NCBI GenBank assembly: GCA_030386875.1
Contig: CM059559.1
Location: 3,903,177-3,967,176 of the forward strand
Length of the DNA stretch: 64,000 bases
Direction of reading: 5' to 3'
From: Morinoia aosen
Taxonomy: Eukaryota; Arthropoda; Malacostraca; Amphipoda; Talitridae
In this document: piece by piece, positions 1 through 64,000 of the stretch
How positions within the stretch are numbered: position 1 is the stretch's first letter
How the letters are laid out: each line of letters opens with the position of its first letter
Notes under the pieces: model-generated
Database searches by the model: none
What the model saw: the letters and a program-made list of their open reading frames with translations, nothing else
What the model was told of the DNA's origin: nothing
Program-made: the position numbers and the translations under genes

Positions 1-1685
1 AAATTGGGGCACAACGTCGCCGTAGACATTGGTAGCAATTGGAAATGTTTCATCGAAACCCAACCAAGGAGCACCATGAATACAACAATAATGGATCAAC
101 AACGGTTGCACCATAAATACAACAATAATGGATCAACAACGACCGTTGTTTACAATGAAGAAAGAAATTTTGATCGCACAGAGCGCACCAACACCGACGG
201 TAACCACGGCCGCTAAACGCTCGACCAGCGGTGCAGGCCATCGTTTCTGTCGCGGGTCAGACTAAGGAAGAGAATAGCGGTTGCAATGCAAGCCAGAGGT
301 ACAGGACCTGCGGAAATTGCAAAAAAGAGCGAACAAGGCCGCCTTGATGAACGATCACGTGACGGGCGGCTTCATTTCTGCGAACGAGAAGAGTCAAAAA
401 CACAGACAGACACAAGCCTCAGAACATAACAGAAAAAAAGTTTGTACAAGAACTCGTTGCCAGACTGGTACCGTTATTATAAATGATTTCTATGATTATG
501 ATTCCTCATAATGAATGATTGCTGGTATCGTTAATATTGTTATCACTACTTTTCATTATGGCTGCAATGAGAGAATGATCGAACAACGAGGTGATGAGAA
601 ACGGACTTGGCAAGACAGATCAGTAGTCAACTGCAACCGCATTTTGAATGAACACTCGCACACGAGCATTTATAATGAACACTACGCAGTAAACCCGAAC
701 GTATTTAACCGACAGATGCAATGAATGAAAAGTACGAATGACATGCTGAAACTACTGCCACTTCATCCTAATTTGGGTTCGAGGGCACAAATAATAGAAT
801 ATTTCAGTTTTCTAGCTCAAGCGACTCCCAAATGGGCGAAATATTATAAAACCAGGCTTCCTAGCTGTATGAGTGTTGGTGTTTTCTCGACACCGCAAAG
901 TCTGCATCAGAAAGGATAACCACAGAGTGAGCAGGAGTTTACAGTTCACATAATCAACAGGTACACGGTAGACGTAAAGTTGCGCCACAGATCATCCATA
1001 AAATTTTAGAGCACAGTTAACACCGCTGAGAACACGAAAATGTTTCCACAAATAAGGTGTGCAAAAAGTGTTGCAACTCATATGCACCGGAAGGTTTTCA
1101 CACAAATAGGATTTTGGATGCACATTACGATGGCAAATCAGAGGTACTGACTGTTTAGGTTGATCGCAACGTGTCTTGTGAATGTCCTCAAGCATTTCAA
1201 TGGCGAAAATAATAAACAAAAAATTAGTACACATAAATTGAAAGACTGACAAGCATGATGGGCCTACTAGCGTGTACAAGGTAAAGGAAAAAGGAATAAA
1301 AAGAGAACTTTGTCTAGCGGAGCGACCGTCTAAGGAAAGTGATGATCAGGGCTGATCTTCAAACGATTTCGTTGCCTTAGCGATGCAGCTAGCACTGTAT
1401 GTTCTTCTCCTGGTTCGACCACACTAGGTGCTGTTTTGTAGTCTAAACCCTCAAGCTAATTCGAAAAATACTCAAACTTGATGGATTTTCAACCAAAAAG
1501 ATGACACGTAGCATAGCCAAATCCACAGAACTTATGGTGCCGGCTATACCGCTACGACGACCTAAATTACCTGGAAAACTCGTTGGTCTCAGGGTCCGAG
1601 GACGCAGCCTCACGTCTCTGGCACGCTCAGGAACACCCGCTGGTTGCTGGGTTTTCCGACGCGACTTCTTCTCATGAATTACTAG
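1..1685. other. Stretch without recognised gene
   Basis: No exon or element family is recognised here. A 37-bp sequence is repeated twice in tandem near 71-144. The stretch lies downstream of the last RP2 exon found, so the missing RP2 C-terminal exons could lie here or beyond the window edge, but no convincing match to the RP2 C-terminal half was seen on the minus strand. Confidence 0.5.
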
Positions 1686-1689
1686 TCAA

Positions 1690-2133
1690 TGTAACGAACT
1701 GAAACTCAATTTGAAATGTGATTTGATAATATACAGTACTGAATTGAAGTACAGACACAATTTGAAATGCGAAGTAAGAATATACCGTAATGAATTGAAG
1801 TACAGACACAATTTGAAATGCGAAGTAAGAATATACCGTTTTGAATTGAAGTACAGACACAATTTGAAATGCGAAGTAAGAATATACCGTTTTGAATTGA
1901 AGTACAGACACAATTTGAAATGCGAAGTAAGAATATACTGTTTTGAATTGAAGTACAGACACAATTTGAAATGCGAAGTAAGAATATACCGTTTTGAATT
2001 GAAGTACAGACACAATTTGAAATGCGAAGTAAGAATATACTGTTTTGAATTGAAGTACAGACACAATTGGAAATGCAAAGTAAGAATATACCGTTTTGAA
2101 TTGAAGTGCAGACACAATTTGAAATGCGAAGTA
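1690..2133. repeat. 51-bp minisatellite, array 1 (about 9 units)
   Basis: Tandem units of 51 bp, each containing GAATTGAAGTACAGACACAA and an AATATACCGTTTTG core. The unit length is a multiple of three, so several frames on both strands stay open by chance. The array continues after a SINE insertion at 2134-2488. Confidence 0.95.
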
Positions 2134-2488
2134 GATTAGATTAGTCGTTAGTTTTAGCCTCCCAACCCAGCAACAATTGCGATCCAAAGAGAGGAAGGAG
2201 GAAGGCACCATTTAGTATGGAGTTAAGGAAACGCGGAATCTACGCAGAAAGGCATAGAAACGGTTAGTTGTGAAAGAAGATTATGAAACAAGACCAAAGT
2301 TGAAGAAGACAGTAGTAGGTGCTGAAAAACAGGACAGCAGTGAACCGAGAAAAGGTGGTCCTTAACATAACAAAACACCTTATTTCAACAAAAAGAAGGC
2401 CTACCTAACTCTCAGCTCAGGCCCTCACATTGTCCCCCCTGGGAGCGCTAGTTCCCATAGATACAATAATTGTATCCCCCTGAGGGGA
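2134..2488 (-). mobile_element. SINE-like element, full length, inserted in the minisatellite
   Basis: A 355-bp element flanked by a perfect 13-bp target duplication, GAAATGCGAAGTA, at 2121-2133 and 2489-2501. This is the type copy of a family seen about ten times in the window. One end has a palindromic head (GATACAA/TTGTATC beside CCCCTGAGGGG). The other has a GATTA-rich simple tail. The strand is set by taking the simple tail as the 3' end, which a 5'-truncated copy at 33983-34270 supports. No clear pol III A or B box was seen, so the parent RNA is unknown. Confidence 0.85.
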
Positions 2489-3560
2489 GAAATGCGAAGT
2501 AAGAATATACCGTTTTGAATTGAAGTACAGACACAATTTGAAATGCGAAGTAAGAATATACCGTTTTGAATTGAAGTACAGACACAATTTGAAATGCGGA
2601 GTTAGAATATACCGTTTTGAATTGAAGTACAGACACAATTTGAAATGCAAAGTAAGAATATACCGTTTTGAATTGAAGTACAGACACAATTGGAAATGCA
2701 AAGTAAGAATATACCGTTTTGAATTGAAGTACAGACACAATTTGAAATGCGAAGTAAGAATATACCGTTTTGAATTGAAGTACAGACACAATTTGAAATG
2801 CAAAGTAAGAATATACCGTAATGAATTGAAGTACAGACGCAATTTGAAATGCGGAGTTAGAATATACCGTTTTGAATTGAAGTACAGACACAATTTGAAA
2901 TGCAAAGTAAGAATATACCGTTTTGAATTGAAGTACAGACACAATTTGAAATGCGAAGTAAGAATATACCGTTTTGAATTGAAGTACAGACACAATTGGA
3001 AATGCGAAGTAAGAATATACCGTTTTGAATTGAAGTACAGACACAATTTGAAATGCAAAGTAAGAATATACCGTTTTGAATTGAAGTACAGACACAATTT
3101 GAAATGCGAAGTAAGAATATACCGTTTTGAATTGAAGTACAGACACAATTTGAAATGCGAAGTAAGAATATACTGTTTTGAATTGAAGTACAGACACAAT
3201 TGGAAATGCAAAGTAAGAATATACCGTTTTGAATTGAAGTACAGACACAATTTGAAATGCGAAGTAAGAATATACTGTTTTGAATTGAAGTACAGACACA
3301 ATTGGAAATGCAAAGTAAGAATATACCGTTTTGAATTGAAGTACAGACACAATTTGAAATGCGAAGTTAGAATATACCGTTTTGAATTGAAGTACAGACA
3401 CAATTTGAAATGCGGAGTTAGAATGTACCGTAATGAATTGAAGTACAGACACAATTTGAAATGCGGAGTTAGAATATACCGTAATGAATTGAAGTACAGA
3501 CACAATTTGAAATGCGGAGTTAGAATATACCGTTTTGAATTGAAGTACAGACACAATTCC
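2489..3560. repeat. 51-bp minisatellite, array 2 (about 21 units)
   Basis: Continuation of the 51-bp array after the SINE. Units vary at a few positions (for example GCGAAGTAAG versus GCGGAGTTAG, and CCGTTTTG versus CCGTAATG) and some variants recur as blocks of neighbouring units, as expected from local unit duplication. Confidence 0.95.
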
Positions 3561-4826
3561 TACAATAGCAAAACCTCATTTTCACACTAAGCAGAACTCA
3601 ACGTGCGACCTTAGATGCTAAATGAAGCTAAAAACTCCCACTCCAAATCCTGGGGTTATACATTCAAAGTCATTGATTTGTAAGAAATTAAAGCTCTAAC
3701 GAGCATCTCGATACAGTGAACAAGAGCTGTGTTACTGTGTTATTTTGTTAACTGAAAATTATTCAACTGATACAGTAAAAATGCGACCAGATACTTCTCA
3801 CACTTTCCCAGACTTCACTGGTTGCGCCCATCCTGTCCAAGGGAAGGCCTCGGCGCAAAACATAAAAAAAATTCGTTTTAGTTAAAGCGTGAGTGGTTTT
3901 TGCGGTGCAGCGGAAACCAAAATGCCAATGACACAAATGTACGCTACGTTCCAACCATCCAAGAGGAGCACAACCATCACAAGGACAGTCGTGCATTATT
4001 TACCGAGGACATCATCGTGGTGCAACGATGCATGGTGCAGGGCACGCAAACGTCCCAACGCACATTATTTTTGTGAACCATGTTCTGTCTAAGTCACACA
4101 AACCTAATTACTAGAAATGAAATCTGTTAAGCATTTCTTGAAGCAGTTCTGCGTTGGGTTATCCTACTATGTAACATTTCTACCGAAGTAAAGTAACTTA
4201 CACGAGTGAACTACGTTCAAACCTACGTAGATACTTGGCTAACCGACACCAGGAGATTCGCAGTTACGCAGTTCTAATAGCTTACGAAGCATCAAATTTA
4301 CCTTTCTACATGGGAACAAAGATACTTCTGACATCTCGTTCCCTTTCACCCCTTATAAAAATTTGATTATAACTAGATTTTGTACCGATATTATCATTAT
4401 TAGTATCGCTCTATCTAGATAAATACTACTGCAATCAATCTTTTGATAAAATGAATAGATTTGTACAATGGTCTCCCCTGCGAGCCGGAGACTACCTTAC
4501 ACCCAATGCAACAACGCAATACAACAACAGCCAATTTAATCTTTAAACCGCCAATTTGTCTACGGGAATTATAATTCAAACAACTATTATTATAATTAAT
4601 ATTTTTCAGCTTAAGACTAGCAAAACAATAGATGATAATCAGCAAAGCACACGAGGAGGTGGCCGTCGGCGATATGGAAGCGGCAAGACATTGACCACAA
4701 TTAACCGTAAATCATCGTAAGTATCTATAATTTATCGTGATTAATCATAACTGCTGGATGTTAACAATAACTAATTGCTCTTAACCCTATATGATTGGTA
4801 ATAACCATTTGATGTTATCATCTAGA
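3561..4826. other. Stretch without recognised gene
   Basis: AT-rich DNA with only short chance reading frames on both strands. No family resemblance recognised. It lies 3' of the last RP2 exon found. Confidence 0.5.
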
Positions 4827-4922
4827 ATTGACCGCTGCCAACCACAACTGACCGTTGCCAACCACAATTGACTGCTGCCAACCACAATTGACCGCTGCCA
4901 ACCACAATTGTTGCCAACCACA
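4827..4922. repeat. 20-bp tandem repeat, about 4.5 units
   Basis: Tandem units of the form GACCGCTGCCAACCACAATT with single-base variants; the last unit is shortened. Confidence 0.9.
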
Positions 4923-5045
4923 AAAATGTCATTATTTCAATCTTGTGGAGTGGAAAATAAATTTTCTATGGCCGCTCAAAGTATTTACATTTTTAACCCC
5001 CCAGTATATTGGGTAGAGGCCCCAACTGAAAGCAGAGGCGCGCAC

Positions 5046-8000
5046 CTTGCAGCTGCTGGTAGTAGAGCTGGTAGCAGGAGAAGCGCACGCGGGAGCTGGC
5101 CTCGATGATGGGCTGGGTGTTGCAGAGCAGCCGCAGCTGCAGGTCCTGACAGTCGCGCGTCCTGAGCTGCCCACATGCCACCACCACCACGCACTCGCGA
5201 CACTCCCGCACGAATACACTGTTAAGTCCCAATCGTCGACTTATTGCACAAGTTTCTCTATCCATGGGGGCGGTCTCTCCCTTGCAAGATTCAATCATAA
5301 ACAGAAAGTTGTTGAGTTCAGTTACAAGAGAGTTTCTTTCTAAATAACTATGTGCACACACGAATTTGTACCCTTAAGATATAAATCTCTTGTGTTTAAA
5401 TAGCGCCGAGTCCCTCATGTGTTCTTTCAGTCTCTCTAATAAAACGACATTCTGGCACCAATTAAAAACTTACGTTAGTTAATATCGCAGTCCACTCATT
5501 CTTTCAAATGACCTATATTCAAGTTTCGTTATTTGACGATAAGCGCTAAAATCTACAATACACAAGCACAAGCACGTACCTCATACATAGAATAACAGAC
5601 TCCGATCCATTCTCCCTTCATTATAGTCCATGACACTTATTCTATGACGTAGAGTGCACCCGGAAGTGGCACTAAAATAACCCTTGTAACATGTGAATGT
5701 TTATGAAATAGACAAGAGCAGTAAAAATTAAAGACCTGCCAGAGGTAGGACCGATAATAATGACGCAGTTGCTGCACTCGTCTACGGTGACGGTGTTGAG
5801 GTGGTCCAGCAGGAAGATGGAGGCGTCGCTGCACTCCCGCACCAGAAATTGCTCACCTTCGACGGTGCCCGGCATTCGGCCCACCTCGCCCCCATGCACC
5901 TGAACAAGTGAAGAAAATGATGAAATCGGTGATAACACTAAAACAAAGAGGCAAAAAATCATACCGAAAAAGCACATAAACCATAAGAACTGGAAAATAA
6001 ACTACAATGGTAGTTTTGGGAGTTTTCTTTTTGGTTTTCGTATTTACTTAATACCATCCATGGGTGAAATTGAACATATCTCCTTATCAACAAGAAAAAA
6101 ATAATAAAATTGATAGATTTCATCATCGGTCTTGAACTCAAGGATGGATACACACGATGATGAATGGAAAGGAGTTCAGATTTGATTAATCGGGAGTAAG
6201 CGATTGGAAAACACGTTTTTATCAAGTATATTTTAAAACCATTTTCGCATCAATTAAAAATTAAAAGTTTTACTATCAGTGTAAAAAAAACTTTGGATAG
6301 AACGTTTTCAGTAACAAACTGCAACATTAAAGACCACAAGGTCGCGCACGTGGCAGCAACTTGACTTGGTTTCACACCTCTCTGCCTCTAAGTAGCTATC
6401 CGAAGCACGAGTAGATTAGAGAAGTTAGTTTCAGCTTTCCTGATCGCAAAAGGAGTTCCCAAGAGAGGACAGGATGATTGGAACGCGAAATCTAAAGAAG
6501 CTTATGAAACAAGGTAAAAGTTGAAGAAGAATGTAGGAGCAGAAAAACAGGACAGCAGCAAACAAAAAAAAAAAAAAATAGTCCGTAACAAAAAACATTT
6601 TATTCAAACCCGTTCAAAAAAGCTATTCTATTCAAATCAAAACTTGTTCAAAAAGAAGGCTTACCTAACCTTCAGTTCGGGACCTCACATATTCCCCTAG
6701 GAGCGCTAATTCCCATAAATACAACAGTTGTTTCCCCCTCAGAAATTCCTCTTTCTACGCTTTGGATTATTTTTAGTTGTTGAAAATTTTTAGATCAGAG
6801 TATAGATTACCTTCAAGCTTTTCAACCAGATGTTTGAGAACTCGAGTAGAAATATGGAAAAACTAAGCATTCTCTAAAATGAACAACCACCCATGGGTTT
6901 CGTAATAACTTTTACATGAAATTTGAAACATTTGAAAAACATTCTAGGATATGAAATGCAGGCTAATTACGTGAACATTGAGGTCACCACAGCTAGATGG
7001 ATATTCTCAAGTTGATACTAATAATTATCATCATTTCCCTACCTTCTACAAAAATTGTTTTCGTTATAATAACGCGTATACCGTGTTGACGATTCAGTTT
7101 ACAAAATAGCTCACATTCAAGGCAGTGCAAATCTAATCCTAAATGCAATGCTCTAGAATCAGTGTCAGTGCCTTCAGTGTTTATAACATCAAAAGCTATT
7201 TTAAATTAAAAACATTTAGAGGAGAACATTGTTAAACGCTTGAAATATTACCTATTTTTACAAGCTAAGGTGCTCGAACATAGACGTGGGACAAGAGAGC
7301 GAGCAGACGCAATGGCGACAATTCCAAAGACTGCAGCAGAAAACGTGAATCACGTGCAAAAAGAAATAGTTTCGAGAGATAAGAAGATAATTAAAAATTT
7401 CTTCGTGAGATGAATTAGAATTGTGAGACACAGATGCAGTATCTATGATATCTATGCAAGTAGCCATAAATAGAACTTGTGTAACCAAGCGTGAAATCAC
7501 AAAATTACTCTGTTGCCTTATGCATTCCTTGGGATAGTTGCTGACAGAGCATCTGAATTATGTACAGGTAAACTCCTTTGCAGGCAAAAAAGCTATTCCA
7601 GCGCAGAGTATTTAGGATCCAACTGCATTTAGTTATTTGTTCTATATGTATAGCTAACAGCATGATAGAGCAATGAAACTTATAATTATCTCTAAACAGT
7701 ATCTTGTCCATCTACTAAAGTAAGAAATACACAAAAGACAGGGCAGTGGTGCTTTGTTTGTCCCTTTAGGGTATTAGATGAAGCATGATGACGAGAACCT
7801 TAGGTATCATTAGCATTACTTTCAAATAATGAGAACAAGTTAGTAATAAGAGAATTTGAAGAATCAGATGATTAATCTCCAAAATGCAAAAACGATGTAC
7901 GCGCCGACTGGAACACCTCAAAATACGTCTTGACGCTTACGAGATACGTACTCAACATGTAAGAATGATTTATCCGAACAAACTTATACTCCAGCGAACA

Positions 8001-11000
8001 AAATATGGATGAACAATGGAAAGTTGCATCACAAACTACTGCTTGCAAACATGGAAACGGAAAGTCAGGTTACTTTAGCCCGTCTCAAGTGTCTCTGAAC
8101 AAAATCAAACACCATCAAACCGATGTGTTGCCCAGTGTAGCTCTTGGACTGTACCTTGATTTACAAAAATGTACCTAAAAGACCAATTCATTTTCAATCT
8201 ATTTATTGCCTGCCTCTGTCGAAAATTAATAGTGGGAAATTAAGTAGCGAAAACATGAGGAAGTGCGTATCCGTACAAGTTTCAAAAAATTGATCAAGAA
8301 TGCAAGCTGAATCAACCTGACTGAAGAACACACAGTGAAGGCCTTTAAAAAGTACGTTCGCTAACGCTGTAGAAGTGCAAGTTGCCAGGGAGAGTGAAAC
8401 AGCACAACAGTCAACACACCATCGGCCTGTACAAAATGTGCTATTGCGTGACATCTACGACGAAATTCAACAAAAGCAAGTCGCTGACAGGGCTAAAGAT
8501 GTGTTCGAAGAAGCAGCTTACTTTCTCGATGATGTACTTAGCCGGATCCTTCTTCTCGCGTTTATCCCTGTAATATCAGTCACCTCAGTTCAGCTATTCA
8601 GTTTCTTCAACAGTCGTTACATGACTCAAGTTGCTTCCGTTTCATTCGGTAACTTATGCAGCCAAGCCACCTACATGCAATGAAAAGGCTCAAAACATTA
8701 GATTTCACCACAGCTGTTATTTTACACCCAATGCTTATCATCATGCACAAAAGTACAATACTTGAAAATGAGACTTTCTCTTCATCCAATCCTCATCTCG
8801 AAACATGAATTGGAGACGCGAGCAACCGCCCCCTTAGACCAATACGTGAATATCTAGAACACAAAATCTTCTAATATAAATTCCTTTACATATTTCGCAA
8901 TCAAACTCAGAGTTGTCGAATTTAAAAGACGATTAGAACAAGAATTTTGACCCGTGGGTATTATAAGGGGCTCTTATTTCCAACGTCAACTTCGAATAAA
9001 TCAATATCAACACACCTATTTCCCAGTTAGAACGAATTAGTGGGATATAGTGAGCAAGCTAATTTTTTACACAAAATTTCAAAATATCCTGCGCCGAGAA
9101 AAACCTTACCTGATATTACAGCCGCAAAAACTTTCAATAATTCTGAGGTGATAGAATTTCCTTCGGTATAAATTAGGGTTGGCATTAAAAACCCACCCAA
9201 AAAACACCTAAAGAACAAAAACCTACCCATATGATGTTTTTCATTAAATTCAAAGTCACATACGGATACACAAACCTGCAAGAAAGCTACATTGCAGGTT
9301 TTATTGTTTTTTTTAATGGCCCCATTTTAAACAACATATTGAATCAAATTTAAACCTTAATTCCTTCCAATGGGTTGTACAACACAATTTGTTTCACGTG
9401 GAAATCTCTTGTGGATGTAGGTCTTAATCGCATCATCATAAAAATCAGCATTTTGCCTCAAATGTTGGAACATTTTGAGGCGCATTTGCGCTTTCCCTGC
9501 TCCAAGCCTTCACCAAACATTGCCACAGACAATCCCAACTGACGGTATGTACGTATCAAGGTCACAGGACAGAATTCGTGGAACACTCTGTTACATCAAA
9601 ATTAATATTCAAATTGATGACAAATTTTCCCAGTTGGACATCTATTTTTTCTTTGCCTCCTTGAGAAGTGCAAAGGAACGCAAAAGTTCTACTCCGTTTT
9701 ACTGGTGGTGGTGCAGTTGACTTCCCAGTAGTTGGTGCTAATGCAGAAGAAAAGGAAATTGACGGCTAACTGACGTCACTAACATCGGTCAGTGTAGAGC
9801 CACATCTTGAGTCAGCAGGAATAACTGTACTTAATGATAGCTCTGCTGTGCCTTCCTCCTGCGCTACAGTTTGTTATTAATTTTTTCTCCTTACATTTTT
9901 CAAATGATTTTGCATCCTTTCAATCTTGTTGCTTATTTTGTCACAGAAGTCCCAACTAATTATAGTTGTCTCCTTCTATTTCAGTTTCATGACTCCAGTG
10001 AGCTCCATTTTTCTGCCACTACCTAAAGGCGCCGCTGCTGCATTAATTAATCACGAACAGTTTAAGATCTCTAGGAAACGGAGCACATCAATTAGGGGTT
10101 ATTTAAATGTAGGTCTACGGCTACCAAACTTTAATAATCTAAATACACAAAATACAGCTCAAAGGAGTTTCTTAATTATAATTATTTTAATAATAGGAAT
10201 TATGAAGGCCCTAAGAAGAAACTAATCAGCAAGCACTCGCACTCACACATACGTTCAACACTTTAACACTTTGACTGCGACGTGCGCCACCGGTGGTACA
10301 CAGAGGTAAATTTCGTAATGCTGCTGACCGACCAGTAGTCGCAAACTCAATTTTCATAAATACTTAATCAAAGCTAAATGAAGGCAGGATCCAGTTCATA
10401 TTTGGTATTTTCAAAATAGTTCACTCCAATAGATGTAAAATTTTAGTTTGGCATTGAACTTAATATTTAGTAGTCGCAGTCAAAGTGTTGAACTGTGGAA
10501 TACAACAAACTGCCCGCCATTCCAAGCGTCACATCTCTTGCAGACAGGAAGCCAGTAGGCCCAACGAGTTAGGGCAGGTGCCGACCTTGCTATCGTATAT
10601 TGTAGACAGAAAACTAATAGGCCTAAAAAGCCAATGCAGATTCCGAGCCTGCGATATCATGTTACACTGACAGCAAATCTAAGAGAGCCTGAAAATAAAA
10701 ATTTAAAAGTTACCAAATCCCGCTCCTGATAGGTTGGTAGCTACAGCTTTTGACTGGAGTCGCTTAAGTTAAATTCACACTGCACACACGTAATGTATGC
10801 ATTTAATAATTACTTATGAGTAGAATGTAGGATACCGTAATTGGATCATAAAATAATACTATGCAACCCAATAAAGTCTAATAAAACCTATGTCGGCTGT
10901 TTTTTATGTTTTTCCAACCCCGGTATAAATCGGTTACTGCAGCGCGAAATTATCAAAAAATTTGATTAAAAATCTTAGGGCAATTTAAAAAAAAAAAAGA

Positions 11001-11578
11001 CAAAGTCACTCGACAAAAGCATTCAGATCGATAAAAACACAGAATATTCGAATAAAAATGACACGCCTAAAGAAATCACGCGCTGTGTCTAACCTAATGG
11101 AGTAAAATAAAACTTTAAGGCATCCAATTAAAACAAATCCTCATGACTTCTACACCCAAAACAGTTCAAGAAGTTAGAGATATCAACGAAGGCTGATGAC
11201 AGATGCTGACTGAATGTTTCCTATTTGACGTAGACGAAAATCTTAGTGCTCCTGGAGAATGCACAGTCACCAGATCAAGCAGAAGAATACTCCCGTCTTC
11301 GCATCAGTATCGACAAACAGCTCTTCTCCTAAAGGAGGCTTCCCACTCGGCTCCCAACTACGACAGTAACTTATTTGAAGTGGATAGTAAAAAGTTCTAA
11401 TTTAATGACTCTGTACTGGAGTCCCAAGACCTCTGCAATAATGGTAAATATCACTGCGACCACTGGAATTGACATGCGTCCATAAAAGCACCTACCAGGA
11501 GTAGACTTTCTTCGCAGCGACACAGGGCTGGTCCGTAGCGATGGCCTCAGCAGTTGCGCGGCTCAGCCAGCACCCCAT
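5046..11578 (-). CDS. RP2: RP2/XRP2 homologue, exons 1-4 (C-terminal exons not found)
   Basis: Four exons with GT-AG introns and matching phases: 11496-11578, 8522-8567, 5736-5899 and 5046-5218, giving about 155 residues. The protein starts Met-Gly-Cys, the dual myristoylation/palmitoylation signal known in RP2. Exons 1 and 2 join as YSW-DKREKKDP, where human RP2 has YSWDQREKVDP. Exon 3 encodes VGRMPGTVEGEQFLVREC and exon 4 RTRDC...TQPIIE, the beta-helical TBCC/CARP domain. By established knowledge RP2 is a GTPase-activating protein for ARL3 that releases lipidated cargo at cilia and Golgi. Its arginine finger (human R118) corresponds to R117 here, and human E138 to E137. The human protein is about 350 residues, so the NDK-like C-terminal half is missing. 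It should lie at lower coordinates, and no convincing exon was found between 1 and 5046. Exon 2 is only 46 bp. Confidence 0.92.
6408..6744 (-). mobile_element. SINE-like element, diverged copy
   Basis: Matches the family type copy along most of its length (AAGAGAGGA, AGGACAGCAG, AAAAAGAAGGCTTACCTAACC) and ends with a decayed head hairpin near 6715-6742. It sits in the intron between RP2 exons 2 and 3. Target duplications were not clear. Confidence 0.75.
6745..8521. other. RP2 intron sequence, nothing recognised
   Basis: Intron between RP2 exons 2 and 3 apart from the SINE just before it. Only short chance reading frames; no repeat family identified. Confidence 0.5.
8568..10266. other. RP2 intron sequence, nothing recognised
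   Basis: Part of the intron between RP2 exons 1 and 2. An 81-codon plus-strand frame at 9475-9720 and a possible minus-strand coding trace near 9380-9560 (with RLKMFQHLRQNADFY) resemble decayed coding sequence but were not recognised. Confidence 0.4.
10267..10487. mobile_element. TTAA-target MITE (piggyBac-like ends)
   Basis: A 221-bp element with terminal inverted repeats CACTTTGACTGCGAC / GTCGCAGTCAAAGTG, flanked by TTAA on the left and TTGA (one change) on the right. The interior includes AAATTTTAGTTTGGCATTGAACTT, of which related versions occur at 13800-13980, 26380-26558 and 34430-34605. No coding capacity, so it is non-autonomous. The TTAA target fits piggyBac or Kolobok; the superfamily is inferred. 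Confidence 0.7.
10492..11495. other. RP2 intron 1 sequence, nothing recognised
   Basis: First intron of RP2 next to its donor site. AT-rich, with no gene or repeat family recognised. Confidence 0.5.
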
Positions 11579-13738
11579 GGTAAAGACGTGGGAGTTCAGC
11601 GTGTGCCAGAAATACTTCACTACACGACCGAGACACGCTCTCTTTTCTTCGGTCGTCCACAAGCACGAATACAGGAGCACACTTCCTTCAGATGTAAGAA
11701 TTTGAGCATAGGCACGAGACGACAGCGGTGGTAGGTCAAAGAATGGGTCTCATAATTTCTGACTAACAGCCTAATTTCTGACTACTGTAAAAAGGGTTGT
11801 AACGAGCTCGAAGTTTAGATCCAAATCATGCATCTGACTAAATTTCTGCGCTAGAGAAATGTCAGTTTAGATTGAATGCTGTAAACCTTCATAATTAAAT
11901 TCTTCCACGTCTTGAATTGAACGTTATGCATATACTTCACTCTAGAAACGTGTTCTAATGTACATACATGACTGAGTAGTGCAACAGCAAAATTTCATGC
12001 AATGGCGAGCATATTTTAATGTAAATAAAAAATTTAAACAAAAAAGAATACATTTCTGAAAATATGACGAATAACAATTATGTATTAACCATAAAATAAA
12101 GAAATTTATTCGAGTATCTGAAGTTAGGAATAAAACGTAATGAAATTACCTCTTGATACGCACCGAAGTATGGAAAGTTCAGAATCATTGTGTCAATCTA
12201 GTTATTTACAAGAGCTACTTTCAATCGGGGTCACCAGCCCTCAGAAATAACAGACTTTTCCAGATAAGGCAAGGGCACATTAGATAGACATGCATGCATT
12301 CGGTGCACTTTTAAATGAAATACGCCTTCTAGTTATTTTATCAAAGGTTTAACCACTGGAGACTTTACACTAGGATTTTAAAAGTGCACTACTGCATTTG
12401 GAGTTGGTTTATCGCTCTATATTCTTTTCGCATTATCAAAGTTCAAAGTTACGTTCCCGTCATATAGCACCACATCACATAGAACTTGGGTTTTCTTCCT
12501 GGCTACATTGAAGCCCTGAATGATAGGCATGACGTGAAATAGCGCTGAATTAAACGAAAATGAAAATTGAAGATGCTACGGGTGGCTTAACGAGAAAACA
12601 ATACCCCTGAAGATAATATCACAATAGATCTGGTGGCAGAGATCGGTGGCTTACTTGTCATCTCTCTCAAGGAAAGAAGAAAAATGTGGAGATAAGAAAA
12701 CGCCTCCACAAAAAGTGCCACAGGTGTAGCCGACTCAACTATGGTTAGCTCAGATCAACCTCGTAAAGCGCAGTGTCATAAGTGAAAGCCGTCAAGACTA
12801 AATACCAACAGCATGCACTGAAAGTCAGCCCTGGAAGTGTGATCCCAAGCTTAATCTTTCATGAAGTGTTTGTTTTAGGCTTCATTTAGATCATTTTAGC
12901 ACACAACACAACTCTTATGTGGCTGAAGATACTAGGGAATGATCGAAATTGATAGTTCGGAGTCTTGAGAGAGATTTTTACAAGCTGAGGTTCCAATGAC
13001 CTATCACTGAGGCATGGAGTCAAAAGAGCTGGGTAATTTTAGGAATCTATCTTCACAAGTAGGAGAACAAACCAATGTATACTATGCCACAGCATGCTAA
13101 ACTTTAAGGGCTACTGAAACATGGCTTCAGAAGAAAAAATTGACATGTACTGAAGTGCACGTGCACCTGTTTCATCACAGTAACTTATTCAAGTCAGTCA
13201 TGCAAAACACAAGTAAAAAATACACTCGAAACGTAAGAAAATAATTATTCGGATAAAGAGCTAAAAATTCCTTCAAAAATTTAGTCATCATACGATAGTG
13301 ATCAGAAACAATGCAGAGTGAAGGATACAAGCAGCGTCGATAATGCAAGAGTTGGATTCAATGTAAGACAAAGTAAAAACCATCTCTCAAGTCAAGCTAA
13401 GCCTCAACCCAACAATTGAGCAACCAGTTTGCAAGTTTGCTGAATTTGACAACAGCCGTACTTTTCAATACGGTTTCGTGCACCCAACGAGGTGAGGTAC
13501 CACGCTATTCTAAAAATTAGACGTGCATTTCGGTGTTATTGATTTCCAAGAAGGTATAGTGTCCGGCACAGAATCCTGAAGCAAGACTTCTTCTTTAACC
13601 CTTAACCATCTGAATATTTTTTTTTATTCATTTTTATTAGACTCGCAATGGCATCAGGTTGTCACAGACATCAGAATGAGGTAACAACTGCTACTCGGTA
13701 GAAAACTTCAAAAATCACAATAAGGTACAAAGTGGACA
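11579..13738. other. RP2 upstream / intergenic region
   Basis: About 2.1 kb between the RP2 start codon and the left edge of the DDX47 duplication. It should include the RP2 5' UTR and promoter, but no TATA box or other defined element can be assigned from sequence alone. No coding exons recognised. Confidence 0.5.
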
Positions 13739-13979
13739 AGAAAAAATGCTTTAAAATTATTTACATAAGTAAATTTTGACATTCATTAGACCAGAGAATG
13801 GTTTCCCATTGCACGTTGACTGCGATGGGTTAACTTAAGTTCAACATTCAACTAAAATTTTAAGTAAAAAGCTGTCAGCAATTTTATAATTAGCAAACAT
13901 TAATCCGGGCCTATTCAATATCATTAATTTTAAAATACAGTTAAAACTATTCTAACGACCCATTGATGGGTCGTATCCC

Positions 13980-14082
13980 AAGATTAGATGTTAGCTTGAG
14001 CCTCCCTAACCCCCCAAAAAACTCACATTTTCATTCTGGGAGTGCTAATTCCCGTAGATACAATAGTTGTATTCCCCTGAGG
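13980..14082 (-). mobile_element. SINE-like element, short internally deleted form
   Basis: About 100 bp keeping the GATTAG tail side with GAGCCTCCCTAACC and the palindromic head (GATACAATAGTTGTA, CCCCTGAGGG) but lacking the middle of the family. The same short form is at 34606-34710 in copy 2, so it predates the duplication. It adjoins a decayed TTAA-type MITE at about 13800-13980. Confidence 0.75.
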
Positions 14083-14639
14083 GAAGTCATATCGCAAGCT
14101 ACGTGTTAAACAAGTTTATCTGAAAACAAAATTGGCGCTTGACACCCGGGGGAGAGCGCCCAGTCCCCACACAGGATGAAGTCCTGTCGTCTGCGGGTCA
14201 TCTGTTAGTTTCTCGTAGATATTCTGACGCTTTGTGTTCTTGATTATGCACTGTGAACAAATTTTAAATATGATCCCTAAATTTCAGACAAAATTACATC
14301 CGATATGATGCAATTACACGGCATTAAATTCATTGCATTAATATCAAGTTATTACGTACAAACAACTAATCTTAAAATTGCGCTGGAAAGTTCGATTTGA
14401 CAACTATAAGGGGTACACATCCACTACACTGGAGAATGGTTCCACTGACGCTAGAGTGAAGATTTGCTAGGTCACATTCGCGATGATGCACCCAAAACTG
14501 CACGGCTATTTAACACGAGCTGGAACCGATTAAATAAATTTCACAGTCGAGTAAATATTGAGGAAGCGTTCACATCTAATCAACCGGAATGAATAATTAT
14601 AGCCTAAAGCGTAATTGAAAGGAAAGTAAGACTCAAGAA

Positions 14640-17600
14640 TTACACTTTGCGTTTTTTTGAACCCGATCCAAACGAAGAGCCTTTTCTCTTTGCAGATTTG
14701 GCCCCTGCCAAGAACTTGTCTTCTTCCATTTGGCCCAGCTCCTGAAATGAAAACACACAATGGAAATGACCAAGAAAGAATGATAGAGTTTCATACATGT
14801 GGAGGTAAAAGGTCGTAAACACTACATCGAAGAAAGATTTTAACGAGATAAAATAATAACAAAAAATTTCACGAATTAGACCACGAAAGAATGGTTGTAT
14901 CGTAATTAACGTAGTAGCAGTGAGACATGCTGGCTTCACTAACTCAGCCCATCTTGGGGCGGAAGTATTGAATTCCTCAATGCGAAACAAAAATAATGAC
15001 AACAATTTTCAACAAAACCCTTTAACATGCACTGGATAGTAATAAAAAAAGAACAAAGTTTTTTTTAACAAATATATGACTAATTTTCATCCTATTCGTT
15101 GTCACTTGAATAAAAATTTGACGCAATAGCGAGTAATGGAAAGGAGCGGTACATTTTTGAAACTATAGAAAGGCTCGGCAAATATGTTCTTCAACACTAA
15201 CATGTATGAGTCTAGAACTAGCGCATGTTAATACTGGTTTATGGTTCTATCACACATCAGGCCCTCTATCGCCGTGGTTTAAAATAAAAACAATAAGAGA
15301 GCAATGGAAATTTTCGCGGTAGTTGACAGTCTTACCTATTGGTAGGACCTCTTGGCAAAACTGGCACGTGACCAAAAAAATATAATTCACTTTTAACTAT
15401 TCTACGAAATACGAGACGTGAGTAATGTTAGTTAATTGAGCAAGTCAAGTGGAACGTGTGGTCAAAATGTTGAACTGAACACATGGAACTGGTAGCAAAG
15501 CTGGCCTAAAGCAATGATTTTACATACCTCATTAGCGTTCCGTTCTGCTTGCTTCACAGAGGGCAGGAGAATCTCCACTTCGTCTTCTTCAAAGGGATAC
15601 TCTTTCATTTTAACCTTCAATTTTTTCTCAAGGCCGAAGAACTCCATCACGTCATACTGCGGGAAAGGTGTCGACAGAGGTGAAAAGTGTATTTTGAGCC
15701 GATTCTACGGTCGACAGAACTAAAAAGCGCGTTTTGGGCCTTTATTAGGTCGAATGCGGTGAAACCGTGTCTTAGGGGGGTTCCTAGGTTGAATGCGGTG
15801 AAAGAGTATGTAACAAGTACTACAAAAATCAGTTCAGAACAGACAAATAACAGTGGTATAAATTCCATAAAAAGAACCAAAAATAAAAACTATGAACCCT
15901 GGAAAAAAGTTATCAACAAAAAATTAAAAAACAAAATATTCAGTCTTTACTTATCATTTATAATGAGCAATACGGAAAATTCAATAATATGCAAAGAAAA
16001 TAAAAATGATTTTCACTCGCGATACCACCACACTTGGCCAAGTACGTTATCGTTGTCCTCCACCAAGTAAATAAGACGCTTCACTTTCAATTATGCATAA
16101 GCAGAAAATTTTTTCTGATAACTTGAAAATGAAAGAAGCGTGGCACACTTTCTATGACTCTACACATTCTTTTTCATCTGTACATAGCAGCCGAAACGTG
16201 CGAACGTAGCTCGGTGTAGTACCTCAAAATTGATCACGTTAATGTTCTACACAGCTAAGGGTTCTCGCCAAGTTCAAATGATAAGGGCTGCATATCACTT
16301 GTTCAAATGATAAGGGCTACATATCACTTGTTCAAATGATAAGGGCTGCATGTCATTTGTTCAAATGATAAGGGCTGCATGTCATTTGTTCAAATGATAA
16401 GGGCTGCATATCATTTGTTCAAATGATAAGGGCTGCATGTCATTTGTTCAAATGATAAGGGCTGCATGTCATTTGTTCAAATGATAAGGGCTGCATGTCA
16501 TTTGTTCAAATGATAAGGGCTGCATGTCATTTGTTCAAATGATAAGGGCTGCATGTCATTTGTTCAAATGATATGGGCAACAGGCATATGTTAGCAGCAG
16601 AAACAAAGTAAACGCCAACTCTCCAGAACTGACAAACAAATACGTAAGATCTCTACGCATAAAAGATTGAGGTTCACATGGTTCTCAAAGGCTGGAAGAG
16701 AATTAATGTCAAAGTTAACATTGGCTATGTTGACAGAAAAATAGCTAAGGTTAACCCTTTTACCGTCAAAGTGGATTTCCAAATCCACTTTCACTAACAG
16801 CTCTAATATATTTTATTCCTTGTGAAATTTGTGCCCTAATTTGTTCTTTGAAGTTCATTGTCGAGTGGCAGTCACTTCCTTGTTGTGATGTGGGTGACTA
16901 CGTGATGCTGGTGCCACTTTGTGACAACGGTAATATTAGTACAAAATGTGGACGTTTAAGGGTTCAGTTTTACGTGGTCGCCAGCCATGTGCAACTAAAA
17001 CCAGGTGCAGTGTGGCGTGCAAATCAAAATCCCAGGTCTAACGTTTCGCTTAAAGCGTAGCTGGCACAGCATCACTTTTATCTCAGATCTAAAACATACC
17101 TAACACATACATAATAATTTCATCAACAGATGTACAACTTGCGGCGATAATATCCACCACCTCACGCAAGAGATCCAGCTAATCCTCGCATCAGAAACTC
17201 TTCACAAGCAAGCGAGGGGTATTACAACACCTGAGTAGTGAAGGTGATGCTCTGTCCCTGCTTGCCAGCGCGCGCCGTGCGGCCCACGCGGTGAATGTAG
17301 TCTTTGGTGCTCATCGGCAGGTCCAGGTTAATGACCCAGTCCACGCCTTCGATGTCCAAACCTCTGCAGTGACAGGTTTCAAAATTATGATTACACAGTA
17401 CACGTCTTCTCATATCCAAACCCCTACAATGGCGAATTTTATAATTATGACTACACGTGTTTGATGTCCATGTTCAATTTCTAAACCTCTACAAAGACGA
17501 GTTTCGTAATCATGAGCACCCAGTCCACGTCTGCTATATTCAAACCTCTGCAGTGACAAGTTTCACAATCACTACTACACAATACACGTCTCCTATATCC

Positions 17601-20600
17601 AAAACTCTACAATGACGAATTTTATAATTATAACTACACAGTACACGTGTTCGATGTCCATGTTCAAGGCGCAAACGTCTCTAATGACGAATTTTAAAGT
17701 TATGATTACCCAGTCCACAACTTTGATCTCCACATCAATGGAACAAGAGAATGTAAAATTATTTCTGCCATCGCACTTTTCAGGATCAAATGTATAGAAT
17801 GAGGAATAATGATATAACTACGTGGGTCCACACTACGATATCTAAGACACACAAATAGAAAGAATGATTGGTTCATAAATAATCATCCTCTTCACACATT
17901 TGATGTACCAACGTTGGGATATTCAGCGTCCAAATATATGGTGAAGTGATTTCCATGTTCACACCTTCATCTTTAATTAGCTAAGTCTATAAGTAAATAA
18001 ATATTAAAATAACAAATATCTTATCGACACAGCCTACGCATCTCCTATGAACATACAAATACAACGCTTAAAGGAACAAACTCCATACCGTACTCTCCTT
18101 GACATAATATGGATGGAATTGTTATTAGAAGTCATACCTGAAAGGAAAAGAAAAACATTTCAATTCTTCACAATAAAAATTTAACTTGATGGATCTGAAT
18201 GATGACGTGAAGAAGACCAGCCATCTCAGCGCACAGCCAAAAGAGAAAAAAAAACAATGACCAAGACCAACCTCGAAGCAACGTCAGTGGCGACCAAAAT
18301 ATTGCGTTGGTTCGACTTGAATTTGTGGAGGGCAGCGAGTCTGTTGTTCTGGAGCATCTTGCCGTACAGCGGCACGGACTTGAAAGTGAGGTGAGTGAGG
18401 GTGATGTGCAGAGTCATCGTCCGTTTACGCGTGCCACAAAATATAATGAAAGTATTCTCCTTCACTTTGTGAGCTTTGCATTTGTTCAGGAACCAGACGA
18501 GGTACGCGATCTGAAAAAATGTAAACAAATTATTTTAGCTAATGCAGTTAAATCGATATTTCACGTTACTCTAAACTCATTTTCCCATAAGAAAGCTTTG
18601 AAAAAAACTATCATCTACATCTTAATGAGGTATTGATATCCTGCCCATTGACAATACATTTTAAATTATGACAATTAGTTTGTACCCAGTTCGCTCCTCG
18701 CTCGCCTCTTGTAAGCATCCAAAAACAGCTTGAAAATTAATCAAAGTTTCCATTAACCCAATGAGGATCACAAATCATGGCTCCAAAATATTCCCGGTGC
18801 TTCGACATTCGCTCTGCTTTCTTTTTAAAATGCAATATAAGTTTCATAATGTCTTGGATAATGAACAACATCAAGACCACAGAAATCAACGTTATGTCTT
18901 GGGCAGCACACTGTGTCATGATCACCATTTCTGTCTAAGCTACCAGGACAACTCTACCACCTGCTTTACAGTATATACTACGATGTCTTTGCTCACATCC
19001 AACAAACTCTTAGCTCAGCGATTCATTTCAGGTTTTCATAAGCATAAACAAAATTTTGTCGAGTACTACAAGGTATACCTTGCACTGAAATGCATAAGAA
19101 AATGAAGCTTTGCATAAATATTCAACACCAAAATACAAAGTAGCAAAGTTTAGTTCAGAAGTAACTTGAAGAGCCAAGGTATTCTCGGCAGATGCCGTGA
19201 TCTCTCACCATGCTACGCCATGCTGCACTATCTATGCAAAATTTAAAAAATTTTATTTGATGGCTTTGTCTTTCGCTTTTGCTCCCACACGCATGATGAA
19301 CGGTGGAGTGCAAACACACAGGTAAACGAGTGTTGCGTTAAGGCCCGTTTACACTAGGGGATATTTCGGCCGTGAGGCGCGACACGTGTATACGAGGCTC
19401 ACCACCGAGGCTCATATTTGAGTGTGAATACAAAGTTCCCTATTCGCTATGAGCGAATTCGTGAGGCGCGACACTCAAGAGCCTCGCAACTATCGTAACG
19501 AATATGGAACTTCGTATAGACACACACACATATATGAAACTCACTGGTGAGCCTCGTATACACGTGTCGCGCCTCACGGCCAAAATGTCCCCTAGTGTAA
19601 ACGGCCCTTTAATCATCCGATACCCCCTCAGGGGGATACAATAATTGTATCTATGGGAATTAGCGTACCCAGGGGGACTATGTGAGGGCCTGAGCTAAAG
19701 GTTAGATAGGCTTCCTTTTTGTTGAAATAGAATAGGTTTTTGTTTTGTTACGGACCATCTTTTTTCGGTTCACTACTGTCCTGTTTTTCAGCACCTCTGA
19801 CTTTCTTCTTCAACTTTTATCTTATTTCAAGAACTTCTTTCCCATCTAACTGTTTCTATGCCCTTTCTGCATAGATTCCTCATTTTCTTATCTCCATACT
19901 CAATGGTGCCTTCCTCCTTCCTCTCTTCGATACGCTCTATTTTTGCAGCGGTTAGGGAGGCTCAAACTAACTTATAATCATATAATCATAATCATCCGAT
20001 ACACTTATTTTCTCCACTCGTTTTAATCCACAGCATACACCCTCTTCACATCAGACACACGTGCTTTTCACTGCTTACTTGGTTATCCATCAACCACATT
20101 CAGTTTCCATACTTTCACTACATGACTTTGACACTACAGTCAATCCTACCTACCAACTCTCAATTAACTTGTGTTGATTTAAAGTGTTTCTCAATTTCTA
20201 TTCTATGAGCGTAAAATAATACCCCACAAAATCAAACCCAACACATTCTCACCATAACTACATTTTATATCCCACAAACTCTCTAGACTTAAGTACTCCT
20301 AAGCACCTCAGGTAAGATTCCCTACAAGTTTTTATCTTAGGTGGCAAAGAGCACATCATGGCACGCTGTGCAATTGAGCTGGTGCAGCAGGACGCTACCT
20401 TCTCCTGCTCAGGCACGAGCCTCATGTGTTGCTGCAGGGTGTCTACCGTCTGGAACACTTCATTGACCTTCACTCGCACTGGGTCCACCAGCGATGCTCG
20501 CTCCAATTTTTGGGCCTGTTTAAAAATTTTAATCAGTTGTGGTAAAACAATGATTACTAATATTATTTCTTCTCTTTTGATATATTTCTTTTAGTCTTAT

Positions 20601-23600
20601 AACCTATAAAATAGCTAAAATTAATGACACTGCGCAAAGAGCAAAATTTCATGCTGAGATAATTCACATACACTTTGAAATTGTTGGAGGAAATATTACT
20701 TTACAAAAACTTCAGCGGTAAAAATGCTGAAAAACATTCACTAGATGTAGACATCATGAATTTGAATGTATGTTTTGGAAACTTCAACAATTAGCTAGCG
20801 TTTATGAATAAAACCAATGAATTGCACAAATAAAAACCATGGTAACTCAACATATTATGATGAAACAAGCCAGGCAACACAAAAATGCCAACAAACTGAA
20901 CTGTTTCTTGAAATTCCAACACAAACCAAAAATACGCCTCAACACTGATGCACATTTAAATGAGCTCAAGATGCAAAGTCAGGTCTCTCATCACAATGCC
21001 ACAATGCACAACACAGTCCAGAAGAGAGGGTGGCAAACAGCAGACCAAAAGAGTGGGCTACACACACGACACAATGCTCCACACTTCACACTACAAAACA
21101 CGGATGACTTGACATAACTCATTTGTCCCTTCACTATCTGAATTTTTTGCTCCTGGTTCCATTATCATAACATTTATTGCTATGAGTAGTCTAGAACATC
21201 AGAAAAACGAAGTACTCGCTAATTGGACTTCCAAGGGCAAATTCTAATTCAAAAAGAAGTAAAATATATTATAATTGTTCAATAAAGTAGACTTTTAAAG
21301 CCACCCAGACAGTCAATGGTGTATTATTCTTTTCAAATTACTCAAATTTTGAAAGCTGAGAGTTACCTAACCCAACTCGCTAATTCAAAGTTAAATTTAC
21401 AACCAAGTGCATTTACTAACCCCGTTGCTGCAGCTTGGGCAGGCCCTATTAATGAAACACACAGAAGGGGATAACGAGATAATGGCAATACCTCATAGTT
21501 CAAAGTCAGTAAATTAAATTAATCCTGCAGCATACTCCATTGAAATACTCACATGAATAATAATGGTCACACATAAACTTGAAATGAAAGCTACCAAAAC
21601 GGACAGGAACATGTATAAACTATCTACGAAGTAAACAAAATATCGTAATTGAAGCATCAGCTTCTCCTAAGTCTTGGAACACTACACAGCCTCCCCCCCA
21701 CACACAGAGAACCAACCCTGTCGCAACTCACACTGTTGTTCATGGTGGCAGAGAAGAGCATCGTGCGACGATCTTTGGGCAGCACTCGTATGATGTCATT
21801 CATGTGCTCTTCTAAATCAACGCCCAATATTCTGTCTGCTTCGTCAAACACCTGTAATATCAATAAAAATATCAGTAAACAGTAAGAAAACTGTAGGTAA
21901 CACGTGCCAATATTCCACCCAGTCACGATCATGTATCGCACTAAAATACTGAGGAGACAATACCGACATGCTGGTCACTGAAAATAATGATGATTACCAG
22001 GAGGTGCACAAACTTGGGGACAACTCCACACTCGTCTTTACCAACGCACACGATGTTATACCCTCAGTACAAAATGCTTCATGAGACAGCAAAAATGCAC
22101 ACAAGCAAAATCTAGGGATTTTACCTCTGAATTTCCAATTATATCTGTCTAACAAACACAACGGTACAGAAGTTCCTACACGTTGACACAAAAGAACTTT
22201 CTCTACCAACTGTACCATTGCAAAAGCATAAATTGTTTAAAAACTCGACCCCATCCCAGCAGTGAAGAAGAAATAAGACAATTGAAAAAAATTGCTACGT
22301 TACATAGCATTAATACTCACAGTGTTCCCTGACGACTACCACTTTTACCATCCGTAACCTGACCGAGTGGAAAAAAATATTTGCTCAGAGAGCAGCAACT
22401 TACCAAGTACTTGACATTGTCGAGGGTGAAGCCTCGGGTGCGTCTGAGGTGATCCAGCAGCCTGCCAGGCGTCGCCACGACCACGTGTGGCTTCTCCTTC
22501 AGCTTTATTCTCTCAGCCTTGAAGTCCATCCCTCCAGTCAAGACCACAACCTTCACGCCAAACCGAGAGCCTGAAGTAATCAAAACGATAATCTATTACA
22601 CAACTTTATGACTAGAGTGCACATTTCTCAACTGTGTTATTTTCCAGTATTTTTTTGGTACACAAAAAAGCTTATATTTACAACAAAAATACCGATCAGA
22701 GCACTTACACAGCATCACCATGGCAAAGCACAACCAAGGCTGGTGCAGATGGTTTAGGTAAAATAAGTCAGTTTAAGCCTCTCTAACTATAACAAAGAAA
22801 TTCCAAGAAAAGAAGGAGGAAGGTCTCATTTAGTATGGAGTTGGAAGCATGGGGAATCTAAACACAAGGTGTGTTTGCACACAAAGAAACAGCAAGTTTG
22901 GAAATAGCTTGATGAAGCAAGATTAAAATTGAAGAAGAAAGTGGTAGTTGCTGTAGAACAGGACAGTAGTGAACCAAAAAAAATGGTCCATGACGAAACA
23001 AAACCCTTTTCTATTTCAACAAAAAGAAGACCTATCTAACCTTTGATTTGAGACCTTGCATCTTCTCTCTGAGAGCACTAATTTCCACAGATATAATAGC
23101 TGTATTTCATAGAGAGACGAGGCCAGTACAAGAACTGCACAGTCATGAGAGCAATAAATAACTTCTATTGGTTCCAACAGTGCTTCAGCTTCAAATATCC
23201 CAAGGACAGGTTGACGAAATACTGCAATATTGAAAATGCTCTAATAACTTCAATTTGAAAGCCCAGTATAAAGGTTACTCAGCTCTTATGCTGCAAGTTT
23301 TCCCTTAATCTCATCAGAAGGAAGCAAAATGTTAATCAGAAGAATCTCCTCATGCATTTTCAACAAAATAAGATGCGATACCCCCTCCCCCCCCCCCCCC
23401 CCAGAAAACACAGACATGAAAACCTCTTGCAAGCAAATAAAATAAAACCAATAAATTATAGCTTCATTCAAATTATGTTATTTGATACACGTTCAGATGA
23501 AACTTACTGAGGGCCTCAATGTTGTCTTTGACTTGAAAAGCCAGTTCTCGGGTAGGAGTGAGAACGACAGCAAATAACTTGCTGGGCTTGGCAAGAAGCG

Positions 23601-26600
23601 TCTGCAGCATGGGGATGGCATAGGCACCAGTCTTACCCGACCCTGTCTTGGCCAGTCCAATGATGTCTCGACCTGGAGTAAAACATACGTTTGAGTGAAA
23701 CTCATGTTGGCTTGTTCATACACGTATACAGTACGTACATATTTATTAAGGAATCTTTACATTCTTACTGATGGATAATCACTGACCAAATAACACTTTG
23801 AACATTCTTTGAAAATATTTAATGCCTGTACAGTTATTGGCATGATATGATAGCACAAAAAAATGCACACTTACATATGTTAGTTTAACATACAAAACAA
23901 AGCAGCTGATCACCATATGATGCTCACACCATGAAGGTATAAAAGACAGGAGACCGCGCTACGCAGCCGCGCCTCAGTGCAGATTGAAGCTAGCTCGGGC
24001 CGCAATCAGCCACTCGGGAGGGGTACCAAACACTGTACTGCATAGGAATAAATTCACGTTTCAGGCTATAACTACACAACTATATCGAATAATTGTTAAA
24101 AAACGCAAAGACACCAACCTGAAACATTAAACTACATGACAGGTGCTAAAAAACAGCAATGCATTGCAAATGAAACAAATTTACAGAAGAGGAAACAGAG
24201 CAATACTCACGCAAAACTGAAGCGGCGGCGGCGGCACACCGTCAGCCACTCAGCCATTGCTGCACAGCGCACACGGGCCGGCACTATGTGCGCGTACAAC
24301 CATTTGACGCACACGTGTACAGCTCTTTATTTATTCTTTTTTCTTTTATAATTATAATGTAAAAAAATCTATAATATATTCAACTTATTAATAATATATC
24401 GAGTTCGCACGATCAATAATGTACTGTCGATATTTCTATCAGTAGTTGCTCGGACTTTCTATTGGAAGTGGTTAATGTTGTGCTTAAATCAGGGCCAAAA
24501 AATTTTGAGCTACTAATTGTTTTGCTACAGAAAAAGAGACGAAATCGGAAGAAATCGGGGGAGGAGTGGATTTTGAAACGCAATATGCACACTTATGGGA
24601 ATTGATTTAATGGTATAAGGGTAACGGAGCTGGAAGACTTTTATAACCAGCTCCGAATGAACGATGATATATATTATTAGCTTCTGGATATTTTGAATAA
24701 CCGAGGAAGATTCCACAAAGAGGGGAGGCATTTCAGTAATGAGAGACCGGCTCTAACTCTACGATTTTTGGCAACTGGACGAACTCTTGGTTGCGTTCAC
24801 ACGTTCATATAGAGTACTTTCCATCAAACCAAGAATGCTCAAATTTTGATGAAATTTCAAAAAATTTTGATCACATAAATATTTTCATCAGTCTATCAGT
24901 ATGCCGTTCAGACGATCAATATATTTACACTAATAGTAAATATTTTAAGTAATATTGATCGTGTGAATGCTGCTTTAAGAACATAAGTTAGTAATGAGCT
25001 GTTGAGGGGGATGCGTATTATTTTACACATTTGAAACGCTATAACTCAAAAAGTAGAGATTGCCGAATGAAATGGTTTTCAAATTTGAATTCTACGCAGA
25101 ACAATACTGTGCAAATATGTATAGCCTATTAAATAACAAACGAAATTAAAATACACGGGCCTGAACTGCAATTTTACTTAAGCCTTCTCCAAAAGTATGA
25201 ATGTTACCTAGATTTAGTGCTTACTTGTGCAACGAGATGTTATTCTTTTTGTCGTTGCGAGCATTGCAACCGTAAGCGCTGCAGGAATTCACCATGTTGC
25301 CAGCAGCGACACACTAACACAACGACGGTCTGACAATCACTGCTTACTACACTAGAGCAGTGGTTCAAGGTCGGAAGGCATAGCCATACGGACTGCTAGC
25401 ACACAGCCAGCTAGGTTACAGGAAACGCATCCAGCGCTCCCTCCTGTCTTTTATACCTTCATGGCTCACACTAGTATATTCTTTAGCCTGCACATGTTGA
25501 CTAACTCAGTTACCAGATCAGAGAAGCTCTATATATTAATTTAGTTGTACACACAATATCATACTTGAAAATCATTGCAGTAATTTTGTGACCGAACACT
25601 TTCTGGTTCTTGAAAATTGCTTGAATTTTAGATTCATTTCAATGAAGGAAATTGCATATCACTTAAATTAAGATAAAATTTTAGTCTCTGCAAAAAATTT
25701 CAAAACTGCAAATAGAAACTGAAATAATTCTAAAAATTTCAAGGGACTCCGTGCTTATAGAAAATTTCATTAGTCACCATCCAAAACTATTTTTTTAATA
25801 CAATTCAAATTTTCATTTCATATTTTTTCTTCATAAGAGTAATCTACTCTTATTAACATTAGAGTAACTTCAGAGACTACTTGTTTTCAGAGTATCACAT
25901 TCCTAGGAGTTACACAAAAAACCATAATTCACACAAATTTTTATACATGACAGAAAATTCCAAGGTTTCATTACAATTTACTATACTTCTTAAGTTATTT
26001 AAACAGTTCAGATTTCATTTTCTAGAAGATGTCCCATTTTCACAAAAAACAGCACTTGATAACTTGAAAGAGCAACACAGTAGGTCAATAAGAATTACGT
26101 AGAGTTTACTAATTAGCCACAGCAGAGTTGACCCACCACTGAGAGCTGCCGGGATGGCCTTCACTTGGATGGGAGTAGGAGTCGACCACTTGACTCTCTC
26201 ACATGCATCACAGAGCTCCTGGACAACTCCCTGCACAACATAGACATAGCATTAAATTGGGGTCCACATTTTTGTGTGCAGGCCTCACTCTTAGGCTCAA
26301 GCTGTAAGTGGCTAGTTGCAAACTTTTTATAATAAAAGAACAATGAAATTTAACAGTAACACATTTACTAGCACATTAACATGTTGACTGCAATACAAAC
26401 CATCAATGAGTCGTTTGAAAAAGTAATAATAATCATTTAAAATTAATGGTATTTAATGGACCCAGTTAATGTTTGGTATTAATAAAATTTCTGACAATTT
26501 ATGAATTTAAATTTTAGTTGAATACTGAACTTCAGTTTAATCCATCTCAGTCAAAGTATTAATTAATATCTGCACAAGTCTGTTTACATTAGAGATACAA

Positions 26601-27617
26601 CATGACAAACACCTCTAAGTTACACAGTCCCAGGCATCCAAGTTTTAACATCTTTTGGCTATATTTAACCATCTGTATTTCCTATTACCAATGATACATC
26701 TGATACTTGTTGGAAACTCTCAGAAATACAACATAAAACCTTTCCCCTTGAATAAACTGCACAATTTATTTTTAGACATACTCTACTATAAACTATTCTT
26801 GGTGATTAACTAATGTAAACTAATCTCATGAACTAACGACAATGCAACACTTTTTAAACATGTCAAAACAACACTCGCTATTTTAGTTATGTTTCTGATT
26901 AGGGATACTAATGCCAACATCTCAAATGCTTGCGTCATCATGTCATCATCATAGGGGTACTATTTTTTATTATTTTAGGAATTTTGAGATGAGTTCTCAT
27001 GTTATGTCAGATATTTAATCTGTACAACCTTAGGATACCAAAGCTTCTCTGCCTTTATTTTGAAAAAAAAAAAAAAATCAAATTATCTTTTGTCAATTAT
27101 GGAGCTCAGTAAAAATCCATGATTTTTAAAATAAATTTTCCCACTCATTAATATGGATTTTTGCAATTTTTTCCCTACAAAGGAAGAACAGTTGGCTAAC
27201 TAGAATCTATCGCTACACACATGATGCCCCACGAACACCAATTGGTCTAAGTCATTGAGCAAGGCAAACAAAAATTCACCTAATTTGCACCTTATAGCAT
27301 GGAAATTCAACAGTGCTTATTGATCCTGGGGTGTTATCAAATGACCTTTCCAAACACTAAAATATTTTTTGGCAAATAGTTGATGTTTATAGATATTCAT
27401 TCAATGAAAATTACATGTACTATTTCAATAATGACAAATTTAAAACATTGGATTTATAATTTTCAGCATTTTTGGAATAAAATGTAAAGTATGATATACT
27501 TTAATGGTAGTATACCAATGATTTAATACCAACTTACTGATACATTTCATTTTTAATGTTGCACTAAATACTTACCAATTCCTTGAAAGTTGTAGGAGTC
27601 TCTTCCTTTGAACTCAT
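14640..27617 (-). CDS. DDX47: DDX47 / Rrp3-type DEAD-box RNA helicase, complete
   Basis: Ten exons with GT-AG introns and consistent phases: 27576-27617, 26137-26230, 23508-23672, 22404-22570, 21732-21851, 20399-20515, 18272-18510, 17231-17363, 15528-15656 and 14640-14741, encoding about 435 residues (human about 455). Motifs in order: Q motif with Gln36, Walker A AKTGSGKT 53-60, PTRELA 85-90, TPGRL 134-138, DEAD 159-162, SAT 190-192, ATDVASRGLD 309-318, [10 protein letters not shown] 339-348. The last residues, KKRKV, look like a nuclear localisation signal. DDX47/Rrp3 is known to act in nucleolar pre-rRNA processing for the small subunit. DDX47 is preferred over other DEAD-box proteins because of the spacing, SKPHxx/[15 protein letters not shown] and [17 protein letters not shown] context. 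The start is the first Met of exon 1, which has the short N-terminus usual for the family. No disabling change seen. A decayed second copy lies at 35264-57376. Confidence 0.95.
16272..16580. repeat. 29-bp hairpin minisatellite, copy 1 (about 11 units)
   Basis: Units of 29 bp: CAAATGATA, a nine-base loop AGGGCTGCA, TATCATTTG, then TT. Each unit is a self-complementary hairpin with a 9-bp stem; variants with TGTCATTTG break one pair. It lies in the DDX47 intron between exons 8 and 9. The corresponding array in copy 2 has about 36 units. Confidence 0.95.
16755..16965. mobile_element. Candidate TTAA-target MITE
   Basis: Starts TTAA-CCCTTTTACCGTCAAAG and ends TTTAAGGGTTCA. Counterparts lie at 38105-38330 (the same insertion in copy 2) and at 39521-39740 (a third, independent copy starting TTAA-CCCTTCACCGTCAAAA). 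The independent copy shows it is a dispersed element. Non-coding; superfamily not certain. Confidence 0.55.
17320..17745. repeat. Degenerate repeats of the exon 8 splice acceptor in intron 7, copy 1
   Basis: About six diverged units of roughly 60 bp. Each resembles the real intron 7/exon 8 junction, with a block like ATATCCAAACCTCTGCAGTG on the plus strand. The unit near 17525-17560 reproduces CACTGCAG plus an exon-like start that would read [11 protein letters not shown], against [11 protein letters not shown] in the true exon 8. Confidence 0.75.
19342..19608. mobile_element. TTAA-target MITE with long inverted ends
   Basis: A 267-bp element flanked by TTAA at 19338-19341 and 19609-19612. 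Ends begin GGCCCGTTTACACTAGGGG and are inverted for about 65 bp, including CGTGAGGCGCGACACGTGTA. No coding capacity. TTAA plus such ends fits a non-autonomous piggyBac or Kolobok element. Confidence 0.8.
19624..19988 (+). mobile_element. SINE-like element, full length, plus orientation
   Basis: A 365-bp family member in the opposite orientation to most others, flanked by a perfect 14-bp target duplication TAATCATCCGATAC at 19610-19623 and 19989-20002. The head hairpin is at the left and the ATAATC-repeat tail at the right. It landed at the right edge of the MITE at 19342-19608. Confidence 0.88.
22755..23115 (-). mobile_element. SINE-like element, diverged copy
   Basis: Recognised by GAAGGAGGAAGGTCTCATTTAGT, AGGACAGTAGTGAACC and AAAAAGAAGACCTATCTAACC, with a decayed head near 23080-23115. 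Lies in the DDX47 intron between exons 3 and 4. Target duplications not resolved. Confidence 0.75.
23930..25463. mobile_element. P-element-like non-autonomous DNA transposon
   Basis: A 1534-bp element with 23-bp perfect terminal inverted repeats starting CATGAAGGTATAAAAGACAG and a perfect 8-bp target duplication GCTCACAC at 23922-23929 and 25464-25471. Drosophila P elements also have ends starting CATGA and 8-bp duplications, so a P-type assignment is reasonable but inferred. No transposase reading frame is seen inside. Lies in the intron between DDX47 exons 2 and 3, within the block missing from copy 2. Confidence 0.82.
26380..26558. mobile_element. TTAA-target MITE, diverged
   Basis: Flanked by TTAA on both sides with inverted ends around GTTGACTG / CAGTCAAAG, and an interior like the element at 10267-10487. 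Lies in the DDX47 first intron. The corresponding sequence in copy 2 is cut at about 56268, where the copy 2 deletion ends inside this element. Confidence 0.6.
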
Positions 27618-28261
27618 TATAATGCTGATTTCTACAGAAATAATTCAAAAAGTAAAACAAAATTTTAAATCAACCTCAGTACCAAACACTGAAACCTTCT
27701 CGTACAGTCTTCTTCAACAAAATGCTGGAAAAAACAAGTCTTTAGATTAGAACAATTGTACCACTGTATTGCTTGACAGAAAACATTCACTAATACACTT
27801 TCACTTTTTCTATTAGGTTGACAACCATGCATGTCTTATACTTAGGTTAAAAGTAATTGATGAACTGTTTTCACCAATTTTAGTACAATGTTTATGTCAT
27901 CGGCTACAAAATGACGTGAATAAATTTATTTATGCTAAAAATATATGTATGAGTGAATGTAAGTAAAGTCATCCCATGTTTGTTCCAAGTGTTAGGTTAT
28001 AGAACCACATTTGAATTGCAAAGGCCAGGAAGTAGCAACACTATATTTACTCCATTTATATTTTCACTTTTCAAACCTTTTTGTGAATAGCCTCACACTG
28101 TATCAATATTCTATTATTCTTCCCACTAACTCTTAACTCTTTAGTACATTATTTACAAAAACTGCCAATACAGTACATACAGTATTATGGAAATACTGTT
28201 AACATAGTAGGTATAGTTTCATGAAAAATCTTTTAATACAGCATGTACAGTATTATGAAAA

Positions 28262-28365
28262 AGATCCAAATACAGTCCCTCAGCTCAGAGCCAAACACCT
28301 TCCTCCGGTAAGTGGCAATTCCCACAGATGCAATTGCTGAATTTCCCATGAGGGGGAATTACAGT
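28262..28365 (-). mobile_element. Old SINE head fragment
   Basis: The sequence from CTCAGCTCAGAGCC through GAATTTCCCATGAGGGGGA resembles the head end of the SINE family, strongly decayed. The counterpart at 58577-58670 shows it predates the duplication. Confidence 0.5.
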
Positions 28366-28415
28366 GATCCCTCGATTATTGCGGTTGATTGGTTCCAAGA
28401 CCGGCCATGATAACC

Positions 28416-28417
<2 letters not shown>

Positions 28418-28463
<46 letters not shown>

Positions 28464-29156
28464 AGAAAGTTTTAGCCTCCCTTAACCAAGAAAAAGACGT
28501 TCTAAGAGTGAAAAGAGGAAGGCACCATTCAGTATGGAGTTGAGGGAACGCGGAATCTATGCACAAGGTGCACAGAAACAGTAAGCTAGGAAAGAAGTTC
28601 ATGAAACAAAAAAAAAGTTGAAGAAGAAAGTAGTAGGTGCTGAAAAACAGGACAGCAGTGAACCTGTAGTGCCCTACCTTAGCCACCCCTCAAATCTCGT
28701 ATCTAGTCTATTTGTGTTCAGTAATCTTGAAATGTCCCAATGTAAATTTAATTAATAAAAAGTTCCCACTTCTCCGCCGCATATCACCGATACCTACAGC
28801 CAGAGAAGTATAAATGTAAGGCGGCTGCTTCTCTCGCCTCAAACGGAACTCGATGACAGAAGCAGCAACACCAACATGGCCTTACAATTATTGACTCCAG
28901 AGTGATTCCAATGGCAGAAGTAAGGAAGAAGCAACAACTCTTGGCCTTACAACTGGAGACCCCAAAAACGGAACTCAAAGGCCAAAGCAGCAACAACATC
29001 TGACCTTACAAACCAAAAAAAGATAGTCCGTAACAAAACAAAAACCTATTTTATTACAACAAAAAGGAAGCCTACCTAACCTTTAGCTCGGGCCCTAATA
29101 TGGTTCCCCTGGTAGCACTAATTCCCATAGATACAATAGTTGTATCCCTCTGAAGG
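28418..29156 (-). mobile_element. SINE-like element interrupted by a solo LTR, copy 1
   Basis: Target duplication GCCATGATAACYSA-type at 28404-28417 and 29157-29170 (GCCATGATAACTGA on the right, two changes on the left). The counterpart in copy 2 is 58726-59031. The 3' tail has grown into a TTA microsatellite at about 28418-28462, far longer than in copy 2. A solo LTR (28666-29010) is inserted in its body. Confidence 0.85.
28666..29010. mobile_element. Solo LTR fossil (345 bp)
   Basis: Begins TGTAGTGCCC and ends CCTTACA, flanked by a 4-bp target duplication AACC at 28662-28665 and 29011-29014. The uninterrupted SINE in copy 2 shows the empty site. Only one LTR is present and no coding part, so it is a recombination remnant. 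Family not assigned. It entered after the two copies separated. Confidence 0.8.
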
Positions 29157-29662
29157 GCCATGATAACTGAACTTCTGTAAAGCAGGAACAGCATACTTAC
29201 CGTATTTTGACTTTTAAAACCGTCCCTGTACTATTAAAAACCTACCTTTTGAAGTACAATACATTATTAATATCAGGGACTCCTATTAAGCAGTAACACT
29301 TGAAAAGGAAACAACACTTCTAGACTAGAAAACAATATTTATTCTTAATATTTCAAGAGATTTACCTAAAAATTATTCAGTGTCACATTTCCCAATTTTT
29401 CTAGAAATCTCATGAAATACCTTTCATATATATATTTTAGAAGCCTGTTGGATTGTGAATCCACAATAGTCAAACCGTGAAGTAGCCAGAAAACACTGAA
29501 ATTGACATGTAAATCAAACTGTTTCAAAGTACATGAAATAGGACAATTTCAAGGAAATCTCACTTTCAGGATAAGAAGAAAAACCAACATAGCTAAGAAT
29601 ATCATGATAAAAAAACAAACGGTCAATATGTATTTTAGGTGCCTCACAGATATTAAGAATTC

Positions 29663-30337
29663 GGTCAATGTGAAGTTTAATGCAATCACGGAAAATAATA
29701 ATGCCGATCCCAGGAATCACTAAAGGAACACATTTCAGAACGTTTTACATGAATGACATTCTGCTCGCTGATGCGTTATTTTCGAATAATTGAACTTTGA
29801 AGTTGGCCTTGGCGCCAAAGGAAGCGAGCGCGTGAAACGGAATTTAATTAATAACGGAAGCTATTACAAACGTAATGAGGTTGGGTCGTGAGTGGGAGGC
29901 ACAGTTCTTCTAGTGAAAATTATAAATAAAGCTTCTAACCCACCCATTAGGGTGACGACCGCAATCTTGTTGACATCGGGTCCAAAATGGCGGCGCCCAT
30001 GGTGGTCGCCATGTTAGACCCGATGTAAACAAGATTGCGGTCGTCACCCTAATGGGTGGGTTAGAAGCTTTATTTATAATTTTCACTAGAAGAACTGTGC
30101 CTCCCCCTCACGACCCAACCTATTTATGTTTGTGAAAGGGGGTTAGCTTCCGTTTTTAATTAAATTACGCTTGCTTCCTTTGGCGCAGGAAGGCCAACTT
30201 CAAAGTTCAATAATTCGAAAATAAAGCATCAGCGAGCAGAATGTCGTTCATGTAAAACGTTCTTAAATACGTTTTTTCAGTGATTGTTTGGAATATAATT
30301 ATTAATTTCTGTGATTGCATTAAACTTCACATTGACC
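29663..30337. mobile_element. Palindromic foldback element A
   Basis: A 675-bp near-perfect palindrome whose arms are about 330 bp, starting GGTCAATGTGAAGTTTAATG, centred near 30000 (GTCCAAAATGGCGGC). Flanked by a perfect 8-bp duplication AAGAATTC at 29655-29662 and 30338-30345. No transposase. Present only in copy 1 at this site; relatives lie at 59154-60241. Confidence 0.88.
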
Positions 30338-30346
30338 AAGAATTCT

Positions 30347-30914
30347 GTTCCAAAGAATCATTGAAGGAACGCATTTAAAAACGTTTTACAGGAATGTCAT
30401 TCTGCTTGCTGATGCATTATTTTTGAATTATTTAACTTTGAAGTTGGCTTTTGAGCGCCAGGAAAGCAAGCACGGTATGCATAATTCAATTAATAACAGA
30501 AGCTAACGTCCTATTACAAACGTAAAGAGATTGGGTCATGAGGGGGAGCCACAGTTCTTTTAGAGAAAATTATAAATAAAGGTTTCTAGTGACGTCCGTT
30601 TACATCATCTCCAATGGCGCCCACCCGGTCCCCAAGATGGCGGCCGCCATCTTGGGTGTAAACGGAGATCACTAAAAACCTTTATTTATAATTTTCACTA
30701 GAAGAACTGTGACTTCCCCTCACAACCCAACCTCTTTACGTTTGTAAAAGGATGTTAGCTTCCGTTATTAATTAAATTAAGCTTACCGTGCTTGCTTTCC
30801 TGTCGCGCGAAAGCCAACTTCAAAGTTAAATAATTCAAAAATAACGCATCAGCAAGCAGAATGACATTCTTGTAAAACGCTTTTAAATGTGTTCCGTTAG
30901 TGATTCTTTGGAAC
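30347..30914. mobile_element. Palindromic foldback element B
   Basis: A 568-bp palindrome with ends GTTCCAAAGAATCA and shared arm sequence with element A (AACTTTGAAGTTGGC), centred near 30630. The 8-bp flanks are AGAATTCT and GGAATTCT, one mismatch. It lies directly against element A, sharing part of its target duplication, so it entered at the duplicated site. Confidence 0.8.
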
Positions 30915-31174
30915 GGAATTCTTAATCTCCTTGAGGCACTTACAATACATATTGATTAAACCAACATTTTGGATCATAAAAAATCCATGCTGAGTGTTCT
31001 GTAAAACAATATGCCAAAGTATTAAAACTATTTTTGAACTTTAATTTTCTGAATAAACCAACTGATAAAATGTTGACATCAAAACAAAGCATATGTTTGT
31101 ACAAAATCCCATCCAAGAGTTTATGGAAAATTCAACTTCACCAAGGCTTTTTTGCGTTACAAAATTTAAAATAT

Positions 31175-31800
31175 GAAATTGAACTTGAGATTGAGGGTTG
31201 ACAGCGTCGGGGCCTTTGTAACAGCCTACAATTCCCTCCACAATTTTCAAACAAAGAGTTCAGCGCCTGGTACCAGACTTGTCCTCTAAACTACTCAGGA
31301 TCTACCAATCCTGGTCACAAGCTGCCATTGGACGGCATCACTGGGATAGCCAGTGTGTCAAAACACCATCCCCAGGCATTTTGGGTCATTACAGCCCACT
31401 CTACCTGACTGGCTCATTCCAATCACTGTCTCTTACTCCAGGCACGCACAAGAAACAATTTCATAGCTTCAATGATACTCACATTACACTCCTGATCCAA
31501 TCCAGCAAGACAGTTCATACTGCAATCATCTTCAGCACATCTAGCATACCACTCATTCTTTCCATACTGCTCAAACACCACATTCATGAAACGCTCTCTC
31601 TCTCTTGCTCATACTTACTACATTCCAGCACAAAAAGCTCAATTGTTTCCTCCACTCCACTATTACACTGCCGACATAATCCGTGAGGCATATTCTCATT
31701 CCACCTTTATGTACGTCTGTTCGCACTCAATGACTTACATCTCACAGCAAACAAGAGTTGACTTCCAAAACTACCATCATAGAACATCTCAAACTTAGGT
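31175..31800 (-). mobile_element. LINE 3' end, 5'-truncated (copy A of the TTCAAG-tail family)
   Basis: About 625 bp matching 60972-61580 (GACAGCGTCGGGGCC, TTGTCCTCTAAACTACTCAGG). The low-coordinate end carries a decayed TTCAAG tail. It encodes only part of a C-terminal protein region. 5'-truncated, as usual for LINE insertions. Confidence 0.8.
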
Positions 31801-31820
31801 GTACCGTGTACATCAATAAA

Positions 31821-32367
31821 GGTAAATCTGAAGGAGATGACAGTTGTCGATTTTGTAAATTTTGATGCCTTAGCATAGTTAATTAGATCGAAATAAACAA
31901 GTTTTCTTCTATGCACTTTTTGTCTCAAATGAGTATTTTATTAGTTATAGCGGTAAATGACTTACCGCAACTCCAGTCTTTGAAGCGGAAAGAAATTCTT
32001 GGATCGAGTTGTATGGCAATACTGCAATGGCGTCTCGCTTCCAGCGCTCTGTCTTGAAAGACGAAACCAAACCTACCGCTATACCTCGTTAAATACTCAT
32101 TTGACGAAAAAAGTGTATAGAATAAAAGTTGTTTATTTCGATGTTATTACCTTGTTTCAAGCAACAAAAATTCGAAAATCGATGAGTAGCTGTTTATTCG
32201 AGCGCATTCGTCATCAATGACGAAACTAAACTTACCGCTATAAATCGTAAAATACTCATTTGAGACGAAAATAGAATAGAAGAAAACTTGTTTATTTTGA
32301 TTCAATTAATTAGGTTCAGGCACCAAAGAGTGGAAAATCGACAACTGTCATCTCCTTCAGATTTACC
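31821..32367. mobile_element. MITE with GGTAAATC ends, copy 1
   Basis: A 547-bp element with 34-bp inverted ends beginning GGTAAATCTGAAGGAGATGA, flanked by an 8-bp duplication TCAATAAA at 31813-31820 and 32368-32375. The copy 2 sequence near 60850 (TTAATAAA, undivided) shows the empty site. Smaller inverted repeats (AAATGAGTATTTTA and its complement) lie inside. Non-coding. The 8-bp target and GG ends would fit several superfamilies (Merlin, hAT, P); not assigned. Confidence 0.85.
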
Positions 32368-32619
32368 TCAATAAAATATACAATGCTCAATTGTATTCCA
32401 TACAGAATTTAACTAGTTCCAGTTGTATGTCGATCCAACACATTATCGTGCACAAACAATGCCTCAACCATTGGCGGAGCGACCTAAATTACGAGTGGTC
32501 TACTTTGAACTAAAAAATTCCGCGTGTGCTGAATTTTGTTTAAAAATTCATGCAGGAAATCAATTTCATGTCCGGCAACACAGAATAATTTGCTTCAGAA
32601 GGTAAGTAAACAGCTGATT

Positions 32620-33119
32620 ATGATTTACCGTGTAAAATTATTTTGTCTGAGAAATTTCTCCTAAGAAAACTAATGTATTCGATTTTTTACTAATAATAAT
32701 TTTATATAACATAGTGTAATATACCATAATCATATTTATAATTCAAATTACAGCGGAAAGTATTCCGTTCGATCCCTGTTATGTATCTTCAGCGGATTTC
32801 ACATTATATAAATAAAAATCTAGCCTACTTTCCACGAATACTTGAGATTTATGTTTGCAAAGGGCAACATAACATATAAATATGAAAGAAGCCGAGCTGA
32901 AGGAAACTGACTTTATTTCATTTTTAGCCATTTTAGAAGCTTTGTAGTGTCTTTGCCTGAATTTTTCATATTACAATGATTGTGATTCTGAATTGATCAA
33001 ATTCAAACTGCTTAATACAGGGATTCGTAATAGAACGGAAAATCTTAAACTTGTGATATCTGGTTTCCTGAAGCTAGTGACAAATGCTTCTAATATAAAT
33101 TTCCTTACTGCCTGCTCTA
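32620..33119. other. AT-rich stretch, nothing recognised
   Basis: Upstream of DDX47 in copy 1. No exon or repeat family recognised. Confidence 0.5.
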
Positions 33120-33790
33120 TTCTCCTCAGCTATTCCTCGCTAACTTCATAAGCACCAATCACTTCCCCAATCTTAGTTTCAATTTTTTTCACAGATTCAT
33201 CAATCATTTGAGTAATTGCCGACTCAATTGTTTTTATCATACTCTCAATTCTATTCATTTGTTCCATCCCACACTGAGGATCGCCATTGTCTCCCTCATC
33301 TCTCGGTCTACGAGACTGTGGGTCCTCCATCCTCTTCAAAACACTCGTAGGACGCTCTTCACACATTATAAACTTTGTTTGAGGGGTGGGCACCCTTGAT
33401 AAATCAAAAGGCCGACTTATATTTCCTTATTGCACACAGATTATTCAATACAAATACGAAAAAAAAATGCAAGACCCAGATGTTAGTTGGCGTCCTCCAT
33501 GTTGGTTCTAACCTCTGATGACACTTTAATAAATTATTCTATGAACACTTCATGAATTTACAGAAACCGTGAGTAACGAGGAGCAACTTCAATTGGGTAA
33601 ACTAACAGTACCACCTTGGGAAGGAGTGAGTATGCTGTATACCTGTATGTGCTAGTAATCCTTATCAAATCCTCGTCTGTAAACTGTTCCCTTCTACACG
33701 ATACACAAAAAAATGATTATTTAATTCAGCAACAGTGAACGTGGTAAAAAGAAAGCGTAAAATTTCGCTGATACAATGTACAGAACGCGC
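33120..33790 (-). mobile_element. 5' fragment of an I-like LINE
   Basis: Minus-strand sequence at about 33596-33750 resembles the 5' UTR of the full I-like LINE at 50150-50328 (TACCACC, TACCTG, CTTGTCTRYRA-like and AACGTGGTAAA blocks). It is followed by an 87-codon frame, 33130-33393, with an alpha-helical MNRIESMIKTIESAIT segment, probably the start of its ORF1. The rest of the element is absent. Confidence 0.55.
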
Positions 33791-33982
33791 CGAGACTCGT
33801 ACCCAGCAATACGGCAGCATTCACACAAGATCACTTCGCTAGTAGTTTGACAACGAAACGAATACACACATCTTCAGAAAATAAAAGAAAAGCTTGAGAA
33901 CCTATCGAATCTGATACAATATTGCAGTTGCACGGCTATTGTTGTGCAAAATAGTCGCGGCAGGTGGATGTCAGCGAGCACA

Positions 33983-34270
33983 GTTTAGGTCAGATTTCAG
34001 TTCAAGCCTCCCTAACCTCGCAACGATGGTGTTCCCAAGAGAGGAAGGAGGAAGGCGCTATTTAGTATAATGATAAGGGAACGCGAAATCTATGCACAAG
34101 ATGCTTAGAAACAGCAAGTTAAGAAAGAAGTTCATGAAACAAGAGGAAAGTTGAAGAATAGTAGGTGTTGAAACACAGGACAGCAGTAACCCGGAAAACA
34201 TGGTCCTTAATATAGCAGAAAACGTTTTATTTCAACAAAAAGAAGACCTACCTAACTCTAAGCTCGGGGC
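33983..34270 (-). mobile_element. SINE-like element lacking its head
   Basis: A 288-bp family member flanked by a 13-bp duplication GTCAGCGAGCACA / GTCAGCGAACACA (33970-33982 and 34271-34283). It has the tail side but stops before the hairpin head. Because the flanks are intact target duplications, the head was never inserted. This is 5' truncation and identifies the head as the 5' end of the family. Confidence 0.85.
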
Positions 34271-34326
34271 GTCAGCGAACACAAACAGAAGCATCAGCGC
34301 AACATCACTATCCTCTCCACCGAAAA

Positions 34327-34363
34327 TGTCGGCTGAAGAACCGGTTGGGGCCAGAAGAAAAAA
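34327..34363 (+). pseudogene. Candidate first exon fragment cut by the duplication edge
   Basis: A plus-strand ATG in good context (ACCGAAAATG) reads MSAEEPVGARRKKE and then runs into copy 2 sequence at about 34364. It would be transcribed away from DDX47, in a position expected for a divergent neighbour. Not recognised as a known family. It may be chance. Confidence 0.3.
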
Positions 34364-34605
34364 AGAAAAAAATGCTTTAAAATTATTTGCATAAGTAAAT
34401 TTTGACATTCATTAGACCAGAGAATGGTTTCCCATTGCACGTTGACTGCGATGGTTTAACTTAAGTTCAACATTCAACTAAAATTTTAAGTAAAAAGCTG
34501 TCAGCAATTTTATAATTAGCAAACATTAATCCGGGCCTCTTCAATATCATTAATTTTAAAATACAGTTAAAACTATTCTAACGACCCATTGATGGGTCGT
34601 ATCTC

Positions 34606-34710
34606 AAGATTAGATGTTAGCTTGAGCCTCCCTAACCCCCAAAAAAACCTCACATTTTCGCCCTGGGAGTGTTAATTCCCGTAGATACAATAGTTGTATT
34701 CCCCCGAGGG
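34606..34710 (-). mobile_element. SINE-like element, short form, copy 2
   Basis: The counterpart of 13980-14082, with the same internal deletion and a few substitutions. Confidence 0.75.
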
Positions 34711-36896
34711 AAGTCATATCGCAAGCTACGTGAACAAGTTTCTCTGAAAACAAAATTGGCGCTCGACACCCGGGGGAGAGCGCTCAGTCCCCACACAGGA
34801 TGAAGTCCTGTCGTCTGCGGGTCACCTGTTAGTTTCTCGTAGATATTCTGACGCTTTGTGTTCTTGACTATGCACTGTGAACAAATTTTAAATATGATCC
34901 CTAAATTTCAGACAAAATTACATCCGATATGATGCAATTACACGGCATTAAATTCATTGCACTAATATCAAGTTATTACGTATAAGCAACTAATCTTAAA
35001 ATTGCGCTGGAAAGTTCGATTTGACAACTATAAGGGGTACACATCCACTACACTGGAGAATGGTTCCACTGACGCTAGAGTGAAGATTTGCTAGGTCACA
35101 TTCGCGATGATGCACCCAAAACTGCACGGCTATTTAACACGAGCTGGTACCGATTAAATAAATTTCACAGTCGAGTAAATATTGAGGAAGCGTTCACATC
35201 TAATCAACCGGAATGAATAATTATAGCCTAAAGCGTAATTAAAAGGAAAGTAAGACTCAAGAATTACACTTTGCGTTTTTTTGAACCCGATCCAAACGAA
35301 GAGCCTTTTCTCTTTGCAGATTTGGCTCCTGCCAAGAACTTGTCTTCTGCCATTTAGCCCAGCTCCTGAAATGAAAACACACAATGGAAATGACCAAGAA
35401 AGAATGATAGAGTTTCATACATGTGGAGGTAAAAGGTCGTGAACACTACATCGAAGAAAGATTTTAACGAGATGAAATAATAACAAAAAATTTCACGAAT
35501 TAGACCACGAAAGAATGGTTGTATCGTAATTAACGTAGTAGCAGTGAGACATGCTGGCTTCACTAACTCAGCCCATCTTGGGGCGGAAGTATTGAATTCC
35601 TCAATGCGAAACAAAAATAATGACAACAATTTTCAACAAAACCCTTTAACATGCACTGGATAGTAATAAAAATAGAACAAAGTTTTTTTTTAACAAATAT
35701 ATGACTAATATTCATCCTATTCGTTGTCACTTGAATAAAAATTTGACGCAATAGCGAGTAATGGAAAGGAGCGGTACATTTTTGAAACTATAGAAAGGCT
35801 CGGCAAATATGTTCTTCAACACTAACATGTATGAGTCTAGAACTAGCGCATTTTAATACTGGTTTATAGTTCTATCACACATCAGGCCCTCTATCGCCGT
35901 GGTTTAAAATAAAAACAATAAGAGAGCAATGGAAATTTTCGCGGTAGTTGACAGTCTTACCTATTGGTAGGACCTCTTGGCAAAACTGGCACGTGACCAA
36001 AAAAATATAATTCACTTTTAACTATTCTACGAAATACGAGATGTGAGTAATGTTAGTTAATTGAGCAAGTCAAGTGGAACGTGTGGTCAAAATGTTGAAC
36101 TGAACGCATGGAACTGGTAGCAAAGCTGGCCTAAAGCAATGATTTTACGTACCTCATTAGCGTTCCGTTCTGCTTGCTTCACAGAGGGCAGGAGAATCTC
36201 CACTTCATCCTCTTCAAATGGATACTCTTTCATTTTAACCTTCAATTTTTTCTCAAGGCCGAAGAACTCCATCACGTCATACTGAGGGAAAAGTGTCGAC
36301 AGAGGTGAAAAGTGTATTTTGAGCCGATTCTACGGTCGACAGAACTAAAAAGCGCGTTTTGGGCCTTTATTAGGTCGAATGCGGTGAAACCGTGTCTTAG
36401 GGGGGTTCCTAGGTTGAATGCGGTGAAAGAATATGTAACAAGTACTACAAAAATCAGTTCAGAACAGGCAAATAACAGTGGTATAAATTCCATAAAAAGA
36501 ACCATAAATAAAAACTATGAACCCTGGAAAAAAGTTATCAACAAAAAATTAAAAAACAAAATATTCAGTCTTTACTTATCATTTATAATGAGCAATACGG
36601 AAAATTCAATAATATGCAAAGAAAAGAAAAATGATTTTCACTCGCGATACCCCCATACTTGGCCAAGTACGTTATCATTGTCCTCCACCAAGTAAATAAG
36701 ACGCTTCACTTTCAATTATGCATAAGCAGAAATTTTTTTCTGATAACTTGAAAATGAAAGAAGCGTGGCACACTTTCTATGACTTTACACATTCTTTTTC
36801 ATCTGTACATAGCAACCGAAACGTGCGAACGTAGCTCGGTGTAGTACCTCAAAATTGATCACGTTAATGTTCTACACAGCTAAGGGTTCTCGCCAA

Positions 36897-37925
36897 GTTC
36901 AAATGATAAGGGCTGCATATCATTTGTTCAAATGATAAGGGCTGCATATCATTTGTTCAAATGATAAGGGCTGCATATCATTTGTTCAAATGATAAGGGC
37001 TGCATGTCATTTGTTCAAATGATAAGGGCTGCATGTCATTTGTTCAAATGATAAGGGCTGCATGTCATTTGTTCAAATGATAAGGGCTGCATGTCATTTG
37101 TTCAAATGATAAGGGCTGCATATCATTTGTTCAAATGATAAGGGCTGCATATCATTTGTTCAAATGATAAGGGCTGCATATCATTTGTTCAAATGATAAG
37201 GGCTGCATATCATTTGTTCAAATGATAAGGACTGCATATCATTTGTTCAAATGATAAGGGCTGCACATCATTTGTTCAAATGATAAGGGCTGCATATCAT
37301 TTGTTCAAATGATAAGGGCTGCATATCATTTGTTCAAATGATAAGGGCTGCATATCATTTGTTCAAATGATAAGGGCTGCATATCATTTGTTCAAATGAT
37401 AAGGGCTGCATATCATTTGTTCAAATGATAAGGGCTGCATATCATTTGTTCAAATGATAAGGGCTGCATGTCATTTGTTCAAATGATAAGGGCTGCATGT
37501 CATTTGTTCAAATGATAAGGGCTGCATGTCATTTGTTCAAATGATAAGGGCTGCATGTCATTTGTTCAAATGATAAGGGCTGCATGTCATTTGTTCAAAT
37601 GATAAGGGCTGCATATTATTTGTTCAAATGATAAGGGCTGCATATCATTTGTTCAAATGATAAGGACTGCATATCATTTGTTCAAATGATAAGGGCTGAA
37701 CATCATTTGTTCAAATGATAAGGGCTGCACATCATTTGTTCAAATGATAAGGGCTGCATATCATTTGTTCAAATGATAAGGGCTGCATATCATTTGTTCA
37801 AATGATAAGGGCTGCATATCATTTGTTCAAATGATAAGGGCTGCATATCATTTGTTCAAATGATAAGGGCTGCATATCATTTGTTCAAATGATAAGGGCT
37901 GCATGTCATTTGTTCAAATGATATG
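36897..37925. repeat. 29-bp hairpin minisatellite, copy 2 (about 36 units)
   Basis: The same 29-bp hairpin unit as 16272-16580 at the matching intron position, about three times longer. TATCATTTG and TGTCATTTG variants form runs, showing block duplication of groups of units. Confidence 0.95.
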
Positions 37926-38104
37926 GGCAACAGGCATATGTTAGCAGCAGAAACAAAGTAAACGCCAACTCTCAAGATCTGACAAACAAATACGTAAGAT
38001 CTCTACGCATGAAAGATTGAGGTTCACATGGTTCTCAAAGGCTGGAAGAGAATTAATGTCAAAGTTAACATTGGCTATGTTGACAGAAAAATAGCTAAGG
38101 TTAA

Positions 38105-38330
38105 CCCTTTTACCGTCAAAGTGGATTTCCAAATCCACTTTCATAAACAGCTCTAATATATTTTATTCCTTGTGAAATTTGTGCCCTAATGTGTTCTTTG
38201 AAGTTCATTGTCGAGTGGCAGTCACATCCTTGTAGTGATGTGGGTGACTACGTGATGCTGGTGCCACTTTAATGATGGTGGCTGTGACAACGGTAATATT
38301 AGTACAAAATGTGGACGTTTAAGGGTTCAG
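38105..38330. mobile_element. Candidate TTAA-target MITE, copy 2
   Basis: The counterpart of 16755-16965, with TTAACCCTTTTACCG at the left and TTTAAGGGTTCAG at the right. It includes a 14-bp difference (AATGATGGTGGCTG) also found in the independent copy at 39521-39740, so copy 1 has lost that piece. Confidence 0.55.
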
Positions 38331-38679
38331 TTTTACGTGGTCGCCAGCCATGTGCAACTAAAACCAGGTGCAGTGTGGCGTGCAAATCAAAATCCCAGGT
38401 CTAACGTTTCGCTTAAGGCGTAGCTGGCACAGCATCACTTTTATCTCAGATCTAAAACATACCTAACACATACATAATAATTTCATCAACAGATGTGCAA
38501 CTTGCGGCGATAATATCCACCACCTCACGCAAGAGATCCAGCTAATCCTCGCATCAGAAACTCTTCACAAGCAAGCGAGGGGTATTACAACACCTGAGTA
38601 GTGAAGGTGATGCTCTGTCCCTGCTTGCCAGCGCGCGCCGTGCGGCCCACGCGGTGAATGTAGTCTTTGGTGCTCATCG

Positions 38680-39105
38680 GCAGGTCCAGGTTAATGACCC
38701 AGTCCACGCCTTCGATGTCCAAACCTCTGCAATGACAGGTTTCAAAATTATGATTACACAGTACATGTCTTCTCATATCCAAACCCCTACAATGGCGAAT
38801 TTTATAATTATGACTACACGTGTTTGATGTCCATGTTCAATATCTAAACCTCTACAAAGACGAGTTTCGTAATCATGAGCACCCAGTCCACGTGTGCTAT
38901 ATTCAAACCTCTGCAGTGATAAGTTTCACAATCACGACTACACAATACACGTCTCCTATATCCAAACCTCTACAATGACGAATTTCACAATTATAACTAC
39001 ACAGCACACGTGTTCGATGTCCATGTTCGAGGCGCAAAGCTCTGCAATGACAAATTTTAAAGTTATGATTACCCAGTCCTCAATTTTGATCTCCAAATCA
39101 ATGGA
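38680..39105. repeat. Degenerate repeats of the exon 8 splice acceptor in intron 7, copy 2
   Basis: The counterpart of 17320-17745 with the same unit order. Its presence in both copies shows that it predates the duplication. Confidence 0.75.
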
Positions 39106-39520
39106 ACAAGAGAATGTAAAATTATTACTCCCTTTGCACTATTGATGATAAAACTGATAGAATAAGGAATAAAGATATAACTACGTGGGTCCACACTTCG
39201 ATATCTAAGACACACAAATGGAAAGAATGCTTGGTTCAGAAATAATCATCCTCTTCACACATTTGATGCACCAACTTCGGGAAATTCAATGTCCAAATAT
39301 ATTATGAAGTAATTTCCATATTCACGCCTTCATCTTCAATTAGTAAAGTCTATAAATAAATATTAAAATAAATATTATCCTATCGGCACAGATTACGCTC
39401 GCCTAATTATGATAACAAGCGTCAAATAAAATGGAAATACCCAGTTTACACTCTCATTGAAGCTTAAATGTTAGGGGAAAACAACTTGACGAACATCTCG
39501 TCGACGTCATTCATGCTTAA

Positions 39521-39740
39521 CCCTTCACCGTCAAAATGGATTGCAAAATCAACTTTCATAAACAGCTCTAATACATTTTTACCTGATGAAATTTTTGCTC
39601 TAATGTGTTGTTCGAAGTTCATTGTCGAGCGGCAATCACTGCCTTGTTGTGATGTTGGTGACTACATGTAGCCGATGCCAGTTTAATGATGGTGGTTGTG
39701 ATGACAGTAATATGAGTACAAAATGCGGATGTTAAAGGAT
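39521..39740. mobile_element. Candidate TTAA-target MITE, independent copy
   Basis: Starts TTAA-CCCTTCACCGTCAAAA and ends AAAGGATTAAGC. About 80% similar by eye to the element at 38105-38330. Present only in copy 2. Confidence 0.55.
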
Positions 39741-40134
39741 TAAGCTGCTGACATGAAGAATCCTTCTCCTTTTCCTATTACCAAATCTTCCAGAACTTAC
39801 CATAAAATTTCCAGCTCGCATCTAAATCTCTGGCGAAATAAATCCAAGCACAACGATCATTCACTGCAATAACCAAGTTTAACAGGTTTTACACCCAGTG
39901 AACCTGAACCTACAAACTGACACATAAAACCTTCAACTTGCCATCATTTGGTACATTCAGCAAATGCTATAAATAAATAAAAGCATTCCCAAATAAAATT
40001 CACATTTTTCTCCATATTAATGCAACTCTGAGTTAGTTACAAAACTACAGAGGAGTACCCCATGCCCAAAGATAACTTCAAATTTTCCAGGAAAAAGTAC
40101 ATTCATAATTAATTCATACCTTACCACGAGATAG

Positions 40135-40273
40135 TGTTGAAATTTTCAAATCTGAGACGGATAAATGCTTCTCAAGTATCTGTGATACGAGAGTTCAGTT
40201 TTGCGAGGAGAATTATTTTCCCTCCTGTTAAATTATATAGGCACAAGTCGGCATCTTCGACAATAGCCTGACA
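40135..40273 (-). repeat. LTR, low-coordinate copy
   Basis: 139 bp, TG...CA ends, about 96% identical to the other LTR by eye. Confidence 0.9.
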
Positions 40274-40689
40274 AGCCCTTACCGAGAAGAAATTACTGCA
40301 AGTAATGTCGCGAACATGCTATTAAGCCCGATGTCGACTGTGCTTTTTGGCCTATAAATTAATATAATGGTGCATATGTACATCAGATAGCTTATAAAGA
40401 ATACTTAAGACTATTTCTTAACAATTAGAAACACTTATTCTAATACAGCTCAGGAACAGTCTTGTCCTTTCTCTTCTGAAGAGGCTGAATCCAGTTCTGG
40501 TTGGTGGGGAGAGCGGGATAAGAAGTCGGCGAGATGGTTCTCCACTCCAGGAATATGTTCCGATTTAAATTGGAAAAGGCTGAAGTATAAAGCCCATCGT
40601 TTAAGTCGTGGGTTTAGTTTATCCGTTTGTTGCAGATATATAAGAGGTCGATGGTCGCCATTGTGCATCGTTGATTTTGGTCACCAATT

Positions 40690-41115
40690 TTGGTCGTGAT
40701 TTTCGATTGCTGATCTGGTCGCCAGTTTGATCGCTGATCTGGTCGCCAGTTTGATCGCTGATCTGGTCGCCAGTTTGATCGCTGATCTGGTCGCCAGTTT
40801 GATCGCTGATCTGGTCGCCAGTTTGATCGCTGATCTGGTCGCCAGTTTTGTTCGTTGATCTGGTCGCCAGTTTGATCGCTGATCTGGTCGCCAGTTTGAT
40901 CGCTGATCTGGTCGCCAGTTTGATCGCTGATCTGGTCGCCAGTTTTGTTCGTTGATCTGGTCGCCAGTTTTGTTCGGTGATCTGGTCGCCAGTTTGATCG
41001 GTGATCTGGTCGCCAGTTTGATCGGTGATCTGGTCGCCAGTTTGATCGCTGATCTGGTCGCCAGTTTGATCGCTGATCTGGTCGCCATTTTGATCGCTGA
41101 TCTGGTCGCCAGTTT
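40690..41115. repeat. 24-bp minisatellite inside the LTR element (about 18 units)
   Basis: Tandem units GATCTGGTCGCCAGTTTGAT-CGCT with variants in which the last part reads TTTTGTTCGTT. The length is a multiple of three, so both forward and shifted frames stay open (reading WRPDQRSN repeats). Lies between the protease-like and RNase H-like parts. Confidence 0.95.
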
Positions 41116-41331
41116 TGTTCGTTGATCATTTTTTTATGCCGAGCTCGGAACGCAGTCGTCCTTCTCCAGCAGCAGCTGCTGTTTGTAGGCCAGGGTGTCC
41201 TGCGGTCTACCGTAGATGCCGGTGGCCATGGACGCCATGGTCTTTTTAGGTGTAGGCCTTTATCGCGCACGCAAGACCTTAGTGTATTAAGATCATCACT
41301 TTCTAATTTCTCTATTTCTTCCTTGGTGGGC

Positions 41332-43311
41332 TCAAGCACCTTCCCGTACAGCGGACATTCTTTGTGAGAGTTGATGTGGCCTTTTTGGAGTCTTTCGATA
41401 AGGAACTTCTTTTTGAGGCTCGTACGTATTGAATCCGCAATTTTTCTTAGTTTCTTCTGTTATATCATCGGCTCTCTTGAAGAGCTGCTTTGAATGAGCA
41501 AAGTTACGCTGTAGTTCAATGAACTTTTCTTTGTTGGTTTGCGGCTGTTTTGGTTCATCAGATTTTTCAATTTCTTCTCTCTTTGCACTCACTTTTGTAG
41601 TGATATGAGAGGTTTCAATTATAAGAGGAGGCGTGTTTTCTTCTTCGAATGATGTAGTTCCTGACACACGTCCTAGGATTACTTCGGTTGCAGGGTTATC
41701 CATCACTACGACGGTGATGTTGCCTCGATAATATGGGCAGTCAAGTTTTACGTTTGCTAACGGCGCTACGAAAGTTTGGCTGTCAGCTAGCTTGACGGTG
41801 ATCTTGTTCTTGGTTATATTTTGTTGTGGCACTAGCGTTTTATTTACAAATACGGCTGTGGCTCCTCCGTCCAGCAAGATTTCTACTGGTTTGTTATTGA
41901 GTTTGCCCTGACACTTTTTCAATTGTCCTAGTAATAGTTCGGATGTATCCGAAGTTACCGCAGCATGATTGCATTCGACGGGTGGCAGGGTATATCCTGG
42001 GGACTCCCCTTCGATATAACTTATGTGGGCAGTAGGTTGTGCCGTGCCTCCTTCATTTCGGGAAGAGGTATTTTGCTGAGATTGCGGGTTAAGTACTTGG
42101 CACTCTGCGCTAGAATGAGTTGGATTTTCTTCATGGTGATTACAGAAGAATGTACTCCAGTTGATTGGCGGACGGTTAAAGTAGTTGGGTCTGCCTTCTA
42201 CGTGAGCTGGTCCAGTTGTCCTTGGCCTATACTGGAAATTCTGATTCTGAGGCGGTGCAGGTCGATACTGGGGCTTTCGGTTCTGAGGAGGTGAAGGTCG
42301 ATAGTTGAAATTTTGGTTCTGATGAGGTGAAGGTCGATAGTTTCCGGTTGTGGTGTTAGAAACTTGATTCACTTGAGAACTTTTGGAAGGTTTTCCCATA
42401 GAAGATTCTTGACCTTCGTTTTTGTTATTCGTCAGACGGTTCTCACACAGTTTCTGGAGAGTTGTATTGGGTCGGGCTTGTAGAAATTTGCCCCCTTGTT
42501 CAGCTAGAGTCGCTAAGGTGTTACCGCTTCTGTCCTTGAGTTGAGTAGCAAGATGAGACGGTAGACTGGAGTAGACCCTATCCATAAGCATGAAGCTTTT
42601 CAATTGGTCGTAGTTTTCTTCTACTTGGCTTCCGGTGAGCCATGCGTTAAGCGCTTGTTCCAATCTCCGGATGTATCGACTCATGTTGTCTCCTTCCTCA
42701 GGCTTCAGTTCATAGTAGTTACTGCGCAGTTTAGCGGGGATTATCTTGTGGGACTCCAGCAGTAAATTTTTGATTTCCCTAAATTGGTAGCGGTCGACAG
42801 CGGCCAATGTCTGGATGAGTCTTCTTTCCTTAGCCGTTACTAGATTTTCTAGTGCGAGAACAGCCTCAAATTCCGTGTATTCGAGTGCGTTGCTGTGACT
42901 CTCGAAACGCTGCATGAATTCTTGGATCCCCTCTTGTTCAGGGTTAAAAGCAGCGATATCGGGTATTTTGACCCGTCTGGCTTCTGGTGCCCTTGGTTGG
43001 TTGAGTTGTTGGAGCTGGATTTCATGCTCTCGTTCTCTTTCTCCCTCTCGTTCTCTTTTTCTCTCTCGTTCTCTTTCTCGTTCTCGTTCTTCTCTTTCTA
43101 GTGCTCGTTCTCGTTCTTCTCTTTCTAGTGCTCGTTCTCGTTCTTCTCTTTCTAGTGCTCGTTCTCGTTCTTCTCTTTCTAGTGCTCGTTCTCGTTCTTC
43201 AGCTTCCTCCAGAATTCTTATTCTTTGAAGGAAGGTTTCACGGTAGTCTGGCTGCTCCGGAGTGAGGCCTAGGGCAGTCATGTACTCTCGGGCACGTTGG
43301 ACGCAATCCAT
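41332..43311 (-). pseudogene. Gag/protease-like part of the LTR fossil
   Basis: A long open frame with a charged Glu/Arg heptad-like region near the N-terminus (the ERALERE repeats), a gag-type middle region, a proline/asparagine-rich stretch and a retropepsin-like segment toward the end. It belongs to the broken element at 40135-51173 and is treated as a fossil. Confidence 0.75.
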
Positions 43312-43581
43312 TTCTCTTTGCTTCAGGAAGTCGAGGTTCCTTTTTATTTTTCTTGGTTTTCAGGATAATAATAATAATAATGAGGGGTGTTGATACAATC
43401 AACATTAAAGCACGGACACGGGTCCTTTACTGCTCCCCTTTATGCATGTCGTCTGCGATCGAAAGGTCGATTTAGAAACTCATCATTAAAGGTAAGTCAA
43501 TTGCAATGCAAAGTTACTGAAACATTTAAATTAGGTCGTAGACATCTATCACACGAAGATAGTTCATTAATTCCTTGACGT

Positions 43582-46500
43582 CTAAATGGCGCCCCATACC
43601 GTCTCGACGGTAGGTTGTAGCGTTTGGCAAGCCTTTATACAATTTCTACTAATTGTTAGACTTTCACATTCTATGATTAGGTGTTTGACAGTTAGTGTTG
43701 AGTTGTTGCAAAACTCGCATACTGGTGCAATATCAGGTATCTCGTTGTTCATCAGGTAGCCATGCGTTAAGAATGTGTGTCCTATTCTGAGTCTGTTAAC
43801 TATTATTTCCTCTTTACGTGATATTTTACCTAGTTCCAATTTCGTGCCTGGTGATGGCTGTATTTCCCTCAACCTGTCTCTGCAATTTTCCCACCTAGTC
43901 TTCCACTGGTCAATCATCTTTTGTTGTATTAATGGTTTCCAGTCTGAGTGGCAAATAAGAATGAATTCTTCGGGTCTTCGGGTAGCGTTCTTAGCTGCGG
44001 TATCTGCAGCGTCGTTACCGCCTATTCCGACATGGGAGGGGATCCAGCATATGTTGATGAGTTTGCCACTTTTTTGCAGGTCGTGTATTTCGTGTTGTAT
44101 TCGGCGTAGTACTGGGTGTTGTGTCTCGCAATTTAGGCCGTTAACGACACTCAAAGAGTCACAGTAAATTACATATTTTTCATCTCTTTTATCTCTAATG
44201 ATGTTAAGAGCCAAGTGAATGGCGTGTATTTCAGCTGAATATATTGAGGCTTCCTTCGGAAGTGTTGCAGTGCGAACAATAGTGCCACATACTGCCGCCG
44301 CTCCTGTGCCACCCTCCCCTCGTGAGCCGTCCGTGTATATGGTCACGTATCCATCATATTGTTCTTTTGTTATTCTTTTATGCTCTCGCCGGATTATGTA
44401 TTCGGGAGTTTCATTCTTTGGGAGTTCGGTTAGTTCTGTATTTATAGTTGGTTTTGTTAAAGCCCATGTAGGGGTATCAATGTTTAATAGTCGGTAGGAA
44501 AAGTCTGGTTTAATTCGGTTTTTCCTCAAACTTAATTTTTCTATTAGTATTTGCATTCTGATGGCCAAAGTTGGGGTTATTCTCCTATTTTGAAAGAGTA
44601 GTCTATTGCTCGCCGTTACAGTGCAACTAAAAGCGGGGTTTCCGTGCTGACTTCGGACCTTGTAGTAGTAGCAGAGTGAGAGATAATTTCGTCTAATATC
44701 GGGAGGCATTTCATTGCAAATAATATATAGGCTATTTGTTGGGCTGGATCTAAATGCTCCCGTAGCGATTCGTAGTGCCTCGCGCGTAATTGACTCGAGG
44801 GGTTTCAAAGTTGTTTGACTGGCAGAGTTATAGATTATTGATCCATAGTCGAGAATTGATCTTGTCATACTTCTGTAGATTCTGAGAACTGTGGTTTGGT
44901 CGGCTCCCCAGCTTTGAGCTGTTATTGATTTCAGTACGTTAAGGCTGTCATTTCCTTTTTTCTTTAGAGCAGCGATGTGTTGTTGCCAGTTCAATTTATC
45001 GTCGAAGATTAGGCCTAGGAATTTATGTGATTTTGTGTATTGAATGTTTTCGTTATTGATTTTGAGTGTTGGGCTGAGGAATAGTCCGGGTACAATATTA
45101 AAATGAATTGCTTTACTTTTGCTCAGTGAAAATTTGAATCCATGATTTTGAGACCACTTAAATATATTATCAATACAGGATTGCATTTTGTTTTGAATGA
45201 CCTGGAGGTCTTGGTGGTGGTATCCGACTTGCAAGTCGTCAACATATAGAGAGTAATGGAACTTGTTGTCCGGTGGAATCTGTTTAGCTATGTCGTTTAT
45301 TTTGAGGGCAAATAATGTAACTGAGAGGACACTGCCTTGAGGGACTCCGTTTCGCTGTTCGTAGGTGTTTGAGTTATAGTTATCCACTCGGACACTCGGT
45401 GTTCTATGTTCTAAGAATTTGGTGATGAAAATTGGTAGTCTACCCCTGAGTCCAATGTCAAATAAGTCACGTATAATCCCATATCTCCTGTTCTGTCATA
45501 AGCTTTTTCGAGGTCAAAAAACACTGAAATGAAGTGTTCTCTGTTTGCAAAGGCTAATCTTACGGTTGAGTCTAGTCTGACCAAGTGATCTACAGTGCTA
45601 CGCCCTCTCCTGCATCCACACTGCGCTTTATTTATTATGTTATGCATATCAAAATATTCTATCAGTCGGTTATTGATCATTCGTTCCATAAGTTTGCACA
45701 GACAGCTCGTTAGTGCGATCGGTCTGTAGTTGTTCGGCTTACTGTGGTCTTTTCCAGGTTTTGGGATTGGTATTATTATTGAGTGCTGCCATTGTGGTGG
45801 GAAGTAGCCCGTTGTCCAGAATTTGTTAAAAGTGTTCAAGATGTATTGTTTAGCTGGTAGTTTTAGGTTTTTGATCATGTCGTATGTTATTTTGTCGTTT
45901 CCTGGTGATGTGTTTTTAGTTTTTCTTAGGGCGGATTCAAATTCATGCATATGGAAAGTTTGGTTATAGATTTCTACGTTTGGCGAACTGAAATGGATCG
46001 GTATAGTTTCATTTGCGGTTTTTATTTGTTGAAATTCAGGGGAATAGCTTTGGTCGCTTGACACTTCGCTGAAATTCTCAGCCAGTTTATTCACAATATC
46101 AGGGATTGTGCTGTAGTGTATATTGTTTTCGATCAATATATGGACTTTTCTTTGCACTCGACCTTTTATTTTCCTTATTGTTTCGTATACTCTGGCCATT
46201 GGTGTGTATTTATTAAGTTGGTTTACGAAGTTCTTCCACGTTTCTTGTTTGCTTGCTCGAATTTTGTATTTATGATTTGCCCTTGCTCGTTTCCAGTTAA
46301 TTAAGTTAGTAAGGTTTTTATTGCGGTGGTATTTCTTGTAAAGTTCTTCTCTTTCTTCTTTTGATTCTTGGAGTTCTTTTGTCCACCATGGTTTGGGGTA
46401 GTATTTTCCTGGTATATAAGTTGGGATGGCTTTTTCAGCCGCTGAGTAGAACCGCTGGTATAAGTCGGTGATTAGTTGTTCGTTATTAGTTGTTGCGTTC

Positions 46501-47249
46501 AACATCGGCTTGTTCCATGCATTGTTATTGGAATATAGATCCCAGTTAGCTTTTGAGTAGTTCCAGATAGTTGATGGGGGTTGGTTGGGACGATTTTCGT
46601 CAAGGTAGGTGATCAAAATTGGGCAATGATCGCTATCACCCGGCGAGTCGAAAGCAACCCAGTCTAGTAGCACGGCCAATGTAGGTGAGCAAATTGTCAG
46701 ATCAATAGCTGATTCTGAATTGTATCCTACTCTAGTGGGTGAACCGGTATTTAATAGGCAAAGGTTATTGTTTGCAATAACAGTTTCTATCAGCTTCCCC
46801 CTATTATCTGTATTCTTGCAGCCCCATATGGTGCTGTGTCCGTTGAAGTCACCGGCTAGGATGAAAGGGTTCGGTAGTTGGTGGATTAGGTTATTTAGTT
46901 TTTCGTTTGTGACTGTTTGTCTACCGGGTATGTAGATGCTGCAGATGGTTATCAGCTGTCCTATGTTTACTTGAATGGCCACGCTTTGTAGTTCAGTCTG
47001 TAGATTCAGTTCACAAAAAGGTATTGAGCTATGGACATATATTCCAACACCTCCATGGGGGGTTCTGTTGTAATGACCGTGTCGTAGCACATTACTGTAG
47101 CCGTTTATTCTAAACTGGCAGTTATCCCATAGCTTTGTTTCTTGAAGTGCTATTATACTGGGTTGGTGGTTGTTTATTGTTTCCATTAGTTCATCTTTCT
47201 TTCCCCTGATGCCTTGGCAGTTCCACTGCAGGATTCCCACGTTAGCCAT
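43582..47249 (-). pseudogene. LINE ORF2: endonuclease, reverse transcriptase, RNase H (one frameshift)
   Basis: The first part (45411-47249) has an apurinic-like endonuclease: NWNCQG-like start (QWNCQGIRGK), QETKLW, AGDFNGHS and SDHCPI. RT motifs NYRPIALTS and FFDLEKAYD follow. The reading frame shifts near 45490-45500, and the RT continues in 43582-45387 with GVPQGSVLS and the catalytic YVDD. RNase H then shows YTDGSRGE, a Glu in AEIHAI, YCDSL and a final Asp in GNDAAD. The C-terminus has a cysteine-rich CEFCNNSTLTVKHLIIEC motif. One base appears lost against the expected frame; the rest is open. ORF2 starts 42 bp after the ORF1 stop, suggesting reinitiation or coupled translation. Confidence 0.9.
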
Positions 47250-47290
47250 GGGGTGTTTGATTTGATTTTGTTATTCAATCGTTCAATTGG

Positions 47291-49822
47291 TTACTTTCTT
47301 TTGGGTGATCTATCTCTAATCCTAGAGTCACGAGAGTAGTGTGATTGTTCCTCATCTGAGTAAATTTGTCGTTTATCATGTCTGTTGCGGCTGTAGGTGG
47401 GGGATCGTGATTTTGATCGTGATCTTGGTCGCTTCTTGTTTTGGGTTTTGGAAGGTTTGTGCTGCTTTGGGGGTTTGAATTCGTTGAATATTCGTCTGGC
47501 TTCTTGTCTCATAATAGGGTTGCATTCGCTCGTGCCATCTTCCTCATTTTCAGATCCTTCGGCTGTAGTTTCAATATTAATTGTGGATTTGAGCAATTGT
47601 GCTGGGTTGGGTTTAATGCGGAGTATCTCTTTTTCACATGTTTCGTGGTCGCGTTGTGAAGTTTGCGGTGGTTTGGTTTCTGGTGTATCGGTTGTGTTAT
47701 CAGTTGTACCTGGTTGGGGAGCCATATTTTGTTCGGTGATCGTTTGGTTTTTGGTAGCCGCCATAAAGGGTTGGGGTGTTGGTACTTTAGGTATTTGATC
47801 CGTTCGATTTCTGGTTATTTGTGCGTAGCTTTGATCGAGTTGTGGGGATCGTTTGTGGTATATTATAAGGGCTTGTTCTCTTGATACGTTTTGTTTAGTA
47901 CGGATAGAAATTAGTTCTTGTTGCTTGCGTTGTTCCGGGCAAGTCCGGTCTCCAGTTTTGTGATTGTTTCCGCAGTGGTAGCATGTCAAGTTGTTTTCCG
48001 TGCAATTTGTTGCTTCATGGCCTTTTGTTGCGCATTTTCCACACACGAACTCTTCACTGGTACATCTTTTAGCAGTATGGTTGTATTCCAAGCACTTTTT
48101 ACACATCATAGGGCGGTCGAAGTATTCATATATCCTACTCTTGCAGTCTTGGCCAAGGATGTCGATATACTCAGGGGGGGTTGAGCCTCTGAAAGTTAGA
48201 AGTATTGCTTTTGCATTTGTGTTACGGCTTTTTATCCAATTTGCTGGTTCAACATTTTTGATTATCTGGTTTTCCATTAAACCTTGTTTGAACTTCTCGA
48301 AGTTGGTGAAGTCGTAGTTATAGATGTAGGCAAGTCCTTTTGAAAGATTTACATAGTTATTTTCTGTTACTTGCACAGGGATGTTGTTTATGTCTTTGAT
48401 TTTCTGTATTTCATCTTTTTGTCGTGTGTGATCTAATTCTACAATAAATGTGTTTTTGCCGCCCGATCGAATAGATTTGGGTTTTCCTTGGATTTGGTTT
48501 GCAATACATTTCTCTAGGAGCCATGGAGTAATTTTCCGCTTTTCGTTTTCCTGCATTGTTATATTGAAATGAGTTGTGGGGGTGTTCGTATCTGATATTG
48601 GTATCTCGGAGTGTCCTGTGACTATCTGTACAGCACGACGCCTATTAACTCGTTGTTCTTGTTGGACTTTGCATATTTCTGTTTCCATGATATGTTTCGG
48701 GCATTCTCTGTGGCCAGTTTCATGTTGACGCTTGCAATGCATGCAGGAGAGGGCGCTGCCACATTGTTCGCTGTCATGGCCTGTTTCTCCGCAGCGTTTA
48801 CAGTTTGCTTCGTTATGGCAGTGTTTGGCTGTGTGGCCGTAGTTTTGACATTTGTGGCAGATCATTGGTCTATTAATAAATGGGTATACTATCGTATCTG
48901 ATTTTTCGCCTGGGATATATATAGAGTCTGGTGTAGTGTAGCTATTAAAGGTTAGTAGGAGTGGGGTGGTTTGGGAGAATCGAGTTTTAATGAAGCTGGC
49001 ACGGACAGCGTCACTGATATTGTACTGGCTCTTCAGGCCTTCCACAAAATCTTCCATATTATCTACATCGTATTCTTGAATATATATTAGTCCTTTGGAT
49101 TGATTGTAGTATGGGTGTTCGCTGATCTGGCAATTAATGCCGTCGACGTTATTAAGTCTGGTGATGCGCTCAGATTGGGGTTTGTTTCGAGTTTCTATGA
49201 TAAAGCTATCTTTACCTGAATAAGTTATTCTTTTCGCCTTTAAACCAGTTATTTTGACTATTTCTTCTTGGAGGCAAAATGGATTTATTTGGTTTCTTTC
49301 TTCGATTTTGAATTTGACCGAGAAGAACTTTGTATAATGGTCGTTCTTCGTCATTTCTTGGTTCAACGATATGGGTGTGTATTTGTTAGCTTTGCATTGT
49401 TTTCTCACATTTTCTTTCTCGCAGCCCATGATTTTACTGTTTTTTCCTATGTTCTGCGCTTTCGTCATTTCTAGGATTTTTCCGAGTGTATTTTCGATTT
49501 TCCTTATTCGATCGTCTACATTTTGTGCTTCTTTTTCAACTTCATGTTTATCGGGGTTGATGCATTTGGTTGCATCATCTGCCGCAAGTCTATTCAGCAC
49601 TTCATTTAATTTAGCCTCCAATTGGTCCACCTTACAGGTAGCACCGTTTGGTTCCGGTGGAGTTTTTTCGGTTGTTTGGTCAAATGTTTCATTGTTTTCG
49701 CTTATCTTCCTGGTGATATTGTTAGTTTTGGGGTTTGTTGCACCTACGTTGGTAGCAGTGCTTAGGTTGTTTTTGTTGGGGTTTATTCGTTGTTTTAATT
49801 TGTTTTCATTTTTGGCGTACAT
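47291..49822 (-). CDS. LINE ORF1 with two tandem gag-like modules
   Basis: An open frame of 843 codons. After a basic N-terminus and a coiled coil (about 65-120) comes module 1 (about 163-405): an RNA-binding-like fold segment with SKGLIYIQEYD, then three zinc knuckles, C322-C335, C341-C354 and C360-C374. Module 2 (about 418-655) repeats the order with SKGLAYIYNYD and knuckles C574-C587, C594-C607 and C614-C628. The modules align throughout (NRPMICHKCQNYGHTAK against DRPMMCKKCLEYNHTAK) but are diverged, so the duplication is old. The last 45 residues are rich in Ser-Arg. It is expected to bind the element RNA; the role of the second module is unknown. Confidence 0.92.
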   Translation of the reverse strand: MYAKNENKLKQRINPNKNNLSTATNVGATNPKTNNITRKISENNETFDQTTEKTPPEPNGATCKVDQLEAKLNEVLNRLAADDATKCINPDKHEVEKEAQNVDDRIRKIENTLGKILEMTKAQNIGKNSKIMGCEKENVRKQCKANKYTPISLNQEMTKNDHYTKFFSVKFKIEERNQINPFCLQEEIVKITGLKAKRITYSGKDSFIIETRNKPQSERITRLNNVDGINCQISEHPYYNQSKGLIYIQEYDVDNMEDFVEGLKSQYNISDAVRASFIKTRFSQTTPLLLTFNSYTTPDSIYIPGEKSDTIVYPFINRPMICHKCQNYGHTAKHCHNEANCKRCGETGHDSEQCGSALSCMHCKRQHETGHRECPKHIMETEICKVQQEQRVNRRRAVQIVTGHSEIPISDTNTPTTHFNITMQENEKRKITPWLLEKCIANQIQGKPKSIRSGGKNTFIVELDHTRQKDEIQKIKDINNIPVQVTENNYVNLSKGLAYIYNYDFTNFEKFKQGLMENQIIKNVEPANWIKSRNTNAKAILLTFRGSTPPEYIDILGQDCKSRIYEYFDRPMMCKKCLEYNHTAKRCTSEEFVCGKCATKGHEATNCTENNLTCYHCGNNHKTGDRTCPEQRKQQELISIRTKQNVSREQALIIYHKRSPQLDQSYAQITRNRTDQIPKVPTPQPFMAATKNQTITEQNMAPQPGTTDNTTDTPETKPPQTSQRDHETCEKEILRIKPNPAQLLKSTINIETTAEGSENEEDGTSECNPIMRQEARRIFNEFKPPKQHKPSKTQNKKRPRSRSKSRSPTYSRNRHDKRQIYSDEEQSHYSRDSRIRDRSPKRK

Positions 49823-51034
49823 ACTCCCGGCTTCAGAGGGGGTTTCCCCGCCTCGAAGTCGGGGTTTGAGGTATTCGCTGATTGTTGCCAGAAGTGCTTA
49901 AAGTTTTACTTTGGGATCCAAAGTAGTAAACCAAAATGGACTATTGGTCTGCGTAACTTAAGTCTATTCTTATAGGTTATTTAAGGGCCCTGGAGTATAG
50001 GGCAAATTAAAGAGAAAATAACTACGCAAATGAGACCCAAGCTCCGAAGAGCTCGGGCCGCCGCCCGACTTTGTTCTACCCAACAACGGGGAATTGGAAA
50101 AAAAACCTAAAATCTTAATCCCTCGAAAGAAAACTCAAAAGATAGAGGAAAGAGCAGTTGGGTATTTCAACGGTACCACCACGAGAAGGTGCCGGGTCAG
50201 CTGGATACCTGCTCGTGAGTAGGTATTCCTGTATCAATCCTTGTCTACGACTTCTTTCCCTTCACCAAGCTCAATAATTCAATAATTTGGTACCAGTAAA
50301 ACGTGGTAAAGGGAACAGTGAAAATTCCTTTTCAGGATTCAAAGTCCTTCTTTTATTTTCTTCTGCTTCAGGGAGTCAAGTCCTCCTGTTTTATTTTAGT
50401 TTTTCTTAGCTTTCAGGAATCGTAGTCCTTCTGTTCTATTTTAGTTTTTCTTAGTTTTCAGGATTCGTAGTCCTTCTGTTTTAGGCGCCAAATTGTTAAA
50501 TAGTTCGTATGGCAGTCCCTTAGTTCGGGGGCCAAATTGTTGAATATTCCGTTTGGCTGTATCCACATTGGGCGCCAAAGGCTAGATAGTTTCCCTATTT
50601 TAGGGTTCTGAGGGCCGTAAGTTCCAAGGCTTTTATTCCGGAGAATCTTCCTGATTTTTCAGGGATATGAGAGAAGTCAGTTGCTGAGTATTTATTTTAT
50701 TAAGGCGAGGGCTTTTTAACAGTTTCCAAGTTGCGAATATTATTCGGTAATTTTTGGAGTCCGATCTGGTTACAAGGTTTGAAGATTTGAGCTGGTTTTT
50801 CAAGCTTTCTAAATTTGAGTCGAGACGAATCAAGCTAAGTTTTTCGCGCTGGTAATACAGGCTTAGAAAGTTAGAGCCGAAATGAAATTCGAGCTGCGAA
50901 ATTTGAGCCGATATAAAAATCAAGCTTTGAAGTTTTAGAGCCGACGAATTCCGGCTATGGAGCTTTACACACTAGTAATGCAGGCGTCGAAAGTTAGAGC
51001 CGAAATGAAATTCGAGCTGATATAAAAATCAAGC

Positions 51035-51173
51035 TGTTGAAATTTTCAAATCTGAGACGGATATATGCTTCTCAAGTATCTGTGATACGAGAGTTTATTT
51101 ATGCGAGGAGAATTATTTTCCCTCCTGTTAAATTATATAGGCACAAGTTGGCATCTTCGACAATAGCCTGACA
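51035..51173 (-). repeat. LTR, high-coordinate copy
   Basis: 139 bp, paired with 40135-40273. Confidence 0.9.
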
Positions 51174-51319
51174 GATAGGTAATAGTATTAGCTTACAGAA
51201 ACTCATCTGCTAAAGTAAATGCATTAAAATATTAAAAATTCAACTCAAAGACGGAATTAAATTATCCAACTATTAGTCACCATATTAAGGTAACTTCAAA
51301 AAGAGAGTGTTTACATTAA

Positions 51320-51674
51320 AGATAAGTTAGTTTAAGAGTGTCAAACTACAACAAAGAGATTCACAAGAGTAAAGGAGAAAGGTTTCATTCAACGTAGAAT
51401 CAAGAGAACAGGGAATCTACGCACTAAGCGTGTCCCAACACGCTCAGCATAAAAACAGTAAGATTGAGAAAACTTGCGAAACAAAAAAAGTTGATAAAAG
51501 TGATAGGTGCTGAAAAAAAAGGACAGCAGGGAACCGAGAAAAATGGTCTGTTACAAAAAAAAAACTCATTTCAGCACAAGGAAGGCCAACCTAACCCTTC
51601 AGCTCAGGACGTTGCATCTTCCGACTGGGAGCATTAATTACCATACAACACAGTTGTCTCAACTCGAGGGGCAA
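51320..51674 (-). mobile_element. SINE-like element, diverged copy
   Basis: Recognised by GTGCTGAAAAAAAAGGACAGCAG, AAGGCCAACCTAACC and a decayed head CATACAACACAGTTGT. Present only in copy 2, in the remains of intron 7. Confidence 0.7.
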
Positions 51675-51959
51675 AAACGTTAGAAAGGAAAAATAGAAGA
51701 CGCAAGAAGGCAGACTAAAGAAAAAACTTCTACTTCAACACATTTCTAAAGTTACTGGAAAACTCCGATCAACATACAAATACAAAGCATTAGGAACGAA
51801 CTCCATACCGTACTTTCCTTGACATGATATAGATGGAATTGTTATTAGAAGCCATACCTGAATGGAAAAGAAAAACATTTCAATTCTTCATAACAAAAAT
51901 TTAACCTGATGGATCTGAATGGTGACATGAATAGGACCAGCCACCTCAGCGCGCAGCAA

Positions 51960-52044
51960 AAAGATAAGAAAAAGCAATGACCAAGACCAACCTTGAAGCA
52001 TAGCCAAGAAAAACAAATGAGCAGAAACAATGACCAAGACCTAC
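51960..52044. repeat. Short duplication of the exon 7 donor region
   Basis: AATGACCAAGACCAACCTTGAAGCA at about 51974 nearly repeats the true donor context at 52029-52053 (AATGACCAAGACCTACCTCGAAGCA). Only copy 2 has it. It adds a decoy splice donor downstream of exon 7. Confidence 0.7.
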
Positions 52045-52435
52045 CTCGAAGCAACGTCAGTGGCGACCAAAATATTGCGCTGGTTCGACTTGAATTTGTG
52101 GAGGGCAGCGAGTCTGTTGTTCTGGAGCATCTTGCCGTACAGCGGCACGGACTTGAAAGTGAGGTGAGTGAGGGTGATGTGCACAGTCATCGTCCGTTTA
52201 CGCGTGCCGCAAAATATAATGAAAGTATTTTCCTTCACTTTGTGAGCTTTGCATTTGTTCAGGAACCAGACGAGGTGCGCGATCTGGAAAATGAGAAATT
52301 ATTTGAGCTAATCTAGTCAAATCGACATTTCACGTTGCCCTAAACTCATTTTTCTATAAGAAAGCTTTGAAAAACTATCATCTACATCATACTCAGGTAT
52401 CAATATCACACCCATTGACAATACGTTTTAAATTA

Positions 52436-54770
52436 TACATACATACATACATATACCGGGCTTATCCTCCCCATGGGAGGGTAGCCGACAGCAGGCCACA
52501 ATCACCACACTTAGTCACTAGGAGGCGAGAGAGGCAGCACTGGCCGCACCTGAACTGCCAGGATCAGCAGCAGCCCAGCACAACCACCTTCCACAGTCAG
52601 GCCCGACAGCAACAGCTGGTTTACCCCGACCGCTTCATTGAGTGCAGCCCCTCCCCCGCACATGACAGGTCAACCCCATCACACGCGGGCAGCTTCCAGT
52701 AACGCGTCAAAAATAAAATTATCTCCTTATACACTGCCCCCACTCACTTCTGTCCGCAGCCATCCCTCTCGCCACGTCCACAGTCAGACCCCTCTCATAC
52801 AAAGCACGTCGCACCCCATCCATCCAACTCATCCGTGGTCTACCTCGCGCTCGAAGACCACTCACTTCCGACATATAAATCTTTTTCACCAGCCGCTCAA
52901 CATTCATTCTTTCTACATGCCCAAACCATCCAAGCACTCTTTCATCCACTCGCCTGCTCAACTTTTTGATAACACCCGTCTGCCCCCTAACCAACTCATT
53001 CCTGATCCTATCTCTTCTAGTTACTCCATACATGCTCCTCAAACACTTCATCTCAAACACATCCAACTTCCTCCTCTCAGCTGCTCTCAACCAACAGGAC
53101 TCTGCTCCATACAACAAAACTGGCACAATCAAACTTTCATACAGTCCCCTCTTAACATTCATACTCAAACTCCTGCATTCAAAAACTTTCCTCATTGCAC
53201 CCAATGTCTTACAACCTTCACTCACTCGATGCTTCACTTCTACTTCCATACTATCCTAAACAGTCACATCCGACCCGAGGTACCTAAAATGCTCTACCTC
53301 CTCTAAAACTTCCCCATTCAACCTCACATCCAAAGTTCCAAACACTCCACCTCTTGAACATCTCATCACCTTACTTTTATTCACATTTACCCTCAATTTC
53401 CGCCTTTCGCACACTCTACCAAACTCTGTAACCAGTCTCCTCAGTTTTTCCTCTGAATCAGCCACAAACGCTGTATCATCTGCAAACAACAGCTGACACA
53501 CTTCCCAATACATACCATTTCGTCCCACCAACTGCGCACCTTTTCCCAACACTCTGGCATTCACTTCTCTCACCACACCATCCATAAACAAATTAAACAA
53601 CCACGGCGACATCACACATCCCTGTCTCACACCTGTCACAACTGGGAACCATTCACTCACCTCATTCCCTACTCTCACACATGCTCTGCTATCAATGTAG
53701 AAACTCTTGATCGCATTCAACAGTCTCCCACCCACTCCATACAAACTTACCACTTGCCATAGAGCCTCGCGATCCACTCTGTCATACGCCTTCTCTAGAT
53801 CCATAAATGCCCAATATACATCCTTTCCCTTTAATAAGTATTTTTCATTCACCTGCCTCACAGCAAACATTTGATCCACACAACCTCTACCACACCTAAA
53901 ACCACACTGTTCTTCAGCAAGCACACGATCCGTCAACACTCTCACTCTTCCAATTAACACTCTTCCATACAGCTTCCCAACGACACTCAGTAGACTTATA
54001 CCCCTAGAATTACTGCACTCATACCTGTCACCTTTCCCCTTGTACAACGGAACTACGCACGCGCTACTCCAATCAACCGGCACTTTACTAGCCTCGAAAC
54101 ACACATTTAATTAACGCACCAACCATTCTATAACCACATTTCCTCCTTTCTTTAGACATTCAACCGTGCAGCCATCCAAACCTGGAGCTTTCCCATTTTT
54201 CATTTCATCCAACGCACATCTCACCTCTGCACTTCTTATTCGACTTCTGTTCACTTCACCAAACACAGGCATTCTAACATCACTTCCAACAGCTACTACT
54301 CTCGCAATCCTATCATCCCTCACGTTCAGCAGTTCCTCAAAATACTCCGCCCATCTCTTTCTCACATCACAACTCTCCACTAGCAGCCTACCATTTGTAT
54401 CCTTCACTCTTGCCTCATTCTCCACCTGACCCTTCCTAATTCTCTTCACTTCCTTCCAGAAAATCCCCTCCCAACTTCCTCCCCCATTCCTCATCCGCCG
54501 CCCTCTTTGCTCTCCTTACCATTCTTTGTACCTCTTTCTTCCTCTCCTTATACTCTTCAAAATTTTGCTGGTTGCCTCGTTGCAACCACCTTTCGAACGC
54601 CCCCCGCTCTCTTTTCACAGCCGCTCCTACTTCTCCGTTCCACCATTCACTCCCCTTTCTAATCCCCCCTCCAACCTTCCTTACCCCACACACTTCCCTT
54701 GCACATTTTTCAACCGCATCTTTAAATAACTTCCATTCCCCTTCCACTCCACCCACCTCACTTTCCTCAC
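52436..54770 (-). mobile_element. RTE-like LINE, 5'-truncated
   Basis: Inserted in DDX47 intron 6 of copy 2, replacing about 120 bp of the copy 1 sequence. The 3' tail is an ACAT/ATGT tetranucleotide repeat at 52436-52455. The coding part begins after the endonuclease. The RT has FMDLEKAYDRVDR, GVRQGCVMSPWLFNLF and FADD. The C-terminus has the RTE-type LGWFGHVERM and RARGRPRMSW motifs. Frames: 54436-54756, a frameshift near 54436-54494, then one frame through 52719 broken by in-frame stops at 54111-54113 and 53256-53258. So it is defective, with three lesions plus truncation. Confidence 0.88.
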
Positions 54771-57700
54771 GCCCAATGAGGATTAGAAATAATTGCCCCT
54801 AAGTATTTCCGGTACATCAAAACTCGCTCTTCTCTCTTTTTGAAATGCAATATAAATATTATGATGTCTTGGACACTGATCGACATCAAAACCACAGAAA
54901 TAAACCTCATCACTTGAGCAGTACTCTGTGTCATGATCATAGTATCAGTCTCAACTACCAGGACCACTCTAGCACCTGCTTTACAGTACACAACAAGCTC
55001 CTGGCTCAGCGATTCACTTGCAAGTTTTCACAAGCATAAACAAAATTTTGTGGAGTACAATGTACGTCTCACAATGAAGTGCGGGAGAAAATGAAGGTTT
55101 GCATAAATATTCAGCACCAAAATACAGGAATAAAGTTTAGGTCAGAAGTAATTTGAAGAGCCAAGGTATTCTCAGCAGATGCCGTGGCAAAGAGCATATC
55201 AAAGCACGGGGTGCTATTGAGGATAGAGCAGCAGGACGTTACCTTCTCCTGCTCAGGCACGGGCTTCATGTGTTGCTGCAGGGTGTCTACCGTCTGGAAC
55301 ACTTCGTTGACCTTCACTCGCACTGGGTCCACCAGCGATGCTCGCTCCAATTTTTGTGCCTGTTGAAAAATTTTAATCAGTTGTGGTAAAATAATGATTA
55401 CTATTATTATTTCTTCTCTTTCATTATATTTCTTTTAGTCTTATAACCTATAAAATAGCTAAAATAAACGACACTGCGCAAAGAGCAAAACTTCATGTTG
55501 AGATAATTCACCTACACTTTGAAATTGTTGGAGGAAGTATTACTTCACAAAAATTTCAGTGGTAAAAATGCTGAAAAAATATTCACTAGATGTAGACATC
55601 ATATATATAAACTAAATGAATTTGAATGTATGTGTTGGAAATTTCAGCAATTAGCTGAAGTTTATGAATAAAACCAATTCAAAGCACAAATGAAAACCAT
55701 GGTAACTTTACATATTGTGATGAAACGAGTCAAGCAACAGCTGACTGTAACGCTTGCCTTGAAAAGTGTCGTTAGCAAATCTCATTCCTTAAAATGCCAA
55801 CACAAACCAAAAATACGCCTCAACACTGATGCACATTTAAATGAGCTCAAGATGCAAAGTCAGGTCTCTCATCACAATGCCACAATGCACAACACAGTCC
55901 AGAAGAGAGGGTGGCAAACAGCAGACCAAAAGATTGGGCTACACACACGACACAATGCTCCACACTTCACACTACAAAACACGGACGACTTGACATAACT
56001 CATTTGTCCCTTCACTATCTGATTTTTGCTCCTGGTTCCATTATCATAACATTTATTGCTATGAGTAGTCTAGAACATCAGAAAAACGAAGTACTCGCTA
56101 ATTGGACTTCCAAGGGCAAATTCTAATTCAAAAAAGTAAAATATATTATAATTGTTCAATAAAGTAGACTTTTAAAGCCACCCAGACAGTCAATGGTGTA
56201 TTATTCTTTTCAAATTACTCAAATTTTGAAAGCTGAGAGTTACCTAACCCACCTCGCCAATTCAATGTTCTGACAATTTATGAATTTAAATTTTAGTTGA
56301 ATACTAAACTTCAGTTTAATCCATCTCAGTCAAAGTATTAATTAATATCTGCACAAGTCTGTTTACATTAGAGATACAACATGACAAACACCTCTAAGTT
56401 ACACAGTCCCAGGCATCCAAGTTTTAACATCTTTTGGCTATATTTAACCATCTGTATTTCCTATTACCAATGATACATCTGATACTTGTTGGAAACTCTC
56501 AGAAATACAACATAAACCTTTCCCCTTGAATAAACTGCACAATTTATTTTTAGACATACCCTACTATAAACTATTCTTTGTGATTAACTAATGTAAACTA
56601 ATCTCATGAACTAACAACAACGCAACACTTTTTAAACATGTCAAAACAACACTCACTATTTTAGTTATGTTTCTGATTAGGGATACTAATGACAACATCT
56701 CAAATGCTTGTGTCATCATGTCATCACCATAAGGGTACTCTTTTTTATTATTTTAGGAATTTTGAGATGAGTTCTCATGTTATGTCAGATATTTAGTCTG
56801 TACAACCTTAGGATACCAAAGCTTCTCTGCTTTATTTTGAAAAAAAATTCAAATTTTTTTTGTCAATTATGGAGCTCAGTAAAATCCATGATTTGTACAA
56901 TAAATTTTCCCACTCATTAATATGGATTTTTGCAATTTTTTCCCTACAAAGGAAGAACAGTTGGCTAACTAGAATCTCTATCACTACACACATGATGCCC
57001 CACAAACACCAATTGGTCCGAGTCATTGAGTAAGACATTGAGTATTTCCTTATAGCATGGAAATTCAACAGTGCTTATTGATCTTGGGGTGTTATCAAAT
57101 GATCTTACCAAACACTAAAATATTTGTTGGCAAACAGTTGATGTTTATAGATATTCATTCAATGAAAATTATATGTACTATTTCAATAATGACAAATTTA
57201 AAACATTGGATTTACAATTTTCAGCATTTTTTGAATAAAATGTAAAGTATGATATATTTTTAAAGGTAGTATACCAATGATTTAATACCAACTTACTGAT
57301 ACATTTCATTTTTTATGTTGCACTAAATACTTACCAATTCCTTGAAAGTTGTAGGAGTCTCTTCCTTTGAACTCATTATAATGCTGATTTCTACAGAAAT
57401 AATTCAAAAAGTAAAACAAAATTTTAAATCAAGCTCAGTACCAAACACTGAAACCTTCTCGTACAGTCTTCTTCAACAAAATGCTGGAAAAAACAAGTCT
57501 TTAAATTAGAACAATTGTACCACTGTATTGCTTGACAGAAAACATACACTAATTCACTTTTACTTTTTCTATAAGGTTGACAACCATGCATGTCTTATAC
57601 TTAGGTTAAAAGGAATTGATGAAAAGTTTCCACCAATTTTAGTACAATGTATATTTCATCGGCTACAAAATGACTTGAATAAATTTATTTATGCTAAAAA

Positions 57701-57985
57701 TGTGTGTGAGTGAATGTATGTAAAGTCATCCCATGTTTGTTCCAAGTGTTAGGTTATCGAACCACATGTGAATGGCAAAGGCCAGGAAGTAGCAATACTA
57801 TATTTACTCCATTTACATTTTCACTTTTTAAACCTTTTTGAATAGCCTCACACTGTATCAATACTCTACTATTCTTCCCACTAACTCTTAACTCTTTGGT
57901 ACATTATTTATAAAAACTGCCAATACAGTGTGTACAGTATTATGGAAATACTGTTAACATAGTAGATATAGTTTCATGAAAAATA

Positions 57986-58530
57986 GGTAAATCTGAAGGA
58001 TATGTCAGTTATCGATTTTGTTAATTTCGATGCCTAAGCGTAGTAAATTAGATAGAAATGAACAAGTTTTCTTCTATACACTTTCCGTCTCAAATGAGTA
58101 TTTTATTAGTTATAGCGGTAAATGACTTACCGCAACTCCAGTGTTTGAAGCGGCAAGTAATTCAAGGAGCACGTCGGACAGCAACACTGCAATGCGCACT
58201 CTCTTCCAGCGCGATCGTCATCAAAGACGAAACCAGACCTACCGCTATACCTCGTTAAATACTCATTTGACGAAAAAAGTGTATAGAAGAAAAGTTGTTT
58301 ATTTCGATATTATTACCATGATTCAAGCAACAAAAAATTCAAAAATCGATGAGTAGCTGTTTAATCGAGCGCATTCGTCATCAAAGACAAAACTAAACTT
58401 ACCGCTATCGTAAAATACTCATTTGAGATGGAAAGTGCATAGAAGAAAACTTGTTTATTTTGATTCAATTAATTAGGTTCAGGCACCAAAGAGTGGAAAA
58501 TCGATAACTGACATATCCTTCAGATTTACC
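57986..58530. mobile_element. MITE with GGTAAATC ends, copy 2
   Basis: A 545-bp relative of 31821-32367 with the same ends (GGTAAATCTGAAGGATATG...). It is inserted upstream of DDX47 at a different site; copy 1 near 28225 shows the empty site (GAAAAATCTTTT). The flanks share AAAAAT, so the 8-bp duplication is imperfect here. Confidence 0.8.
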
Positions 58531-58725
58531 AAAAATTCTTCTAATACAGCATGTACAGTATTATGAAAAAGATCTTGATACAGTCCCTCAGCTCAGAGCC
58601 AAACATCTTCCTCCAGACAGTGGCGATTCCCACAGATGCAATTGTTGAATTTCCCATAAGGGGATATTACAGTGATCCCTCTATTATTGTGTTTGATTGG
58701 TTTCAAGACCAGCCATGATAACTGA

Positions 58726-59031
58726 TTATTATATAAGAAAGTTTTAGCCTCCCTTAACCACAAAGTATGGAGTTAAGGGAATGCAGAATCTATGCACAAT
58801 GTGCACAGAAACAGTAAGCTAGAAAAGAAGTTCATGAAACAAGAAAAGAGTAGTAACTAGGTGCTGAAAAACAGGACAGAAGTAAACCAAAAAAAGATGG
58901 TCCGTAACAAAACAAAAACCCTATTTTATTACAATAAATAGGAAGCCCACCTAACCTTTAGCTCAGGTACTCATATGGTTCCACTGGGAGCACTAATTCC
59001 CATAGATACAATAGTTGTATCCCCCTGAGAA
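58726..59031 (-). mobile_element. SINE-like element, copy 2 counterpart
   Basis: A 306-bp element with a perfect 14-bp target duplication GCCATGATAACTGA at 58712-58725 and 59032-59045. It is uninterrupted and has a short TTATTAT tail, unlike its counterpart at 28418-29156. Confidence 0.87.
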
Positions 59032-59153
59032 GCCATGATAACTGAACTTCTGTAAAGCAGGAAAAGCTTACTTACCGTATTTAGACTTTAAAACCCTACC
59101 TGTACTATTGAAAATCTTGACTTTAAAACCCTCCCTGTACTATTAAAAATCTA

Positions 59154-60241
59154 GGTCAATGTATAGTTTCCCTTCGGCAGGGAAATTAAAAATGTCGTTG
59201 CTGATAATCACTAAATGAGCACATTTAAAAACCTTTTACAAGAATGACATTATGCTCGCTGATGCGTTATTTTTGAATAATTGAACTTTGAAGTTGGCCT
59301 TTGCGCCAAAGGAAGCGAGCGTGTGAAACGGAATTCAATTAATAACGGAAGCTATTGCAAACGTAAAGAGGTTGGGTTGTGCGGGTTAACTACCCTTATT
59401 AACTATATCGGCGCGCGCCGGCGCCAACTTCAAAGTTCAATAATTCGAAAATAACGCATCAGCGAGCATAATGTCATTTTTTTAAAAGGTTTTTAAATGT
59501 GCTCATTTAGTGATTATCAGCAATGACATCGGTCAATGTGAAGTTTCATGCAATCACAGAAATTAATAATGATATTGCAAACAATCACTAAAGGAGCCCA
59601 TTTAAGAACGTTTTTCAAGAACGACATTCTGCTCTCTGATGCGTTATTTTCGAGTTATTGATCTTTGAAGTTGGCCGTCGCGCTCAAGGAAGCGAGCGTA
59701 ATTTAATTAAAAACGAAAGCTAACTCCCTATTACAAACGTAAAGAGGTTGGGTCGTGAGGGGTAGCCACAGTTCTTTTAGTGAAAAGTATATATAAAGCT
59801 TCTAAACCACCCATTAGGGTGACGACCGCACGACGGCCAACTAACATGGCGACCACCATGGGTGCCGCCATTTTGGACCCGATGTCAACAAGGTTGCGGT
59901 CGTCACCCTAATGGGTGGGTTAGAAGCTTTATTTATCATTTTCACTAGAAGAATTGTGCCTCCCCCTCACGACCCAACCTCTTTACGTTTGTAATAGGGG
60001 GATAGCTTCGGTTTTTAATTAAATTACGCTCGCTTCCTTGGGCGCGTGACGGCCAACTTCAAAGTTCAATAATTCGAAAATAACGCATCAGAGAGCAGAA
60101 TGTCATTCTTGTAAAACGTTCTGAAATGTGTTCCTTTAGTGATTCCTGGGGTCGGCATTATTATTTTCCGTGATTGCATGAAACTTCACATTGACCACGA
60201 CATCTTTAATTTCCCTGCCGAAGGGAAACTATACATTGACC
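59154..60241. mobile_element. Foldback element C, hosting a second foldback element
   Basis: Inverted ends start GGTCAATGTATAGTTTCCCT and are flanked by a perfect 8-bp duplication AAAATCTA at 59146-59153 and 60242-60249. The outer palindrome is centred near 59400-59420, with its right part displaced by the inner element at 59531-60196. Copy 1 has the empty site near 29240. Non-coding. Confidence 0.87.
59531..60196. mobile_element. Foldback element D, nested in element C
   Basis: A 666-bp palindrome, ends GGTCAATGTGAAGTTTCATG, flanks ATGACATC and ACGACATC (one mismatch). Its arms match element A at 29663-30337, including the GACGACCGCA and CACCCATTAGGGTG blocks and an ATGG-rich centre. Confidence 0.85.
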
Positions 60242-60971
60242 AAAATCTATTTTTTGCAGTAGAATACATTATAATAAAAAGGGACTCCTATTAAGCAGTA
60301 ACACTTGAAAAGGAAACAAAAATTCTAGACTAGGACACATAATTTATTCTTAATATTTCAAGGTATTCACCTAAAAAGTATTCAGTGTCACATTTCTAAA
60401 TTTTTCAAATCCCATGAAATACCTTTCATATGCAAATTTTAGATACCTGTTGAGTTGTGAATCCAAAATAGTCAAACCGTGAAGTAGCAAGAAAACACTA
60501 TAATTGATATGGATATCAAAATGTTTCAAAGTAGATGAAAAAGGACAATTTCAAAGAAATCTCACTTTCAGGATAAAAAGGAAAACCAACAAAGGCCCTA
60601 GCTAACCGTTAAGAATACCATGATAATGTTTCGGATCACAAAAATCCATCCTCAGTGTTCTCAAAAACAATAAGCCAAAGTATTAAAAACTATTTCTGAA
60701 CTCTAATTTTTTGAATAAACCAACCGATAAAGTATTGACATTAAAACAAAGCGTTTGTTTATACAAGGTCCCATCCAAAGGTTCATGGAAAACTCAACTT
60801 TACCAAGGCTTTTTTGTGTTACAAAATTCAAAATATACATTAATAAAATATACAATGCTCAATTATATTTTATACAGAATTTTACAAGTTCTAGTTGTAT
60901 GTCGATCCAACACATCGTGCACAAACACTGCCTCAACCATTGGCGGAGCGACCTAAATTACGAGTGGTCTT

Positions 60972-62940
60972 GAACTTGAACTTGAAGGCCGACAGTGTCG
61001 GGGCCTTAGTAACGGCCTACAATTCCCTCCACAATTTTCACACAAAGAGTTCAGCGCCTGGTACCAGACTTGTCCACTAAACTACTCAGGATCTACGATC
61101 CTTGTCACAAGCCTTCATTGGAAGGCATCACCGGGACAGCCAGTGTGTCAAAACACCATCCCCCGGCACATTGGGTCATTACAGCCCATTCTACCAGACT
61201 GGCTCATTCCAGTCACTGTCTCTTACTCCAGGCACGCACAAGAAACACTTTCATTGCCTCAGTGATACTCGCATTACACTCCTGATCCAATCCAGCAAGA
61301 CAGCTCATACCGCAATCATCTTCAGCACATCTGGCATTCCACTCATTCTCTCCATACTGCTCAGACACCACATTCATAAAACTCTCTCGCTCTTGCTCAT
61401 ACTTACTACATTCCAGCACAAAATGCTCAATTGTTTCCTCTACTCCACTATTACACTGCTGACATAATCTGTTATTATTCTCATTTCATCTCCATGTACG
61501 TCTGTTCACACTCAATGACTTACATCTCACAGCAAACAAGAGTTGACTCCCAAAACTACCATCATAGAACAGCTCAAACTTAGGTGCTTTCTTTTTCATA
61601 TACCAGTTAAGTGTAGGCTTCCGCATCATGCTAAGCTTCCACTTGTTCAATATATACTCTTTTGTTTGTCTCTCAATCTCTTTCTTCCACCTCTTGCAGT
61701 CGTCACTCCCACTCAGGCCCTACACCTCCAACATTTATTAAACTCCAGTCATCCACAGGTCTCCCAATTCTAACATGAATAATCTTTTGCATACTGAGCT
61801 TCCTTGCATGCCCCCAACATACTTTCTCCCAATAGCTTACACTCAGATTCCATTCAAAGATTCGCCTTACCCACCTGCTATTCTGCATTCTATCAATTCT
61901 CACCTTATAATTCAGCACAGCTTTCATCATTCTTTCTGAAAATAGGCTCCACCCTAGGGCACCTCTAATGGCTTCTATAGCTGTCCATTTCGGAGCACCC
62001 AATGCTACACGTCCTACCTTATTTTGTATCACATCCAGCTTTTCAAGATCACTTCCATTCCAAGCAAGAGCATTCATATCATTACATGACACTAGGTACA
62101 GCAACATACTTCCACATTCCTCTCACACATTCGTACTTGTTTGCTCTGTATCTGGCCACACTACCTAACCGTCCACTCCACTGCATTGCTTTAGCCACTT
62201 TCTCACCTTTAGTTCTAGTACATCCATCTTCGCTCATCATACAACCTAGATATTTGTATTCTTTTGTTCTACCTATTCTGATTTCTCTAATATTCCACAG
62301 TCTGTCTCTATCAGTCTCATCACTATTTATAACCATGACCTTACTTCTATCGGCACCAAAGTTCATCTTGAAATCTGTACTATATCCATTCACAATGTCA
62401 AGCATCCTTTGTAGTTCATGACAACATTCATTAACCACAACCACATCATCAGCATACAACAAACAGCTCAGTCTCTCATTACCAACTTTCAGTCCTAAAC
62501 CACTCCCTCTCAGTCGAACTGCTAATTCTTCTGTGTACAATCCAAACAACAGGGGGGACAGAGTACAGCCCTGTCTCACTCCTCACTTGCCCTGTTTCCA
62601 AATTTCCTAACCTGTAGATAGCACTTGTGTTCCCATACAGACTCTGTACAATGTTCACTATTTTTCTGCTAAAACCAACTTTTCTCAAAATTTCAAACAG
62701 CCTAACCCGATCCACTCTGTCATACGCCTTTTCAATATCCAGGAATGCTATATATACCTTCTTGTTATCCTTCTTCATTCGCTCAATTATTTCACTCACT
62801 ACAAACAGATTATCCTCCCCCCGGTCTACTATGAACTGAAGAACAGGGTAAGTGTTGCCACTTGCCAGAAGGTTTTCGTGAATAGTAACAACTTCCCATC
62901 GCAAAAGGTAACAAATTGAATCAAAAAGTAACAAAACCTA
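60972..62940 (-). mobile_element. LINE of the TTCAAG-tail family, 5'-truncated, broken frames
   Basis: On the minus strand: RT FLDIEKAYDRVDR (in 62479-62934), RQGCTLSPLLFGLY and YADD (in 62082-62579), then a C-terminal region (61703-62107 and 61213-61419), lying in different frames, so at least three frameshifts. The 3' tail is a TTCAAG hexamer repeat at about 60972-60990. The beginning of the RT and any endonuclease are missing. The clade is not settled; the inserted site matches copy 1 at about 32495. Confidence 0.85.
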
Positions 62941-62990
62941 GAAGTCGTCAAATAAATAATTTATTATTGAACGAAGTATTTACTAACCTT

Positions 62991-63720
62991 TCAAAAAATA
63001 GCTCCTTCTTCAGCACTGCTGTATAAGTCCTCTTGCGTCATCAATTTGAGTAATTCATGTGAAGGCTGCCATTTCATGCAGTTAGTGCCACTAAGTAAAC
63101 TTTTGCAGTAAAGAAAAGCGTTTGAAGTTTCTGTTTTCAACAAAGACCTGTTTTTACGTTCAATATTATATAAAATCAAAAATATTCTTTCGGCACACGC
63201 TGAGGAATGAGGCAACGCAAGTAGGCTCATCATTAACTTTGATAATAGTGGATATCGAAGTCCATCACCGCATTTTTCTTTTGAAACAATGTACCAGAAG
63301 TTTTCAGGTTTCTTGTCAGTTATACGATTCGTGTCCTCCAAGGTGAGCTCTCGCCACTCGGTATTCAGTGTTTCGAACTCTTCTTCAGAAATGATGTTAG
63401 GAAATTTTAAGGCAAAAGGAATAATGGAGGCAGGTTTTCCCACATTAACGTTGGCGGGGTCCATAGCCTCAAGTAATTCCAACTTTTTAAGCATTTCATT
63501 CGAGAGAAAACGGCTAAACATTTCTTTCATTAATCGTACATAAAAATTCCAGATATTCACTCGAAATTGTAAAAGGTCCTTGTCAGAAATTTTTTCAGAA
63601 TTCTCGCAATAAACAGCTTCTACTTTGGCCCCAGGGTAAATTTTCTCAATTGGAAGGTAGACCGAAGGATCATTAACAGCAATTTCCGCTAGAATATTAA
63701 CGAAAATTTCGTTTGCGTTA
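62991..63720 (-). pseudogene. hAT-type transposase C-terminal fragment
   Basis: The frame from about 63720 to 62991 (about 240 residues) ends with SLLALPHSSACAERIFLILY and NRSLLKTETSNAFLYCKSLL, the hAT family C-terminal dimerisation region. The track of codons from 63560 starts at a GTG; the frame in fact continues upstream (DKDLLQFRVNIWNFYV). The catalytic N-terminal two-thirds is missing and no terminal inverted repeats were found. It could instead be a domesticated hAT-derived exon, but the short length between two LINE copies favours a fragment. Confidence 0.75.
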
Positions 63721-63949
63721 ATTTTGCAGTAAGTTCGTTTAAATAATGCTTACCAATGACAGCGCGAAAGACACCGGTACCTTTTGTTCAGCCGCATTTG
63801 ATGTCTCCACTGATTGAGGAATCTTCGCAAACATTAGCAACCAACCCTGGTAAGGGGTCCAAAATAGAGACAATTAAGTTGTGTTCTGCGACGAAGACGC
63901 AAAGTTTTAGTTCAGCTGCAGCAACTTTGTTTGGGTGAAGCGATATCGT

Positions 63950-64000
63950 ACTGGGTTGCACTTGAACTTGAACTTGAACTTGAAATTGAGGGCCGACAGC
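63950..64000 (-). mobile_element. 3' end of another TTCAAG-tail LINE, cut by the window edge
   Basis: A CTTGAA hexamer repeat (plus strand) followed by TTGAGGGCCGACAGC, the same 3' end as at 60972-61010. The body lies beyond the window. Confidence 0.75.

Follow-up and report, generated by a model that had tools for sequence, protein, structure and literature searches.

We found that a DDX47-like gene of Morinoia aosen is present in three tandem copies, A, B, and C. Among these, sequence types about 7-18% apart form a patchwork, and the closest pairs differ by about 1-2% in most of the compared blocks. We infer that all three copies lie on one chromosome, and the sequence makes a mosaic tandem array of three real loci a fairly likely reading of the region.

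The window analyzed here, a stretch of 64,000 nucleotides, corresponds to bases 3903177-3967176 of contig 4 (genome, 1.99 Gb in 29 contigs). All coordinates are window numbers, negative values lying to the left of the window.

Arrangement of the three copies

Self-alignment gave the order X1 - A - Y1 - X2 - B - C - Y2, where X and Y are duplicated flanks. Unit A, with ten exons, lies left of the window (about -25.5k to -4.7k). Unit B, which is copy 1 of the original prediction, occupies 13741-34359 and holds a complete DDX47-like gene. Unit C, which is copy 2, begins at 34367, reaches the end of the window at 64000 and continues outside it to about 82036; its gene is truncated. All three units are on the minus strand. 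The predicted homologous segment starting at 34367 directly after 13741-34359 was borne out by the self-alignment and by reading of the junction. When the genome was searched with the B protein, the matches listed at more than 60% identity (97 of 340 candidates scored) all fell in A, B, or C. This search revealed the third, ten-exon copy, A, 11-25 kb left of the window; the two-copy view was rejected. The tandem layout of B and C stood. Copy A, the duplicated flanks, and the extension of C were missed by the earlier reader, whose view was limited to the window.

Human DDX47 was aligned to 190 kb of the contig on the minus strand, which located eight exons in A, eight in B, and four in C; exon 1 was located by a splice-pattern search and exon 10 by a three-way alignment. 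In the full minus-strand models, A has ten exons (-10938 to -24698), B also has ten (27617 to 14640), and C has six (57376 to 35264), in agreement with the ten and six exons predicted for copies 1 and 2. The copies are homologous head to tail, introns included, as in tandem gene duplication. A retrocopy or processed pseudogene was also considered and was rejected, since introns separate the exons in all three copies and are shared among them.

In B, the gene model places exon 1 with the start codon at 27576-27617, exon 2 at 26137-26230, exon 3 at 23508-23672, exon 4 at 22404-22570, exon 5 at 21732-21851, exon 6 at 20399-20515, exon 7 at 18272-18510, exon 8 at 17231-17363, exon 9 at 15528-15656, and exon 10, including the stop codon, at 14640-14741, all on the minus strand. 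The open frame of B is uninterrupted and encodes 435 amino acids. That of A encodes 429, because its stop codon lies six codons ahead of the end of B, which removes the basic tail. Between the A and B coding sequences (1302 coding sites), dS was 0.052 and dN was 0.006, giving a ratio of about 0.12. Such a ratio is consistent with purifying selection, some of which may have acted before the duplication. These values suggest that purifying selection acts on A and B and that both are functional; B, and A minus its last six codons, can still encode a full helicase.

Identity of the gene

DDX47 is a helicase thought to act in ribosome biogenesis. The best PDB match of the gene was 3BER, human DDX47, whose chain spans the first lobe only; the next match, bacterial CshA, had a nearly equal score over both lobes. 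Identity to human DDX47 was 49.7% over 441 columns. The complete frame of B contains the DEAD-box motifs, which we take to be motifs I and Ia in exon 3, Ib in exon 4, and DEAD and SAT in exon 5. The DDX47-like identity first proposed holds, on the PDB match and the identity to the human sequence.

A second, more distant DDX47-like pair was found on contig 8. Its two copies are 131 kb apart and 99.5% alike over 5.9 kb, their exon borders match, and they are about as close as the array gene to human DDX47. Because of this similar closeness, the array gene is at most a candidate one-to-one ortholog of DDX47. It resembles the DDX47 / Rrp3 DEAD-box RNA helicases in its best PDB match and in its helicase motifs, and differs in its 49.7% identity to the human protein and in the rival pair on contig 8.

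Mosaic divergence among A, B, and C

The three copies were compared in eleven blocks, chosen where all three align, which are mostly intronic parts of the roughly 20.6-kb unit. The blocks contained 9084 columns once every edge had been trimmed by about 25 columns and the end of block 5 by a further 60. In C, the last of the eleven falls right of the window.

In blocks 1-4a, at the 3' end of the gene with exons 8-10 (B 13.8-17.4 kb), B and C differed by 1.4-2.05% and A differed from both by 7.6-13.4%, the A-B values being 7.6-12.8%. In the middle blocks, 4b-7, A and C became the close pair at 0.7-2.4%, and B stood 6.5-17.5% from both. Around exon 1, in block 8, A and B differed by 2.0% and C differed from them by 4.45-5.05%. 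The closest pair was A-C in block 9 (2.3%) and A-B in block 10 (3.6%), where C was 6.3% from each; the 5' end of C is thus 2-6% from its nearest copy. Over the seven blocks beyond the first four, the B-C difference was 8.1, 7.4, 17.5, 6.5, 4.5, 7.8, and 6.3%. The earlier estimate that the copies are about 2-3% different applies to the first ~3.6 kb and fails beyond it, where the block comparison gave 4-18% between B and C.

Private sites changed in the same manner, the A-only, B-only, and C-only counts being 112, 10, and 16 in block 1 versus 9, 62, and 3 in block 7. Their heterogeneity over the eleven blocks was marked (chi2 703, df 20). For the best single split of the 638 A-only and B-only sites, which were treated as independent, the statistic was 344, and none of 5000 permutations exceeded 23. 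The nearest relative therefore shifts abruptly along the sequence, as in ectopic gene conversion or unequal crossing-over.

The first switch was located at B 17566-17666, within and immediately beyond a 59-bp minisatellite of 2.8 units (17483-17648), whose homologous array in C has 5.4 units (38700-39023). Furthermore, A and C share an alignable stretch of intron 6 that is absent from B and includes a reverse-transcriptase piece, for which the C copy gave a Pfam match. The pattern of nearest relatives, together with the minisatellite and the sharing in intron 6, suggests that the copies probably exchanged or copied segments.

Because the nearest relative varies from one part of the gene to another, the copies do not fit any single time order, and a model of uniform divergence with one time order was rejected by the block comparison. 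The original expectation that copy-specific insertions would allow a time order holds locally but not overall, since the nearest relative of C depends on the part considered.

Flanks, junctions, and the state of the assembly

Flank Y1 begins left of the window, at about -4259, and its right-hand part occupies 1-4923; its second copy, Y2, lies at 89235-97531. Flank X2 occupies 4921-13209, and its first copy, X1, lies at about -37620 to -25902. Y1 and Y2 were 98.7% identical over 6401 columns and 97.2% over 2349, with a piece of 94.1% on the gene side. X1 and X2 were 96.7% identical over 6080 columns, and next to the gene 92.3% over 1385 and 89.4% over 671. Test pieces of Y (window 200-1200) and of X (window 7000-8000) each occurred at exactly two places in the genome. 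For the outer flanks, queries of 3.0 kb gave no second near-full-length match among the matches listed (40 of 2551 candidates on the left, 40 of 758 on the right). The first 1.2-1.4 kb of the left query is a high-copy repeat, so that the left outer flank is at most a candidate single-copy sequence.

These flanks raise the question of whether half of the array is an artefact, with X1-A-Y1 and X2-B-C-Y2 being two haplotypes of one locus that the assembly joined at window 4922; one chromosome would carry a single gene and the other a true B-C pair. The order X-gene-Y is collinear in both halves, the break falls where Y1 stops and X2 starts, and the test pieces of X and Y occur twice each. The divergence of the flanks is mostly 1.3-3.3% (Y, 1.3-2.8%; outer X, 3.3%), which is allele-like; alleles of polymorphic invertebrates can differ by such amounts. 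However, the Y1/X2 junction (about 4921-4923), just past a 20-bp tandem array, is a 3-bp overlap with no N, and A and B differ by 7.6-12.8% at the 3' end of the gene, where alleles would be expected. The B/C junction (34359-34367) consists of A-rich sequence. No N letters were found within the 190 kb; both junctions are clean, and the assembly gap usual between the copies of a false haplotype duplication is absent.

Copy number elsewhere in the assembly bears on this question in both directions. Artefacts in general are favored by pairs of equal or nearly equal score at other helicase loci, of which there were five among the 31 loci off contig 27 (matches listed; 93 of 214 candidates scored); the contig 8 pair is the only one of the five that was aligned as DNA. 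In the opposite direction, 13 of 14 RNA-polymerase and chaperonin genes were at a single place and one was at two places 0.68 Mb apart on contig 1, rows on contigs 26 and 27 having been dropped from this count as bacterial type or mixed. Weighing these points, we regard the two-haplotype arrangement broken at 4922 as unlikely, although it deserves serious consideration, and prefer the array of three real loci.

Alternatively, B and C themselves could be the two haplotypes, with no B-C tandem pair. X flanks B, Y flanks C, and their join is a single point. On this assumption A has to be an additional true locus, since two alleles cannot account for three distinct sequences. The lack of N at the join and the B-C divergence, which runs from 1.4 to 17.5% between blocks, also speak against it, and we consider this arrangement highly improbable. 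By the same count, provided that one diploid individual was sequenced, three distinct sequences are more than two alleles of one locus can supply, and at least one duplication is probably real.

PMC9516828 states that false duplications are most often, but not always, separated by an assembly gap. Weighing against three real loci, the paper also reports that wrong gap filling has joined false copies and that one contig contained a tandem duplication that was true but specific to one allele. The array resembles the false heterotype duplications described there in its adjacent copies and in flanks that differ by an allele-like amount, but differs from them in its gapless join, its three distinct sequences, and its far-from-uniform divergence.

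Contig 27 carries many intron-free genes of bacterial type, and for this reason the assembly seems not to have been cleaned. In the same assembly, COX1 fits an invertebrate mitochondrial code: the conserved 'NHKDIG' segment calls for lysine at AAA, and AGA is serine. The mitochondrial order was read as nad2, trnL, nad3, trnS, trnF, trnQ, trnG, cox1, cox2, trnK, trnD, and then an apparent atp6.

Truncation of copy C

The six exons of C, all on the minus strand, are exon 1 (57335-57376, from the splice-pattern search), exon 6 (55243-55359), exon 7 (52045-52283), exon 8 (38594-38726), exon 9 (36153-36281), and exon 10 (35264-35365, from the three-way alignment), which has a stop at its fourth codon. 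Self-alignment and junction reading placed the deletion junction, at which exons 2-5 are missing, at 56268-56269. The segment absent from C lies at 21392-26489 in B and at -15646 to -12065 in A. C stops being A-like at this point, and for this reason the junction may be either a simple deletion or a join of two different copies.

Motif I, DEAD, and SAT all lie in the missing exons. These exons amount to 546 nt, and their loss therefore keeps the frame; the predicted splice of exon 1 to exon 6 is in frame and gives 223 amino acids. The GT/AG splice sites of all six exons are kept, and no frame is interrupted before the exon-10 stop. Copy 2 was described as decayed, but the decay is mild: C lost exons 2-5 and has the early stop, with no frame shift and with the other frames and splice sites intact.

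The retained frame would be expected if C makes a 223-aa polypeptide consisting of the second RecA lobe without the first, which would be compatible with any of the above readings of the locus. In exons 6-9, the C-only changes were one replacement and three silent changes. About 3.9 replacements were expected from the C-only rate in blocks 1-7 (some exons included) at an assumed replacement share of 77%; this deficit points the same way but is not significant (P about 0.10). Against such a product, the ATP-binding and DEAD motifs are in the missing half, two changes, leucine to proline and the early stop, occur in C alone, and an 11-kb insert sits in intron 7. We consider a short C protein improbable. 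That C would be a frame-preserving hybrid whose 223-aa, second-lobe-only DDX47-like fragment modulates the A/B helicase is quite improbable as well.

Transposons and minisatellites

The growth of copy 2, originally ascribed to insertions, is largely due to transposons. Intron 7 of C holds a C-specific insert of 11.0 kb (40135-51173, minus strand). Its ends read TG...CA; the terminal direct repeats are 139 bp long and 96.4% identical, and a 5-bp target-site copy is present. The terminal repeats differ at 5 of 139 columns, which is too noisy for dating. One ORF has a gag-protease match slightly below the cut-off of Pfam; endonuclease, RT, and RNase H ORFs are also present and are read as a putative nested non-LTR element. 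A second element of C, right of the window at 68962-79390, has direct repeats of 2.04 kb that are 99.1% alike.

A 29-bp minisatellite has 35.6 units in C (36897-37928) and 10.6 units in B (16272-16578), and no array of it was found in A among the tandem repeats listed.

Possible history and comparison with known systems

Taking the preferred array of three real loci, we infer the following order of events. Sequence types about 7-18% apart, as seen in the mostly intronic blocks, would have existed first, and unequal exchange, duplication, and ectopic gene conversion would later have produced the present array; crossing-over and conversion are both candidate mechanisms. C is a composite of a B-like 3' end (exons 8-10) and an A-like middle (exons 6-7), with a stretch around exon 1 about equidistant from A and B. 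It may have lost exons 2-5 or arisen without them; it also acquired retrotransposons and carries the early stop in its last exon.

The locus offers a compact example of tandem copies, a minisatellite breakpoint, and transposons reshaping a helicase gene. It also warns that a two-copy comparison with a single divergence figure misleads when the copies are mosaic. Should all three loci be real, the helicase dose may differ from the usual.

The biology is ordinary, namely tandem duplication, gene conversion, and partial loss. Young tandem duplicates with ectopic gene conversion or unequal crossing-over are a known phenomenon, and the array resembles them in its head-to-tail copies, patchwork of nearest relatives, minisatellite breakpoint, and one truncated copy. 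It does not differ from them in principle; with its three-way mosaic and duplicated flanks, it is merely more complex than a simple pair.

Features of the DDX47-like copies and their flanks

In copy A, the ten-exon copy of the DDX47-like helicase gene lying left of the window, exon 10 (-24597 to -24698) ends at a stop six codons early, and consequently the basic SKKRKV tail present in copy B is absent from A. The two full copies possibly differ in nuclear localisation through this tail. Within the six-exon copy C, an element at 68962-79390, right of the window, carried direct repeats of 2.04 kb that differed by 17 mismatches in 2039 columns; it is probably a young LTR-type element. A 51-bp minisatellite of about 36 units was observed at 1707-3558 of the window, in the flank Y1, where a dispersed element breaks it at about 2139-2487. 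Its counterpart in the duplicated flank Y2 (95184-96160) seems to be free of this interruption.

Related and bacterial-type genes elsewhere in the assembly

A second, more divergent DDX47-like gene, whose exon borders match those of the A/B/C gene, was present on contig 8 of the M. aosen assembly as two copies, L038 (21476901-21483500) and L039 (21608501-21615200), which are separated by 131 kb and 99.5% alike over 5.9 kb. On contig 27, numerous bacterial-type genes without introns (helicase, COX1, RNA-polymerase, and chaperonin) were observed at about 55-73 Mb; these may represent contamination, or associated bacteria merged into a single contig. COX1 copies of equal score were located on contig 28 (2209 and 20565, 18.4 kb apart), contig 29 (8500), and contig 26 (20754486 and 21030211), which suggests that mitochondrial units are repeated within the assembly.
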